Shown here in pieces: positions 1-64,000 of a DNA stretch of 64,000 nt; positions within the stretch are counted from its first letter, which is position 1; every line of letters begins with the position of its first letter. Both the position numbers and the translations under genes were made by a program. Below the pieces are notes generated by a model. The model was given only the letters and a program-made list of their open reading frames with translations, made no database searches and was not told where the DNA came from. Source of the DNA: Paraburkholderia oxyphila NBRC 105797 (GTDB lineage Bacteria; Pseudomonadota; Gammaproteobacteria; Burkholderiales; Burkholderiaceae); assembly GCF_000685075.1 (NCBI RefSeq), contig NZ_BAYD01000002.1, forward strand, positions 108,078-172,077, given 5' to 3'.

Positions 1-101
1 AGGTCGGCGGCGGCGATACGATCGCGAAGACGCGTATCGAGTCGGTCGAGGCCTTGCTCGCATGGCTCGACACGCTCGTCGCGCCGCTGCGCGGCGCCTG
101 A
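1..101 (+). CDS. otsB: C-terminus of probable trehalose-6-phosphate phosphatase (partial)
   Basis: The reading frame is open from the left edge (first whole codon at base 3) and stops with TGA at 99-101. It gives about 32 residues ending in a helix-like stretch with the words TRIESVEALLAWL. OtsB proteins commonly end in a similar '(R/K)xRLxSVxxLxxWL' tail, and otsB normally sits just upstream of otsA. OtsB would dephosphorylate the trehalose-6-phosphate made by the next gene. Only the tail is visible and no catalytic motif can be checked, so the call rests mainly on position and the tail pattern. Confidence 0.55.
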   Translation, partial: VGGGDTIAKTRIESVEALLAWLDTLVAPLRGA

Positions 102-210
102 ACCTGGCGCGCGCCGGCCGGCCCCCGTGCGGCGGCGCTGCCAGGCGCTGCCCTTGGGTCTCGCCCGCACGGCCGCGTCTAACTTCTTTTCTGCACGGAA
201 CCTGCATCTC

Positions 211-1644
211 ATGAGCCGATTGATCATCGTGTCGAACCGGGTCGCGCCGATCTCCGAAGGCGGCCCGGCCGCGGGCGGTCTCGCGGTCGGCGTCTACGAC
301 GCGCTCAAGGAAACCGGCGGCATGTGGTTCGGCTGGAGCGGCGAGGTGCTCTCGTCCGGCCAGCCGCAGATCCAGCTCGAGGAGCGCGGCCCGGTCACCT
401 TCGCGACCATCGGGCTGCTGCGCCGCGACTACGACCAGTACTACCGCGGCTTCTCGAATGCCACGCTCTGGCCGGCGTTCCACTATCGCGCCGATCTCGT
501 GCAGTACGACCGCAACGAATACGCAGGCTACTGCCGCGTGAATGCGTGGCTCGCGCAGCAGCTCGTGCCGCTTTTGCGCGACGACGACGTCATCTGGGTC
601 CACGACTATCACCTGATTCCGTTCGCCGAGGCGCTGCGTGCGGCGGGCGTGAAGAATCGCATCGGCTTCTTCCTGCACATCCCGTTTCCGGCCTCGCAGG
701 TGCTGCTGGCGGTCCCGCCGCATCGCGAGCTGGTGCAGGCGCTGTGCTCGTTCGACTTGCTCGGCTTCCAGACCAAGCCCGATGTGCGCGCGTTCTGCGA
801 TTACATCGTCAACGAGGCGGGCGGCTCGGTCGAAAAGCGCGCCGACGGGCTCACGCAGATCGAGGCGTTCGGCAAGACCCTGTGCGCGAACGATTACCCG
901 ATCGGCGTCTATCCCGATGAAGTCGCCGAGCTCGCCAGGGCCGGCGAGCGCGACAAGCCGGTGCGCACGCTGAAGGCGACGCTGCACGGCCGCAAGGTGA
1001 TCATGAGCGTGGACCGGCTCGACTACTCGAAGGGCCTCGTCGAGCGTTTTCGCGCCTTCGAGCGGCTGCTCGAGCACACGCCTTCGCAGCGCAACAAGGT
1101 GTCGTTCGTGCAGATCGCGCCGCCCACGCGCGCCGATCTGCACGCTTACCAGGACATCCGTCTGCGGCTCGAGGCCGAGTCGGGCCGCATCAACGGGCGC
1201 TTCGCCGAGCTCGACTGGACGCCGATCTGGTACATCCATCGGCAGTACGAGCGCGCCGTGCTCGCGGCGCTGTTTCGCGCCTCGCATGTGGGCTACGTCA
1301 CGCCGCTGCGCGACGGCATGAACCTCGTCGCGAAGGAGTACGTTTCGGCGCAGGACCCCGAGAATCCGGGCGTGCTGGTGCTCTCGCGCTTCGCGGGCGC
1401 CGCGCAGGAGTTGAGCGGCGCGCTGATCGTGAATCCGCTCGATATCGACGGCATGGCCGACGCGCTCGGCAAGGCGCTCTCGATGCCGCTCGCCGAGCGT
1501 CTCGCGCGCTACAACGACATGATGGTGCAATTGCGCGAGAACAATGTCTCGGTCTGGCGCGACAGTTTCATGCGCGACTTGACGAGCATGGCCGCGCAGG
1601 TTGGCGTGTCGTTGCCGGCGTCCGTCGAGCCGGCGCAGTCGTAG
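211..1644 (+). CDS. otsA: Alpha,alpha-trehalose-phosphate synthase (UDP-forming)
   Basis: This is a GT20 glycosyltransferase of 477 aa that makes trehalose-6-phosphate from UDP-glucose and glucose-6-phosphate in the cytoplasm, for osmotic and desiccation protection. The N-terminus [11 protein letters not shown] with GGLAVGV is the glucose-6-phosphate loop. [36 protein letters not shown] and [12 protein letters not shown] are the classical OtsA/TPS motifs in the right order. The open frame runs back to 127, but the first 28 codons there encode low-quality Arg/Ala sequence and OtsA proteins begin at the [10 protein letters not shown] motif, so ATG 211 is chosen. Length matches the family (about 470 aa). 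The gene is followed by a strong hairpin terminator. Confidence 0.96.
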
Positions 1645-1714
1645 CAGGGCAGCGCCAGGCGGGTCCGGCCTCGCTCGTACGCGTATTAAAGCGCCTCGAG
1701 CAGCGCCAAAAACG

Positions 1715-1746
1715 AAAAAGCCGCTTCACGAACGAAGCGGCTTTTT
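1715..1746. terminator. Bidirectional rho-independent terminator
   Basis: AAAAAGCCGCTTC (1715-1727) pairs perfectly with GAAGCGGCTTTTT (1734-1746) around a 6-nt loop, with A and T tracts on both sides. It lies between convergent otsA (+) and the ABC exporter (-) and can end transcription from both. Confidence 0.93.
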
Positions 1747-1773
1747 CTTTTGGTGCGGGCATCGCGCCCGGCG

Positions 1774-3717
<1,944 letters not shown>

Positions 3718-4365
3718 GCGCGAGCCGCATGGCTCGTGCCCGGCGGGACGCGCATCTTATCGCGACTATGTCACAGGGAGGGACCCTTCCCGACATGTTG
3801 TCGCGCCGGAGGTTAAACGGGTTTTCACGACCGTTTTCGAGATACAATTATGGATTGCGTTCAAGCTCGCCGTATGCACACATCACGCGCCGTACCGCAG
3901 GCGCGTCCGCAAGCCTCCCGGGCCGCGAGATCCAGCAAATCAGGGCCAGATAATGAAGCATGGTGCCCCTGGATTTAACGCCGCGCTGCCCGGAAACGAA
4001 CCCCCAATCTAGAACGGGCTTAAAAAACAAGGGGTTGCGGAGTGTTTCTGCTTTGTAACAATGTAAAGAGTTTGAAATCTCGTAGCCGGCTATGGGTGCA
4101 AACCCCGATAATGCCGACTCGAACAGCGTAGGGAATTTGACAGCATGACGTCAACGACCGCGAACCCTGCGCGTTTACCGCCTGAGCCGCCGTTTGTGTC
4201 AACTCAAGACTTCACAACTGCGTCGGTCAGTGTGCCGGGCTTCCGGCGCGGTTAGCGGTATGGAACGCCTGGTGGGGCGCGCGGCAAAGAAGCCGCAGCT
4301 CGCGAGGTCGATTGTCAAAATTGCAGTACTTAGCCCGATTTATTACGAGGAAGGAGTTCACCACT
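3718..4365. other. Long intergenic region upstream of the glycosyltransferase
   Basis: There is no convincing gene in about 650 bp. A -10-like TACAAT lies at 3843-3848 without a good -35, and the stretch 4019-4150 is noticeably AT-richer than its surroundings. A clear Shine-Dalgarno (AGGAAGGAG) sits just before the next gene. The region may hold a distant promoter or a small RNA, but no specific structure stands out. Confidence 0.4.
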
Positions 4366-5430
4366 ATGCGAATCGCTCAAATCGCTCCGTTGCACGAGGC
4401 GGTTCCTCCCAAGCTGTACGGCGGCACGGAACGGGTGGTCTCCTACCTGACCGAAGCGCTGGTCGAGCAGGGCCACGACGTCACGCTCTTCGCCAGCGGC
4501 GATTCGATCACCTCGGCAAAGCTCGAAGCATTCTGGCCGCAGGCGCTGCGCCTCGACCCGACGATTCGCGATGTGATGGCTCCGCACATGCTGCTGCTCG
4601 AAGAAGTGCGCCGCCGCGCGCATGAATTCGACGTGCTGCATTTCCACATCGACTATTACCCGTTCTCGCTGTTCCAGCGCCAGGACGTGCCGTTCGTCAC
4701 CACGATGCACGGCCGTCTCGACCTGCCGGAACTGCAGCCGATCTTCAACGCGTTCAGCGACGTGCCGGTCGTCTCGATCTCGGACAACCAGCGCATCCCG
4801 CTGCAGCAAGCCAACTGGCAGCAGACCGTCTACCACGGCCTGCCCGAAGACGTGCTCAAGCCGATTCCCAACGTCGAACCCGGCTACCTCGCCTTCCTCG
4901 GCCGCGTCTCGCCGGAGAAGGGTCTCGACAAGGCGATCCGCATCGCCGGCCAGGCGGGCATGAAGCTCAAGGTCGCCGCCAAGATCGACAAGGCCGACCG
5001 TGCCTACTACGAAGAAGTCATCAAGCCGCTGATGGCGCTGCCGCACGTCGAGTACATCGGCGAAATCGGCGAAGCCGAAAAGCGCGAGTTCCTCGGCAAT
5101 GCGCATGCGCTGGTGTTCCCGATCGACTGGCCGGAGCCCTTCGGTCTGGTGATGATCGAAGCCATGGCCTGCGGCACGCCGGTCATCGCGTTCAAGCGCG
5201 GCTCGGTGCCGGAAGTCATCGACAATGGCGTGTCGGGCTTCGTCGTCGAAGACGAAATCAGCGCGGTCGCGGCGGTCAAGCGCCTGTCGACGCTGTCGCG
5301 CGAGAAGGTGCGCGGCGCGTTCGAGGCACGCTTTTCGTCGAAGGTGATGGCGCGCAATTACGTCGCCGTGTACGAAGAAATGCTGCGCCAGAAGCGCCGC
5401 ACCGTGCTGCGCGAAGTTAACGCCGGCTAA
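4366..5430 (+). CDS. Glycosyltransferase family 4 protein
   Basis: This 354-aa GT-B glycosyltransferase has an N-terminal Rossmann domain starting MRIAQIAPLHEAVPP, with the acceptor-side loop YGGTERVV. The C-terminal nucleotide-sugar domain carries FLGRVSPEKGLDKAIRIA and the E-x7-E type motif in PEPFGLVMIEAMACGTPVI. Such enzymes transfer a sugar from an NDP-sugar to glycans or small acceptors; donor and acceptor cannot be told here. ATG 4366 is chosen because AGGAAGGAG lies just upstream and the sequence before it is unlike the family. No other polysaccharide genes are adjacent, so it appears to be a single-gene unit with a long leader. Confidence 0.9.
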   Translation: MRIAQIAPLHEAVPPKLYGGTERVVSYLTEALVEQGHDVTLFASGDSITSAKLEAFWPQALRLDPTIRDVMAPHMLLLEEVRRRAHEFDVLHFHIDYYPFSLFQRQDVPFVTTMHGRLDLPELQPIFNAFSDVPVVSISDNQRIPLQQANWQQTVYHGLPEDVLKPIPNVEPGYLAFLGRVSPEKGLDKAIRIAGQAGMKLKVAAKIDKADRAYYEEVIKPLMALPHVEYIGEIGEAEKREFLGNAHALVFPIDWPEPFGLVMIEAMACGTPVIAFKRGSVPEVIDNGVSGFVVEDEISAVAAVKRLSTLSREKVRGAFEARFSSKVMARNYVAVYEEMLRQKRRTVLREVNAG

Positions 5431-5519
5431 GCGGCCAGCGCATCGGCAGGTCAGGCGCCCGGCCTGGCCGCTGCCGCCCGGGACGCGCCGCCGCGCGTTC
5501 CCCGCCGCTCCACTCCCCC

Positions 5520-5548
5520 AACGCCCCAGTGCCTTGCACCGGGGCGTT
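5520..5548 (+). terminator. Hairpin, probable terminator of the glycosyltransferase gene
   Basis: AACGCCCCAGTG (5520-5531) pairs with CACCGGGGCGTT (5537-5548) with one A-C mismatch and a 5-nt loop. The T-run is weak, so termination may be partial. Confidence 0.55.
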
Positions 5549-5741
5549 GTCGCATTTGCGCCGCATTTGGTCTCGGGACAAGGTAAACACTACCGGCGAG
5601 CGTGAGGGGCGGCGGCAATGTCCCTATAATGGCCGTTCCGCGAAATCCGCAATCTATTCACGACCGCAGCGCGCAAAAAAGTGCGCAAGACGACCGCGCA
5701 TGACCACAGCGCAAGACCAACGCCACCTGAGGAGAAGTGCC

Positions 5742-6689
5742 TTGGCGAGAGCTCGACCGACGCGCGCCGCCACCGTTCCCGGTGCCGGGAAGATGTTCGC
5801 GCTGCGCGCAATCGGTCTCGTGATCCTTGCGCGCTGGCTCCACTCGATGGGGGAGATGAATTTCCTCCCGGCGCTGCGGGGCATGGCTTCGTCGCCGGTT
5901 GCGTGCCTGAATCTGGTGTTCCTGTTTCTGCTGATCGTGCTGCCCGGTGCGAAGGCGCGCGTCGAGCGGCCGTTCCATCCGCTGCCTCAATGGCTGCGCC
6001 AGGCGTTGCGCATTTTCGGCGTGCTCGGCTGTCTCTTCGCGCTCTGGTCGATCGGCCTGTTCGTCTGGGACGCTGGCTGGCGCAGCGCGGTGCAGGCGAT
6101 CGAATCCACCAACGGCTGGCTCGTCGTGGCGCCCGCGCTCTATGCGTCCGTGGTCTGGATCTGCCGTCCGCGTGCGTTGTGGCGCACCAACGTGGCGGCG
6201 CGGCGTTTCGCGATCGGACGCTATGCGGTGTCGATCGACGCCGCGACGCGCACGACCATCGTCTGGCTCGAAAGCCGCAAGGTCGGGCAGTACGATGCGC
6301 GCGAACTGTCGGTGCGCTGGCCGGCGGGTATTGAGCCAGCCGCCGCGATGCCGCGGTCCGCGCCGGCGGATGCACGGGCCGATGCGCCAGCGGCTGGCGC
6401 GACGGCCGCCGAACCCGGCGCGGTTGGGCAGACCGCGAGCCCGGCACCGGCGGCATCGACGATATCGGCCACAGCGATCGAGCCGGCTGCGAGCGACGCG
6501 CCTGCCGCCCCGGCGCTGCCGCGCCATGCGGCGGCGGGCACTGCCGGGCGCTATCCGAGGATCGAATTGCTGTGGGACTCGCCGGCAGCGGCGGGACACA
6601 ATCGTCAGATCGTCATGCGCGTGCGGCTCGTCACCGAAGGCGACCGTGTCGCTGCGCGCGCACTCGACGCCGCACTGAAACAGGTCTAG
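5742..6689 (+). CDS. Hypothetical integral membrane protein
   Basis: This protein of about 315 aa is not recognised. It has hydrophobic segments at roughly residues 15-35, 45-65, 85-110 and 120-140. A cytoplasmic-looking part follows with an Ala/Pro-rich linker (from about residue 200) and a short C-terminal domain containing RYPRIELLWDSP. TTG 5742 is chosen as start because GAGGAGA lies 6-7 nt upstream; ATG 5700 is in frame but has no ribosome binding site. A -10-like TATAAT at 5625-5630 may belong to its promoter. The low-complexity linker suggests two separate modules. No function is proposed. Confidence 0.7.
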   Translation: MARARPTRAATVPGAGKMFALRAIGLVILARWLHSMGEMNFLPALRGMASSPVACLNLVFLFLLIVLPGAKARVERPFHPLPQWLRQALRIFGVLGCLFALWSIGLFVWDAGWRSAVQAIESTNGWLVVAPALYASVVWICRPRALWRTNVAARRFAIGRYAVSIDAATRTTIVWLESRKVGQYDARELSVRWPAGIEPAAAMPRSAPADARADAPAAGATAAEPGAVGQTASPAPAASTISATAIEPAASDAPAAPALPRHAAAGTAGRYPRIELLWDSPAAAGHNRQIVMRVRLVTEGDRVAARALDAALKQV

Positions 6690-6796
6690 CGCGCCGCGCT
6701 GGCCGAGCCGTCTGGCAGCACCGCATAAGGCCGTTCCTGCGCGGAGTGTGCTTCGCGCAAGCTTGTCGATCCCGTCGTCGTTTCGAAGGAGTCGCG

Positions 6797-7261
6797 ATGC
6801 TCATACGCTGGTTGCTTGCCGCCATTCACCTGCTCGCCTTCGGCTTCGCGCTCGCCTCGATTCTGCGGCGCACGCGCGGACTGCGCCGCTGCACGTCCAC
6901 CGAGGCGTTGCCCGCGATCTTCGGCGCGGACAACGGCTGGGGCGGCTCGGCGCTCGTGCTGATCGTGACGGGGGCGATGCGCGCGTTCGACGGGTTCGAG
7001 AAGGGCGCCGACTATTACCTGCATGAGCCGCTCTTTCACGTGAAGATGGGCGTGCTCGTGCTGATCCTGCTGCTCGAGATCGCGCCAATGAGGGCGCTGT
7101 TGCGCTGGCGGCTAGCCGTGCGCCGGGGCGATGTGCCCGATCTCACCGGCGCGCCGAAGTATGCGCGGATCGGCGCGTGGCAGACGGGGCTGCTCGTCGT
7201 GATGGTGTTCGCCGCGACGGGCATGGCGCGCGGAATCGGCCTCGCTACAGGGGGCGACTAG
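6797..7261 (+). CDS. DUF2214-family membrane protein
   Basis: This 154-aa protein has four hydrophobic helices (about residues 4-22, 47-65, 82-100 and 128-150). Conserved polar residues lie between them, including a stretch with DNGWGGSALVL and the HEPLFHVKMG segment. The pattern fits the uncharacterised DUF2214 family, which resembles the CopD/cytochrome b561-like four-helix proteins; the His residues in helix loops could bind metal or haem, but this is inference. ATG 6797 follows GAAGGA at good spacing. It lies 107 bp after the previous membrane protein and may be co-transcribed with it. Confidence 0.75.
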   Translation: MLIRWLLAAIHLLAFGFALASILRRTRGLRRCTSTEALPAIFGADNGWGGSALVLIVTGAMRAFDGFEKGADYYLHEPLFHVKMGVLVLILLLEIAPMRALLRWRLAVRRGDVPDLTGAPKYARIGAWQTGLLVVMVFAATGMARGIGLATGGD

Positions 7262-7530
7262 CGGGGCGCGCGGCAAGCACGCTTCGAGTCAGGCGCTCAA
7301 GGCGCGCTATCCCATTGTTCTGACGAATCGTTGCGCCGCGCGGGAGTGCTGGCGCACATAGCAGTCGCATCGGCGCTCGGCCCGCGGCGCGGGTGGCATT
7401 AAGATCGACTCGCGCCGGGCAACGGCAGGGAACAGAAAGCCGGTGAGGCAGGCGAACACCTTGCGTGCGGGCGTCGCAAGACGGCTCGCCGCTCGTCTCG
7501 AACATGTTGCGCTGCGAGGGGAGACGCATC

Positions 7531-10467
7531 ATGGGCTGGCAGGGATCGCGTGCGCGGATGGCCGCGCGCTGTCTCGCGGCGGTGGCACTCGTGTTGTTGT
7601 GCGCGGGGTGTCAGGCGCCGGACGGGGACACGGACGTCCATGCGGGAAAGGGCCATCACAAGGGCATGCACGGTGGCCGTCACGAGGAGGAGGAGGCGCT
7701 CTCGCAGGCGCAAGTGCAGGCTCAGACTTCGGCCGAAGGGCAGGCTCAGACTGCGGCACAAGGGCAGGTCACTGCATCGTCGCCGCCCCAGGCGCCGCTC
7801 CCACTCGACGAACGTACGCTCAAGGCCCAGCTCGCCGAGATGCCGGACGGCCGCGCGCGCCTCGCGCTGCTCGACCGTCTCGCCCGCGAGGACGCGCGCG
7901 ACGGGCACATCAACGACTACTTTCGCGTTCTCGATCTGATCGCGAGCGACAGCGGCATTGCGCCGGGCCGCCGCTCGCTCGCGGCTTCGGAGCTCGCCAC
8001 GGCGTTTGCATACGAGAAAGACTTCGCGCGCAGTCAGCGAGCGCTCGACGACGCGAAGTCTTTCGCGGCCGAGACGAAAGACGCCGATCTCGATGCCTTG
8101 CCCGCCAATCCGGCTTACGCGGTGCTGCGCGCCGAAGCGGTGCTCGCATGGCGTTACCGGGGGCAATTCGATGCAGCGCTGCGCCTGAACCGCGAAGCGA
8201 CCGATCTCGCCTGGCGCGACCTCGGCAATGCGTCGCTCAGCCCCGCGCGGCGTCATGCGGCCGCCAACGAGCTGATCGGCGACCTGCCAACGCAAACCAG
8301 TCTGCTGATCCGCTGCAATCGTGCGACGGAGGCGCTCAGCTACGTCGAGGAACTCCGCTGGGATCTCGACAATGGCCCGCAACTCCATCCCACGACGGCC
8401 CAGCGTGCCCAGGTGGCGCGCGCGCGGGCGCTGGCGCTGACCTCGTTCGATGACTACGACGGGGCGCTTGCATCGATCGACGAGGCCATCGACGGTTTTC
8501 GCAAGGCCGGCATGTCGCCCGCCGCCACGCCGTACGCCGAGTCGCTGCACCTGCGCTTGCTGATCGCGCTCGCGATGGGCCGCATCGGCGACTATCGGAC
8601 CGACCTGGTGGGCTGGCAGGCGGCGCTCGCGTCGAACCCGACGCTGGGATCCGACGCGAACGAGGGCGCCTCGCTCGCGTTTGCGGCTAACGGCGATTGG
8701 CGCGATGCGCAACGGCGCATTGACGAGAACGATCACCCTGAACACAAGCATCGGCACAAGCACAAAATGTACTTCCGCAGGGACGCCGATCATCCAGGCG
8801 CCAAGTTCGATGCGGCGCTGACGATGCTCTATCGCCTCGAAGACCCGCAGGGCGATCTGAGCGAGGCGGATATCGCGAGCTACGTCGAGCCCTCGCTCGG
8901 CAGCGACGACGAGTGGGACGACGAAGGCACGCGCGGCGGCATCATCGACGACGGCGTGCTCGCGCTCTCGATGGCCCGCCTCATGAAGGATGGCGCGACT
9001 GGGCAGGCGCTGGCGTTTCGCATCGCCGAGCTGTTCCATATGAACGCCACGCAGGGCGCCATGAACGACGGCGCGACGCGGCTGGCCGCGCAAACGCCGG
9101 CCTTGCGCGCACTGATCGAGCAGGAGGCGGCGCTGCGCTACCAGCTCGAGACGAGTGCATCGTCGTCCTCGGGGGCGGAGGACAAGCTGCGCGCGCTGCG
9201 GCGCGAGATTGCATCGCAGTTTCCGCGCTACCGGGAACTGGTTGCGCCCGCGATTCCAACGCCTGAAGCGGTCGGCGCCGTCCTGCACCCGGGGGAAGTC
9301 TACGTGGATCTCTACGCGGGCCGCGAAGCGAGCTATGCGTTCGTGGTGCGCCCGGACCGCACCCTGCATGCCGTCGTGTTGCCGGTGACACGCGCAGTGC
9401 TCGCCAAACAGGTGACGGCGCTGCGCGCCGGCTTCGACGCAGGCATGCCGCCCACGCAGCCGGGAGACCTTGCAGGCTTCGATCTGAACGCCGCGGCCGG
9501 GCTCTATCGTGCGCTCATCGCACCGATCGAGGCGGACCTGCAGGGCGCGAAGACCGTCTATCTCTCGACGAGCGGGATCTTGTCAAGCATTCCTTATGAA
9601 GTGCTGCTGCGACGTCCGGCGTCGAGCCTGGCCGACGCCGACTGGTGGCTCGACAGCACGACGCCGGTGCGCATGCCGAGTGCGTCGGCGCTCGTGAGTG
9701 CGCGCGGCGAACGTGTGGCGCACGCGAGCGAGCCACTGGTTGCGTTTGCGGACCCGAGCTTCGACGGCAGCGCGCAGGCGCCGCAAGAGGGTGCAGCGCC
9801 GGCCACCGTGGAAGTGGGTGCACGGGCATTTCCCATGGATGCGCGCACGCTCTCGTTCGACTACCGGCGCGTGACGCCGCTGCCCGAGACGCTCGATGAG
9901 GCGAACGCCATCGCGGTGGCGCTGGGCGCTTCGCCGCAGCAGAGCGTGATTTCGGGGCTGGCGGCATCGCGCAGCCACGTGCTCGGGGAGAACCTCTCGA
10001 ACGATCGGGTGGTGCTGTTCGCGACGCACGGCGTGATTCCGGGCGAGGTGCCGGGGCTGCGCAAGGCGGGGCTCGCGCTGGCCTACGAAGGGCGGGGTCT
10101 GCCCGACTCGATCCTCACCGCCGACGATATCGTGACGCTGCGCCTGAACGCGGATTGGGTCGTGCTTTCGGCATGCAATACGGGGCTTGCCACTGGCGAT
10201 GCGGGCGATTCGGTGTCAGCGCTCGCTCGAGCGTTTTTTGCGGCCGGGGCGCGGAGCTTGCTCGTGACGCAGTGGGCGGTCGAGTCGAAGTCGGCCGCGC
10301 TCGTCACGAGTGGGCTGTTCGACGCTTATGCGGCGAATCCGGCGCTTTCGAAGGCCGATGCGCTTGCCCAGACCGAACGCGCAATGGCAGCCGGGAAGGA
10401 GGGTGAATTGTATCGGCATCCTTATTATTGGGCTGCGTATTTTCTTGCGGGAGATGCGCAGCGATAG
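7531..10467 (+). CDS. TPR-CHAT domain lipoprotein (caspase-like peptidase fold)
   Basis: This 978-aa protein begins with a lipoprotein-like signal (ARCLAAVALVLLCAGC), so it probably ends up anchored in a membrane. A His-rich stretch (HHKGMHGGRH) and a Gln-rich linker follow, then a long alpha-helical repeat region (about 70-600) typical of TPR-like arrays. The C-terminal CHAT domain (about 660-978) carries the caspase-type dyad: His833 in ATHG and Cys882 in SACNTG. CHAT proteins are clan CD peptidases, often regulated through their TPR part. A second His-rich patch (EHKHRHKHK) lies mid-protein. ATG 7531 has GAGGGGAG upstream. Partners and target are unknown, and it stands alone, followed by a strong terminator. 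Confidence 0.88.
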   Translation: MGWQGSRARMAARCLAAVALVLLCAGCQAPDGDTDVHAGKGHHKGMHGGRHEEEEALSQAQVQAQTSAEGQAQTAAQGQVTASSPPQAPLPLDERTLKAQLAEMPDGRARLALLDRLAREDARDGHINDYFRVLDLIASDSGIAPGRRSLAASELATAFAYEKDFARSQRALDDAKSFAAETKDADLDALPANPAYAVLRAEAVLAWRYRGQFDAALRLNREATDLAWRDLGNASLSPARRHAAANELIGDLPTQTSLLIRCNRATEALSYVEELRWDLDNGPQLHPTTAQRAQVARARALALTSFDDYDGALASIDEAIDGFRKAGMSPAATPYAESLHLRLLIALAMGRIGDYRTDLVGWQAALASNPTLGSDANEGASLAFAANGDWRDAQRRIDENDHPEHKHRHKHKMYFRRDADHPGAKFDAALTMLYRLEDPQGDLSEADIASYVEPSLGSDDEWDDEGTRGGIIDDGVLALSMARLMKDGATGQALAFRIAELFHMNATQGAMNDGATRLAAQTPALRALIEQEAALRYQLETSASSSSGAEDKLRALRREIASQFPRYRELVAPAIPTPEAVGAVLHPGEVYVDLYAGREASYAFVVRPDRTLHAVVLPVTRAVLAKQVTALRAGFDAGMPPTQPGDLAGFDLNAAAGLYRALIAPIEADLQGAKTVYLSTSGILSSIPYEVLLRRPASSLADADWWLDSTTPVRMPSASALVSARGERVAHASEPLVAFADPSFDGSAQAPQEGAAPATVEVGARAFPMDARTLSFDYRRVTPLPETLDEANAIAVALGASPQQSVISGLAASRSHVLGENLSNDRVVLFATHGVIPGEVPGLRKAGLALAYEGRGLPDSILTADDIVTLRLNADWVVLSACNTGLATGDAGDSVSALARAFFAAGARSLLVTQWAVESKSAALVTSGLFDAYAANPALSKADALAQTERAMAAGKEGELYRHPYYWAAYFLAGDAQR

Positions 10468-10511
10468 GCGGACGCCCCTTGTCGGGGCGCATCGCGCTGC
10501 GCCGGAAATGA

Positions 10512-10545
10512 AAAAAGCCCCGTTGCGTACGCAACGGGGCTTTTT
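10512..10545. terminator. Bidirectional rho-independent terminator
   Basis: A perfect palindrome: AAAAAGCCCCGTTGCGT pairs with ACGCAACGGGGCTTTTT. It separates the CHAT gene (+) from the tRNA-Val gene (-) and can serve both. Confidence 0.93.
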
Positions 10546-10581
10546 ATCTTCGGTGCTTGTCTTTACCAACACCAGAAATTC

Positions 10582-10656
10582 TGGTGGGTAGTACTGGGAT
10601 CGAACCAGTGACCCCTGCCGTGTGAAGGCAGTGCTCTACCGCTGAGCTAACCACCC
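10582..10656 (-). tRNA. tRNA-Val (anticodon CAC)
   Basis: Read on the minus strand this 75-nt sequence folds as a full cloverleaf. The acceptor stem is GGGTGGT/ACTACCC (one G-T pair), the D-arm GCTC/GAGC, and the anticodon stem CTGCC/GGCAG with loop TTCACAC (anticodon CAC, reading GTG). The T-arm is ACTGG-TTCGATC-CCAGT, with encoded CCA after discriminator A. Confidence 0.95.
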
Positions 10657-10705
10657 GAAGAGATTCAAATTATGCCGGGCGTTCCCGATCTTGTAAAGAC
10701 CTTTT

Positions 10706-11452
10706 TTAAGTATTTTGCGCAGTAGCCGTATTCTCCTCGACGGGAGCCGGTTGCGTGCGCCACACCGAGGTGCCTTTCATTGCCTTGTCGAGGCCATCGA
10801 GCAGTGCTTCATGTGCAGCGAGCTCTTCCTCGCTCGCGGCGATCACCGGCAGCGCGAGCGTGTCGAACTTCACGCGCGGCGCCGCCACGCTGCCGCTAGC
10901 CTCGGTCGCGCTCGTCATGTCGATGACGAGGCTTTCCTGGCCGCGCGTCATTGCCAGATAAACTTCGGCGAGCAATTCCGAGTCGAGCAGTGCGCCGTGC
11001 AGCGTGCGGTGGGCGTTGCTGATACCGAAGCGGTCACACAGCGCATCAAGAGAATTGCGCTTGCCGGGGAAGATCTGCTTGGCCTGCACCAGCGTGTCGA
11101 TCACCTCGCCGCAGTGCTCCTTGAACGACGGCTTGCCGAGCAGCGCGAGCTCGGCGTCGAGAAAGCCGATATCGAACGGTGCGTTGTGGATGATGATGTC
11201 GGCCTCGCGCACGAAGTCGAGGATCTCGTCCGCGACCTCGGCGAACTTCGGTTTGTCCGAGAGGAACTCGGTGGTCAGGCCGTGCACGGCCAGTGCGCCC
11301 GGATCGCTGTCGCGTTCGGGGTTGACGTAGAAGTGCAGGTTCTTGCCCGTCAGCCGGCGATTGACCAGCTCGACGCAGCCGATTTCGATGATGCGGTCAC
11401 CCGTGCGGGGGTTCAGGCCGGTGGTTTCGGTATCGAGAATGATCTGGCGCAT
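10706..11452 (-). CDS. dnaQ: DNA polymerase III epsilon subunit (3'-5' proofreading exonuclease)
   Basis: This 248-aa DEDDh exonuclease proofreads for the replicative polymerase. ExoI LDTETTG lies near the N-terminus, ExoII is in HNAPFDIGFLDAEL, and ExoIII is the HGALLDSELLAEVYL stretch with the catalytic His and Asp. The C-terminal ~60 residues, which in E. coli contact the alpha subunit, are rich in Glu/Ala. ATG 11452 (MRQIILDTETTG) matches the usual start; the frame continues upstream only into non-conserved sequence. It follows rnhA by 73 bp on the same strand, in the order known from many proteobacteria (methyltransferase-rnhA-dnaQ, with gloB divergent). Confidence 0.97.
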   Translation of the reverse strand: MRQIILDTETTGLNPRTGDRIIEIGCVELVNRRLTGKNLHFYVNPERDSDPGALAVHGLTTEFLSDKPKFAEVADEILDFVREADIIIHNAPFDIGFLDAELALLGKPSFKEHCGEVIDTLVQAKQIFPGKRNSLDALCDRFGISNAHRTLHGALLDSELLAEVYLAMTRGQESLVIDMTSATEASGSVAAPRVKFDTLALPVIAASEEELAAHEALLDGLDKAMKGTSVWRTQPAPVEENTATAQNT

Positions 11453-11525
11453 GTCGTTTGCAGCGTGATGGTGTGGAGGCGGGGGCAGCGCGTTCGACGG
11501 AACACGCTGCACGCGCAGCTCAAAT

Positions 11526-11969
11526 TCAGGCGAGGGTGGCGACGCCGCGGTTCGCGAGCGCGTCGGCGCGCTCGTTCTCGGGATGGCCGGCGTGGCCCTT
11601 GACCCAGCGCCACTCCACCTCGTGTTGGGCGACGAGCGCGTCGAGGCGCTTCCACAGGTCATCGTTCTTGACGGGCGTCTTCGCGGCCGTCATCCAGTTC
11701 TTCTTCTTCCAGCCGTGGATCCACTCGCTGATGCCTTTCTGCACGTATTGCGAGTCGGTGTGCACGATCACCTTGCATGGGCGCTTGAGCGCGTCGAGCG
11801 CGGCGATCACCGCCATCAGCTCCATACGGTTGTTGGTCGTGCCGGGCTCGCCGCCGAACAGTTCCTTTTCCTGTGCGCCGAAGCGCAAAAGCGCGCCCCA
11901 GCCGCCGGGGCCGGGATTGCCCTTGCAGGCGCCGTCCGTGTAGATTTCGACGAAGTCGGGTGAGCTCAT
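11526..11969 (-). CDS. rnhA: Ribonuclease HI
   Basis: This 147-aa enzyme cleaves the RNA strand of RNA-DNA hybrids. The four catalytic acidic residues are visible: Asp in [15 protein letters not shown], Glu in [13 protein letters not shown], Asp in [10 protein letters not shown] and Asp in [10 protein letters not shown]. The basic 'handle' ([17 protein letters not shown]) typical of bacterial RNase HI is present. Length is normal. Its ATG overlaps the stop of the upstream methyltransferase gene by 4 nt (TCAT on the plus strand at 11966-11969), which points to coupled translation. Confidence 0.97.
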
Positions 11970-12799
11970 GAGTCCTTGTTGCGAGTAGGGGAGGGGGTGG
12001 TGGCGGCGGCCTTCAGGCTGGGCGCCAGCACCGGCTTCTTGACCTTCAGCGGGCCAACGAGGCGCATGCCGCGCACGCGCTTGATGGCCGACACCATATA
12101 GATGGCGCCGAAGATCGGCCACCAGCGGTCGCCGGCGGCCTCCATGAATGCGTAGCGCCCGAGCCATTGCTCGGTGGCGAGCGGCGGACGATAGCAGCCG
12201 AAGCGTCCGCGTTCAAGCTCGAAGCCAAGCAGCTTGATCCAGTCTTTCAGGCGCGTGAAGGCGATCAGGTCTTCGCGCGCGGGCAAAAACGGATGCCCGG
12301 TGAGCTTGGCCACCGACTGGCGCGCCCCCCACAGCGAAAGCGAATTGAAGCCGACGATCAGCAACTGCCCCTCGGGCATCAGCACGCGTTCGGCTTCGCG
12401 CAGCAGCCGGTGCGGATCGCTCGTGAATTCCAGCGTGTGCGGCATCACGATGAGGTCGACGCTCTGCGCCTCGAACGGCAGATCGAGATGGTCGCACCAG
12501 ACCGTGCTGCGCCCGGCCGGCGCGTGAGGCGTGGGAGGGTGCTGCAAATCGGACGGCGCATGGGCGCCCGGCACCGTATACGGCGCGCTCGACGCGCTGG
12601 CCGCGTCGAGCACGAGGCCGCGGCACGGCATGCGGTTCTCGCGCAGCGCGTCGAGCTGTGGCAGGCCGAGCTGCAGCGCGTGGTAGCCGAACATGTTCGA
12701 CACCACGCGGTCGAGCTGCTCCTGCTCCCAGCCCAGCACGTACCTGCCTGCGGGCGATCCGGTCCAGGCGGGCCAGTCTATAATCGTTCGGTTAGACAT
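11966..12799 (-). CDS. SAM-dependent methyltransferase (YafS-like)
   Basis: This 277-aa class I methyltransferase has a central domain with [10 protein letters not shown] in place of a classical glycine motif I. The conserved late motifs are [39 protein letters not shown]. The C-terminal basic tail ([12 protein letters not shown]) is not conserved in general. E. coli yafS, of unknown substrate, has the same position between gloB and rnhA. ATG 12799 ([12 protein letters not shown]) is chosen; the 14 codons upstream overlap the divergent promoter region. The degenerate glycine motif leaves catalytic activity somewhat uncertain. Confidence 0.85.
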
Positions 12800-12820
12800 G
12801 TCGAAAAAGTAGGCCGCCCC

Positions 12821-13663
12821 ATGAAGAGTCCGCTTGAGCACGCATCCGTGCCAGCCGCCACGCTTGCCGCACTCGAATACGTACCGGTTCCGGCTTTTGA
12901 AGATAACTACATCTGGGTCGTGTCGGACGGCCGCAATGCCGTTGCCGTCGATCCGGGCGACGCCGCGCCGGTTCGCGCGTATCTGGCGAAGCGAGGCTGG
13001 CGGCTCGTCGCTATTTTACTCACCCATCACCACAACGACCACGTCGGCGGGGTGGCCGACCTGCTAACGGATGAGCGCGTGCCCGTGTACGGCCCGGCCG
13101 GCGAGGCGCTCGGCCCGCTCGATGCGTTCGTCACGCGCGTGAAGGGCGGCGATGCGCTTCATCTGGATGCGCCCGAGCTCGACTTCAAGGTCATGGACGT
13201 GCCGGGTCATACGCGCGGCCATATCGCGTACTTCCAGGCCGCCGATGCTTCGGGCACGCCGCATCTGTTCTGTGGGGACACGCTGTTCGCCTGCGGCTGC
13301 GGGCGCCTCTTCGAGGGCACGCCCGCGCAGATGCTCGCCTCGCTCGATTCGTTCGCGGCACTGCCGGGCGCCACCGAGGTCCATTGCGCGCACGAGTACA
13401 CGCTCTCGAATATCCGTTTCGCGCTGGCCTGCGATCCGGGCAATGCCGACCTGCACGACTGGAGCCGGCAGGCACAGGCGTTGCGCGAACGCGGCATCCC
13501 CACCTTGCCGACTACAATTCTGCATGAGCGCGCCGTTAATCCATTCATGAGGGCCGGCGATCCGGCCGTGCAGGCGACGCTCGCCGAGGCGCTCCATGAA
13601 ACGGTGCCGGATCGACTGACCGCCTTTACGCTGATGCGCGAGTGGAAGAATCGGTTCCGCTGA
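12821..13663 (+). CDS. gloB: Hydroxyacylglutathione hydrolase (glyoxalase II)
   Basis: This 280-aa metallo-beta-lactamase-fold enzyme hydrolyses S-lactoylglutathione to lactate and glutathione in methylglyoxal detoxification. The dinuclear metal motif THHHNDHVGG and the later His ligands (GHTRGHIAYF, HCAHEYTLSN) are present. The substrate-binding C-terminal helices (LPTTILHERAVNPFMR) match the family. ATG 12821 is chosen; the frame extends far upstream only through antisense of the methyltransferase gene. It is divergent from that gene, and a TATAAT at 12779-12784 lies in the shared promoter region. Confidence 0.95.
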   Translation: MKSPLEHASVPAATLAALEYVPVPAFEDNYIWVVSDGRNAVAVDPGDAAPVRAYLAKRGWRLVAILLTHHHNDHVGGVADLLTDERVPVYGPAGEALGPLDAFVTRVKGGDALHLDAPELDFKVMDVPGHTRGHIAYFQAADASGTPHLFCGDTLFACGCGRLFEGTPAQMLASLDSFAALPGATEVHCAHEYTLSNIRFALACDPGNADLHDWSRQAQALRERGIPTLPTTILHERAVNPFMRAGDPAVQATLAEALHETVPDRLTAFTLMREWKNRFR

Positions 13664-13752
13664 CCCAACGGCTTGCGCGGGTATCCTCATCCCAAAAGTA
13701 TGGAACGTCGTCCAAGCTGCGGATTTTCATGGTTTTTTTCCAATTATTCCGA

Positions 13753-13781
13753 TTGACGGAAACGTGTGCGGCCCGTACTAT
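13753..13781 (+). promoter_or_regulatory. Sigma-70 promoter of mltD
   Basis: TTGACG (13753-13758) and TACTAT (13776-13781) are separated by 17 bp and lie about 30 bp before the mltD start. Confidence 0.75.
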
Positions 13782-13817
13782 CGGCTCCAAATTCCCGCCA
13801 TTTGCAAGTAGACGTTC

Positions 13818-15470
13818 ATGCGATTTATCCTAAGCGCGCTGCTGGTTCTCATGCTCGCCGCCTGTGCGAGCGGGGGACCTGCTGCGAATTCAGCCAACTC
13901 GCTTGCCCCAGCCGATCCCCAGGCGCGCGCCGACGCCATCCGCAAGACCTCCGCAGCGAAAGAAACGATCAACGTCGACCAGGGCTCGGTCGACCAGCTC
14001 ACGAGCCCCGACGCCGACTTGTGGGGGCGAATCCGCCGCGGCTTCCAGATGCCCGACCTGCAGAGCGACCTGGTCGACATGAACGCCCAGTGGTATGCGG
14101 AGCGTCCCGACTACGTCGCGCGCATGACCGAGCGTTCGCAGAAATATCTGTACCACATCGTCGAGGAGCTCGAGGCGCGCCATATGCCGACCGAGCTCGC
14201 GCTGCTGCCGTTCATCGAGTCCGCGTATAACCCGCAGGCCTTGTCGGTTGCGAAGGCGGCAGGCATGTGGCAGTTCGTGCCCGGCACGGGCCGCACCTAT
14301 AACCTGAAGCAGAACATGTGGCAGGACGAGCGCCGTGACGTGCTCGCCTCCACCAGCGCGGCGCTCGACTATCTGTCGCGCCTGCATGACATGTTCGGCG
14401 ACTGGTATCTCGCGCTCGCCGCCTACAACTGGGGCGAGGGCAATGTGCAGCGCGCCATCGCGCGCAACCAGGCGGCGGGTCTGCCGACCGACTATCAGAG
14501 CCTGCGCTTGCCTAATGAGACACGTAACTACGTGCCCAAGCTGCAGGCGGTCAAGAACATCGTGATGAACCCGCAGCAATACGGGCTCACGTTGCCGTCG
14601 ATTCCCAACCACCCGTATTTCGTCACGGTCACGACGTCGCACGATATCGACGTGGACGTTGCGGCCAAGCTCGCGAACATGACGCCCGACGAGTTCCGCT
14701 CGCTCAACCCGTCGTTCAAGAAGCCGGTCATTCTCGGCGCGACCGATCCGCAGATCCTGCTGCCGTTCGACAACGCCAGCGCCTTCGAGCGCAACCTCAA
14801 GTCGTATACGGGCCAGCTTTCCTCGTGGACCGTCTACACGACCGACTCGCGCGCCACGCCGTCGGCCATCGCGCAGAAGATCGGGGTGGATGCGGACACG
14901 CTCATGTCGGTCAACAAGATTCCGGCGGGCATGCGTCTGAAGGCGGGCTCGACGCTGGTGGTGCCGCGCACCGACGATGGCGACGACGAGGACATCAGCG
15001 CCGACGTCGCCGAAAGCGCCGTGCTGGCCATGGAGCCGGACGTGCCCGACACGCGCAAGATGCTGATCCGCGTGCGCCGCAAGCAGTCGATGGATACGGT
15101 GGCGGCACGCTACGGCGTCTCGGTCGGCCAGCTGAAGGGCTGGAACAAGACGCGCCGCGACCTCGTCACGCCTGGTCAGGTGCTCGTGCTGCACGTGCCG
15201 GTCGGCAAGGCGATGCCGAGCGAACCGGGGCCGGAGCGTCTGGCAACCAATGTGTCCGGTGGCGGCGTGGAGCGCATCGGCACCCGGGTTGCAGACACGG
15301 GTTCCAAGTCGCGCTACGATAAGAAACACGGTCGCGCGCGCACCGAGGTCGTCAAGGTTTCCGAGCCGGTCAAGGAAAAGGCTTCCAGCGCAGCGCCCAG
15401 CAAGGCGTCGAAGGGTGCGGCAAGCCGCCCGAAGGCCGAAACCCACACGCAGAAGCACAAACCCAAATAG
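13818..15470 (+). CDS. mltD: Membrane-bound lytic murein transglycosylase D with LysM repeats
   Basis: This 550-aa lipoprotein has a signal ending LVLMLAAC. An SLT domain (about 100-240) carries the catalytic Glu in ALLPFIESAYNPQALS, plus AAGMWQFVPGTGR and AAYNWGEGNVQRAI, which define family 1D. Two LysM-like peptidoglycan-binding modules follow, at about 335-385 (TPSAIAQKIGVDADTLMSVN) and 415-465 (MDTVAARYGVSVGQLKGWN). The C-terminus is Lys/Ala-rich. MltD cleaves glycan strands to 1,6-anhydromuropeptides during wall turnover. A sigma-70 promoter lies immediately upstream. Confidence 0.96.
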   Translation: MRFILSALLVLMLAACASGGPAANSANSLAPADPQARADAIRKTSAAKETINVDQGSVDQLTSPDADLWGRIRRGFQMPDLQSDLVDMNAQWYAERPDYVARMTERSQKYLYHIVEELEARHMPTELALLPFIESAYNPQALSVAKAAGMWQFVPGTGRTYNLKQNMWQDERRDVLASTSAALDYLSRLHDMFGDWYLALAAYNWGEGNVQRAIARNQAAGLPTDYQSLRLPNETRNYVPKLQAVKNIVMNPQQYGLTLPSIPNHPYFVTVTTSHDIDVDVAAKLANMTPDEFRSLNPSFKKPVILGATDPQILLPFDNASAFERNLKSYTGQLSSWTVYTTDSRATPSAIAQKIGVDADTLMSVNKIPAGMRLKAGSTLVVPRTDDGDDEDISADVAESAVLAMEPDVPDTRKMLIRVRRKQSMDTVAARYGVSVGQLKGWNKTRRDLVTPGQVLVLHVPVGKAMPSEPGPERLATNVSGGGVERIGTRVADTGSKSRYDKKHGRARTEVVKVSEPVKEKASSAAPSKASKGAASRPKAETHTQKHKPK

Positions 15471-16132
15471 CGGCTGGCGTAGGGTGCTCAGTCGTGCGCT
15501 GCGGGGGCAGTGCACGATGTTTCGCTCCGATCACTTTTGCCATTTGGTTTCTCTCGCCGTCACCCCGCCAGGTGGCGGCGTTTTCATTGGTGGGCGGAAA
15601 ATTGGGGCGCCCGGCTTAGGGGCGCCCGGCTTGGGGTGCCCAGGCACGAGGGCGACCAGCTTAGGGGTGGCGCCCCGCGCCGGCATGGCCCGGATGGCGG
15701 TGGCCGCGCTTGCCGGGCGCTGTTCCGCGCCTATAGTGGAAAGGGCGCCGCCGCGGCCTGCATCGGCGCGCCGCCCGCTGGGCGTCATCCCGAAATTTGA
15801 AAGAAAGGGCGTTTTCGCGCTATAATTTCAAGGTTTGAGCTTATCAACCCGCACCCTAGCGCCTACCTCCTTCCCCCCGTTCATCCGCCGCCCGCGCTTT
15901 CTGTTTCTACTGGCTGGCTGCCGCCCGATCGAGCGTCACAAACGCACCTTCGCGGCCCGGCGCCCGACACCCGGTCAAACACGGAAGGTCGCGTAACGAG
16001 CAGACTGCAGAGCGAGCCGCGCGCGCGTCCTTGTCGCCCCGATCAGGACGCCGACGCCGCAGCCGCTCCCAGGTCCAAGATCGCAACGTCGGATAACAGG
16101 TCGGCACAGGGTGCTCCCCCAAGGAGTCTCCC
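15471..16132 (+). other. Intergenic region and leader of carA
   Basis: No convincing gene lies in these 660 bp. It contains a 15-bp tandem direct repeat (GGGGCGCCCGGCTT plus A or G, at 15604-15618 and 15619-15633), the carAB promoter, and then about 300 nt of apparent untranslated leader. Confidence 0.5.
15797..15826 (+). promoter_or_regulatory. Strong sigma-70 promoter upstream of carAB
   Basis: TTGAAA (15797-15802) and a perfect TATAAT (15821-15826) are separated by 18 bp. The transcript would start near 15833, about 300 nt before the carA start codon, leaving an unusually long leader. Confidence 0.8.
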
Positions 16133-17275
16133 GTGTTGCCGTCATTCTCTCCCGCTCTGCTCGCGCTCGCCGACGGCACGGTCTTTCGTGGTTACTCGAT
16201 TGGCGCGCCGGGTCATACGACCGGTGAAGTCGTGTTCAACACGGCCATCACCGGTTATCAGGAAATCCTGACCGACCCGAGCTACGCTCGCCAGATCGTC
16301 ACCTTGACGTATCCGCATATCGGCAATGTCGGCGTCAACGCCGAAGACGTCGAAGCCACGAAAGTCCATGCCGCCGGTCTGATCATCCGCGACCTGCCGA
16401 CGCTCGCCTCGAACTTCCGCATGGAGCGCACGCTCGGCGATTATCTGAAGGACGAAGGCGTGGTGGCGATCGCCGGCATCGACACGCGCAAGCTCACGCG
16501 TATTCTGCGCGAGAAGGGCGCGCAGAACGGCGCGATTCTCGCGGGCTCGGACGACGAGGCCAAGGCCATCGAACTCGCGCGCTCGTTCCCGGGCCTCGCG
16601 GGCATGGACCTCGCGAAGGTCGTCTCGACCGACAAGCCCTACGAGTGGACGACCACCGAGTGGCGTCTGGGCGAAGGCTACCGTACGCAATCGGCGCCGA
16701 AGTACAAGGTCGTGGCGTTCGACTTCGGCGTGAAGCAGAACATCCTGCGCATGCTGGCCGAGCGCGGCTGCCATGTCACGGTGCTGCCGGCTCAGGCCAA
16801 GGCTGAAGATGCGCTTGCGCTGAACCCGGACGGCGTGTTCCTCTCGAACGGCCCCGGCGATCCGGAGCCGTGCGACTACGCAATCAAGGCTACGCAGGAA
16901 TTCATCGCGCGCGGCATCCCGACCTTCGGCATCTGCCTTGGCCACCAGATCATGGGCCTGGCCGTCGGCGCGAAGACGCTGAAGATGAAGACGGGCCACC
17001 ACGGTGCGAACCATCCGGTGAAGGATCTCGGCGACGGCCGCGTGGTCATCACGTCGCAAAACCACGGCTTCGCAGTGGACGCCGACACGCTGCCCGCGAA
17101 CGCGCGCGTCACGCACGTCTCGCTGTTCGACGGCACGCTGCAAGGCTTCGAGCTCACCGACAAGCCCGCGTTCTGCTTCCAGGGCCACCCGGAAGCATCG
17201 CCGGGCCCGCAGGACATCGGCTATCTGTTCGACCGCTTCACCGCGTTGATGGACAGCGCCAAGGCCGGCAAGTAA
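16133..17275 (+). CDS. carA: Carbamoyl-phosphate synthase small subunit (glutaminase)
   Basis: This 380-aa subunit hydrolyses glutamine and passes ammonia to CarB, for arginine and pyrimidine synthesis. The N-terminal domain has [20 protein letters not shown]. The C-terminal class I glutaminase domain has the nucleophile Cys in [13 protein letters not shown] and the His-Glu pair in [13 protein letters not shown]. The start is a GTG at 16133 with AAGGAG upstream, giving the usual [16 protein letters not shown]-terminus. carB follows after 158 bp. Confidence 0.97.
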
Positions 17276-17433
17276 GGCATAGCCGCCGCAAGAGCAGAGC
17301 AGGGTGCGCAGCGAGCCGCGTTGAACAACGGCCCACGCGCGCGCCCGACGGCGAGCGGCAAGGCGTGATTCGGTAGACGAAGCACGCGCCGCGCGCCGGG
17401 AGTCAAGACACAGGAATATTTAGCGAGAGCGTT

Positions 17434-20688
<3,255 letters not shown>

Positions 20689-20909
20689 GACTTCGATTGT
20701 CTGTCCAATACTGAACAAGGCAGGCAAACAGGCTGAATACAAAGCTGAATGTGCCGCGGTTAAGCGGCGTCCCAACAGGGTTTTCAGGCTGCGCCAGTGC
20801 GCGCCGCCGCCCTCTCGGGATGCACTTGACCGCGGTGATTTTTTTTATGGCCGCAACGATTTGATTCGTGCGGCATCAATACGGCCCCATGCGGCTGAAT
20901 GAGTTGTTT

Positions 20910-21386
20910 ATGAGCACGATTCCCTTGACAAAGCGCGGTGCAGACCAACTCCGCGAGGAACTGCAGCGCCTGAAGTCCGTCGAGCGTCCGGCGGTCATCA
21001 ATTCGATCGCCGAAGCGCGCGCGCAAGGCGATCTGTCGGAAAACGCGGAATACGACGCCGCGAAGGAAAAGCAGGGCTTCATCGAAGGCCGCATCGCCGA
21101 AATCGAGTCGAAGCTGGCGGCGGCGCAGATCATCGACCCGGCCTCGCTCGAAGCCGATGGCCGCGTGGTGTTCGGCTCGACCATCGACCTCGAAGACCTC
21201 GACTCGGGCAAGTCGGTCACCTACCAGATCGTCGGTGACGACGAAGCCGACCTCGAGCACGGCCTGATTTCCGTGAGCTCGCCCATCGCGCGCGCGCTGA
21301 TCGGCAAGACCGAGGGCGATGTGGCCGAAGTGCAGGCGCCGAGCGGCGTGCGCGAGTACGAAATCATCGAGGTTCGCTACGTCTGA
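20910..21386 (+). CDS. greA: Transcription elongation factor GreA
   Basis: This 158-aa factor, exactly the E. coli length, rescues backtracked RNA polymerase by stimulating transcript cleavage through the secondary channel. The N-terminal coiled coil includes the catalytic acidic tip in the [13 protein letters not shown] stretch. The C-terminal globular domain ([22 protein letters not shown]) ends in [12 protein letters not shown] 20910 ([14 protein letters not shown]) is the family start; in-frame starts upstream (20868, 20889) lack conservation. It follows carB by 221 bp. Confidence 0.97.
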
Positions 21387-21394
21387 CGCGTGGC

Positions 21395-21946
21395 GTGCCC
21401 ATTGACGTACTTCGTGACCTGCTCAGTGACGTGAATACATCCCAGAATTTGCTCAGCCCGGCCCCGCCGCTCGTGGCGCACCGCGTGTTCGCGCTGCTCG
21501 CCATGCTGTGGGTGGGCAGCCAGTTGACGATCGGCTATGCGGTCGCGCCAGTCCTGTTCGCCTCGCTGGACCGCATGGTGGCTGGTTCGCTCGCCGCGCA
21601 GTTGTTCCGCATCGAAGGCATGCTCGGGCTCGTGAGCGGCGTGCTGCTGCTCGGGCTCGCGAACGTGCTGATCCGCCGCGGCGAGGCAGGGTATCGGCGC
21701 CTGCGCTGGCTGCTGATCGGCATGCTGTTGTGTGTGCTGATCGGCTATTACGCGCTGCAGCCGTTCATGAACGCGATGCGCATGAATGCCATGCAGGCCG
21801 GCGTCGACATTGCCCATTCGGTCTGGGCGAGCCGTTTCGGCATGCTGCACGGCGTGTCGAGCGTGTTCTATCTGGTCGAGAGCCTGTTGGGCGCCTGGCT
21901 CGTCTGGCTGTTGCCGTCCGCGCGGGGCACGCGCACGCAGCGCTGA
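21395..21946 (+). CDS. DUF4149-family membrane protein
   Basis: This protein of about 183 aa has four hydrophobic helices (about 27-50, 60-92, 103-122 and 147-174). Conserved features include WVGSQLTIGYAVAPVLFASLD near the N-terminus and SRFGMLHGVSSVFYLVESLLG near the C-terminus, as in the DUF4149 family, whose function is unknown. The start is a GTG at 21395, or the GTG at 21431. Its start is only 8 bp after greA, so it is likely co-transcribed with greA. Confidence 0.82.
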   Translation: MPIDVLRDLLSDVNTSQNLLSPAPPLVAHRVFALLAMLWVGSQLTIGYAVAPVLFASLDRMVAGSLAAQLFRIEGMLGLVSGVLLLGLANVLIRRGEAGYRRLRWLLIGMLLCVLIGYYALQPFMNAMRMNAMQAGVDIAHSVWASRFGMLHGVSSVFYLVESLLGAWLVWLLPSARGTRTQR

Positions 21947-22011
21947 AGCGCTGCCCGGGTGGCGTACCTGTTCAACCCGTCGCCGTTCACTTTCCAGTCA
22001 GGCAGGAAGCG

Positions 22012-22041
22012 AAAAAAAAGCGCGGCAAACTGGCCGCGCTT
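22012..22041 (-). terminator. Rho-independent terminator of yhbY
   Basis: On the minus strand AAGCGCGGC pairs with GCCGCGCTT around a 6-nt loop and runs into a tract of eight T. It starts 3 nt after the yhbY stop codon. Confidence 0.92.
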
Positions 22042-22044
22042 TCC

Positions 22045-22590
22045 TTACTTCGAGCCTTGATGGACTCGCTTCGAGCCGGTCTGGCGTTTCTTGGCGCGCT
22101 TGATGTTGCCGCCTTGCGTGACGCGCTCGTTGCCCTTGACCGTGACCTTCTGCGACTTGGGCTTGCGCATCGGGTTGTCGGACGCCTTGACGACCTTGAC
22201 GACGCGCGGCGCCGCACCGCGCTTGCCCGCTTCACGCGCGCTCGGCACATCGCCGGCGGGGCGCGTCACGGTGCCGCGCGCGCCGGCGCGGGCGCGGGTG
22301 GTCGTCGGCCTGGCTTCCTCGGGCTTGTAGATCACGAGCAGCTTGCCGATGTGCTGGATGGGCGCCGCGTTCAGGCGGTCGCAGATCTCTGCGTAGATCG
22401 CGAGGCGCTCTTCGCGCTCGTCGCCGAACACGCGCACCTTGATGAGCTGGTGCGCGTCGAGGTGAACCTGGATTTCCTTGAGGACGGCGTCGGTCAGTCC
22501 CTCGGCGCCGATGAGCACGACCGGTTTGAGCGCGTGAGCCGCGGAGCGCAATTCGGAGCGCTGTTCGGCAGTAAGTGTGAGGGCGGGCAT
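22045..22590 (-). CDS. yhbY: CRS1-YhbY (CRM) domain ribosome-associated RNA-binding protein
   Basis: This 181-aa protein has an N-terminal CRM domain in residues 1-97. It contains LRSAAHALKPVVLIGAEGLTDAVL with the GxxG-like loop, HLDAHQLIKVRVFG and IQHIGKLLVIYK. E. coli YhbY (97 aa) binds pre-50S ribosomes, and the gene lies divergent from rlmE/ftsJ as here. The C-terminal ~85 residues are a basic, low-complexity tail (TTTRARAGARG, RKPKSQKVTVKGNERV) absent from E. coli, probably extra RNA contact. A strong terminator follows. Confidence 0.94.
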   Translation of the reverse strand: MPALTLTAEQRSELRSAAHALKPVVLIGAEGLTDAVLKEIQVHLDAHQLIKVRVFGDEREERLAIYAEICDRLNAAPIQHIGKLLVIYKPEEARPTTTRARAGARGTVTRPAGDVPSAREAGKRGAAPRVVKVVKASDNPMRKPKSQKVTVKGNERVTQGGNIKRAKKRQTGSKRVHQGSK

Positions 22591-22856
22591 GGGATGTGGC
22601 AGACTCGACTAAAATGACGGCGCCCGCCAGTCAGCGTGGAATGCCGGCATGACAGGCCTCACAACGAGGGGCCGCCAGGCGGGAAGCGCGTCGAAACAAT
22701 GGAACAACCGTGGAGAACGGCGTGGCGCGGGCTGATGCCGGCGAGCGAGGCGGTGAGAACCGCGCGCCTTGAGCCGGACGGGCCGCGACGGCCGCACGAA
22801 TTAAACGCGTATTATCCGCTAAAAGCGCGACATCACGCAGCAAGAGTTCACCTTTA

Positions 22857-23519
22857 ATGGCAAAAAACCGCTTCAATCAGTCGTGGCTGCACGACCATAT
22901 TAACGATCCGTACGTGAAGATGGCGCAACGGGAGGGTTATCGTGCCCGCGCCGCGTACAAGCTGAAGGAAATTGACGAGCAGGACAAGCTGATCCGCCCG
23001 GGCATGGTGATCGTCGATCTCGGCGCCGCGCCCGGCAGCTGGAGCCAGTACGCGCGCAACAAGCTCGCGCAGGGCACGAAGCGCGACGACCAGCGCCAGG
23101 GCGGGATCGACGGCACGATCATTGCGCTGGACATCCTGCCGATGGAGCCCATCGCCGACGTGCAGTTCCTGCAGGGCGACTTCCGCGAGGACGATGTGCT
23201 CGCGCAACTGGAAGAAGCCGTGGGTGGCCGGCCAGTAGACCTTGTAATTTCGGACATGGCGCCCAATCTGTCAGGCGTGGCGTCGGCCGATGCCGCGCGT
23301 ATCGAACACGTCTGCGATCTCGCGCTCGAGTTTTCGCAGAATCATCTGAAACCCGATGGTGCCCTTTTAGTAAAATGCTTTCACGGCAGTGGTTACAGCC
23401 AGATCGTCGAGAAGTTCAAGCATCAGTTCAAGGTCGTGGCCGCGCGCAAGCCGAAGGCTTCGCGTGATAAATCGTCCGAAACGTTTATATTGGGTAAACA
23501 TCTGAAGCGACCCCGCTGA
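22857..23519 (+). CDS. rlmE: 23S rRNA (uridine-2552) 2'-O-methyltransferase
   Basis: This 220-aa enzyme (FtsJ) methylates U2552 in the ribosomal A-loop using SAM. Motif I is [12 protein letters not shown]. The catalytic K-D-K-E tetrad is visible: Lys in AAYKLKEID, Asp in [12 protein letters not shown], Lys in [11 protein letters not shown] and Glu in [12 protein letters not shown] 22857 gives the normal start. The order rlmE-ftsH downstream of divergent yhbY and followed by folP-glmM is a classical proteobacterial block. Confidence 0.97.
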
Positions 23520-23755
23520 TCCCCTGGGCCAGACAGGCTCGGGTATCGCAAAGAATCGGCTCCAGCGTGGCGAGCGCGTTGCAAGGACTGTAAAGATCGT
23601 CCCGAATCGGCTTCGGGAGGCAGTCCGGACAAGGCGCTCAGGCTATTTCCGCCTTAGCGAAACGTTATGGCGAGGCCCTGCGTACTGGATTAGAATGCTT
23701 TGATGGTGTCGCAAGGCAAATGTAGGCGCACGTCTATGAGTGAAGGAGTGGTGCT

Positions 23756-25645
<1,890 letters not shown>

Positions 25646-25784
25646 CCGGCCACAGTGCGCCAGATCGAGTAAAGTTGCGGGCCGGTGTGATGTTCACATC
25701 GGCCCGTTTGCATTTCTGGGCGCAATTGGCGTATCGGGCTGCTTCGGCTTGCCATATTGAGTTACATATCTGACGTTTCTTGAC

Positions 25785-26702
25785 GTGCCCAATCTGACTT
25801 CGCAGGGTAATCTGCCCAATGCGCCTGCCCACGCGGTTGCGCCCGAACCGCTCGTGTGCGGCCGTTTCACACTGACTTTCGAGCGTCCTCTCGTCATGGG
25901 GATACTCAACGCCACGCCGGATTCCTTCTCCGACGGTGGCCGCTATCTCGCCTTCGACGATGCGCTGCGCCGCGCCGAGCACATGCTGCTCGACGGCGTG
26001 GACATCATCGATATTGGGGGCGAGTCGACGCGTCCGGGGGCGCCGCCCGTTGCGCTCGACGAAGAGCTCGAACGGGTGATTCCGCTCGTCGAGCGGCTGA
26101 AGGGCGCGAATGTGCCGCTTTCGGTCGATACGTACAAGCCGGACGTGATGCGCCACGCGCTCGCAGCAGGCGCCGATCTGATCAACGATGTCTGGGGCTT
26201 TCGCATGCCGGGCGCGATAGATGCGGTGCGTGAGAGTCAGTGCGGATTGTGTGTGATGCACATGCTCGGCGAGCCGCAGACCATGCAGGTGGGCGAGCCC
26301 GATTACGCGGATGTCGTGCGCGAGGTGCGCGAGTTTCTGCAAGCGCGCTGTGCCGAACTCGAAGCTGCAGGGGTGGCGAAGGCGCGTATTAGCGTCGATC
26401 CGGGCTTTGGCTTCGGCAAGACGGTGGTCGAGCAGAACTACGCGTTGCTCGCGCATCTGCGCGAGACGGCGCCGCAGGTAGCGGCGGGTGTCGCGCCTTA
26501 TCCGATCCTGGCGGGAATGTCGCGCAAGTCGATGCTCGGCGCGCTCGTGAACCGGCCCGCGCCCGAACGCGTGGCGGCCAGCGTGGCAGCGGCGGTCTGC
26601 GCGGCGCAGCAGGGCGCGGCCATCATTCGCGTGCACGACGTCGCGCCGACGGTCGATGCGCTCAAGGTATGGGGCGCCATGCGCGACGCCGCGCGCCGGT
26701 AA
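25785..26702 (+). CDS. folP: Dihydropteroate synthase
   Basis: This 305-aa TIM-barrel enzyme joins p-aminobenzoate and dihydropterin pyrophosphate in folate synthesis and is the sulfonamide target. Motifs MGILNATPDSFSDGG, DIIDIGGESTRPGA, GADLINDVWG, DPGFGFGKTV, GMSRKSMLG and IIRVHDVA all appear in the proper order. The start is a GTG at 25785; the first ~25 residues before the barrel are variable. It lies between ftsH and glmM as in E. coli. Confidence 0.96.
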   Translation: MPNLTSQGNLPNAPAHAVAPEPLVCGRFTLTFERPLVMGILNATPDSFSDGGRYLAFDDALRRAEHMLLDGVDIIDIGGESTRPGAPPVALDEELERVIPLVERLKGANVPLSVDTYKPDVMRHALAAGADLINDVWGFRMPGAIDAVRESQCGLCVMHMLGEPQTMQVGEPDYADVVREVREFLQARCAELEAAGVAKARISVDPGFGFGKTVVEQNYALLAHLRETAPQVAAGVAPYPILAGMSRKSMLGALVNRPAPERVAASVAAAVCAAQQGAAIIRVHDVAPTVDALKVWGAMRDAARR

Positions 26703-26768
26703 GAGAACAGGGCGCGAAGAGAACAGGGCGCGAGCACGCGCCGCAAAACAGAACCAACGAGAGGTTGA

Positions 26769-28124
26769 ATGATGGGTCGTCGCTATTTTGGAACCGATGG
26801 GGTTCGCGGCAAGGTTGGCGAAGCGCCGATCACGCCGGATTTCGTGCTGCGTCTCGGCTACGCGGCGGGCAAGGTGCTGGCAGGCGCTGCGGCGTCCTCA
26901 GGGCCGCGCCCGTCCGTGCTGATCGGCAAGGACACGCGCATTTCCGGCTACATGCTCGAGGCGGCGCTCGAAGCGGGGCTCTCCGCCGCCGGCATCGACG
27001 TGATGCTCGCGGGCCCGATGCCCACGCCCGGCATTGCCTATCTCACGCGCGCGCTGCGCCTCTCCGCGGGCGTCGTGATTAGCGCCTCGCACAATCCGTA
27101 CTACGACAACGGCATCAAGTTCTTCTCCGCCGACGGCAACAAGCTCCCCGACGAGGTCGAAACCCAGATCGAGGAACAGCTCGACCAGCCGCTCGACTGC
27201 GCGCCGTCCGAGCGCCTTGGTCGCGCACGCCGTCTGGATGACGCGCGCGGACGCTACATCGAGTTCTGCAAGAGCACCTTTCCGCAGGCGTTCACGCTGC
27301 GCGGGCTCAAGCTCGTCGTCGACTGCGCGAACGGCGCGGCCTACGATATCGCGCCGCATGTGTTCCATGAGCTGGGCGCGGATGTCGTGCCGATCGGCGT
27401 CTCGCCGAACGGTTTCAATATCAACGACGGCGTGGGCGCCACCGCGCCCGACGCGCTCGTGCGCGCGGTGCGTGCGAATCACGCGGACCTCGGCATCGCG
27501 CTCGACGGCGACGCGGACCGCCTGCAGATCGTGGATGCGCAGGGCCGCCTCTACAACGGCGACGAGCTGCTCTACGTGCTCGTGAAAGACCGCATGGCGA
27601 CCGACGGCAAGGTCGATGGCGCGGTCGGCACGCTGATGACGAACCTCTCGGTCGAGCAGGCGCTGGAGCGCATCGGCGTGCCGTTCGTGCGCGCCAATGT
27701 GGGCGACCGCTACGTGCTCGAGCAGCTGCGCGAACGCGGCTGGCTGATCGGCGCGGAGGGTTCGGGGCATATTCTGTCGCTCGACCGCCACACGACCGGC
27801 GACGGCATCGTCTCGGCGTTGCTGGTGCTCGCCGCGATGAAGCGCAGCGGCCAGACCCTCGCGCAGCTGCTCGATGGCGTGACGCTGTTCCCGCAGAAGC
27901 TCATCAACGTGCGCATTGCGCAGGGCGCCGACTGGAAGAGCGATGCCGCGATCCAGAAGGCGATCGCCGACGCCGAGGCCGAGCTCAAGGGCCGGGGCCG
28001 CGTGCTGATCCGCGCCTCGGGCACGGAGCCGGTGCTGCGCGTGATGGTCGAGGCGCGCGACGAGCGCGACACGCTCCAGTACGCCGAATCGATCGCCGAG
28101 ACGGTCAAGCGCTCGATCGCCTGA
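26769..28124 (+). CDS. glmM: Phosphoglucosamine mutase
   Basis: This 451-aa enzyme interconverts glucosamine-6-phosphate and glucosamine-1-phosphate for peptidoglycan and LPS synthesis. The N-terminus [14 protein letters not shown] and the active-site loop [13 protein letters not shown] (phosphorylated Ser107) are clear. The metal loop [13 protein letters not shown], the sugar loop AEGSGHI and the phosphate loop [12 protein letters not shown] complete the set. ATG 26769 is used; ATG 26772 is equally possible. It lies 66 bp after folP. Confidence 0.97.
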
Positions 28125-28565
28125 CGCGGGCGTTCCAGCACACGCCAGAACCGGTGCGGCAGGCGAGTCCTGCCGCCACCCCCTCCCAGACGAACGCGGC
28201 GCATGGCAGGCGCCAGGGCGCCGCGTTCCGTATCGCCTGTATCGAGCCAGAACGCTGCTGGCCGTTCCCCTTTTCCGGCTGAAGCAAACGTTTCACTTTT
28301 GCTTCAGATGCCGCTCGCGCATTCAGCGGGCATCTTGCGCTTTCGACCCTCTAACGCCACGCGATGCCCGGCCTGTTCTTCGCCGCGCCCGGGAGCCCCA
28401 ACGGGCGGGGCGTACGCGCCTTCCGAACACGCGTACCCTTCACGATCCTTTCGCCTTTCAGGCGGTAATCGAATTGTCACGATTGCTTCACGAATCGTCA
28501 CGGTACTGTCACAGAGAGCCCCTATTCTTCGCGGTGTCGTTTATCCGCTCACACCTGGAGGCCAC
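28125..28565 (+). other. Intergenic region between glmM and pstS holding the pst promoter
   Basis: No gene is supported in these 440 bp. The right part contains the Pho box and promoter of pstSCAB listed separately; in the rest I see no clear structure. Confidence 0.5.
28475..28528 (+). promoter_or_regulatory. Pho box and -10 of the pst operon
   Basis: Four PhoB-type half-sites follow at helical-turn spacing: TGTCAC (28475), CTTCAC (28486), CGTCAC (28496) and TGTCAC (28507), i.e. 11, 10 and 11 bp apart. A TATTCT at 28523-28528 lies 10 nt after the last one. No good -35 is present, as expected when PhoB recruits sigma-70. Its position 38 bp before pstS fits phosphate-starvation control. Confidence 0.85.
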
Positions 28566-29597
28566 ATGAAATTGATGCAAACCGCGCTCGCTGGCGTTGC
28601 TGGCGCGCTTTTCGCGATCGCAGCGCAAGCTGCTGATATCACCGGCGCGGGCAGTACCTTCGCAGCACCGATCTACACGAAATGGGCAGATGCCTATCAG
28701 AAGTCGGGCGGCGGCAAGGTCAACTACCAAGGCATCGGCTCGTCGGGCGGCATCAAGCAGATTCAGGCGAAAACGGTCGACTTCGCGGGCTCGGACGCCC
28801 CGCTGAAGGACGACCAACTGGCCAAGGACGGCCTGTTCCAGTTCCCGACGGTGGTCGGCGGCGTCGTGCCGGCGATCAACGTGCCCGGCGTCAAGGCCGG
28901 CGAACTCACGCTGTCGGGCCCGGTGCTCGGCGACATCTACCTCGGCAAGATCAAGAAGTGGAACGATCCGGCGATCGCCGCGCTGAACCCGAAGGTCAAG
29001 CTGCCTGATCTGGACATCGCCGTTGTCCGCCGCGCCGACGGTTCGGGCACCAGCTTCATCTGGACGAACTACCTCTCGAAGGTCAACCCCGAGTGGAAGA
29101 CCAAGGTCGGCGAAGGCACGACCGTGGCCTGGCCGACGGGCACGGGCGGCAAGGGCAACGACGGCGTCGCGGCCTTCGTGCAGCGTCTGCCGGGCGCGAT
29201 CGGCTACGTCGAGTGGGCGTACGCGAAGCAAAATCACATGGTCTACACTGCCATGAAGAACGAATCGGGTGCGGTCGTTCAGCCGGCCAACGAAACGTTC
29301 AAGGCCGCAGCGGCCGGCGCGGACTGGAAGAAGTCGTTCTACCAGATCCTCACGAACGAGCCGGGCAAGGACGCATGGCCGGTCGTCGGCGCGACCTTCG
29401 TGCTGCTGCACACGGCGCAGGACAAGCCGGAGCAGGGCAAGGAAACGCTCAAGTTCTTCCAGTGGGCCTTCAAGAACGGCACGGGCGCGGCCAACGATCT
29501 CGACTACATCTCGCTGCCGGATTCGGTCGTGAGCGAAATCGAGTCGCAGTGGAAAGCGAAGGTGAAGGACGCCAGCGGCAAGCCGGTTGCCGAGTAA
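28566..29597 (+). CDS. pstS: Phosphate ABC transporter, periplasmic phosphate-binding protein
   Basis: This 343-aa secreted protein has a signal peptide ending AAQAA (about residue 22). The mature protein starts near [15 protein letters not shown], whose Ser/Thr residues bind phosphate. Other ligand loops are visible: [18 protein letters not shown] and [16 protein letters not shown]. It delivers phosphate to PstCAB. ATG 28566 has CTGGAGG upstream; the longer frame from 28203 covers the promoter and is rejected. pstC follows after 254 bp. Confidence 0.97.
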
Positions 29598-29813
29598 GGC
29601 GGACTAGCCGCGTTGCATGACCGGGGCAATGCGAGGGCCGCCGCGCACACCGCGCGCGGCCCGTTCTGCTTCCCGGCCGGTGGTGCAACCCGGTCCCCGC
29701 AGTCACGCGGTACGCAGTACCGCACGTAACACACCCGCTACGATGTGCCGTCCGAAGTCCCGCCGCAAGGCCGGAGGCCGGGCGGCCGCCGGTTTCGGAA
29801 CCGCATCAATGTT

Positions 29814-29830
29814 GCGAGCCTGAGGCTCGC
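29814..29830 (+). other. Small hairpin between pstS and pstC
   Basis: GCGAGCC-TGA-GGCTCGC is a perfect 7-bp stem with no T-run, about 20 bp before pstC. It could protect the abundant pstS message end or reduce read-through; that is inference. Confidence 0.4.
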
Positions 29831-29851
29831 GGCCACTGGATACAGCTCATC

Positions 29852-30838
29852 ATGTCCGACGTCCCGCTCGTCTCGAACCCGCCAGGCAGCGCCGCGCAGC
29901 AGCAAGCGCCCAGCCGGGCAGGGGACATCATTTTCGGCGGCCTCGCACGCGGCGCCGCCATCGTCACGTTGTTGCTGCTCGGCGGCATCATCGTGTCGCT
30001 GATCGTCGCTTCGATGCCGACGATCCAGAAGTTCGGCTTCTCATTCCTCTGGACTGCCGATTGGGATCCACCCAGTGAGCAGTTCGGCGCGCTCGTGCCC
30101 ATCTACGGCACGATCGCCACCTCGCTCATCGCGCTCATCATCGCCGTGCCCGTGAGCTTCGGCATCGCGCTCTTTCTGACCGAGCTTTCGCCCGCCTGGC
30201 TGCGCCGCCCGCTCGGCATCGCCATCGAGCTGCTCGCGGCGATCCCGTCGATCGTCTACGGCATGTGGGGCCTGCTCGTGTTCGCGCCGATCTTCGCGCA
30301 GTACTTCGAGAAGCCGATCGGCCAGTTGCTGGGCGGCATGCCGATCATCGGCGCGCTGTTTCAGGGCGCGCCCATCGGCATCGGCATGCTGTGCGCGGGC
30401 GTCATTCTCGCGATCATGATCATTCCGTACATCGCCTCGGTGATGCGCGACGTGTTCGAAGTCACGCCCGTGCTGCTCAAGGAGTCGGCCTACGGGATCG
30501 GCTGCACGACTTGGGAAGTGATGTGGAAGATCGTGCTGCCGTTCACCAAGACCGGCGTGATCGGTGGCGTGATGCTGGGTCTGGGCCGCGCGCTCGGCGA
30601 GACCATGGCCGTCACGTTCGTGATCGGCAATACGAACCTGCTCGACAACGTGTCGCTGTTCTCGCCCGGCAATAGCATCACCTCGGCGCTCGCCAACGAG
30701 TTCGCCGAAGCGGGTCCCGGTTTGCACACCGCCGCGCTGATGGAGCTCGGCCTCATTCTGTTTGTGATTACGTTCATCGTGCTCGCGATCTCGAAGCTGC
30801 TCCTGCTGCGCCTTGAAAAGTCGGAGGGCGCACGATGA
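29852..30838 (+). CDS. pstC: Phosphate ABC transporter permease PstC
   Basis: This 328-aa inner-membrane permease has a hydrophilic N-terminus and six predicted helices from about residue 30. The BPD_transp_1 coupling motif lies in [29 protein letters not shown], followed by [12 protein letters not shown], typical of PstC. It forms the channel with PstA. Its TGA overlaps the pstA start by 4 nt. Confidence 0.96.
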
Positions 30839-31731
30839 GCGAACCGACGATGAAAATCCCCGGCGCGGCCTACGGCCCCGAACTGGAGCGCATGCGCGCG
30901 AAGCTGCAGAGCCGCCGCAAAGTGGTCAACGCCATTGCGCTGACCTGCTCGCTCGCCGCGATGGCCTTCGGCATCATCTGGCTCGTGTGGATTCTCTACA
31001 CGACGCTCTCGCTCGGCATTGGCGGCATTTCGGTGCAGATGTTCACGCAGTCGACGCCGCCGCCGAACACCGATGGCGGCGGTCTCGCCAACGCGATCGT
31101 CGGCAGCCTGATGCTGGTGGGCATCGCGACCTTCGTGGGCACGCCGATCGGCATTCTCGCGGGCGTCTATCTCGCCGAATACGGTCAGAAGAGCTGGCTC
31201 GCGAGCGTGACGCGTTTCATCAATGACATTCTGCTGTCGGCGCCGTCGATCGTCGTGGGCCTGTTCGTCTACGCGCTCGTGGTCGCGAAGATGGGCCACT
31301 TCAGCGGCTGGGCGGGTGCGATCTCGCTCGCGCTGCTGCAGATCCCGATCGTGATCCGCACGACCGAGAACATGCTCAAGCTCGTGCCGAACAACCTGCG
31401 CGAAGCGGCTTTCGCGCTCGGCACGCCGAAGTGGAAGATGGTGCTGTCGATCACGCTCAAGGCGTCGGTCGCGGGCATCGTGACGGGCGTGCTGCTCGCG
31501 ATCGCGCGTATCGCCGGCGAGACCGCGCCGCTGCTCTTCACGGCGCTGTCCAACCAGTTCTTCAGCGCGGATATGAATCAGCCGATGGCGAACCTGCCGG
31601 TCACGATCTACAAGTTTGCGATGAGCCCGTTTGCGCAGTGGCAGTCGCTTGCCTGGGCCGGCGTTTTCCTGATCACGCTGGGCGTGCTGGGTCTGAATAT
31701 CCTCGCGCGCAGCATCTTTTCGAAAAAGTAA
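30835..31731 (+). CDS. pstA: Phosphate ABC transporter permease PstA
   Basis: This 298-aa permease, partner of PstC, has six helices. The coupling region has [30 protein letters not shown] and then [15 protein letters not shown], characteristic of PstA. ATG 30835 overlaps the pstC stop (ATGA), suggesting coupled translation. pstB follows after 15 bp. Confidence 0.96.
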
Positions 31732-31746
31732 GGGCGGAGTCATCCG

Positions 31747-32583
31747 ATGAATATGGCAGAGAGTCACTTGAACACCACGGCCCCGTCGGGCTTCGACCCC
31801 GCCCAGGGCAACCGCAGCCCCCTGTCGGGCCCGCCGAAGATCGAAGTGAAGGACCTGAACTTCTTCTACGGCAAGTATCACGCGCTCAAGAACATCAACT
31901 TGCAGATTCCCGAAGGCAAGGTGACGGCGTTCATCGGCCCGTCGGGTTGCGGCAAGTCCACGCTCTTGCGCACGTTCAACAAGATGTACGCGCTTTATCC
32001 GGAGCAGCGCGCCGAGGGCGAAATCCTGATGGACGGCGAGAACCTGCTCACGACGCGGCGCGACATCTCGCTGTTGCGCGCGCGCATCGGCATGGTGTTC
32101 CAGAAGCCGACCCCGTTCCCGATGTCGATCTACGACAACATCGCGTTCGGCGTGAAGATGTTCGAGAAGCTCTCGCGCCCCGAGATGGACGACCGCGTGG
32201 AGTGGGCCCTCACCAAGGCCGCGCTCTGGAACGAGGTGAAGGACAAGCTCGGCCAGAGCGGCTACGGTCTCTCGGGCGGCCAGCAGCAGCGCCTGTGCAT
32301 TGCGCGCGGCATTGCGATCCGGCCTGAAGTGCTGCTGCTCGACGAGCCGTGCTCGGCGCTCGACCCGATCTCGACGGGCCGCATCGAAGAGCTGATCGCG
32401 GAACTGAAGAGCGATTACACGGTGGTGATCGTGACCCATAACATGCAACAGGCCGCGCGCTGCTCGGACTACACTGCGTACATGTATCTCGGTGAGCTGA
32501 TCGAATTCGGCGACACCGAGAAGATCTTCATCAAGCCGGTCCGCAAGGAAACGGAAGACTACATCACCGGCCGCTTCGGCTGA
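31747..32583 (+). CDS. pstB: Phosphate ABC transporter ATPase PstB
   Basis: This 278-aa ATPase drives PstCA. It has Walker [11 protein letters not shown]-loop [15 protein letters not shown], signature [14 protein letters not shown], Walker [14 protein letters not shown] and switch His in [14 protein letters not shown]. Residues 1-30 are a variable tail, so ATG 31747 or 31753 may be used. phoU begins 27 bp later. Confidence 0.97.
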
Positions 32584-32609
32584 TCCGTCGCGCCGAGAAG
32601 GGGAAAAAC

Positions 32610-33314
32610 ATGTCCGACAAGCATCTGTCCAGCCAGTTCGATGCCGACCTGAACCTGATTTCGTCGAAGGTGCTCGAGATGGGCGGCCTCGTGGAATCGC
32701 AGATCATCACGGCGATGCAGGCCTTGAACGAGTTCGACAGCGAAGCCTGCGAGCGCGTGATCGCCGCCGAAGACCGCCTCAATTCGATGGAAGTCGAAAT
32801 CGACGAGGAGTGCAGCAACATCATCGCGCTGCGCCAGCCGGCCGCGCGCGACCTGCGCCTCGTGCTCGCGATCTCGAAGACCATCACGAACCTCGAGCGC
32901 GCGGGCGACGAGGCCGAGAAGATCGCCAAGCGCACCAAGCGCCTGATGGAAGACGGCGCCTCGCGCAGCGTGAATATCGCCGAGATCAAGGTCTCGGGCG
33001 AGATGGCTGTCTCGATCCTGCGCCGCGCGCTCGATGCGTTCGCGCGTCTCGACACGGTGGCCGCCGCGCAGATCGTGCGCGACGACAAGGCCATCGACGA
33101 GGAATTCCGCGCGTTCGTGCGCAAGCTCGTGAGCTACATGATGGAAGATCCGCGCACGATTTCCGTGGGCCTCGACTATCTGTTCATCGCCAAGGCAATC
33201 GAGCGCATCGGCGACCACGCGAAGAACATCGCCGAATTCATCATCTACATCGTGAAGGGCACCGACGTGCGGCACAAGTCGCGCGACGCGCTCGAACGCG
33301 AAGCGCTGAGCTAA
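32610..33314 (+). CDS. phoU: Phosphate signalling protein PhoU
   Basis: This 234-aa all-helical protein consists of two three-helix bundles. Each carries the conserved acidic metal motif seen as ITNLERAGDEAEKIAKR in the first half and AIERIGDHAKNIAEFIIY in the second. PhoU links PstSCAB to PhoR and keeps the Pho regulon off when phosphate is plentiful. It is the last gene of the pst unit; phoB follows after about 80 bp. Confidence 0.97.
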   Translation: MSDKHLSSQFDADLNLISSKVLEMGGLVESQIITAMQALNEFDSEACERVIAAEDRLNSMEVEIDEECSNIIALRQPAARDLRLVLAISKTITNLERAGDEAEKIAKRTKRLMEDGASRSVNIAEIKVSGEMAVSILRRALDAFARLDTVAAAQIVRDDKAIDEEFRAFVRKLVSYMMEDPRTISVGLDYLFIAKAIERIGDHAKNIAEFIIYIVKGTDVRHKSRDALEREALS

Positions 33315-33396
33315 AGCGCGATTCAGGCGCGCATGGATGTTCATACTCAAGCGCGCGTTTAACCGTATCAACAGGTCTTAAGGTCAAGAGGTGCCG

Positions 33397-34098
33397 ATGC
33401 CTAGCAGCATACTCGTCATCGAAGATGAGCCCGCAATTTCCGAGCTGATTTCCGTGAATCTGCAGCACGCGGGTCATTGCCCGATCCGTGCCTACAACGC
33501 CGAGCAGGCCCAGAACCTGATCAGCGACGTGCTGCCCGATCTCATCCTGCTCGACTGGATGCTGCCGGGCAAATCGGGTGTGAATTTCGCGCGCGATTTG
33601 CGTAACAACGAGCGCACGAAGCACATCCCGATCATCATGCTGACCGCGCGCGGCGACGAGCAGGACAAGGTGCTCGGCCTCGAGATCGGTGCCGACGACT
33701 ACGTGACGAAGCCGTTTTCGCCCAAGGAATTGATGGCGCGCATCAAGGCGGTCCTGCGCCGCCGCGCGCCGCAGCTCACGGAAGATGTGGTCGCCATCAA
33801 CGGCCTGAAGCTCGATCCGGCCACGCACCGCGTCGCCGCTCATGCGGAAGGCTCGGAGATCAAGCTCGATCTCGGCCCGACCGAGTTCCGCCTGCTGCAC
33901 TTCTTCATGACGCACCCCGAGCGCGTGCATAGCCGCACGCAGTTGCTCGATCAGGTGTGGGGCGATCACGTGTTCGTGGAAGAGCGCACCGTGGACGTGC
34001 ATATCAAGCGTCTGCGCGCCGCGCTCAAGCCCGCGGGGTGCGATGCTATGATCGAAACGGTGCGTGGCAGCGGCTACCGTCTCGCGAAGAGCGCCTGA
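33397..34098 (+). CDS. phoB: Phosphate regulon response regulator PhoB
   Basis: This 233-aa OmpR-type regulator has a receiver domain with acidic pocket IEDEP, phosphoacceptor Asp53 in LILLDWMLPGKSG and Lys in DDYVTKPFSP. The C-terminal winged helix has GPTEFRLLHFFMTHPERVHSR and the recognition region ERTVDVHIKRLRAAL. It binds Pho boxes such as those before pstS and olsB here. ATG 33397 is preferred (AGAGG just upstream); a GTG at 33391 is the alternative. Confidence 0.97.
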   Translation: MPSSILVIEDEPAISELISVNLQHAGHCPIRAYNAEQAQNLISDVLPDLILLDWMLPGKSGVNFARDLRNNERTKHIPIIMLTARGDEQDKVLGLEIGADDYVTKPFSPKELMARIKAVLRRRAPQLTEDVVAINGLKLDPATHRVAAHAEGSEIKLDLGPTEFRLLHFFMTHPERVHSRTQLLDQVWGDHVFVEERTVDVHIKRLRAALKPAGCDAMIETVRGSGYRLAKSA

Positions 34099-34213
34099 AG
34101 CCCGCTTGCTTGAAGCACGGCAGTAACACGCTGGCGCGGCGTAACACGCGGCGCCGGCGCTCCGAATCCGCAGCGCCCCGGTCCGGACCGTCATTCTCTT
34201 CGATCGCTGGAAC

Positions 34214-35527
34214 ATGAACATCATCTGGGCGCGCGCCCTCGTATCGATCGTACTGCTCGCGCTCGTCTGCGCGGGTCTTGGTGCGCTCTTCGGCGTCAAA
34301 ATCGCACTGGCCGTCGCTGTCGTCGCGCTGATCGGCCACATGCTCTTCAGCACCTTCCACAAGCAGCGCCTCTGGCGCTTGCTCGACGCGCCCGTCTACG
34401 GCGAAGTGCCGAGCGCCCCCGGCATCTGGGGCGAAATCTATTACCGCCTGCACAAGCTCGCCAAGCGCTGGCACGCCCAGGTGCGCCAGGTGGAGCAGCA
34501 ACACTCGCGCTTCATCCAGGCCATCCAGGCCTCGCCCAACGGCGTGGCCATGCTCGACGACCACGACCAGATCGAGTGGTGCAACGCCATCTCCGAGGTG
34601 CATTTCGGCCTCGACGCGAAGCGCGACCTGCGCCAGCACATCACCCATCTCGTGCGTCAGCCCGACTTTGTGCGCTACCTCAATTCGCACGACTTCAAGG
34701 ACATGCTGATCATGCGCGGCATGGGGGCGAAGCGCCAGAACGTCCTGTCCGTGCAGGTGTTTCCGTACGGCGAGAGCCGCAAGCTCGTGCTCTCGCAGGA
34801 CATCACGGAGCTCGAGCGCACCGACGCCATGCGGCGCGACTTCGTCGCCAACGTCTCGCACGAGCTGAAGACGCCGCTCACCGTGCTCTCGGGCTTTCTC
34901 GAGACGATGCGCGAGCTGCCGCTCTCCGAGGACGAGCGCGAGCGCTACTTCGATCTGATGGAGCAGCAGGCCGCGCGCATGCGCCATATCGTGACCGACC
35001 TGCTCGTGCTGGCGAAGCTCGAAGGCGAGGGGCGCGAGCCCGGCGATCAGATGATCGACATGCGGGCCGTGCTCGGCCACGTGCGCGAGGACGCGGAAAG
35101 CCTTTCGGGCGGGCATCATCGCATCACGGCGGAGTTCGACGACGGCCTGAGCGTGACGGGATCGGAGACCGAAGTACTGAGCGCGCTCGGCAATCTCGCG
35201 ACCAACGCGGTGCGCTACACGCCGGAGGGCGGCACGGTGCAGCTGTCGTGGCGCCGGGAAGGCGGCCAGGCGGTGTTCTCGGTCACGGACAGCGGCTACG
35301 GCATTCCGGCGAGCGACATTCCGCGCCTCACCGAGCGCTTTTATCGCGTGGACCGCAGCCGCTCGCGCGACACGGGCGGCACGGGGCTCGGCCTCGCGAT
35401 CGTCAAGCACGTGCTGCAACGCCATGACGCGGTGCTCGAAGTGAAGAGCGAGGAAGGGCGGGGCAGCACGTTTACGGTGCGCTTTCCGGCCGCGCGCACG
35501 ACACGCCGGCAACCGGCGCCGGTGTGA
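34214..35527 (+). CDS. phoR: Phosphate regulon sensor histidine kinase PhoR
   Basis: This 437-aa kinase has two N-terminal membrane helices (about 8-26 and 28-47) with almost no periplasmic loop. A basic linker and a PAS domain (about 95-200) follow. The DHp domain has phosphorylated His216 in NVSHELKTPL, and the ATPase domain has N, G1 (DSGYGIP) and G2 (GTGLGLAIVKH) boxes. The lack of a sensor domain is typical of PhoR, which senses through PstSCAB-PhoU. A terminator follows. Confidence 0.97.
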   Translation: MNIIWARALVSIVLLALVCAGLGALFGVKIALAVAVVALIGHMLFSTFHKQRLWRLLDAPVYGEVPSAPGIWGEIYYRLHKLAKRWHAQVRQVEQQHSRFIQAIQASPNGVAMLDDHDQIEWCNAISEVHFGLDAKRDLRQHITHLVRQPDFVRYLNSHDFKDMLIMRGMGAKRQNVLSVQVFPYGESRKLVLSQDITELERTDAMRRDFVANVSHELKTPLTVLSGFLETMRELPLSEDERERYFDLMEQQAARMRHIVTDLLVLAKLEGEGREPGDQMIDMRAVLGHVREDAESLSGGHHRITAEFDDGLSVTGSETEVLSALGNLATNAVRYTPEGGTVQLSWRREGGQAVFSVTDSGYGIPASDIPRLTERFYRVDRSRSRDTGGTGLGLAIVKHVLQRHDAVLEVKSEEGRGSTFTVRFPAARTTRRQPAPV

Positions 35528-35573
35528 GGCGCATGCGCCGCGTGCAGCGCGTCTTGCTCAGGCTTGCCGAATA

Positions 35574-35604
35574 AAAAATGCCGCTTCATCGAAGCGGCAT
35601 TTTT
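35574..35604. terminator. Bidirectional rho-independent terminator
   Basis: AAAAATGCCGCTTC pairs perfectly with GAAGCGGCATTTTT around a 3-nt loop. It lies between convergent phoR (+) and ppk (-). Confidence 0.93.
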
Positions 35605-35622
35605 GCATCTATCACCGAACCA

Positions 35623-37686
35623 TCACGGACAGAACTTCGCCAGCAGGCTCATTTGCGCATTGCGCACGGACTTGCCGGCGCGCCGGCGGCGGTAATGGCC
35701 ATCGCTCTGCATGAGCCACGCACACTGGTTGTCACCGAGGAACGTCGAGAGGCCCTCGGCGATCACGCGGCGCTTCAGGCGTCGGTCGTGGATCGGGAAC
35801 GCCACTTCGACGCGGCGGAACAGGTTGCGGTCCATCCAGTCGGCGCTCGACAGATAAACGTGTTCCGCGCCGCCCGCGTAGAAGTAGTAGATGCGGTGAT
35901 GCTCGAGGAAGCGCCCGACGATCGAGCGCACCGTGATGTTGTCCGAGAGCCCCGGCACGCCCGGCTGCAGCGAGCACACGCCGCGGATGATCAGATCGAT
36001 CTTCACCCCAGCCTGCGACGCTTCGTAGAGCTCGTCGATCACGGTGGGCTCGAGCAGCGCGTTCATCTTCGCGACGATGCGGGCCTTCTTGCCGGCGCGC
36101 GCGGCGTCGGCCTCGGCGCGGATCGCCTCGACCAGCTTCGGATGCAGCGTGAACGGCGACTGCCACATCTCGTGCAGCTGCAGCTCGCCGCCGATGCCGG
36201 TGAGCTGCTGGAACACGTGGTGGACGTCCTCGCACATCTTCGGCTCGGAGGTCATGAGGCCGAAGTCGGTGTAGAGGCGCGCGGTGCGCGGATGGTAGTT
36301 GCCGGTGCCCAGGTGCACGTAGCGGCGCAGCATCATGCGGCCGTTCACGGGCGTGCGGCGCACGATCAGCATCATCTTGGCGTGGCACTTGTGGCCCACC
36401 ACGCCGTAGACCACATGCGCGCCCACGGCTTCGAGCTGCGAGGCCCAGTTGATGTTGGTTTCCTCGTCGAAGCGCGCGAGCAGCTCCACCACGACGGTCA
36501 CTTCCTTGCCGTTGCGCGCGGCCTGCATGAGCGCGTCCATGAGCGGCGAGTCGGTGCCGGTGCGGTAGATGGTCTGCTTGATCGCGACCACGTTCGGGTC
36601 GTTGGCGGCCTGCAGCAGCAGCTCGAGCACGGGCTGGAAGCTTTCGTACGGGTGATGCAGCAGCACGTCGCCCTGGTCGATCACGTCGAACATGTTGCTG
36701 TTCGCCGCGATGCGCTGCGGAATGGCGGGCACGTGCGGCACGAACTTGAGGTCGGGGCGGTCCACCATCTCGGGCAGCTGCATGAGGCGCACGAGATTCA
36801 CGGGGCCATCGACGTAGTAGCAGTCCTTTTCATTCAAACCGCTTTCATCGAGCAGACGCTTGACGAGCGGCAGCGGCGTCTCGGCGGAGACTTCGAGCCG
36901 CACCGCGTTGCCCAGATGGCGCGCGGGCAACTCGCCCTGCAGCGCCACGCGCAGGTTCGTGATTTCGTCTTCGTCGACGAACAGCTCGCTGTTGCGCGTG
37001 ATGCGGAACTGATTGCAGCTGCGCACGATGAGGCTCGGGAACAGCTCGCCCACGAAACGCTGCAAGAGCGAGCCGAGCAGCACGAAGCCGTGCTGGAAGC
37101 CCGAGAGCTCCTGCGGCATGCGCACGAGCCGCGGCAGCGCGCGCGGCGCCTGCACGATGCCCATGACGGCCTGGCGCCCGAAGGCGTCCTTGCCTTCGAG
37201 CTCGACCACGAAGTTCAGGCTCTTGTTGAGCACGCGCGGGAACGGGTGCGCGGGGTCGAGGCCGATGGGCGTGAGCACGGGCAGCAGCTCGTCGAGGAAA
37301 TACTTGCGCGCCCATGCGGTTTGGGCCTCGTTCCAGGCGTCGGTGCCGTGAAAGTAGATGCCTTCGTGTTCGAGCGCCGGCAGCACGGTGTCGTGCAGCA
37401 TGGCGTACTGGCGGTGCACGAGGCGTTGCGCGCGCTCCACCACGAGGTCGTAGACGTGCTGCAGCGACATGCCGTCGGGCGAGAGCGAGCCCGGGTTGTC
37501 GCGCATTTGCTCCTGCAGCCCGGCCATGCGGACTTCGAAGAATTCGTCGAGATTGCTGCTGGTGATGCAGATGAAGCGCAGGCGCTCCAGCAAGGGAACG
37601 GCGGGGTCGGCGGCCTGTGCAAGCACACGCTCGTTGAATCCCAGGATGCCCAGTTCGCGATTAAGGAGGGGATAGCGGATGGACAT
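35623..37686 (-). CDS. ppk1: Polyphosphate kinase 1
   Basis: This 687-aa enzyme reversibly polymerises the gamma-phosphate of ATP into polyphosphate. The N-terminal domain starts YPLLNRELGILGFNERVL, and SSNLDEFFEVRMAGL is typical of PPK1. The autophosphorylated His is in GHKCHAKMMLIVRR, followed by the second His motif HLGTGNYHPRTARLYTD. ATG 37686 (MSIRYPLLN) is chosen over the longer frame. It is divergent from ppx, so polyphosphate synthesis and breakdown share one intergenic region next to the Pho system. Confidence 0.97.
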   Translation of the reverse strand: MSIRYPLLNRELGILGFNERVLAQAADPAVPLLERLRFICITSSNLDEFFEVRMAGLQEQMRDNPGSLSPDGMSLQHVYDLVVERAQRLVHRQYAMLHDTVLPALEHEGIYFHGTDAWNEAQTAWARKYFLDELLPVLTPIGLDPAHPFPRVLNKSLNFVVELEGKDAFGRQAVMGIVQAPRALPRLVRMPQELSGFQHGFVLLGSLLQRFVGELFPSLIVRSCNQFRITRNSELFVDEDEITNLRVALQGELPARHLGNAVRLEVSAETPLPLVKRLLDESGLNEKDCYYVDGPVNLVRLMQLPEMVDRPDLKFVPHVPAIPQRIAANSNMFDVIDQGDVLLHHPYESFQPVLELLLQAANDPNVVAIKQTIYRTGTDSPLMDALMQAARNGKEVTVVVELLARFDEETNINWASQLEAVGAHVVYGVVGHKCHAKMMLIVRRTPVNGRMMLRRYVHLGTGNYHPRTARLYTDFGLMTSEPKMCEDVHHVFQQLTGIGGELQLHEMWQSPFTLHPKLVEAIRAEADAARAGKKARIVAKMNALLEPTVIDELYEASQAGVKIDLIIRGVCSLQPGVPGLSDNITVRSIVGRFLEHHRIYYFYAGGAEHVYLSSADWMDRNLFRRVEVAFPIHDRRLKRRVIAEGLSTFLGDNQCAWLMQSDGHYRRRRAGKSVRNAQMSLLAKFCP

Positions 37687-37745
37687 GGGTGTTGAAAGCG
37701 TAATTCCAGGGGGTGTTTCGAACGGACGCTCGGAAAGTCTCACAG

Positions 37746-37767
37746 TTTTGTGACTTTATTATGAAAA
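37746..37767 (-). promoter_or_regulatory. Candidate Pho box before ppk
   Basis: On the minus strand two adjacent 11-mers read TTTTCATAATA and AAGTCACAAAA, resembling two PhoB repeats, 60-80 bp before the ppk start. A third, CTGTGAGACTT, is poor and no good -10 follows, so this is tentative. Confidence 0.35.
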
Positions 37768-37899
37768 ATGGTGTGTCATAAATTCTACGTCCCATTTTCA
37801 CGTATTCGACACCTCGCGTGGGAAAGATGCAGGGTGGGTCAGGGCGTCCCCAGCGGGGGCTTGCCGCTCACACTGGCCGCAACCGACGCGAGGAGCGAC

Positions 37900-39516
37900 A
37901 TGGAGAAGTCGGGTACGCTTAAAATGGCATATTTGGACAGCGCGGCGGCCGCCCAGCGAGACCGGATGGCCGCGTTCGCACGCATGGAGCCTGCCCCCTC
38001 GATGGTCACCAATCCGCAACTGCTTGCCGCAGTCGATCTCGGTTCGAACAGCTTTCGTCTGATTGTCGGCCGGGTCGAAGAAACCGATGCCGGCAGCCAG
38101 ATCTATCCTGTCGATGCCCTGCGCGAGCCCGTGCGCCTCGCCGCCGGCCTCTCGAAGGAGAAGATGCTCGACCGCGCCTCGCAGGTGCGCGGCTGGGACG
38201 CGCTCAAGCGCTTCGGCGAGCGCCTGCGCGATTTTCACCCCGATCACGTGCGCGCCGTGGCCACCAACACGCTGCGCGTGGCCAAGAACGCGCGCGAATT
38301 CCTCGTCGAGGCGGAAAAAGCGCTCGGCTTCCCGATTGAAGTGATCGCGGGCCGCGAAGAGGCGCGCCTGATCTACGCGGGCGCTGCCCATTCGGTGCCG
38401 GCGAGCGCGGGCAAGCGCTTCGTGGTGGACATCGGCGGCGGCTCGACCGAGTTCATCATCGGCGCGCACTACACGCCGATCCGCATGGAAAGCCTCTATA
38501 TCGGCTGCGTGAGCCATAGCCGCCAGTTCTTCCCGGCCGGCAATGTCGACGAGTACACGATGCGCCAGGCGGAGCTGGCCGCCACGCGCGAGATCCAGAT
38601 CATTTCCGCCGACTATCGCAAGACCGGCTGGGATCAGGCGATCGGCTCCTCGGGCACGGCGCGTGCGCTGGCCGAGCTCGTCGAGGCCAACGGCTTCAAC
38701 GACCCGGGCATCACGCACGGCATTTCGCGCGGCGGCCTCGAGCGCCTGAAGCGCGCGCTCATCAAGGCCGAGAACGTCAACCGCCTGAAGCTCGTCGCGC
38801 TCAAGCCCGACCGCATCCCGGTGCTCGCGGGCGGCCTCTCGATCATGATTGCGGTGTTCGAAGAGCTCGGCATCGACTACGTCGACACCACCGACGGCGC
38901 GCTGCGCCTGGGCGTGCTGTACGACCTGCTCGGCCGCTCGCAGCACGAGGACATGCGCACCGTGACCGTGGAAGGCTTCATGCGCCGCTATGGCGTGGAC
39001 CGCGCGCAGGCCGGGCGCATCGGCGAGCTGGCGGTGAGCTTCTACGACCAGTTCGAGGAGCCCGACGAAGAGCGTCGCGAGGAAAACCGCATGTTCCTCG
39101 GCTGGGCGGCGTCGCTGCACGAGATCGGGCTCTCGATTTCGCACAGCGCGTATCACAAGCACTCGGCCTATATCGCCAGCAACGCCGACATGCCCGGCTT
39201 CTCGCGCACCGACCAGGCGCGGCTCGCCGCGCTCGTGCTCGGCCACGTGGGCAAGCTCGGCAAGCTCTCGCAGACGCGCGACGTGGAATGGCCGCTGCTG
39301 TTCTGCCTGCGCCTCGCGGGCCTCCTGAGCCGCCGCCGCGCCGACATCGGCCTGCCGCAGATCAAGGTGGTGCAGGAAGGCAACGGCTACGAAGTGCTGC
39401 TGCCCAACGCGTGGGTGCAGAACAATCCGCTCACCGATTACAACCTCATTCAGGAAGCGGCCGAGTGGGGCAAGGTTGGGATTCCGTATCGCGTGGTCTA
39501 TACCGACGAAGCGTGA
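37900..39516 (+). CDS. ppx: Exopolyphosphatase / guanosine pentaphosphate phosphohydrolase
   Basis: This protein of about 538 aa belongs to the Ppx/GppA family of the actin-like ATPase superfamily and releases phosphate from polyphosphate ends. It has phosphate-1 loop AAVDLGSNSFRLIVGRV, the REEARLIYAGAAHS segment and phosphate-2 loop VVDIGGGSTEFIIG. The C-terminal HD-like helical part has GWAASLHEIGLSISHSAYHKHSAYI. ATG 37900 has AGGAG closely upstream; ATG 37924 or a start near 37984 is also possible because the first ~45 residues are not conserved. Confidence 0.94.
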   Translation: MEKSGTLKMAYLDSAAAAQRDRMAAFARMEPAPSMVTNPQLLAAVDLGSNSFRLIVGRVEETDAGSQIYPVDALREPVRLAAGLSKEKMLDRASQVRGWDALKRFGERLRDFHPDHVRAVATNTLRVAKNAREFLVEAEKALGFPIEVIAGREEARLIYAGAAHSVPASAGKRFVVDIGGGSTEFIIGAHYTPIRMESLYIGCVSHSRQFFPAGNVDEYTMRQAELAATREIQIISADYRKTGWDQAIGSSGTARALAELVEANGFNDPGITHGISRGGLERLKRALIKAENVNRLKLVALKPDRIPVLAGGLSIMIAVFEELGIDYVDTTDGALRLGVLYDLLGRSQHEDMRTVTVEGFMRRYGVDRAQAGRIGELAVSFYDQFEEPDEERREENRMFLGWAASLHEIGLSISHSAYHKHSAYIASNADMPGFSRTDQARLAALVLGHVGKLGKLSQTRDVEWPLLFCLRLAGLLSRRRADIGLPQIKVVQEGNGYEVLLPNAWVQNNPLTDYNLIQEAAEWGKVGIPYRVVYTDEA

Positions 39517-39821
39517 GCACTGGCCTCACTCGGCCGGACGCGGCGTTGCTAAGCCTGCATCGTCCGGCCTGGCGGCTGCGCCCGACAAAAGTAAAACAAA
39601 ACCGGCGCGCATCCGCAAAAAATAAATTTGCATAAGGATAGGAAGACTCGATGGTAGGGCTTGACGCCGCGGTTTTTTAAACTGGCGTCAGGCAACCATC
39701 GACGCACTGCTTTTCCAAAAAGGCCATCGTCTCGTAACCACTCCACGCATATGAAGTCCGATGGATTGCATATGTGCTCCCCATTTAATAAGCATTGCTA
39801 ATAATTAATCGAAGAGCGCCT
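39517..39821 (+). other. Intergenic leader upstream of the sulfur operon
   Basis: No gene is supported in these 305 bp. It holds a nested inverted repeat (39649-39701, listed separately) and two copies of GCATATG at 39748 and 39768, 20 bp apart, which could be a regulator site. The sequence before the start codon is AT-rich, unlike the flanking genes. Confidence 0.45.
39649..39701. repeat. Nested inverted repeat between ppx and the sulfur operon
   Basis: CGATGGT (39649-39655) pairs with ACCATCG (39695-39701), and inside it TGACGCC (39662-39668) pairs with GGCGTCA (39684-39690). The 15-nt loop contains six T. Both arms match perfectly. It could be the ppx terminator or a structured leader/operator of the next operon. 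Confidence 0.6.
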
Positions 39822-41048
39822 ATGAGCACTGAGAATCTCGAACGTATTGAGTCCGCGGACGAGTTGCGGACCGTGCCGGTCATTGGCTCCGACGCCGAAG
39901 CCTTGAGCGTTGCCCGTGAAGTTGCCGTCAAGCTCAGGAACAACGCCGAGCTGCGCGATCGCGAGCGCATCCTGCCGCACGACGAAATCGAAATCTTTTC
40001 GTCGAGCGGGCTCTGGGCCATCACCGTGCCGAAGGCCTACGGCGGTGCCGAAGTCTCGAACGTGACGCTGGTCGAGGTCATTGCGATCGTGTCCGAAGCC
40101 GATCCGTCGATCGGGCAGATTCCGCAGAACCACTATTGCCTGATCGAAGATATCCGGCTCGAGGGGACCGAGGAGCAGAAGCGCTTTTTCTTCGACCTCG
40201 TGCTCAAGGGGGCGCGCTACGGCAACGCGTTTTCCGAGGCTGGCGGCAAGAACGTGCTCGACATCCAGACGCGGATCCGCCGCGACGGCGACAGCTTCGT
40301 TTTAAACGGCCGCAAGTTCTACTCGACCGGCACGGCCTTCGCGCACTGGATTCCGGTGCTCGCGCTCGACGAGCAGGATCAGGCCGTGCTCGCCTTCGTG
40401 GAGAAGGGCGCGCCTGGCCTCACCGTCGTCGACGACTGGAGCGGTTTCGGCCAGCGCACGACGGCGAGCGGCACCGTGATCGCCGAGAACGTACGCGTGC
40501 GTCCGTTCAATATTTTCCATACGCAGCGCTCGTACGACCGGCCGACCGTTGCCGGCCCGTTCGCGCAGATCACGACGGCGGCGATCGACCTCGGCATCGC
40601 GCGCGCCGCGTTCCAGGACACGATCGCGTTCGTGCAGCAGCAGGCGCGTCCATGGATCGACAGCGGCGTCGAGCGCGCGGCCCAGGACCCGCTCACGATC
40701 GTGCAGATCGGCGACATCGCCTGGCGCATTCGCGCGGCCGAGGCGCTACTCGAACGCTCGGGACGTTTCGTCGACCGCGCGCGCCGTGAGCCGACCGAGG
40801 ACACCGTGGCGCAGGCGGCGATCGCCGTGGGCGAGGCGAAGATCGCGACGACCGAGATCGCGCTGCTCGCGGCGAGCAAGCTGTTCGAGCTGGGTGGCAG
40901 CAAGTCGACGCTGGCCAAATACAACTTCGACCGCCACTGGCGCAATGCGCGCGTGCACACGCTGCACGACCCGGTGCGCTGGAAGTATCACGCGATCGGC
41001 AACTACTACCTCAATGGCGTCAAGCCCGCGCGCCACTCGTGGAATTGA
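39822..41048 (+). CDS. SfnB/DszC-family acyl-CoA dehydrogenase-like flavin monooxygenase
   Basis: This 408-aa protein has the acyl-CoA dehydrogenase fold, with N-terminal helices containing LWAITVPKAYGGAEV and a middle beta domain with NAFSEAGGKNVLD and LNGRKFYSTGTAFA. The C-terminal helical domain ends in FDRHWRNARVHTLHDPVRWKYHAIGNYYLNG. That ending is typical of flavin-dependent sulfur-acquisition oxidoreductases (SfnB, DszC), which use reduced FMN on organosulfur compounds rather than dehydrogenating acyl-CoAs. It starts a three-gene unit with an LLM monooxygenase and an APC permease. Confidence 0.85.
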   Translation: MSTENLERIESADELRTVPVIGSDAEALSVAREVAVKLRNNAELRDRERILPHDEIEIFSSSGLWAITVPKAYGGAEVSNVTLVEVIAIVSEADPSIGQIPQNHYCLIEDIRLEGTEEQKRFFFDLVLKGARYGNAFSEAGGKNVLDIQTRIRRDGDSFVLNGRKFYSTGTAFAHWIPVLALDEQDQAVLAFVEKGAPGLTVVDDWSGFGQRTTASGTVIAENVRVRPFNIFHTQRSYDRPTVAGPFAQITTAAIDLGIARAAFQDTIAFVQQQARPWIDSGVERAAQDPLTIVQIGDIAWRIRAAEALLERSGRFVDRARREPTEDTVAQAAIAVGEAKIATTEIALLAASKLFELGGSKSTLAKYNFDRHWRNARVHTLHDPVRWKYHAIGNYYLNGVKPARHSWN

Positions 41049-41052
41049 CGCC

Positions 41053-42414
41053 ATGAGCAAGGAGATCCGGCTCAACGCCTTCACGATCAACAGTCCGGGC
41101 CATTTGTCCCCGGGCCTGTGGCGGCATCCCGACGATCAGTCGCATCGCTACACCGACCTGCGCTACTGGATCGAGCTTGCCAGGACACTCGAGCGCGGCC
41201 TCTTCGATGGCCTGTTCATCGCCGACGTGCTGGGCGTCTACGACGTCTACGGGCAAAGCGCCGACGCCGCCCTGCGCAGCGCCGCCCAGGTGCCGATCAA
41301 CGATCCGCTGCAGCTCGTTTCGGCGATGGCCGCGACGACGCAGCATCTCGGTTTCGGCGTGACGGCTTCGGTGTCGTTCGAGCATCCGTATCCGTTCGCG
41401 CGGCGCCTTTCGACGGCCGATCATCTGAGCGGCGGACGCATTGGCTGGAACGTCGTGACCTCGTATCTGGAGAGCGGCGCGCGCAATCTCGGCCAGGCGG
41501 CGCAACTGACACACGACAACCGCTACGAGCTGGCCGACGAGTATCTGGAGGTCTGCTACAAGCTCTGGGAGGGCAGCTGGGAGCAAGACGCGGTCAAGCG
41601 CGACACGGAACGCGGGATATATGTGAATCCGCAGCAGGTGCACGAGATCGGGCATCGCGGCAAGTTCTTCACGGTGCCCGGTTTCCATTTGAGCGAGCCT
41701 TCGCCGCAACGCACACCGGTGCTCTACCAGGCCGGCGCCTCGTCGCGCGGCAGGCAGTTTGCGGCGCGCCACGGCGAATGTGTGTTCGTCGCGGCGCCGA
41801 CACGCGGCATCCTGCGCCGCCAGGTCGATGCGCTGCGCGCCGAAGTCGTGCGGCAGGGCCGCTCGGCCGGCGACATCCTGATCTTCAACCAGATCACCGT
41901 CGTGCTCGCGCAAAGCGACGCCGAAGCCCGCGCGAAATTCGACGACTACCGCCGTCATATCAGCCGCGACGGCTCGCTTGCGCTGATGTCGGGCTGGACC
42001 GGCATCGACCTGGCCCGCTTCGATCCCGAGCAGACGCTCGAGCATGTGGACAGCAACGCGATCCAGTCGGCTGTGGAGGCGTTCACGACGGCCGATCCGG
42101 GCCGCACCTGGACCGTCAACGAGATCGCCGATTACTGCGGCATCGGCGGCGATGGTCCGGTTTTCGTCGGCTCGCCCGGCACCGTGGCCGACGCGCTGCA
42201 GGCGTGGATCGACGAGACCGGCGCCGACGGATTCAACATCGGCGCGGTCGTCAATCCCGGCAGCTTTGCCGATATCGCCGAGCTGCTCGTCCCCGAACTT
42301 CAGCGCCGCGGCGTGTACAAGCGCGCGTATCGCGAGGGCACCCTGCGAGAGAAGCTGTTTGGCCAGCAGGCCGGACTCAAGGACTCGCATTACGGCACGC
42401 GCTTTCGCGTCTGA
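41053..42414 (+). CDS. LLM-class flavin-dependent monooxygenase (NtaA/SnaA/DszA family)
   Basis: This 453-aa TIM-barrel enzyme uses FMNH2. It starts KEIRLNAFTINSPGHLSPGLWRHP and carries family signatures such as GLFDGLFIADVLGVYDVYG, HPYPFARRLSTADHLSGGRIGWNVVTS and PVLYQAGASSRGRQFAARH. Relatives oxidise nitrilotriacetate, pristinamycin, dibenzothiophene sulfone or alkylsulfones. With the SfnB-like gene 4 bp upstream it most likely cleaves a C-S (or C-N) bond for sulfur scavenging. No flavin reductase gene is in the unit, so reduced FMN must come from elsewhere. Confidence 0.88.
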   Translation: MSKEIRLNAFTINSPGHLSPGLWRHPDDQSHRYTDLRYWIELARTLERGLFDGLFIADVLGVYDVYGQSADAALRSAAQVPINDPLQLVSAMAATTQHLGFGVTASVSFEHPYPFARRLSTADHLSGGRIGWNVVTSYLESGARNLGQAAQLTHDNRYELADEYLEVCYKLWEGSWEQDAVKRDTERGIYVNPQQVHEIGHRGKFFTVPGFHLSEPSPQRTPVLYQAGASSRGRQFAARHGECVFVAAPTRGILRRQVDALRAEVVRQGRSAGDILIFNQITVVLAQSDAEARAKFDDYRRHISRDGSLALMSGWTGIDLARFDPEQTLEHVDSNAIQSAVEAFTTADPGRTWTVNEIADYCGIGGDGPVFVGSPGTVADALQAWIDETGADGFNIGAVVNPGSFADIAELLVPELQRRGVYKRAYREGTLREKLFGQQAGLKDSHYGTRFRV

Positions 42415-42491
42415 ATTTTTCGTCCGAATTTTGCGTCTATACGGCGTCTCTGAACACCGACTCAACGTCACCCCGACAAGGAACAGCAATC

Positions 42492-43937
42492 ATGACGCTT
42501 GAAGCAACGAACCTGTCCGCCGAGCTGGCGCCCGACGCTTCGCGGCCGCTCGGGTTGCGGCGCAACTATCTGAACCTGCCCGAGCTGATCGCACAGTCGA
42601 TCGGTCTCGTCGGCGTATCGGGCGGCATTGGCGTGCTGATTCCCGCCGTCTACGCGACAGCCGGCAACGGCACCTGGCTCGCCTATCTATTCGCCATCGT
42701 GGCGCTCTTGTTCTCGTCGTGGAGCATCTCGATCTTCGCGCGCGATTCGGCCTCGCCGGGCGCCCTCTATGCCTATGTGTCGGCAGGCATCGGCCCGATC
42801 TGGGGCGCGATCTGCGGCTGGTCGCTGCTGATTGCCTATGCGGTGGCCGCAGCCGGCATCCTGCAGGGCACCATCAACACGTTCGTCGTGCTGGGGCGCG
42901 AAGTGGGGCTGTTCGGTGGCGCGGTGTCGCTCTCGTTGACGCTCGCGCTGACCGTCGTCACGGCGTTCGCTGCGTGGTACATCACGTTTCGCGACATCCG
43001 CCTGTCCACGCGCTTCACGCTGCTCGTCGAACTGGCGACGTTGTTGCTGATCGCCGTCGTCGTAGTGGGCACGATCGCGTTCGCCGGACACCCGGTCGAC
43101 CGCGCGCAGATCACGCTCGAGGGCGTCAAGCCGAGCCAGTTGCAACTGGGCATGGTGCTCGCGTTCTTCAGCTTCACAGGCTTCGAAAGCGCGACCGTGC
43201 TCGGCGCCGAAGCGAAAAATCCGTTCAAGGCGATTCCGCGCGCCGTGCTGATCAGTGTGGTTGGCCCGGCGATCTTCTTCGTGATCGGCGCCTATGGGCT
43301 CGTCAGCGCGTTTCAGGGCCAGACGCCGACGCTCGATCACGTCGATGGCCCGCTCGCCGTGCTCGCGCATCGGCTCGGCGCGGGCTGGATCGGCGTGCTG
43401 ATCGACCTTGGCGTGTCGCTGAGCTTCTTCGCCGCGTTCTTCTCGTCGATCAATGCGGCGGCGCGCATTATCTACACGTTCGGGCGTCAGGGCGTCCTGC
43501 ACGCGTCGACGGGCCGTGCGCATCAGGTCAACGCCACGCCTCACGTCGCCGTCGCGCTGGTGGCGGCGCTCTCGCTCGCGACAGCGTTGATCTTCACTGC
43601 ACGCGGCACGGCGCTGCTCGACTCATATGGCTACCTGAGCTCGATCGCGACCTACGGCTGGCTGCTCGCCTATGTGCTCGTCGCCATTGGCGCGCCGCTG
43701 TACCTGCGCCGCCAGGGAAAGCTCAAGGCCGTGCACGTGCTGGTCAGCATCGTGGCGGTCGTGCTGCTCGCGATCCCGCTCGCCGGCAGCGTCTATCCGG
43801 TGCCGGATGGTGTCTATGCGCGCCTGCCGTATGTATTTATCGCGCTGCTTGCGCTCGGGCTCGCCTGGTTTTTCGTGCTGCGCGTGCGTTACCCCGAACG
43901 CTTGCGTGAACTCGAAGACGATCTGCTGGCGAAGTAA
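42492..43937 (+). CDS. APC-superfamily permease
   Basis: This 481-aa membrane protein has about 12 helices. The N-terminal signature (LPELIAQSIGLVGVSGGIGVLIP) and the helix-6/7 region FSFTGFESATVLGAEAKNPFKAIPRAVL are typical of amino acid-polyamine-organocation transporters. It lies 77 bp after the LLM monooxygenase with AAGGAA before ATG 42492, so it probably imports the organosulfur or amino-acid-like substrate of that enzyme pair. Sulfonate systems usually use ABC importers, so an APC carrier hints at an amino-acid-like sulfur compound (inference). Confidence 0.88.
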   Translation: MTLEATNLSAELAPDASRPLGLRRNYLNLPELIAQSIGLVGVSGGIGVLIPAVYATAGNGTWLAYLFAIVALLFSSWSISIFARDSASPGALYAYVSAGIGPIWGAICGWSLLIAYAVAAAGILQGTINTFVVLGREVGLFGGAVSLSLTLALTVVTAFAAWYITFRDIRLSTRFTLLVELATLLLIAVVVVGTIAFAGHPVDRAQITLEGVKPSQLQLGMVLAFFSFTGFESATVLGAEAKNPFKAIPRAVLISVVGPAIFFVIGAYGLVSAFQGQTPTLDHVDGPLAVLAHRLGAGWIGVLIDLGVSLSFFAAFFSSINAAARIIYTFGRQGVLHASTGRAHQVNATPHVAVALVAALSLATALIFTARGTALLDSYGYLSSIATYGWLLAYVLVAIGAPLYLRRQGKLKAVHVLVSIVAVVLLAIPLAGSVYPVPDGVYARLPYVFIALLALGLAWFFVLRVRYPERLRELEDDLLAK

Positions 43938-43957
43938 CGCTACGCTCGCAACGCCTT

Positions 43958-43994
43958 GCATAGGGTCGGTCAGGATGACTGACCGACCCTATGC
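43958..43994. terminator. Perfect 15-bp hairpin between APC permease and olsB
   Basis: GCATAGGGTCGGTCA (43958-43972) pairs without mismatch with TGACCGACCCTATGC (43980-43994). It lies between two convergent genes and probably ends both transcripts, although it lacks a clear T-run. Confidence 0.7.
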
Positions 43995-44029
43995 CGATGT
44001 CTGCCTCGCTTCGGGCGTGTCCGCCAGGC

Positions 44030-44848
44030 TTAGCGTGCCGTGACCTCGCCGAGGAAGTGGCGCGCGTACCGCTCGTTGATGTCCGAAAGACGGAACAGCG
44101 TGAGGAAGTCGGCACAGTTGAAGTCGGGGTCCCAGGCCGGCGCGCCGCAGATCTTCGCGCCCAGCCGCAGATAGCCCTTGATGAGCGGCGGCGGCACGGC
44201 GGATGCGCCCGTGCGCAGCTCCTCGACGGGCAGCGGCGTATGCGGGAACGCGCGGTATTCGGGCGCCGTGAGCGCGTTCGCGCCGAGCGAGGCGTAGAGG
44301 TTCGCGGCGTAGTGGCCGCCGTCGACCATCGCGACGCTCGCGCAGCCGAGCATCGTCTCGTAGCCATTGTGCGTCATGTAGGCGCCCAGTCCGCCCCACA
44401 GCGACATGATGACCGAGCCGCTGCGGTAGTCGGGGTGCACGCAGGAGCGGCCCACCTCGACCATCTTGGGGCGCAGGTGCGCGAGGCGCGACAGGTCGAA
44501 TTCGCTTTCGGCGTAGAGGCGGCCGATGCGCGCGGCCTGATGCGGCGGCAGCACACGGTAGGTGCCGACGACCTTGAGCGTGTCGAGGTCGCGCACGAGC
44601 AGGTGATCGCACCAGGTGTCGAAGGCGTCGACGTCGAGGCCCGCCGGGCCCGCGAGACGCGCGCCCATTTCCTCGGCGAACACGCGGTAGCGCAGGCGCT
44701 GCGCCTCGCGCAGCTCTTCGTCGCTGCGAGCCCAGGCCACTTGCAGCCGATGCTGCGCGGTGACCGTTTCTTCGGCGCGCGGCAGATGCCGGTTCGACTC
44801 GAAGAGACTCGAGGCGAATGGCAGGGAGGGCGTCGGCAGATCTCGCAT
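44030..44848 (-). CDS. olsB: L-ornithine N-alpha-acyltransferase, ornithine-lipid synthesis
   Basis: This 272-aa protein belongs to the OlsB/hemolysin-type GNAT acyltransferases. It has QRLRYRVFAEEMGARL near the N-terminus, DAFDTWCDHLLVRD, the core KMVEVGRSCVHPDYRSGSVIM and the C-terminal PPPLIKGYLRLGAKICG. OlsB adds a 3-hydroxyacyl chain from acyl-ACP to ornithine; OlsA (not in the window) then makes the phosphorus-free ornithine lipid. ATG 44848 follows AGGA at proper spacing; a longer frame to 44887 is possible. An excellent Pho box upstream fits induction in phosphate starvation. Confidence 0.88.
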   Translation of the reverse strand: MRDLPTPSLPFASSLFESNRHLPRAEETVTAQHRLQVAWARSDEELREAQRLRYRVFAEEMGARLAGPAGLDVDAFDTWCDHLLVRDLDTLKVVGTYRVLPPHQAARIGRLYAESEFDLSRLAHLRPKMVEVGRSCVHPDYRSGSVIMSLWGGLGAYMTHNGYETMLGCASVAMVDGGHYAANLYASLGANALTAPEYRAFPHTPLPVEELRTGASAVPPPLIKGYLRLGAKICGAPAWDPDFNCADFLTLFRLSDINERYARHFLGEVTAR

Positions 44849-44891
44849 GGGGCGTCCTGGTCGGAAGTAAGAGAACTTTTCCGGCAATTTA

Positions 44892-44940
44892 GTAATACGC
44901 GGTTACGTTTCCATGAAAACGCAATGACGATTCAATGACG
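44892..44940 (-). promoter_or_regulatory. Pho box and -10 of olsB
   Basis: On the minus strand three consecutive 11-mers follow without a gap: CGTCATTGAAT (44940-44930), CGTCATTGCGT (44929-44919) and TTTCATGGAAA (44918-44908). A TATTAC (44897-44892) starts exactly 10 nt after the third. This matches PhoB-activated promoters very well. Confidence 0.82.
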
Positions 44941-45100
44941 CGCTGTAAGGCGGACGGAGGCGAGGGCGGCTCGGGAGGCGTGCGACGGCGGTTTGCGCCG
45001 CGCCGGGCCGTGCGTTGGCGGCGACGCGGCGGGAGCGTGAACGACTGCGGGATTGGGGGCGTTTATCGGCAAGTATCGGCGCAACGTACCGGCACCAGTT

Positions 45101-45130
45101 CGCCGATACGCGCCGATACGCGCCGATACG
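45101..45130. repeat. Three perfect tandem copies of a 10-bp unit
   Basis: CGCCGATACG is repeated three times without change at 45101-45130, ending 3 bp before the sixA stop codon. Related fragments (TATCGGC) occur at 45064 and 45074 in inverted orientation. Confidence 0.9.
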
Positions 45131-45133
45131 GCA

Positions 45134-45598
45134 CTAGACGAGATCGGGCGTGATGGCGGCGAGCAGGACGGCTTCGCCATCGCCGTTGCGCTCGCGGCTC
45201 TTGATCCAGAAGACGCCGGCTTTCTTCACGGCCCAGCTGCGGCGGTCCTCTTCATTCGATAGCAGGCGCGCGGCCACTTCGCCAAGCGTCGGCTGATGGC
45301 CGACCACGAGCACCGTGGAAGCGATCCCTTCGGGCCAGCCGACCGCGGCGAGCACGTCTTCGACGCTCGCGTTGGGCGCGAGCTCGCGCACGACGCGGTA
45401 CTGGTCGGTGAGCGCTTCGGCGGTCTGGATCGTGCGCGCCGCGGGGCTCGCGAGGATCACGGCGTCGTCGGGCAGGCGCGCGCGCAGCCAGCGCGCGACG
45501 TTCTGCGCCTGCTTGCGCCCGCGCGTGGTGAGCTGGCGGGCGAGATCGCTCGCGGCGATGTCTTCAGCTTCGGCGTGGCGCCAGAGGATCAGGTTCAT
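45134..45598 (-). CDS. sixA: Phosphohistidine phosphatase SixA
   Basis: This 154-aa histidine-phosphatase-superfamily protein has the catalytic RHAEAE motif at residues 7-12, second-half residues in ASPAARTIQTAEAL, and the acid/base His in VLVVGHQPTLGEVAARLL. SixA removes phosphate from His residues of HPt domains and nitrogen-PTS proteins. Length is normal for bacterial SixA (about 155-160 aa). It may follow its own promoter in the 45.6-45.7 kb gap. Confidence 0.92.
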   Translation of the reverse strand: MNLILWRHAEAEDIAASDLARQLTTRGRKQAQNVARWLRARLPDDAVILASPAARTIQTAEALTDQYRVVRELAPNASVEDVLAAVGWPEGIASTVLVVGHQPTLGEVAARLLSNEEDRRSWAVKKAGVFWIKSRERNGDGEAVLLAAITPDLV

Positions 45599-45701
45599 TT
45601 GGCGTCTCTCCAGGGGGTAGGGCGGAATTTACTCATTGTAGGTTCCGCGTGGGGGCTGGAGGATGAGATTGGCCGTGATTGGCGCGCGCTTCAATGAAAA
45701 A

Positions 45702-45732
45702 GAGGTTACAAGCCATCGGCTCGTAACCCCTC
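45702..45732. repeat. Hairpin element, copy 1 (terminator-like)
   Basis: GAGGTTACAAGCC and GGCTCGTAACCCCTC form an imperfect stem around a 3-nt loop, preceded by A-rich sequence. It ends 38 bp before the NTF2-fold gene stop. A close relative lies at 63345-63378, sharing GGTTACAAGCCA and GTAACCCC. Such hairpins are seen as intrinsic terminators in this bacterial group. Confidence 0.6.
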
Positions 45733-45770
45733 GAATTTTGTGCGCCGCGATCGGTGCAGTTTCAGCTCAG

Positions 45771-46334
45771 TCAGATCCGGTCTGCTTTGGGCGTGAAAAT
45801 ATCTTCCTGCTGCACGGCTCGCGCAGCAATGCCTGCGAAGCCATCTCCGGCGACGTAGGAGTCTTCGCAGCGCACGAGCCCATCTGCGTCGAAACCCCAG
45901 ACGATCATGAGTCGCGCCTCGAACAGATGATAAGGCGCATCGTCCGCAACCTCGTGGCCCATCGAGCGCAGCACCGCATTGGGATAGGCGATCCGCAGCG
46001 TGCCTTCGGTCGTGATGTTGTCGCGGTCGGCGACGATGCGATCGAGATCGTGCTCGATCTGGTGGCAATTCGCGGCCACCATCCCGCCGTAGTATTGCGC
46101 GACCGCTTCCCGCGATCGCGGGCTATTGGGCGCATCGGGTCCAGAGTTGAAGCTCGTATAGGCGGCGTGCGGCGACACCGTCGCCATCAGCGCGTCGAAA
46201 TCGCCGAGCGCCTCCGCGCGCATGTGCTCGCGCATCGTTTTGAGGTTGCGTGTAGTCTGCGGGTCGTCGGCGTGCCGGGCGAGGCGGGCCTCTACTGCGC
46301 GAATCTGCTTGCGTGGGTCGATCTTGTAGGACAT
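45771..46334 (-). CDS. NTF2-fold (SnoaL-like) protein
   Basis: This 187-aa protein has an N-terminal helix (IDPRKQIRAVEARLARHAD) followed by an NTF2-like cone: LKTMREHMRAEALGDFDALMATVSPHAAYTSF, then VAQYYGGMVAANCHQIEHDLDRIVADRDNITTEG and LMIVWGFDADGLVRCEDSYV. This fold includes steroid delta-isomerases, dehydratases and aromatic-dioxygenase small subunits; I cannot pick one from sequence. It follows the DUF1329 gene (72 bp gap, same strand) and so is probably part of the catabolic island. An isomerase role on a ketosteroid would suit the neighbours but is inference. Confidence 0.75.
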   Translation of the reverse strand: MSYKIDPRKQIRAVEARLARHADDPQTTRNLKTMREHMRAEALGDFDALMATVSPHAAYTSFNSGPDAPNSPRSREAVAQYYGGMVAANCHQIEHDLDRIVADRDNITTEGTLRIAYPNAVLRSMGHEVADDAPYHLFEARLMIVWGFDADGLVRCEDSYVAGDGFAGIAARAVQQEDIFTPKADRI

Positions 46335-46406
46335 GGCAGGTTTCCTCGGTGTGCGTTCAAGGATGGGCGCCGCCCGATGTCAGGAGCGGCTCGAATTCCA
46401 GATGGA

Positions 46407-47780
46407 TCAATTCCCCGCGCTGCGGATCGAATCGGGCGAGAAGTAGGCTTCGTCGAATTGCGGACTGTTGTTCAGCAGCGGAGCCGAGTTGCGGTTCGTC
46501 AGCCGGTCGGCCATGTACGCGCCCGATGTGAGGTCGTGGTAGAACGCGTCCGTCGTATAGAAGCGTTTCGCGTCGAACGCATAGACCGTCGCCTGCTGGT
46601 TCGTGCGCCACAGTTGCCCGCGCGCGTCGTAGTTGTCGGCCGCGACCGGGATCCACGTGTCCTCGTCGAGGTACAGCACGCGCTTCGCGTATTGATGGCG
46701 GCTGCCGGGCTTGAGCGTGGCCTCGAGCACCCAGACGCGGTGCAGTTCGTAGCGCATGTACTTCGGGTTCGGATGGCCCTTGCCCAGCAGGTCGTCGTAC
46801 TTGATCGACGGATCCATCAGCCGGTAGTTGTCATAGGGGACGTAGCGCTCGGCCTTGCCCACGATCTTCCAGTCATATCGCGAGCCCGAGCCGTTGAACA
46901 GGCGGTCGTCGTCGACGGTGCGAAAGCCGCCGGGCCCCTGCGGCTGGTCGAAGCCGAATTCGGGCGCCTGCCTCACGCGCCGCGTGCCGGGGTTGTAGGT
47001 CCAGGTGCGGCGGGTGTCCGAGCCGGAATGGTCGAGGATCTCGTAGCCGACGTTACCGGTGCCGCGCTCGTTGAGCGGCAGTTCGACAAATTCGCGAAAG
47101 AAGCCCTTGTTGTTGAGTGCGTTCTTCACGTCGTACTTGCCGACTTCGCGCGGCGAATAGATGTCGTACTTGACGCGTCCCCAGGCGGTGTCGCCGTTCG
47201 GATAGACGACGGCCTGATCATATGTTGCGGACTCCGTACCAATCGACGACGACATGCGCAGGTTCCACAGCAACTGGAGGCCCGTTTGTGGCTTGGGGTA
47301 GGGCACCTGCGGTGGCGCGTTCGAGAGGCCGTTGCCGTCGCTCGTCATCTGCGTGTCGGGCGCATAGGTGGCGATGTCCTTGTAGACCGACTCGTCGTAG
47401 CGGAAGTCGCGGTGGCTCGGGTAGACCGCCATCTGGAACGTCGCCGGATAACGCTTGAAGAGCGCGATTTCCCCGTCGGTCAGGCGATTGCTGTAGGTCG
47501 CCATGTTCTCCGCCGTGATCACGAAGAGCGGCTTTTCGTCCGCGTACGGGTCCGGGTAGCGCCCGTTCGCCTTGACCTCGATGCCCGGCGGCGCGCCGAG
47601 CCATTTGCCGCTCCACGCGGGAATGGTGCCGTCCTTGTTGCCCGCGCGCTCCGCGCCCATCGGCGTGAGGGGGCCGTCCTGCGCGGCCGTGCCGCTTTCT
47701 CCGGCTTGCGTGATGGCGGGCGGCGTCGCGAGCGTCACCGCCGCGGCCAGACTGACTAACAGGGCTACACGTCTCGTCAT
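46407..47780 (-). CDS. DUF1329 outer-membrane/periplasmic protein (LolA-like fold family)
   Basis: This 457-aa exported protein has a signal peptide cleaved after about residue 26 (ATPPAITQA). The mature part starts LTPMGAERAGNKDGTIPAWSG, the DUF1329 hallmark, and contains VVYPNGDTAWGRVKYD, GYEILDHSGSDTRRTWTYNPGTRRVR and YELHRVWVLEATLKPG. These proteins resemble lipoprotein-sorting folds and commonly sit in clusters for hydrophobic substrates, beside DUF1302 and RND transporters (neither is in this window). A role in moving a hydrophobic substrate across the envelope is likely. It is divergent from the big catabolic operon. Confidence 0.88.
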   Translation of the reverse strand: MTRRVALLVSLAAAVTLATPPAITQAGESGTAAQDGPLTPMGAERAGNKDGTIPAWSGKWLGAPPGIEVKANGRYPDPYADEKPLFVITAENMATYSNRLTDGEIALFKRYPATFQMAVYPSHRDFRYDESVYKDIATYAPDTQMTSDGNGLSNAPPQVPYPKPQTGLQLLWNLRMSSSIGTESATYDQAVVYPNGDTAWGRVKYDIYSPREVGKYDVKNALNNKGFFREFVELPLNERGTGNVGYEILDHSGSDTRRTWTYNPGTRRVRQAPEFGFDQPQGPGGFRTVDDDRLFNGSGSRYDWKIVGKAERYVPYDNYRLMDPSIKYDDLLGKGHPNPKYMRYELHRVWVLEATLKPGSRHQYAKRVLYLDEDTWIPVAADNYDARGQLWRTNQQATVYAFDAKRFYTTDAFYHDLTSGAYMADRLTNRNSAPLLNNSPQFDEAYFSPDSIRSAGN

Positions 47781-47968
47781 CGCTTGTGTCTCCTATGTTG
47801 TTTGGCTATCGATACGGGCTTCCGGGCGCCGGGATTGCGGGCGCCGGGCGTCCGGTCGTGCAGGCCCATCGTAGGAGATCGCTTTTCGCTCGTGTTAGTC
47901 CTCGAGGACGATGTTGTGACGTCCTGCTGCTCGCAAGATGTGCGGCATGCAGCGCTTGGGAGGAGCGA

Positions 47969-49054
47969 GTGGGAGATCGACATCTGGAAGCCACGGCGGG
48001 CCCGCAGGCCCGCCCGCCGTTTGAGCCCGGCCGTTTCGTCGGCCGCCGCTACGGCCGCATCGACGGCTGGGACCCCGTCAACACGCCGATGATTCGCCAT
48101 TGGTGCGAGGCGATGGGCGTGCGCAATCCGGTCTACACGGACGAGTCGTTTGCACGCGGCTCCGTCCATGCGGGGCTCGTTGCGCCGCCGACGATGCTGC
48201 AGGTCTGGCTGCTCGCCGGCCTGAACGGGGCGCTGCCGCCGGGCTCGGCCACCGAAAGCATCCGCGAGCTGATCGACGCGCTGGCCGGGGCCGGCTACCC
48301 GGCGATCGTCGCGGTCAATTCGGAGCAGCACTACGTGCGGTATCTGAGGCCGGGCGAGCGTATCCATCGCACGTCGGCGATCGAATCGATCCATGGGGAG
48401 AAGCGCACGGCGCTTGGCTGCGGATTCTTCGTGACCGAGCTGATTGAGTTCTACGACGGCGACGCACAACTGGTCGGGACGATGCGCTTTCGGCTGTTCG
48501 TCTACCGGCCGCATGCGACGGGCGGCGAGGCGCCGGGCGCGGCTGCTTCGGGCGCCGCTGCGTCGAGCGTCGCTGCGTCGGGCGTCGACACGTCGGGCGC
48601 GGCTGCTTCGGGTGCCGCTGCGTCGGCGCAAGCGTCGGCTGCTGCGACGCCACGCGCGTCAGTGCCGAAGCCGTCGATCAGCCAGGACACCGCGTTCTTC
48701 TGGGAAGGGCTCTCGCGCGGCGAGATCCTGATCCAGCAATGCGAGGCGTGCGATGCGCTGCGCCATCCGCCCGGCCCGGCCTGTCCTCATTGCCACTCGC
48801 TCGCATGGCGCACGGTGCGCGCGAGCGGCCTTGGCGCGGTGCATGCACTCGTGGTCGTGCATCACCCGAAGGTCGTGCCATTCGACGATGCCCGGCCGAT
48901 CGCGCTGATCGAGCTCGACGAGGGCGTGCGCATCGTGGCGCGGCAGATGGGGGCGGACGGGCATGCGGCGCGGATCGGCGCGCGCGTGCGCGTCGAGTGC
49001 GTGGAGGTGGACGCGGACTTCTCGCTGCCGGCATTTCGCGTGATCGAATCATAA
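47969..49054 (+). CDS. MaoC-like hot-dog domain fused to DUF35 (ChsH2-like enoyl-CoA hydratase subunit)
   Basis: This protein of about 361 aa has an N-terminal MaoC-type hot-dog domain (about 20-180), an Ala/Ser-rich linker (about 185-235) and a C-terminal DUF35 domain. DUF35 has a zinc ribbon (C258-x2-C261, C272-x2-C275) and an OB fold. This is the layout of mycobacterial ChsH2 (Rv3542c). The hydratase dyad is lost: where active MaoC proteins have D and H, this reads GVRNPVYTD with Val and Tyr. Catalysis would then reside in the small MaoC protein two genes on, as in ChsH1-ChsH2. GTG 47969 is chosen because GGGAGGAG precedes it; the frame continues upstream through the promoter. Confidence 0.85.
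   Translation: MGDRHLEATAGPQARPPFEPGRFVGRRYGRIDGWDPVNTPMIRHWCEAMGVRNPVYTDESFARGSVHAGLVAPPTMLQVWLLAGLNGALPPGSATESIRELIDALAGAGYPAIVAVNSEQHYVRYLRPGERIHRTSAIESIHGEKRTALGCGFFVTELIEFYDGDAQLVGTMRFRLFVYRPHATGGEAPGAAASGAAASSVAASGVDTSGAAASGAAASAQASAAATPRASVPKPSISQDTAFFWEGLSRGEILIQQCEACDALRHPPGPACPHCHSLAWRTVRASGLGAVHALVVVHHPKVVPFDDARPIALIELDEGVRIVARQMGADGHAARIGARVRVECVEVDADFSLPAFRVIES
48536..48625 (+). repeat. Imperfect direct repeat encoding the Ala/Ser linker
   Basis: A ~30-bp stretch at 48536-48565 recurs with one change 60 bp later (48596-48625), with degenerate 15-bp units between. It encodes GAAASGAAAS-type sequence between the MaoC and DUF35 domains. Confidence 0.75.
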
Positions 49055-49065
49055 GGGGAGGCGGT

Positions 49066-50202
49066 ATGGAATTCGGATTGAGCGACGAGCAGTCGGCGGT
49101 TCGCGATCTCGCGGACACGCTGTTCGGCGATTTCGGCGGCGACGAGCGCGCGGGCGCGTTCGATGCGGCCCAGTCGGCCGATGGCTACGATCGCGCGCTG
49201 TGGGGCAAGCTGATTCACACGGGGCTCGCGACGCTGACGCTGCCCGAGCGCGCCGGCGGCAGCGGCATGGGAATGCTCGAACTGACGCTCGTGCTCGAGC
49301 AGCAAGGCCGCCATCTCGCATCGGCACCGCTGTGGCAGCACCAGTTGGCGATGCTCGCGATTCATGCGTTCGGTGAACCGGGCGTGAGCGCTCGCGTGCT
49401 GCCCGGATTGCGCGGCGGCGATTGTCTCGCGACGGTGGACGCGAGCGTCGAAGGCAAGCCGTCTTTGCGCGCGGTTCTAGACGGCGACGCCTGGGTGCTG
49501 GACGGCAGTATCGGGCCGCTCGGTGCGATCGGCGCGGGCTCCGTCTCGACGAAATGGTTGGTGACGCCGGTGCAGACGGCCGGCGGCGCACGGCTCGCCA
49601 TCGTCGATCTCGATGCGGGGGACATTGCGCGCGTCGAGGGTGTGTCGACGGATGGTGAAGCGCTCGCGACGTTCGCATTTGCCAATGTCCGTGTGCCGGC
49701 AGGGCAGATCGTCGGCGACGCCGCGGCGCTCGACTGGCTCAGGTGCCGCGCGATCGCCTGCGTCGCGGCGCTTCAGCTTGGCGTTGCGCAAGAGGCACTG
49801 CTGCGCACCGCGCAGTACGCGAGCGAGCGTACCCAGTTCGGGCGGCCGATCGGATCGTTCCAGGCCGTGGCGCTGCGCGCGGCGGACGGCTTCATCGACG
49901 TCGAGGTGTTGCGCACCGTGCTCTGGCAGCTCGCGTGGCGGCTCGATGCCGGGCTCGATGCGGGTGGTGAAACGTCAGGCGCCGCGCTAATGCTCAAGCA
50001 GCTCGCCTGCGACAGCGGCCACCGCGTCGCGCATACCGCGCAGCATCTGCATGGCGGCCTCGGCGCCGACCTCACGTATCCGCTGCACCGCTTCTATCTG
50101 CGCAGCCGCGCGCTCGAAATGACACTCGGCGGCGCGCGGGCCTCGGCCGCCGCGCTCGGCGCCTGGCTCGCAGCTAACCCCGACGCCGGAGTCGAATCAT
50201 GA
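49066..50202 (+). CDS. Acyl-CoA dehydrogenase (ChsE1/FadE28-like)
   Basis: This 378-aa acyl-CoA dehydrogenase has an N-terminal helical domain (MEFGLSDEQSAVRDLADTLFGDFGG) and LPERAGGSGMGMLELTLVLEQQGRHLA. Its middle domain is weakly conserved, lacking the usual TEPxAGSD FAD/substrate loop. The C-terminal domain has YASERTQFGRPIGSFQAV and HLHGGLGADLTYPLHRF. Loss of the middle-domain loop is typical of the partner subunit in alpha2-beta2 steroid acyl-CoA dehydrogenases. It probably pairs with the second dehydrogenase at 51.9 kb. A strong AAGGGGAGG precedes ATG 49066, and it overlaps the next gene by 4 nt. Confidence 0.87.
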   Translation: MEFGLSDEQSAVRDLADTLFGDFGGDERAGAFDAAQSADGYDRALWGKLIHTGLATLTLPERAGGSGMGMLELTLVLEQQGRHLASAPLWQHQLAMLAIHAFGEPGVSARVLPGLRGGDCLATVDASVEGKPSLRAVLDGDAWVLDGSIGPLGAIGAGSVSTKWLVTPVQTAGGARLAIVDLDAGDIARVEGVSTDGEALATFAFANVRVPAGQIVGDAAALDWLRCRAIACVAALQLGVAQEALLRTAQYASERTQFGRPIGSFQAVALRAADGFIDVEVLRTVLWQLAWRLDAGLDAGGETSGAALMLKQLACDSGHRVAHTAQHLHGGLGADLTYPLHRFYLRSRALEMTLGGARASAAALGAWLAANPDAGVES

Positions 50203-50645
50203 GCGGACCCGATACGAGACGCTTCGACGACGTGAGCGTCGGCGACGTGCTGCCGCCGCTCGAGATTCCCGTGACGACCACCGGCATCGTCGCGGCCGCG
50301 ATCGCGACGCGCGACTACCAGAACGTCCACCACGACCCCGAGGCCGCGCGCCGGCTCGGCTCGCCCGACATCTTCATGAACATCCTGACCTCGAATGCGC
50401 TGGTCGAGCGCTACGTCGGCGAATGGGCGGGGCCGGAGGCGCTGCTGCGCTCGGTCAGCATCCGGCTCGGCGTGCCCAATTACCCGGGCATGACGATGGC
50501 GATGAACGGCCAGGTCAGCGCGCGCGCCGTGGACGGCGAGCGCTGGGTCGACATCGATGTCGTGGGCCGCAACGAGCGTGGCGATCATCTCACCGGCACG
50601 GTGCGTATCGAACTGGCAGGAGGCGCCGCGCATGCAGGCAGATAA
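50199..50645 (+). CDS. MaoC-like enoyl-CoA hydratase subunit (ChsH1-like)
   Basis: This 148-aa single hot-dog protein retains the hydratase signature: D39 and H44 in ATRDYQNVHHDPEAA (D-x4-H). It then has SPDIFMNILTSNALVERYV and SIRLGVPNYPGMTM. Mycobacterial ChsH1 (Rv3541c, 129 aa) is the catalytic half of the heteromeric steroid enoyl-CoA hydratase with ChsH2. The ATG overlaps the previous stop (ATGA) and its 3' end overlaps the next gene by 14 nt, so translation is tightly coupled. Confidence 0.86.
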   Translation: MSGPDTRRFDDVSVGDVLPPLEIPVTTTGIVAAAIATRDYQNVHHDPEAARRLGSPDIFMNILTSNALVERYVGEWAGPEALLRSVSIRLGVPNYPGMTMAMNGQVSARAVDGERWVDIDVVGRNERGDHLTGTVRIELAGGAAHAGR

Positions 50646-51834
50646 GCACGCAGCCAAGCCGGCCCATAAGCTGAACGGCGTGGCCGCGATTGCGGGAATC
50701 GGCGCGACCGAGTTTTCGAAGGACTCCGGGCGCACCGAGATGCGGCTCGCGGTGGAGGCGACGCTCGCCGCGCTCGCCGACGCCGGGATCGATCCCGCCG
50801 ACGTGGACGGCATGTGCACGTACACGATGGACAATAATCCGGAGATCGAACTATTCCGGCAGATCGGCGGCCGCGAGCTGAAGTTCTTCTCGCGCGTGCA
50901 TTACGGCGGCGGCGCAGCGTGCGCGCCGGTGCTGCATGCGCTGCTGGCGATCGAGGCCGGCATCTGCGAGACCGTGGTGTGCTACCGGGCGATGAACGAG
51001 CGCTCGTGGTACCGGTTCGGCACGGGCGTGCAGGGGCTCCCGCAGGCGCCGACGTTCGAATCGACCCACTACGGCTGGTACGTGCCGCACGGCCTGATGA
51101 CGCCTGCGTCGTGGGTCGCGATGAACGCGAGCCGCTACATGCACGAATACGGCGCGACGAGCGAGGACTTCGGGCGCGTGTCGGTTGCCGCGCGCGACTT
51201 TGCCTCGACCAATCCGCATGCGTTCTTTTATGGCAAGCCGATCACGCTCGAGGAGCATCAGCGCTCGCGCTATATCGCCGAGCCGCTGCGTCTGCTCGAC
51301 TGCTGCCAGGAGAGCGACGGCGCGGTCGCGCTGGTCGTCACGTCGGCGCGGCGCGCGCGCGAGCTGAAACAGAAGCCCGCGATCGTGCGGGCGGCCGCGC
51401 AGGGCGCCTGCGCGGATCTGCAGATGATGACCGGCTACTACCGCGACAACATCGCGAGCCTGCCCGAGATGGATCTCGTCGCGCGGCAGCTCTATGCAAT
51501 GAGCGGTCTCACGCCTGCCGAGATCCAGACCGCCGTGATCTACGACCATTTCACGCCGTTCGTGCTGCCGCAGCTCGAGGCGTTCGGCTTCTGCGCGCGC
51601 GGCGAGGCGAAGGATTTCCTGCGCGCCGGGCACCACGCGCGCGGCGGCCGGCTGCCGGTCAACACGCACGGCGGCCAGATTGGCGAGGCCTATATCCACG
51701 GGATGAACGGCATTGCTGAAGCCGTGCGGCAGGTGCGCGGCACGGCGGCCAATCAGGTGCCGGACGTCGAACACGTGCTCGTGACCGCCGGGACCGGCGT
51801 GCCGACGAGCGGCCTCATCCTGGGGGCGGACTGA
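50632..51834 (+). CDS. Thiolase-fold lipid-transfer protein (Ltp2-like aldolase)
   Basis: This 400-aa SCP2-thiolase-like protein has VAAIAGIGATEFSKDSGRT at the N-terminus, DVDGMCTYT, and HYGGGAACAPVLHALLAI at the nucleophile-elbow position. Further motifs are DCCQESDGAVALVVTSARRA and the late loop LPVNTHGGQIGEAYIHGMNGIAEAV. The C-terminus reads AGTGVPTSGLIL where true thiolases have a Cys-Gly motif, so thiolytic activity is doubtful. Ltp2 (Rv3540c) is a retro-aldolase that needs the DUF35 part of ChsH2 and releases propionyl-CoA from the steroid side chain. Its presence beside a MaoC-DUF35 fusion supports that role here. Confidence 0.86.
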   Translation: MQADKHAAKPAHKLNGVAAIAGIGATEFSKDSGRTEMRLAVEATLAALADAGIDPADVDGMCTYTMDNNPEIELFRQIGGRELKFFSRVHYGGGAACAPVLHALLAIEAGICETVVCYRAMNERSWYRFGTGVQGLPQAPTFESTHYGWYVPHGLMTPASWVAMNASRYMHEYGATSEDFGRVSVAARDFASTNPHAFFYGKPITLEEHQRSRYIAEPLRLLDCCQESDGAVALVVTSARRARELKQKPAIVRAAAQGACADLQMMTGYYRDNIASLPEMDLVARQLYAMSGLTPAEIQTAVIYDHFTPFVLPQLEAFGFCARGEAKDFLRAGHHARGGRLPVNTHGGQIGEAYIHGMNGIAEAVRQVRGTAANQVPDVEHVLVTAGTGVPTSGLILGAD

Positions 51835-51872
51835 GCCGTCCTGCGCCCAACCCGAATGGAGATGGAGACATC

Positions 51873-53051
51873 ATGTTTGTCGATCTGACACCCGAGCAGC
51901 AGGCATTGCGGCGCGAGATACGCCGTTATTTCGCAGCACTGATGACCCCCGAATCGCGCGAAGCGACGCGCGGCGCGGAAAGCGGCGCCGAGTACCGGCG
52001 CCTCATCCGCCAGATGGGGCAGGACGGCTGGCTCGCCGTGGGCTGGCCGAAGCAATATGGCGGGCACGGCTGGTCGGCCGTCGAGCAGCTGATCTTCTTC
52101 GAGGAGGCGCAGCTGGCCGAGGCGCCGCTGCCGTTCGTCACGCTGAACACGGTGGGCCCCGCGCTGATGGAAATTGGCTCGGACGCGCACAAGGCGCGGT
52201 TCCTGCCGAAGATCGCGGCGGGCGAGCTGCACGTCGCGATGGGCTACACGGAGCCCGGCGCGGGCACCGATCTCGCGGCGCTGCAGTGCGCGGCCGTGCG
52301 CGACGGCGATCATTTCGTCATCAACGGCAGCAAGCTCTTCACGAGCGGCGCGGAGGGCGCCGACTATATCTGGCTCGCGGCGCGCACCGACCCTGACGCG
52401 CCGAAGCACAAGGGCATCTCGATCTTCATGGTCGACACGCGCGAGCCGGGCTTCTCGTACACGCCGATCCACACGGTCGGCAACGTGCGGACCAACGCGA
52501 CGTACTACGACGGCGTGCGCGTTCCAGCCGACATGATGATCGGTGAGCTCAACGGCGGCTGGCGGGCGATCACCGCGCAGCTCAATCACGAACGGGTCGG
52601 CCTCGCGGCACTCGGCGTGCGCGGGCTCGGCCTGTTGCGCCGCGTCCTCGCGTGGGCGCGCGAGCCCGTGCCCGGCGAGGACGGGCGGCGCCCGATCGAC
52701 GAGCCGTGGATTGGCGCAACGCTCGCCGAGGTCTATGCGCGCGTCGGCGCGATGCGGCTGATGAACTACCGGATGGCGTGGGAGGTCGGGCAGGGCCGCA
52801 TGAACCCGGCGCTCGCGTCGGCGGCGAAGGTTTACGGCGCGGAGTCGATGATCGAGATATGCCGGCGCCTGGGCGAGGTGGTCGGCACGGCCGGACTCGT
52901 GCGGCGGGGCAGCCCCGTGGCGGCGCTCGCGGGCGATCTCGAGGAGGAATACCGCAAATGCCAGATCAACACGTTCGGCGGGGGCGTGACCGAGGTGCTG
53001 CGCGAGCTGGTCGCGCAGTTCGGGCTCGGGCTGCCGCGCACGGTTCGCTGA
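51873..53051 (+). CDS. Acyl-CoA dehydrogenase (ChsE2/FadE29-like)
   Basis: This 392-aa dehydrogenase has a complete FAD/substrate middle domain (HVAMGYTEPGAGTDLAALQC, VINGSKLFTSGAEGADYIWLAARTD). Glu240 in QLNHERVGLAALGVRG lies where the FadE29-type catalytic base is expected. The C-terminus has CQINTFGGGVTEVLRELVAQFGLGLPR. The pair with the 49.1-kb gene resembles the ChsE1-ChsE2 heterotetramer, which introduces the double bond in the last side-chain round. ATG 51873 lies 39 bp after the thiolase-like gene. Confidence 0.88.
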   Translation: MFVDLTPEQQALRREIRRYFAALMTPESREATRGAESGAEYRRLIRQMGQDGWLAVGWPKQYGGHGWSAVEQLIFFEEAQLAEAPLPFVTLNTVGPALMEIGSDAHKARFLPKIAAGELHVAMGYTEPGAGTDLAALQCAAVRDGDHFVINGSKLFTSGAEGADYIWLAARTDPDAPKHKGISIFMVDTREPGFSYTPIHTVGNVRTNATYYDGVRVPADMMIGELNGGWRAITAQLNHERVGLAALGVRGLGLLRRVLAWAREPVPGEDGRRPIDEPWIGATLAEVYARVGAMRLMNYRMAWEVGQGRMNPALASAAKVYGAESMIEICRRLGEVVGTAGLVRRGSPVAALAGDLEEEYRKCQINTFGGGVTEVLRELVAQFGLGLPRTVR

Positions 53052-53139
53052 GCCGTGCACGGCGCGGCCGTCGCGCGACGCGCGAGCCGGCATTCAATCA
53101 GACGAGGATGACAAGGATAACGAGGAGACAGCTTCGACC

Positions 53140-54942
53140 ATGATCCCAACCCGCGAAGAAACGCAGCGCAAGCTTGATCGTTGCGCGGCCGCCGGCCAGG
53201 CGCACAAGCCAGGTCAGCCGTACACGATCGCCGACCGGCTGGAGGCGCGCGCAGCGGAGCGTCCGCACGCGCCGTATCTCCACTACCAGGGCGCGACGCT
53301 GACTTACGGCGAGGTCAATGCCCGCGCGAACCGGGTCGCGCACGCGGTGCGCTCGCTCGGGCTGCGCCGCGGCGAGGTGTGCGCCCTGATGATGGAGAAC
53401 CGGCCCGACTACTTCAGCGTCTGGTTCGGTCTCGTGAAGCTCGGCGTGACGGTCGCGCAGATCAATACGCAGATCCGCGGCGCGAGCCTGCGCCACGCGC
53501 TGCAGGCGGCCGGCGCGAAGGTCTGCATCGCGGGCGAGGAGTGTCTCGCCAACTTCGACACCACCGACGCGCGCGAAGCGCTGCCCATCTGGTCGTGGCG
53601 CGACGAGGCGATTGCGGCGGCCGACGTCGCGCGCGACGCTTGCGCGCTCGACCTGTCGATGCTCGCGGCGCGCAGTGCCGACGACAACCTGCCGCCCGAC
53701 TGGCGCGCGGGCATCGTCGCCAGCGACCGCGCGTTGCTCGTCTACACCTCGGGCACGACCGGGCTGCCGAAGGCGAGCGTGACGAGCCACATGCGCTGGC
53801 TGATGTCGGGCGACGTGATGCGCGTGGCCGCGGACATCTCGGGCGACGACGTCTTCTACTGCTTCCTGCCACTCTTTCACGGCGCGGCCGGCATGTCGCT
53901 CGCCTCGACCGCGCTTGCCGCAGGCGCGAGCATCGTGCTGCGGCGCCGCTTCAGCTCGAGCGAATTCTGGAACGACGTGCGCCGCTACCGGGTCACCGTG
54001 TGCCAGTACATCGGCGAAATCTGCCGCTATCTGCTCAATGTGCCCGCGCGGCCGGACGACCGCGATCACACGCTGCGCAAGATGATCGGCGCGGGTCTGG
54101 GCGCCGACATCTGGGAGACCTTCCGCGCGCGCTTCGGCATCGAGCGCATCATCGAGGGCTGGGGCTCGACCGAGGCCAACACGGCGCTCAGCAATCTCGA
54201 CAATCGTCCGGGCTCGTGCGGACGGGTGCCGTTCTGGGAGAAGACCAATCTGCGCATCGTCCGATACGATCCCGAGACCGACAAGCATCCGCGCGACGCC
54301 GCCGGTTGGCTGATTCCCTGCGAGCCGGGCGAAGCAGGCGAGGTGATCGGCATGGTCATCGATCACCCCGAGATCGGCGGGGGCCGCTTCGAGGGCTATA
54401 CCGACGCCGATGCGACGCGCCATAAGGTGATGCGTGACGTGTTCCGCACGGGCGATGCATGGTGGCGCTCGGGTGACCTGCTGCGCTACGACGCCGATGG
54501 CTATTTCTATTTCGTCGACCGGATCGGCGACACGTTCCGCTGGAAGAGCGAGAACGTGTCGACGCTGGAGGTCACGCATGCGCTCAGCGATTTCGCCGGG
54601 CTCGAGATCGTCAATATCTACGGCGTGAGCGTGCCGGGCCAGGAAGGGCGCGCGGGCATGGCCGCACTGTCGATGAAGCCGGGCGTTGAGTTCGATGCGC
54701 AGGCGTTCTACGGGCTCGCGCAGTCGCGGCTGCCTGCCTATGCGATGCCGCTCTTCGTGCGGCTCTCGGGCGGCGCGGACCTGACGGCCAGCTTCAAGTT
54801 GCGCAAGGTCGATCTGCAACGCGAAGGCTACGACCCGGCGCGCTTTGACGATCCGTTGTTCATCCGGCACGATGAAGCGCGCACCTACGCGCCGTATTCG
54901 GCCGAGCTGCTGGCGCGGCTGAACTTGCCGCCATCGGCGTGA
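53140..54942 (+). CDS. FATP-type long-chain/steroid acyl-CoA synthetase
   Basis: This 600-aa adenylate-forming ligase has P-loop motif YTSGTTGLPK (202-211), GWGSTEANTALSN in place of the usual A5 motif, SGDLLRYDADGYFYFVDRIGDTFRWKSENVST, and the C-terminal catalytic Lys region TASFKLRKVDLQREG. The long insert and FRWKSENVST are typical of the very-long-chain (FATP/SLC27, FadD6) family, which includes mammalian bile acid-CoA ligase. It would activate a carboxylated side chain to its CoA ester before beta-oxidation by the upstream gene products. Confidence 0.88.
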   Translation: MIPTREETQRKLDRCAAAGQAHKPGQPYTIADRLEARAAERPHAPYLHYQGATLTYGEVNARANRVAHAVRSLGLRRGEVCALMMENRPDYFSVWFGLVKLGVTVAQINTQIRGASLRHALQAAGAKVCIAGEECLANFDTTDAREALPIWSWRDEAIAAADVARDACALDLSMLAARSADDNLPPDWRAGIVASDRALLVYTSGTTGLPKASVTSHMRWLMSGDVMRVAADISGDDVFYCFLPLFHGAAGMSLASTALAAGASIVLRRRFSSSEFWNDVRRYRVTVCQYIGEICRYLLNVPARPDDRDHTLRKMIGAGLGADIWETFRARFGIERIIEGWGSTEANTALSNLDNRPGSCGRVPFWEKTNLRIVRYDPETDKHPRDAAGWLIPCEPGEAGEVIGMVIDHPEIGGGRFEGYTDADATRHKVMRDVFRTGDAWWRSGDLLRYDADGYFYFVDRIGDTFRWKSENVSTLEVTHALSDFAGLEIVNIYGVSVPGQEGRAGMAALSMKPGVEFDAQAFYGLAQSRLPAYAMPLFVRLSGGADLTASFKLRKVDLQREGYDPARFDDPLFIRHDEARTYAPYSAELLARLNLPPSA

Positions 54943-54976
54943 TCAGCGCGATCAGCGAGAGATAAGGGAGACGCCG

Positions 54977-56140
54977 TTGGACAGACCGAACATTTCGCTG
55001 GACGCGCCGGGGGCGCCAGGTACACCCCGCGCGCAGGACGCGCTGATCGACCTGATTGGCCTCATCTACGAGGGGGCGCTCGAGAACCCGCGCTGGAAGA
55101 GCGCGCTCGAGCGCATGCACGCGTTGCTGGGCGCGAACTACGTGACGCTGATCCTGAGGCCGCCCACGCGCGAGCGCCATATGCTGGCCGTCTTCATTGG
55201 CGGCAAGATCAAGCGGTATAGGCTCACCGCGTACGACACGCACTATCACGCGCTCGATCCGTTCGTCGGTCTGCCGTCTGATCGCGTGGTGTCGCTCGAT
55301 GAGATCGTGCCGACCTCGCACTGGGTCCAGACGCCGTACTACCGCGATTTCATGGAGGCCGTGGGCATCTACTACATGCTGGGCGCCGACATCAAGACGG
55401 CGCATGGCGGCGAGTGCTGGCTGCGCGTCTGCCGGCCGCCGAATGCCGAGCCGTTCTCGCGGGAGGACAAGGCGCTGTGCAACGCGCTGATCCCGCACAT
55501 CCGGCGCGCGATGCAGATCCATGAACGCATCGACACGCTCGAATCGGAGCGCAAGCTCTATGCGGGCACGATCGACCACATGAAGATTGGCTCGGTGCTG
55601 CTCGACGTGCGCGGCAACATCGTCGAGATGAACGGCGCGGCGCGGGAACTGCTCGAACGCGAGGACGGCCTGCAGGTGCGCCGCCAGATGCTCAGCGCGA
55701 GCGCGACGCGCGACAACCGCGAGTTGCAGCAGACGATCCGCGACGTGCTCGAGCGGCGCGCGGCCGGCAGTCCTTCGCTGGTGCGGGCGGTGTCGATCTC
55801 GCGGCCGTCCGGCAAGCGCAACCTGGGCGTGGTCGTGCGCGAGGTGCCGCCGGGCGAATGGTCCGATGGCGTGCGCGGGCCCGCCGCCGTCGTGTTCCTG
55901 CGCGATCCGTCGACCGAGACGAATACGCGCTCCGACATGATTCAGCGCCTCTTTAACCTGACCGTGTCGGAGGCCGAGCTCACCTTGCAACTGATGCACG
56001 GGATGTCGATCGACGAGGCCGGCGAGGCGATGGGCATACGCCGCAACACGGTGCGCTCGCATCTGCGCTCGATCTTCTCGAAGCTCGGCATTACGCGCCA
56101 GTCGGAGTTGCTGCTGCTCGTGTTTCGCAGCTTGCTTTAG
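54977..56140 (+). CDS. LuxR-family transcriptional regulator
   Basis: This 387-aa protein has an N-terminal ~200-aa region with a GAF/PAS-like character (LLGANYVTLILRPPTRERHMLAVF, HYHALDPFVGLPSDRVVSL), then a PAS-like segment (GSVLLDVRGNIVEMNGAARELLE). The C-terminal helix-turn-helix of the LuxR type is FNLTVSEAELTLQLMHGMSIDEAGE plus RRNTVRSHLRSIFSKLG. The start is TTG 54977 with AAGGGAG upstream. Position at the end of the operon suggests a substrate-responsive activator; TeiR of Comamonas testosteroni, a LuxR-type steroid regulator, is a precedent. Confidence 0.87.
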   Translation: MDRPNISLDAPGAPGTPRAQDALIDLIGLIYEGALENPRWKSALERMHALLGANYVTLILRPPTRERHMLAVFIGGKIKRYRLTAYDTHYHALDPFVGLPSDRVVSLDEIVPTSHWVQTPYYRDFMEAVGIYYMLGADIKTAHGGECWLRVCRPPNAEPFSREDKALCNALIPHIRRAMQIHERIDTLESERKLYAGTIDHMKIGSVLLDVRGNIVEMNGAARELLEREDGLQVRRQMLSASATRDNRELQQTIRDVLERRAAGSPSLVRAVSISRPSGKRNLGVVVREVPPGEWSDGVRGPAAVVFLRDPSTETNTRSDMIQRLFNLTVSEAELTLQLMHGMSIDEAGEAMGIRRNTVRSHLRSIFSKLGITRQSELLLLVFRSLL

Positions 56141-56167
56141 GGCCTGTTGCCGGTGTGAACAGGCCCT
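56139..56167. terminator. Hairpin between convergent luxR and tetR genes
   Basis: AGGGCCTGTT (56139-56148) and AACAGGCCCT (56158-56167) pair perfectly around a 9-nt loop. It overlaps the luxR stop codon and can end both transcripts. Confidence 0.65.
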
Positions 56168-56173
56168 CGCGCA

Positions 56174-56815
56174 TCACGCCGCTTTTGCCTTCCGTTTGGG
56201 CGCGGCCGGCGGGGCAGCCGGCTCGCGGCCGAAGGTCCAGAGCATGCGCATCTGCGCGCGCAGCGCGGGCTCTTCCACGGGGACCAGACAATACGCGAGC
56301 CCGATACGGCTGATCAGCGCGATGATGTCGGCGAGCGGCGGGACCTGCGGACCGCGCACGGCGACGTACTGGCGGTAGGGCTTCTCCAGCACGCGCTGCC
56401 ACATGGGCGCGATGTCCTCGACGATGTAGCCGAACACCTCCGTCGACACGCTCTTGGCCAGGTAGTTGTGGTGAAAGCCGCCGTGATGGCGGTCCCGGTA
56501 TCGCACCGCAAAGCACACGCAGGCTTCGCAGTAGGCCTCGAAGTCGTCTTCGAGGTCAGCCAGGCTGCGCTGCATCTCTTCGAAGAACGCGCCGTTCTCG
56601 ACGCTGATCACCCCCTGGATCAGTTCCTTCCTGGTGCCGAAATAGCGGTAGAGCGTGCGGCGCGAGATGTTCGCGCGCCGCGCGACGTCGTCGATCGAGA
56701 AGCCGTCGACGCCCTGTTCGATCATCGCATCGAGGGCCACGCGCAGGATCACGCTGCGCGCGTCGTTCGCGCTATCCATTCTGCTGGCGTCACCCCAGCG
56801 CAATTGCCGATCCAT
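56174..56815 (-). CDS. TetR-family repressor
   Basis: This 213-aa regulator has the N-terminal TetR helix-turn-helix: SVILRVALDAMIEQGVDGFSIDD, then VARRANISRRTLYRYFGTRKELIQG. The ligand-binding helices (AYCEACVCFAVRYRDRHHGG, ADIIALISRIGLAYCLVPVEEP) follow, and the tail is basic (APKRKAKAA). ATG 56815 has AGGAAGG upstream. It faces the Rieske gene across a 229-bp region with two strong inverted repeats, so it probably represses itself and the Rieske-flavoprotein operon. Confidence 0.92.
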   Translation of the reverse strand: MDRQLRWGDASRMDSANDARSVILRVALDAMIEQGVDGFSIDDVARRANISRRTLYRYFGTRKELIQGVISVENGAFFEEMQRSLADLEDDFEAYCEACVCFAVRYRDRHHGGFHHNYLAKSVSTEVFGYIVEDIAPMWQRVLEKPYRQYVAVRGPQVPPLADIIALISRIGLAYCLVPVEEPALRAQMRMLWTFGREPAAPPAAPKRKAKAA

Positions 56816-56874
56816 ATCCCTTCCTGTCCTGATCCATCGATTGAACCCCTTGCGGGGCAATTTTCTCACGGGAT

Positions 56875-56897
56875 GGCACAGAAATGGAATTTGTGCC
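56875..56897. promoter_or_regulatory. Inverted repeat operator A (TetR/Rieske intergenic)
   Basis: GGCACAGA-N7-TTTGTGCC, a near-perfect palindrome that extends outward to ATGGCACA...TGTGCCAT. It lies 60 bp before tetR and about 150 bp before the Rieske gene. Confidence 0.8.
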
Positions 56898-56904
56898 ATC
56901 ATGC

Positions 56905-56928
56905 GTCACAAATAACGATTTTTGTGAC
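56905..56928. promoter_or_regulatory. Inverted repeat operator B (TetR/Rieske intergenic)
   Basis: GTCACAAA-N8-TTTGTGAC is a perfect 8+8 palindrome. Its centre is about 30 bp from that of site A, so the two lie on the same face of the helix. Confidence 0.8.
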
Positions 56929-57044
56929 ATAGCATCGAAGCCAGGCCACCGGTCGCATCCGGTCGGTGGCGGCTGGCGCTTTCGCGGGCAGCGCCCGGCA
57001 ATCAGGATGCCGAATCTTGCCCGCACCCACTCGAGGAGACACTC

Positions 57045-58169
57045 ATGGCCGATTCCACCGTGCTCGATGGCAAGCACGCCATTCACAAGATTCACGCCGC
57101 GCCCATCGAGGAGCGCTATGCGCGCGGCTGGCACTGTCTGGGCCTCGCCGACGATTACCGGGACGGCAAAGCTCACGGGCTGTCGATCTTCGGCACGCGC
57201 GTGGTCGTGTTCCAGGGCGAGGACGGGCAGTTGCGCGTGCTCGACGGCTATTGCCCACACATGGGCGCCGACCTCGGCCAGGGGCGTATCGAGGGCGACA
57301 CGGTGGTGTGCCCGTTCCATGGCTGGCAGTGGGCCTCGGACGGCAAGTGCGCGGCCATCCCGTATTCGCAGCGCATCCCGCCGAAGGCGCGCATCAAGTC
57401 CTGGCCGGTGATGGAGCAGAACCGGCTGCTGTTCGTCTGGAACGACCCGGAAGGGAACGCGCCCGATCCCGCGGTGGAGATCCCGAAGATCAACGCGTGC
57501 TTCTCCGATGCCTGGAGCGACTGGGCGATCGTCAAATGGGTGATCAACACGAACTGCCGCGAGCTGATCGACAACCAGTCGGACATGGCGCACTTCGGGC
57601 CGGTCCATGGCGCGCCAATCGACTATTTCTGCAATACGTTCACGGGTCACGTGGCGTATCAGAAGTTGCGCGGAGGCAGCCCGCGGCTTGCGGGCGACGG
57701 CGGCTTGACGGCCGATTCCGCCTACTTCGGTCCGGCCTACCACGTCACGCTGATGACCGGGGAGGCGCAGGGGCAAGCGATCAAATCGATTCTGCTCAAC
57801 AGCCACGTGCCGATCGACACGAACAGCTTCGAGCTGCGCTTCGGCGTGATGGTCGAGAAGAACCCGGCGCTGACCGACGAGCAGAACCGCGCGATGGTGG
57901 AAGGCTACGTGCAGGCCGCGCAAGCCGCCTTTCGCGAGGACGTGGCGCTCTGGGACACCAAGACACGCGTCGACAATCCGCTGCTGTGCGAAGGCGACGG
58001 TCCGATCTATCGCCTGCGCGAGTGGTACCGGCAGTTCTATACCGACGTGGCCGCGCTGCCCGCGCAGCAAGCGGTAGTCGAGGTGCACGAGTACCGCCGC
58101 GAGGACGCGGGCTGGCGCAAGCGACCCGACGTGCCGGCCGAGGCCGTGAGCCGTCTTTCCACGATCTGA
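57045..58169 (+). CDS. Rieske non-haem iron oxygenase, KshA-like (3-ketosteroid 9-alpha-hydroxylase type)
   Basis: This 374-aa oxygenase has a Rieske domain with C70-x-H72 and C89-x2-H92, in the segments GYCPHMGADLG and VVCPFHGWQWASDG. The catalytic domain has the iron motif D180-x2-H183-x4-H188 in IDNQSDMAHFGPVHG, followed by FTGHVAYQ. A 'REIVDN..DMAHF' pattern is what I associate with KshA, which hydroxylates C9 of 3-ketosteroids and, with KstD, opens ring B. The usual reductase partner (KshB) is not in the window. GAGGAG precedes ATG 57045; the flavoprotein gene follows after 13 bp. Confidence 0.87.
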   Translation: MADSTVLDGKHAIHKIHAAPIEERYARGWHCLGLADDYRDGKAHGLSIFGTRVVVFQGEDGQLRVLDGYCPHMGADLGQGRIEGDTVVCPFHGWQWASDGKCAAIPYSQRIPPKARIKSWPVMEQNRLLFVWNDPEGNAPDPAVEIPKINACFSDAWSDWAIVKWVINTNCRELIDNQSDMAHFGPVHGAPIDYFCNTFTGHVAYQKLRGGSPRLAGDGGLTADSAYFGPAYHVTLMTGEAQGQAIKSILLNSHVPIDTNSFELRFGVMVEKNPALTDEQNRAMVEGYVQAAQAAFREDVALWDTKTRVDNPLLCEGDGPIYRLREWYRQFYTDVAALPAQQAVVEVHEYRREDAGWRKRPDVPAEAVSRLSTI

Positions 58170-58182
58170 GGCGAGGACCATC

Positions 58183-59919
58183 ATGCACGACGATCGACTT
58201 GATCCGCTCACGGATGCCACCTGCGACGTGGTGGTGGTCGGCTCCGGCGCGGGCGCGATGACGGCGGCCCTGCGTGCGCACGATCAGGGCCTGTCGGTCC
58301 TCGTCGTCGAGAAGAGCGCCGTGTACGGCGGCACGACGGCGGTCTCCGGGGGCGGCATCTGGATTCCCTGCAACGACCAGATCGCCGCGCTCGGCGGCAG
58401 CGATTCGTACGACGAAGCAATCACCTATCTGCGCGACGTCGTGGGCGAGGACTTCGACCCGAAGCGTATCGACGCGTATCTCGAGAACGGGCCGAAGATG
58501 GTCGGCTGGCTCGCGAAGCACGCGCAGACGCACTTCCACGCGGTGCCGCGCTATCCCGACTACTACCCGGACCGCAAGGGCGGCAAGCCCGGCTACCGGA
58601 CGATGGAGCCGGCGGCCTTCGACGCCGCGCGCCTGGGCGAGCACTTCGACGAGCTGCGCGCGCCGTCGCCGGCTACGCTGATTGGCGGCCGCATAGCGAT
58701 GACGCAGATCGAAGCGCACACGATCCTCGCCAAGGAGCGCGGCTGGCTGCGCCTGACTGCATGGCTGATGCTGCGCTACGCGACCGACTTCCGCTGGCGC
58801 CGCCGCACCTCGCGCGACCGCCGCCTCACGCTCGGCAATGCGCTCGTCGCAAGCCTGCGGGCCGCGCTCGCGCAGCGCGGCATCGAGCTCTGGCTCGGCA
58901 CGCCGATGCGCTCGCTGCACGTGGACGGCACGCGCGTGGACGGCGTGATCGTGGAGCGCGAGGGCCGCCCATTCGGCATTCGCGCCACGCGCGGCGTGAT
59001 CCTCGCATGCGGCGGCTTCGAAGCGAATCAGGCGATGCGCGAGCAGTATCTGCCCAAACCCACGCGCGCCGAGTGGAGCGCCGCGCCGCCGATCAACACC
59101 GGCGATGGCATCCGCGCCGGCCTCGCGCTGGGCGCCGACACCGCGTTGATGGATTTCGTCTGGGGCGTGCCGACCGTGCGCGTGCCGGGGGAGGAGAAGC
59201 AGCGCGCGCTGTTCGTCGAGCGCTCGGCGCCGCGCTGCGTGATGGTCAACCAGCTGGGGCGGCGCTTCATCAACGAATCGGCGCCTTACCCAGACGTCAT
59301 TCACGCGATGTACGCGGACCATGCGCGCACCCAGGCGAACGTGCCCGCGTGGCTGATCTTCGATGCCGAGTACCGCAAGCGCTATCCATGCGGCGTGCTG
59401 CTGCCCGGCAGCGTGCAGCCGGACAGCAAGATCCCGGCCGGCTGGCTCGACAACGTCATCTATCGCGCCGACACGCTGGACGAACTGGCCGCGAAGATCG
59501 GCGTCGATGCCGGGGGCCTCGCGCAGACCGTCGTGCAGATGAACGGCTACGCGGCGAGCGGCGTCGACACCGAATTCGGCAAGGGCAGCAATGTGTTCGA
59601 CCGCTACTACGGCGACTCGTCGTGCAAACCCAATCCGTGCCTTGGGCCGATCGAGCGCGCGCCGTTCTACGCGCTGCGTCTGGACCCGGGCGAGATCGGC
59701 ACGAAAGGGGGGCTGCGCACCGATGCCCAGGCGCGCGTGCTGCGGCCCGACGGCTCGGTGATCGACGGCCTCTATGCGCTCGGCAACACGACTGCCGCAG
59801 TGATGGGCAAGACTTATCCGGGCCCCGGTTCGACGATTGGACCGGCCATGACGTTCGGCTATGTTGCGGCCAATCACATCGCGGCCACGCGCGTTGAGGC
59901 TGAAGCCGTCAGTTCTTGA
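58183..59919 (+). CDS. FAD-binding 3-ketosteroid delta-1-dehydrogenase-like flavoprotein
   Basis: This 578-aa protein of the fumarate reductase/KstD superfamily has an N-terminal dinucleotide motif VVVVGSGAGAMTAALRAHDQ, then VYGGTTAVSGGGIWIP. Its middle catalytic domain includes GVILACGGFEANQAMREQYL. The C-terminus has ALGNTTAAVMGKTYPGPGSTIGPAM. Tyr545 and Gly549 in TYPGPG have the same spacing as the catalytic Tyr487/Gly491 of Rhodococcus KstD1. It would make the 1(2) double bond in ring A of a 3-ketosteroid; a related dehydrogenase on another cyclic ketone is possible. Confidence 0.86.
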   Translation: MHDDRLDPLTDATCDVVVVGSGAGAMTAALRAHDQGLSVLVVEKSAVYGGTTAVSGGGIWIPCNDQIAALGGSDSYDEAITYLRDVVGEDFDPKRIDAYLENGPKMVGWLAKHAQTHFHAVPRYPDYYPDRKGGKPGYRTMEPAAFDAARLGEHFDELRAPSPATLIGGRIAMTQIEAHTILAKERGWLRLTAWLMLRYATDFRWRRRTSRDRRLTLGNALVASLRAALAQRGIELWLGTPMRSLHVDGTRVDGVIVEREGRPFGIRATRGVILACGGFEANQAMREQYLPKPTRAEWSAAPPINTGDGIRAGLALGADTALMDFVWGVPTVRVPGEEKQRALFVERSAPRCVMVNQLGRRFINESAPYPDVIHAMYADHARTQANVPAWLIFDAEYRKRYPCGVLLPGSVQPDSKIPAGWLDNVIYRADTLDELAAKIGVDAGGLAQTVVQMNGYAASGVDTEFGKGSNVFDRYYGDSSCKPNPCLGPIERAPFYALRLDPGEIGTKGGLRTDAQARVLRPDGSVIDGLYALGNTTAAVMGKTYPGPGSTIGPAMTFGYVAANHIAATRVEAEAVSS

Positions 59920-59996
59920 GCAGGACTGTGTCGGGCGTTGCGATAGCGGAGTGGCTTTGAGCATCGCCCGGCACTTGAATCGGAGGGGACGCATTC

Positions 59997-61520
59997 ATGG
60001 GGGAAGCCGAAACCCAACAAGGAATTGCGATGGATACTGGCTGGCTCGGACCGATCCGGCAAATCAGCTTTGCGACCAGCAATCTCGACCAACTCGTGAG
60101 CTTCTGGGAAACGCAGGTTGGCGTCGGGCCGTGGAGCATTTTTCGCGGGCTCACGCTCAACATGACGTATGAGGGACGGCCCATCTCGCTGCCGGTGCAT
60201 GTCGCGCTGAGCATGCATGGTGAGACGCTGATCGAATTGATTCAGGTGTCGGGCGATGGGCCATCGCCGTTTCACGACTCGCTCAACCGGCCGGTCATCG
60301 GGCTGCAGCGGCTGGCGGCGATGAGCCGCGACATGCACCGCGACGTTCGCGTGGCGTGCGAGAGAGGGATGGAGCATTGCGCCGAAGGACGCGACGCCAC
60401 GGGACAACGCTACAGCTATTTCCGCTGCGCGGCGGCGCCCGGCATTCTGCTCGAACTGCTCGAAGCGACACCGGGCTTTGACGATTTCGTCGGCGTGCTG
60501 GAGGCGCGTGCACGCAGCTATGGCGCAACTTGGGTCGCGGGCGGCACGGGCGATGTGCGCAAGGCCATGCTCACGACGACGGTGGAGCGGAGCGGCACGA
60601 TGCGCGCGATCCAGTTGACCGGCTATGGCGGGGTCGATCGTTTCGTTATGCAAACGGTTGCCGAGCCGCACCCTGGACCAGGAGAAATCCGCGTGCGTGT
60701 TGCGGGCGCAGCGGTCAATCCGGTCGACGTGAAGGCGCGCAACGGATGGCTCGATGCGTGGATGCCGCTCACGTTTCCGGCGCGCCTGGGCGGCGACGTC
60801 GCGGGCATCGTGGACGCCGTGGGTGAGGGCGTGACCGCATTTCGCCCTGGCGACAGGGTCATGGGCATGGTGAATCCGCTCAGTGACGGCGCGTATGCGG
60901 AGAAGATCGTCTTCGACGCCAGCCGGTTCGTGCACGTGCCCGATGGCCTGGATTTGGTCGAGGCGTCAGCCATGCCGACTGGCGGACTGACCGGGACGCA
61001 ACTGATCGAAGCCGGGATTCGTCCGGCGCGGGGCGCAAAGGGACTCGTGATTGGCGCGGGCGGCTCGACGGGGCGCGCGGCAGTGATCGCGGCGCTCGAT
61101 GCGGGCGCGCAGGTATATGCGGGCGTGCGTGCAACGAGTCGTGACGCGGTGGCTGATTTGCCCGTCGCGGGTGTCATCGATATCGCCGATGAAGCCGCAT
61201 TGGCCGCGGCGGGACCATTCGATTTTCTCGCCGATACGGTAGGCGGGACGGTTGCCGAAGCGCTTTTTGCTTATGTGAAGTCGAACGGCGTTGTTGGCTC
61301 CAGTGCGTTTCCGCCGCCTGTGCCGCCGGCCAATTCGACGCAACGGTTCGTTTCGCTGGTCGTGAGCTTCGATGGGCCGCGTCTCGCGCGTTTTGCGCGT
61401 GAGAGACTTCAACGGTTCCCCATGCCTGTCGCGCACAAGTTGCCGCTTGCCGAAGCCGGGCGTGCACACACGTTGATGGAGCAGGGCGGTGTTGGCGGGA
61501 AGATCGTGCTGGTGCCTTGA
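59997..61520 (+). CDS. VOC-family domain fused to NADPH:quinone oxidoreductase-like MDR domain
   Basis: This 507-aa open frame joins two full domains. Residues 12-175 are a vicinal-oxygen-chelate (glyoxalase) domain (IRQISFATSNLDQLVSFW, VGVGPWSIFRG, ETLIELIQVSG). Residues 202-507 are a zinc-less medium-chain reductase starting MRAIQLTGYGGVDRFVM, with NADPH loop GLVIGAGGSTGRAA. The junction codon 60600 is an ATG preceded by GGAGCGGAG, so the second domain may also be made separately. I know these only as separate proteins. Start ATG 59997 (GGAGGGG upstream) or ATG 60030 (AAGGA upstream). Confidence 0.82.
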   Translation: MGEAETQQGIAMDTGWLGPIRQISFATSNLDQLVSFWETQVGVGPWSIFRGLTLNMTYEGRPISLPVHVALSMHGETLIELIQVSGDGPSPFHDSLNRPVIGLQRLAAMSRDMHRDVRVACERGMEHCAEGRDATGQRYSYFRCAAAPGILLELLEATPGFDDFVGVLEARARSYGATWVAGGTGDVRKAMLTTTVERSGTMRAIQLTGYGGVDRFVMQTVAEPHPGPGEIRVRVAGAAVNPVDVKARNGWLDAWMPLTFPARLGGDVAGIVDAVGEGVTAFRPGDRVMGMVNPLSDGAYAEKIVFDASRFVHVPDGLDLVEASAMPTGGLTGTQLIEAGIRPARGAKGLVIGAGGSTGRAAVIAALDAGAQVYAGVRATSRDAVADLPVAGVIDIADEAALAAAGPFDFLADTVGGTVAEALFAYVKSNGVVGSSAFPPPVPPANSTQRFVSLVVSFDGPRLARFARERLQRFPMPVAHKLPLAEAGRAHTLMEQGGVGGKIVLVP

Positions 61521-61559
61521 GTTTGTCCACCGCGGTTCGTCCACCGCGTTGGCCGCGAC

Positions 61560-61590
61560 GCGCTCAGCCCAGCATTGCCGGCCTGAGCGC
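61560..61590. terminator. Hairpin between convergent VOC-MDR and SDR genes
   Basis: GCGCTCAG (61560-61567) pairs with CTGAGCGC (61583-61590); further inner G-C pairs lengthen the stem. There is no T-run. Confidence 0.55.
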
Positions 61591-61604
61591 GATAGCGGCG
61601 ACGA

Positions 61605-62360
61605 TCAGTGGAAGGTCTTGCCGGCCAGCAAGCCGCCATCGACGATGAACTCCGAGCCCGTGCAGTAGGAGGACGCGTCGGAGGCGAGGAACAGCGCGAG
61701 ATCGGCCACTTCCTCGGGACGGCCGATACGCGCGATCGGCAGCGAGTTGTAGATCGCGGACGGTTCGAAGTCGGCGTATTCGGGCGGCCGGGCCATCGCG
61801 GTATCGATGCCGCCCGGGTGGATCGAATTGACGCGAATGCCAAGGTGGCCCAACTCGAGCGCCGCAGACTTGGTCATGCCTCGAACGGCGAACTTGCTGG
61901 ACGTGTAGGCCGTGCCGCCCGCGATGCCTTCCATGCCAGCCGTGGATGAAACGTTCACGATCGAGCCGCGGCCCGCCTTCTTCATGGACGGCAGCACGGA
62001 CTTCATGCCAAGCCAGCAGCCCACCTGATTCACGTTGATGACCTTCAGGTAATCGTCGAGCGAGCACGATTCCAGCGGCGCGAGCTTGAGGATGCCGGCG
62101 TTGTTGACCAGCACGTCGATGTTGCCGAAATGTTTTTCGGCGACTTGCACGGCAGCTTCCCATTGTTCCGGGCGTGTGACGTCCAGGTGCTGGAAGATCG
62201 CGGAGCCTTGCAGCTCGCTGGCCAGACGCTCGCCGTCGGCATCCAGCACGTCGGCAATTACCACGCGTGCGCCTTCGGCCGCGAACAATCGGGCTTCCGC
62301 CGCACCCTGGCCGCGTGCGCCGCCGGTGATCAATGCCACTTTGCCTTCCAGACGCTTCAT
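61605..62360 (-). CDS. SDR-family oxidoreductase (hydroxysteroid dehydrogenase-like)
   Basis: This 251-aa classical short-chain dehydrogenase has cofactor motif TGGARGQGAAEARLF (12-26), NNAG (86-89), catalytic Ser139, Tyr152 and Lys156 in VNVSSTAG and TAYTSSKFAV, and PGGIDTAM. The phrase VVIADVLDADGE after the Rossmann start, with an Asp that favours NAD, is shared with 3-alpha/20-beta-hydroxysteroid dehydrogenases. It probably oxidises a ring hydroxyl of the cluster's substrate. It lies 45 bp downstream of the VOC gene on the same strand, so one promoter at 63.0 kb serves both. Confidence 0.9.
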   Translation of the reverse strand: MKRLEGKVALITGGARGQGAAEARLFAAEGARVVIADVLDADGERLASELQGSAIFQHLDVTRPEQWEAAVQVAEKHFGNIDVLVNNAGILKLAPLESCSLDDYLKVINVNQVGCWLGMKSVLPSMKKAGRGSIVNVSSTAGMEGIAGGTAYTSSKFAVRGMTKSAALELGHLGIRVNSIHPGGIDTAMARPPEYADFEPSAIYNSLPIARIGRPEEVADLALFLASDASSYCTGSEFIVDGGLLAGKTFH

Positions 62361-62405
62361 TTCGATGTCTCCTGTTGTGAAATGTGTTGTGTTTTCGATG
62401 GGGTG

Positions 62406-62957
62406 TCAGGGGTGCTTGGCGCTCGTGGTGTCGCTCATTGCATCGATTACGTGGATCGGATTGGCGCCGTCCCAGTCGCGCGCGGCGGCGATGCCTTGCT
62501 GGATCAGTTCGCGCATCCCGGCGCCCTGGATGACCTCATAGCGGACACCGGGTTCGGACGCGTCTTCGAAATACGCGACTCGCGTTGCCGGGTTGCTTGC
62601 TTCGAACACCATCTGTAGACCGTCGGCGGTCATGCGTTCGATCGCGGCATCGATGTCGTCGACCACCCAGGCTACGTGGTGCATGCCGAGGATCGGTTGG
62701 CCGTGGGCGTCACGGTAGGGGGAGGCGCTGTTGTTGGTGGCCTGGATCAGCTCGATCTGGGTTTGGCCTTGATATGCGAGGCCTACGTTCATCGTGACTG
62801 TGACGGGTTGGTTCAGGTAATGCCCTTGCAGGGCGACATTGCGGAAGACCATCCAGGGGCCTACGCCAAGCTGCGTCAGCCAACGTTCGATGCTCTGGTC
62901 GAGGTCGCTAACCAGATAGCCGATCTGGTCGATCGTGCCAAAGCGTGCTTTTTTCAT
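62406..62957 (-). CDS. VOC-family (glyoxalase-like) protein
   Basis: This 183-aa protein has one vicinal-oxygen-chelate domain: FGTIDQIGYLVSDLDQSIERW, LGVGPWMVFRNVALQGHY, QTQIELIQATNNSASPYRD and MHHVAWVVDDIDAAIERM. It is clearly related to the N-terminal half of the 60.0-kb fusion protein (shared GVGPW, IELIQ, SP-Y/F-D). VOC proteins bind a metal and isomerise, epimerise or open rings; the reaction here is unknown. A pair of operator-like repeats lies just upstream. Confidence 0.87.
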   Translation of the reverse strand: MKKARFGTIDQIGYLVSDLDQSIERWLTQLGVGPWMVFRNVALQGHYLNQPVTVTMNVGLAYQGQTQIELIQATNNSASPYRDAHGQPILGMHHVAWVVDDIDAAIERMTADGLQMVFEASNPATRVAYFEDASEPGVRYEVIQGAGMRELIQQGIAAARDWDGANPIHVIDAMSDTTSAKHP

Positions 62958-62979
62958 TTCGTCTCGCCCATGGTGCTAT

Positions 62980-63002
62980 GTCGCAAAATTTGAATTTGTG
63001 CC
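62980..63002. promoter_or_regulatory. Inverted repeat operator C (upstream of VOC-SDR operon)
   Basis: GTCGCAAA-N7-TTTGTGCC matches sites A and B in half-site and spacing. It lies 23 bp before the VOC start. Confidence 0.75.
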
Positions 63003-63010
63003 GTAATGAT

Positions 63011-63034
63011 GGCACAGATTTGTGGGTTTGTGAC
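63011..63034. promoter_or_regulatory. Inverted repeat operator D (upstream of VOC-SDR operon)
   Basis: GGCACAGA-N8-TTTGTGAC combines the left arm of site A with the right arm of site B. Its centre is about 31 bp from site C, the same spacing as A to B. Confidence 0.75.
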
Positions 63035-63344
63035 GTTGGGGGTGGGCTCTTATTGTCGGCCATGGTGAACCTGGCGATATGGCTGCCCAGAAGGGCGTCC
63101 TTGCGCCGAGGCGATTTGCACGGCCAGTGGTTAGAGGTCGAGTGGTCTGGGTTTCATGTGGACGGGTATCGATTGCGACGGCGCGGGCGTCGATAACGTC
63201 CAGGAAGACAGGGGTAGTTGGAGAGGGCTTGGGCTTCGTGCGCAAATGAAGCGCTCGAATCGAGTTGAAGAATCGTGTATTTGCCTGTTGGCTGCAGGTG
63301 GGCAAGCCCCAAAAGTAATCGTTGAACTCGATGCGCAAAAAGAA

Positions 63345-63378
63345 AAGGGGTTACAAGCCAACGACTTGTAACCCCCTT
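63345..63378. repeat. Hairpin element, copy 2 (terminator-like)
   Basis: AAGGGGTTACAAG (63345-63357) pairs with CTTGTAACCCCCTT (63365-63378) around a 7-nt loop, with A-rich sequence before it. It is related to the hairpin at 45702-45732. On the minus strand it would terminate transcription coming from the right. Confidence 0.65.
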
Positions 63379-63387
63379 CAATTCCTA

Positions 63388-63411
63388 ATCGGAGCGATGG
63401 GATTCGAGTCT
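63388..63411 (-). other. Possible tRNA 3'-end remnant (att-like)
   Basis: On the minus strand the sequence reads CTCGAATCCCATCGCTCCGA, similar to the T-loop and 3' acceptor of a tRNA-Asp type (TTCGAGTCCCGTCCGCTCCG). It lies directly upstream of a terminator-like hairpin, where a tRNA 3' end would be. The T-stem 5' half and CCA are missing, so it is not a working tRNA. Confidence 0.3.
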
Positions 63412-63637
63412 GATAAAGATACTTATAAATCAATAACTTGTTGAATATGTGCAAACCGTGGTTACGGGCTTGTGTATCTAGACGGTTATGGAGTGGCGTT
63501 GTCCTGGCTGTGCCGTAGCTAACGTGGTTAAACCCCAATGGGAAGGATAACTTGGGAGAAGCAAGCAAGGCGGCCATAGTGCTTAAACGGAGATCTAAGC
63601 CGGGTCGCCGTGTGCTGCCGTAACGAACAAGCTTGGC

Positions 63638-64000
63638 TCATCTCAACTCGCTATCGATTCGATAGGCGTATTTGTATGGGCTGGTTGGTTTGCGTGCGGA
63701 CCTTAATCCATAGTCGGCTTTGATTTCCAGCGTACTGACTAGGCCAGCCCCAGCCGCTACGGCGGTCGCCGCTGTCAAGCCGTAGGGCTCGCCAAGCTTC
63801 CACCCGCCCGCTACGGCCGGTAACAATTTAATGGGACTCAGGCTGAATGTTGCCTTGAGGTTAGACAAATAGACTGGAAATTGCCACTCCTTGCCGAGTG
63901 CTAGCAAATTTGCACATGCCTTATCCACTTCTGCTATGTGGTTTTCGATGGCCGCGATTTTGTCTGCTGACTTTTCTACATCAAATGCAAACGCATCTAG
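63638..64000 (-). CDS. Unrecognised protein, C-terminal part (runs off the window)
   Basis: The frame is open from the right edge (64000) to a TGA at 63638-63640, giving at least 120 residues. It starts LDAFAFDVEKSADKIAAIE and continues through HIAEVDKACANLLALGKEWQF, a helical, possibly coiled-coil stretch. A conserved-looking region SLSPIKLLPAVAGGWKLGEPYG follows, and the end is KPTSPYKYAYRIDSELR. I do not recognise a family. Base composition is less GC-rich than the housekeeping genes, suggesting acquired DNA. A GTG at 63928 could start a 96-aa version, but the upstream codons look equally coding. Confidence 0.6.
   Translation of the reverse strand, partial: LDAFAFDVEKSADKIAAIENHIAEVDKACANLLALGKEWQFPVYLSNLKATFSLSPIKLLPAVAGGWKLGEPYGLTAATAVAAGAGLVSTLEIKADYGLRSARKPTSPYKYAYRIDSELR

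Follow-up and report, generated by a model that had tools for sequence, protein, structure and literature searches.

The ORF40-44 operon of Comamonas testosteroni was characterised by gene disruption and acts on cholate-derived C22 intermediates (PMC12502768); accumulation of 17-hydroxy-3-oxo-pregnene-20-carboxylate is reported for strain TA441. TeiR/TesR is a regulator of steroid degradation in Comamonas (PMC6678751). SteC and BaiE are steroid dehydratases of the SnoaL_2/NTF2 fold family (PMC13101464), and substrate preference varies among the KshA paralogues of Rhodococcus (PMC4064121). A 2016 survey counted a genome as a steroid degrader if it had six or more of eight key enzymes, KshA and HsaC among them, and described Burkholderia, Cupriavidus and Ralstonia degraders without most of the cholate side-chain genes (PMC4810484).

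We analysed an island in Paraburkholderia oxyphila NBRC 105797; the window is the whole stretch of 64,000 nucleotides that was analysed, and its final base is the final base of contig C312. We are confident that this is a locus of composite make-up, likely for steroid catabolism, in which an igr-type set with C22 acids as predicted substrates lies beside a separate TetR-KshA-KstD module with a predicted role in opening ring B. Steroid catabolism, an igr-like side-chain module, KshA and KstD, and a Burkholderia-type host had been proposed in a sequence-only reading of this DNA, and the sequence supports all of them. In the literature, Paraburkholderia combined with steroids and KshA led to a single paper, on cumene dioxygenase, and a broader search had no mention of Paraburkholderia in the 12 papers listed out of 718, which does not prove absence.

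Gene content of the island

Coding signal was detected in all genes of the island by a simple codon-usage script, which, rather than a standard gene finder, also gave the gene calls in the fetched loci. Of the fetched loci, L243 yielded no gene calls and was left out, and in L093 a stretch of about 960 bp (1013-1972) has no reading frame reaching 150 aa. The features are as follows.

45771..46334, minus strand: predicted SnoaL_2/NTF2-fold protein, role unassigned (Pfam PF12680, 36.7 bits)
46407..47780, minus strand: DUF1329 (LolA-like) protein (PF07044, 389 bits)
47969..49054, plus strand: ChsH2-like MaoC-DUF35 fusion (Pfam zf-ChsH2, OB_ChsH2_C, FAS1_DH_region)
49066..50202, plus strand: acyl-CoA dehydrogenase subunit in the place of Comamonas ORF41 (ChsE1) (PDB matches)
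50199..50645, plus strand: ChsH1-like small MaoC hydratase subunit (PDB 4wnb_B, 9e-34)
50632..51834, plus strand: Ltp2-like retro-aldolase with predicted specificity for C3 side chains (PDB 6ok1_A, 6e-166)
51873..53051, plus strand: acyl-CoA dehydrogenase subunit in the place of Comamonas ORF44 (ChsE2) (PDB matches)
53140..54942, plus strand: FATP-type acyl-CoA ligase, predicted steroid-22-oyl-CoA ligase (NCBIfam NF006134)
54977..56140, plus strand: PAS-LuxR regulator (PF00989 and PF00196)
45618..56169, no strand: side-chain segment from SnoaL to LuxR, 10.55 kb (blastn against G084)
56174..56779, minus strand: regulator of the TetR type belonging to the accessory ring module; its start is uncertain, the reading frame being open to 56902 (PF00440)
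57045..58169, plus strand: KshA, 3-ketosteroid 9alpha-hydroxylase oxygenase, accessory clade (PF19298, KshA_C, 242.6 bits)
58183..59919, plus strand: KstD, 3-ketosteroid delta1-dehydrogenase (PDB 7p18, 2e-196)
60030..61520, plus strand: VOC domain fused to an MDR (quinone-reductase-like, zinc-type) dehydrogenase (Pfam)
61605..62360, minus strand: SDR (PF13561, 215.7 bits)
62406..62957, minus strand: second VOC protein, methylmalonyl-CoA-epimerase-like (PF13669, 65.9 bits)

All gene classes named in the sequence-only reading are thus present, with domain or PDB matches; the NTF2-fold gene, which it had included in 46407..63034, lies just ahead of that range. The last gene called in the island ends at 62957.

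Side-chain genes and their order

The ChsH2-like protein matched PDB 4wnb_A (6e-35) and 6ok1_B (3e-31) and carries a C..C...C..C motif from residue 258, and we predict that it joins a hydratase subunit to a Zn-ribbon/OB aldolase partner. The small MaoC protein scored below the Pfam cut-off, yet it matched ChsH1 (PDB 4wnb_B) at 9e-34 and has RDYQNVH at residue 38, so that both ChsH1 and ChsH2 (MaoC + DUF35), by which an igr-type module is recognised, are represented. The acyl-CoA dehydrogenase encoded at 49066 matched 6wy8_A (Tcur3481; 1e-54) and 4x28_D (8e-46), and that encoded at 51873 matched 6wy8_B (Tcur3483; 4e-127) and 4x28_A (3e-122), each being best on a different chain of 6wy8 and then of 4x28, as would be expected of paired heteromeric dehydrogenases; the pairing is a prediction. 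In the Ltp2-like protein, Tyr304 (of YDHF) and Tyr354 align with Tyr294 and Tyr344 of TcLtp2. YDHF with the second tyrosine is the signature of a C3-specific Ltp2, as opposed to the YDCY of the C5 aldolase Sal.

The FATP-type ligase scored 722.9 bits with NF006134 (cut-off 625) and 219.8 with the steroid-22-oyl-CoA synthetase model CasI, far under the cut-off of 900. The DUF1329 protein perhaps handles a hydrophobic substrate at the outer membrane; of eight papers that mention DUF1329 together with steroid or DUF1302, none is on steroid degradation to judge by its title. The PAS-LuxR protein resembles TeiR/TesR of Comamonas at the class level, both being LuxR-type regulators linked to steroid genes.

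We then compared gene order across 80 Ltp2 loci, 72 of which had at least 2.8 kb upstream and were testable. The order ChsH2-ACAD-ChsH1-Ltp2, which is that of the window, was observed in 67 of the 72 (ACAD, acyl-CoA dehydrogenase), and the second dehydrogenase followed directly in 47 of the 64 ordered loci with at least 1.4 kb downstream. Of the 46 loci long enough to show it, 13 had a FATP ligase (at least 45% identity) after the second dehydrogenase; a DUF1329 homologue (at least 30% identity) occurred in 29 of all 80, and no SnoaL_2 relative was found in any of the 80 at E 1e-15. Ltp2 itself was found in only 4 of 398 genomes of the family. These side-chain genes are common in other bacteria and rare in the genus of the host. 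The earlier view that no pathway can be named for this gene mix is not supported, the order being common and its Comamonas testosteroni version characterised (PMC12502768).

The accessory ring module and the composite island

KshA matched PDB 4qdc over residues 12-342 (1e-105), with a KshA_C domain and a Rieske motif at residue 70. The mononuclear iron site of KshA consists of two histidines and one aspartate. The window protein has DNQSDMAHFGPVH at residue 176, where 4qdc and 2zyl have DN..DMAHF..IH in the alignment, and an aspartate in a later EDV/QDV stretch is common to all three, which indicates that the iron ligands are probably retained. A tree placed this KshA in an accessory Burkholderiaceae clade that 9 of the 398 family genomes carry, and the protein is 61% identical to the other KshA of the host genome. 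TetR stands beside KshA in seven of the eight other family genomes with an accessory-clade KshA. The family thus has a second, rarer KshA clade, which goes with TetR and KstD. TetR-KshA-KstD occurs without the other island genes in G341, G387, G399, G403 and G411 (20 kb read) and, in the stretch read, on a replicon of B. arboris, which was the single long match among the three plasmid records with matching DNA.

The window KstD scored under its NCBIfam cut-off (622 vs 788); its best PDB match, 7p18, is what we take to be the enzyme of Sterolibacterium denitrificans. PDYY, NESAPY and YPGPG align with 4c3x. The catalytic residues are presumably Tyr119, Tyr318, Tyr487 and Gly491 in the R. erythropolis numbering, and with an assumed numbering offset of 20 all four appear to be present.

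In the VOC-MDR protein, the VOC part scored 26.8 bits, just under the Pfam cut-off of 27. Chance read-through as its origin was rejected: of 458 relatives, 120 were listed, and in 96 of these a single chain covers 84% or more of the query. We also rejected it as part of the igr module: it was present in 1 of 49 searched Ltp2-holding genomes (50 of the 80 loci were given, 49 searched), and at E 1e-15 none of the 80 Ltp2 loci contained a relative. It is instead a companion of the accessory KshA, occurring in 3 of 398 family genomes with that KshA close by in each, and in 1 of 369 genomes of a class sample, the host's own; no plasmid match to the protein was obtained at E 1e-60. Its start is most likely 60030 rather than 59997: a reading from 59997 begins with 11 bases that correspond to the beginning of a different gene, whole in G084 and deleted in the window, and the next 22 match the VOC-MDR leader of G084. 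The SDR is 99% identical in G084, and to call it a hydroxysteroid dehydrogenase is only a guess. The second VOC protein scored 41.9 bits with TIGR03081 (cut-off 114.95).

G084, a near relative of the same genus, has TetR-KshA-KstD-VOC/MDR-SDR-VOC in the same chromosomal place but lacks the side-chain segment. The identity by blastn stops at 45617 and resumes at 56170 with collinear flanks, and the 10.55-kb segment 45618..56169 stands where G084 has 211 bp (L233, 7281-7491). Terminal repeats or mobile-element ends of the segment were not seen. Between KstD and VOC-MDR, G084 retains a further gene, for an FAD-dependent dehydrogenase, which is deleted in the window. The island is thus a composite, with the side-chain segment beside a separate ring module. 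A Burkholderiaceae genome with a whole C3-side-chain module where a near relative has none offers a natural comparison for the gain or loss of side-chain use.

Proposed pathway and comparison with described systems

The absence of ring-A/B cleavage genes and of a reductase, noted from the window, is correct for the window and incorrect for the genome; the window ends at a contig end, so that a gene's absence from it says little. Contig C195 of the host genome, which is split into 313 contigs, carries HsaA-, HsaB-, HsaC-, IpdA/B-, FadD3- and KshB-like genes and a second KstD, and contig C117 carries the second KshA. FadD3 scored over its cut-off; the HsaC-like (NF045631, 315 bits) and HsaA-like (NF045629, 392) proteins had these as best models but scored under the curated cut-offs, and both KstD proteins of the genome scored under theirs. 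The flavin reductase in the place of HsaB had the HsaB model only fifth, behind RutF and HpaC, and the C195 reductase has the KshB architecture. The proposed genome search for hsaA-D and kshB thus gave candidates for all but HsaD, which was not pinned down among the 313 contigs; the two hydrolases read resemble BphD more. We do not claim the ring-fission genes of C301 and C182 as steroid genes, as biphenyl-type models outscore the Hsa models on the C301 dioxygenase and on both hydrolases, and contig C264 was rejected as an hsa cluster on the genes of its last 33.6 kb. By our own naming, the candidates for key 9,10-seco genes in the genome comprise KstD, KshA, HsaA- and HsaC-like genes and a generic hydratase, aldolase and dehydrogenase.

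These ring genes elsewhere in the genome, together with the igr, KshA and KstD identities, make it very likely that the locus is a steroid locus. From the sequences we infer the reactions, substrate and regulation, with C22 steroid acids as the predicted entry substrate. The FATP ligase would form the steroid-22-oyl-CoA, the paired dehydrogenases would introduce a 17(20) double bond, ChsH1 and the MaoC half of ChsH2 would hydrate it, and Ltp2 with the DUF35 half of ChsH2 would release propionyl-CoA, leaving a 17-ketosteroid; removal of propionyl from the C22-acyl-CoA is thus the predicted role of the igr-type module. KstD and KshA would yield the 9-hydroxy-1,4-diene, ring B opening spontaneously, with electrons for KshA probably supplied by the KshB-like reductase of C195, whose HsaA/B/C-like and IpdA/B-like enzymes would continue ring degradation.

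The two halves need not share a substrate, since none of the 80 Ltp2 loci had the ring module of the window nearby (KshA at 45% identity or more, TetR, VOC and MDR, 0 of 80 each). That they are unrelated in function, the segment having landed by chance beside an accessory KshA-KstD module for hormones or other 17-keto steroids, is a substantial possibility, if short of an even chance: G084 holds the ring module in the same place without the segment, TetR-KshA-KstD stands alone in the five genomes and the B. arboris replicon named above, and KshA paralogues of Rhodococcus vary in preference (PMC4064121). Against this stand the single pathway in which the two halves would work and the case of G365 (taken to be Pandoraea terrae), which likewise carries the two, though on different contigs. 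Somewhat less probable, though still a reading to be taken seriously, is that, like its counterparts in Comamonas or mycobacteria, the island is used for bile acids or sterols, with the C22 acyl-CoA only an intermediate and upstream side-chain enzymes elsewhere in the genome. The same Comamonas operon works on cholate-derived C22 intermediates (PMC12502768), and the genome has 51 matches to one acyl-CoA dehydrogenase domain and ten to P450 domains, of which two are further pieces of an already matched gene. On the other side, the suggested search for sal homologues turned up no Sal motif YDC[YF] in the genome's 12 Ltp2-like proteins, the window's included (a search with no known Sal as positive control); C312 has no P450 match, and none of four P450s matches a steroid model of NCBIfam, a weak point as such a model may not exist.

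We consider it improbable that the accessory module works by itself on steroids still carrying a side chain, with a KshA and a KstD adapted to C22 acids or the corresponding CoA esters and VOC-MDR an undescribed steroid enzyme combining an isomerase/dehydratase half with an enoyl-reductase half; if so, ring opening and side-chain removal would run together, as in mycobacteria. A non-steroid polycyclic terpenoid, such as a resin acid, is very improbable as the true substrate: the FATP, SDR, VOC and MDR parts are generic and would suit it, but the best solved relatives of Ltp2, ChsH1/H2, KshA and KstD are steroid enzymes, and 9,10-seco-like ring genes are present in the genome. The earlier suggestion of a new substrate class is not needed, because steroid counterparts exist for the key enzymes and the genome has ring genes; no evidence indicates such a class.

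With C22 steroid acids as the predicted entry substrate, the locus can be set beside the described systems. The KshA and KstD of actinobacteria and Sterolibacterium denitrificans (4qdc, 2zyl, 4c3x, 7p18) share family domain, motifs and long alignments with the window proteins, whereas the window KshA, unlike the solved KshA enzymes, belongs to the Burkholderiaceae accessory clade. Each subunit of the igr enzymes of Mycobacterium tuberculosis and Thermomonospora curvata (ChsE1/E2, ChsH1/H2, Ltp2) is matched by a window gene; the igr operon differs in that the window's contig has no P450 gene and, presumably, in its gene order. C. testosteroni TA441 ORF40-44 (chsH2, chsE1, chsH1, ltp2, chsE2) has the same five genes, order and MaoC-DUF35 fusion as the window but, unlike it, lies within a 120-kb mega-cluster (PMC12502768); in the window a ligase and a LuxR gene directly follow the operon, with an accessory KshA-KstD module adjoining.

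Side-chain and ring enzymes of the island

The island lies on contig C312 (172,077 bases), whose end the window forms, in a 10.65-Mb genome of 313 contigs. We examined it by ORF reading, coding signal, Pfam, NCBIfam and comparison with solved structures, and all the gene classes listed in the sequence-only reading were found in the region. Very likely, the island is a true steroid locus, as had been proposed, and one of a known kind. Comparison with solved structures matched the genes at 47969-53051 one-to-one with subunits of the enzymes that take the last three side-chain carbons off cholesterol.

Genes of the island and their matches
Within 47969-53051: ChsH2 (MaoC-DUF35 fusion), matches 4wnb_A (6e-35) and 6ok1_B (3e-31)
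Within 47969-53051: ChsH1 (small MaoC), matches 4wnb_B (9e-34)
Within 47969-53051: Ltp2, matches 6ok1_A (6e-166)
Within 47969-53051: two acyl-CoA dehydrogenases (ACADs), match both chains of the heteromeric enzyme (6wy8, 4x28)
57045-58169: KshA, KshA_C domain and Rieske motif; residues 12 to 342 align with solved KshA proteins
58183-59919: KstD, matches 7p18 (2e-196)

Tyr304 (in YDHF) and Tyr354 of Ltp2 correspond in the alignment to T. curvata Ltp2 residues Tyr294 and Tyr344; at those positions Sal, the bile-acid C5 aldolase, has YDCY and Gln, according to PMC12329534. In ChsH2, a 15-base tandem repeat (48514-48625) encodes the Ala/Ser/Gly-rich linker that joins the MaoC half to the DUF35 half, so that the linker length may differ among strains.

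The KshA stretch DNQSDMAHFGPVH, which begins at residue 176, lines up with its counterpart in 4qdc and 2zyl, which we take to be the site of the mononuclear iron ligands. KstD scores below its NCBIfam cut-off (622 versus 788) and retains PDYY, NESAPY and YPGPG aligned with 4c3x. In the last stretch of the contig (63000-64000) the G+C content drops to 0.52, and no gene was called.

Candidate ring-degradation genes elsewhere in the genome

In the search of the remaining genome for hsaA-D and kshB, suggested by the sequence-only reading, candidates for hsaA, hsaB, hsaC and kshB were located on contig C195 (loci L092 and L093, where the gene names are our own). HsaD was not pinned down, both hydrolases that we read scoring higher as BphD than as HsaD.

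Genes on C195 and C117, another contig
C195: HsaC-like, best model NF045631, 315 bits (cut-off 450)
C195: HsaA-like, NF045629, 392 (cut-off 450)
C195: flavin reductase occupying the HsaB position, with NF045630 ranking only fifth (75.5 bits)
C195: FadD3, 770.8, above the cut-off of 657
C195: FAD-NAD-2Fe2S reductase of KshB architecture
C195: IpdA/IpdB-like genes
C195: several ACADs
C195: thiolase, called FadA6-like from position
C195: RND transporter, by appearance
C195: second KstD, sharing 59% identity with the window KstD
C117, start: second KshA, 61% identical to that of the window
C117: 2-oxopent-4-enoate hydratase, acetaldehyde dehydrogenase and 4-hydroxy-2-oxovalerate aldolase

Pfam and NCBIfam comparisons gave no match for the IpdB-like gene, whose name thus rests on position and look.

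Composite history and spread of the locus

The host of the locus is uncommon and its composite history is tidy. The matching locus (L233) of G084, a close relative in the same genus, is collinear with the window region at 92-96% DNA identity and shares its chromosomal context, a phosphatase gene followed by TetR-KshA-KstD, VOC-MDR (a VOC domain fused to an MDR dehydrogenase), SDR and VOC, with KshA 98% identical. The blastn identity ends at window position 45617 and restarts at 56170, leaving 10,552 bp against 211 bp in G084; the nine genes from SnoaL to LuxR therefore form a single segment, gained in the window or lost in G084. No terminal repeats were found at its ends, and its G+C content is 0.676 against 0.650 in the flank. 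Between KstD and VOC-MDR, G084 carries a whole FAD-dependent dehydrogenase gene that is gone from the window, from which 1,487 bp of G084 are absent. The apparent VOC-MDR start (59997-60029) is the scar of this loss: it opens with 11 bases that match the beginning of the dehydrogenase gene, and this remnant precedes the VOC-MDR leader, in frame with VOC-MDR. Another stretch of about 4.5 kb (39517-44009), which from its appearance carries a gene of acyl-CoA-dehydrogenase type, one for a luciferase-like monooxygenase and one for a transporter, has no counterpart in G084, where only about 100 bp separate the flanks (L233 5626 and 5724).

Ltp2 (E 1e-100) was found in 3 of 144 genus genomes and in 4 of 398 family-sample genomes, both counts including the own genome. 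KshA (E 1e-70) was found in 81 genomes of that family sample; nine of them, the own genome among them, hold a copy at least 80% identical to the window KshA. In the tree, built from 31 different KshA proteins out of 43 collected from the loci retrieved, these nine accessory proteins form one clade (100/99), separate from an 18-row clade holding the C117 copy, with a tool warning on a long branch (L218) and possibly false joins. Closest to the accessory clade in this tree are the KshA proteins of genomes G237, G265 and G078, of which those of G237 and G078 are encoded inside the ring-degradation cluster; we counted this against the simple reading of the accessory KshA as a class of its own. TetR and KstD adjoin the accessory gene in seven of the eight other genomes; in the eighth, G365, VOC-MDR alone does. 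B. arboris has KshA copies at 84% and 58% on different replicons.

VOC-MDR occurs in 3 of 398 family-sample genomes, each time close to the accessory KshA, and in 1 of the 49 searched genomes holding Ltp2, so it goes with the accessory KshA rather than with the side-chain genes. In the class sample only the own genome has it (1/369). Its closest named relative among the matches listed is from P. silviterrae (94%); together with the collinearity of G084, this makes Paraburkholderia the most likely genus of the host. Several of those matches (between P0105 and P0117) are relatives of the MDR half that carry an NTF2-fold domain (PF13577) where VOC would be, a hint that such fusions can exchange their N-terminal half.

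Predicted substrate and comparison with known systems

In strain TA441, sal1 and shy1 homologues remove C23-C24 before ChsE/H/Ltp2 take the propionyl residue, according to PMC12502768. In the genome of the window, the Sal-type YDC[YF] motif occurred in none of the 12 Ltp2-like proteins found, all read, without a Sal control. As a first guess from these motifs, held with modest confidence, the entry substrate would therefore be a C22 acid. Upstream side-chain enzymes of another kind could exist; P450 domains had ten matches in the genome, none on C312. The suggestion that the substrate may be new finds no evidence in the locus, either for a new pathway or for a new substrate class.

We scanned Ltp2 loci with one genome per species, keeping the best 80 of 583 confirmed loci. 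Among these 80, the order ChsH2-ACAD-ChsH1-Ltp2 was present in 67 of the 72 that extend 2.8 kb or more upstream; the second ACAD came next in 47 of 64 ordered loci with 1.4 kb downstream, and a FATP ligase (at least 45% identity) then followed in 13 of 46 second-ACAD loci with 3.2 kb downstream. A second type of Ltp2 cluster exists in the genus (G142, L181 12441-17369), in which a stand-alone DUF35 and a longer MaoC replace the ChsH2 fusion; in G192 (L242), a stand-alone DUF35 likewise adjoins Ltp2. ORF40-44 of Comamonas testosteroni, characterised by gene disruption (PMC12502768), is the same operon as the side-chain module of the window. The module is thus of a known type, and the gene mix that the sequence-only reading could fit to no nameable pathway can be named.
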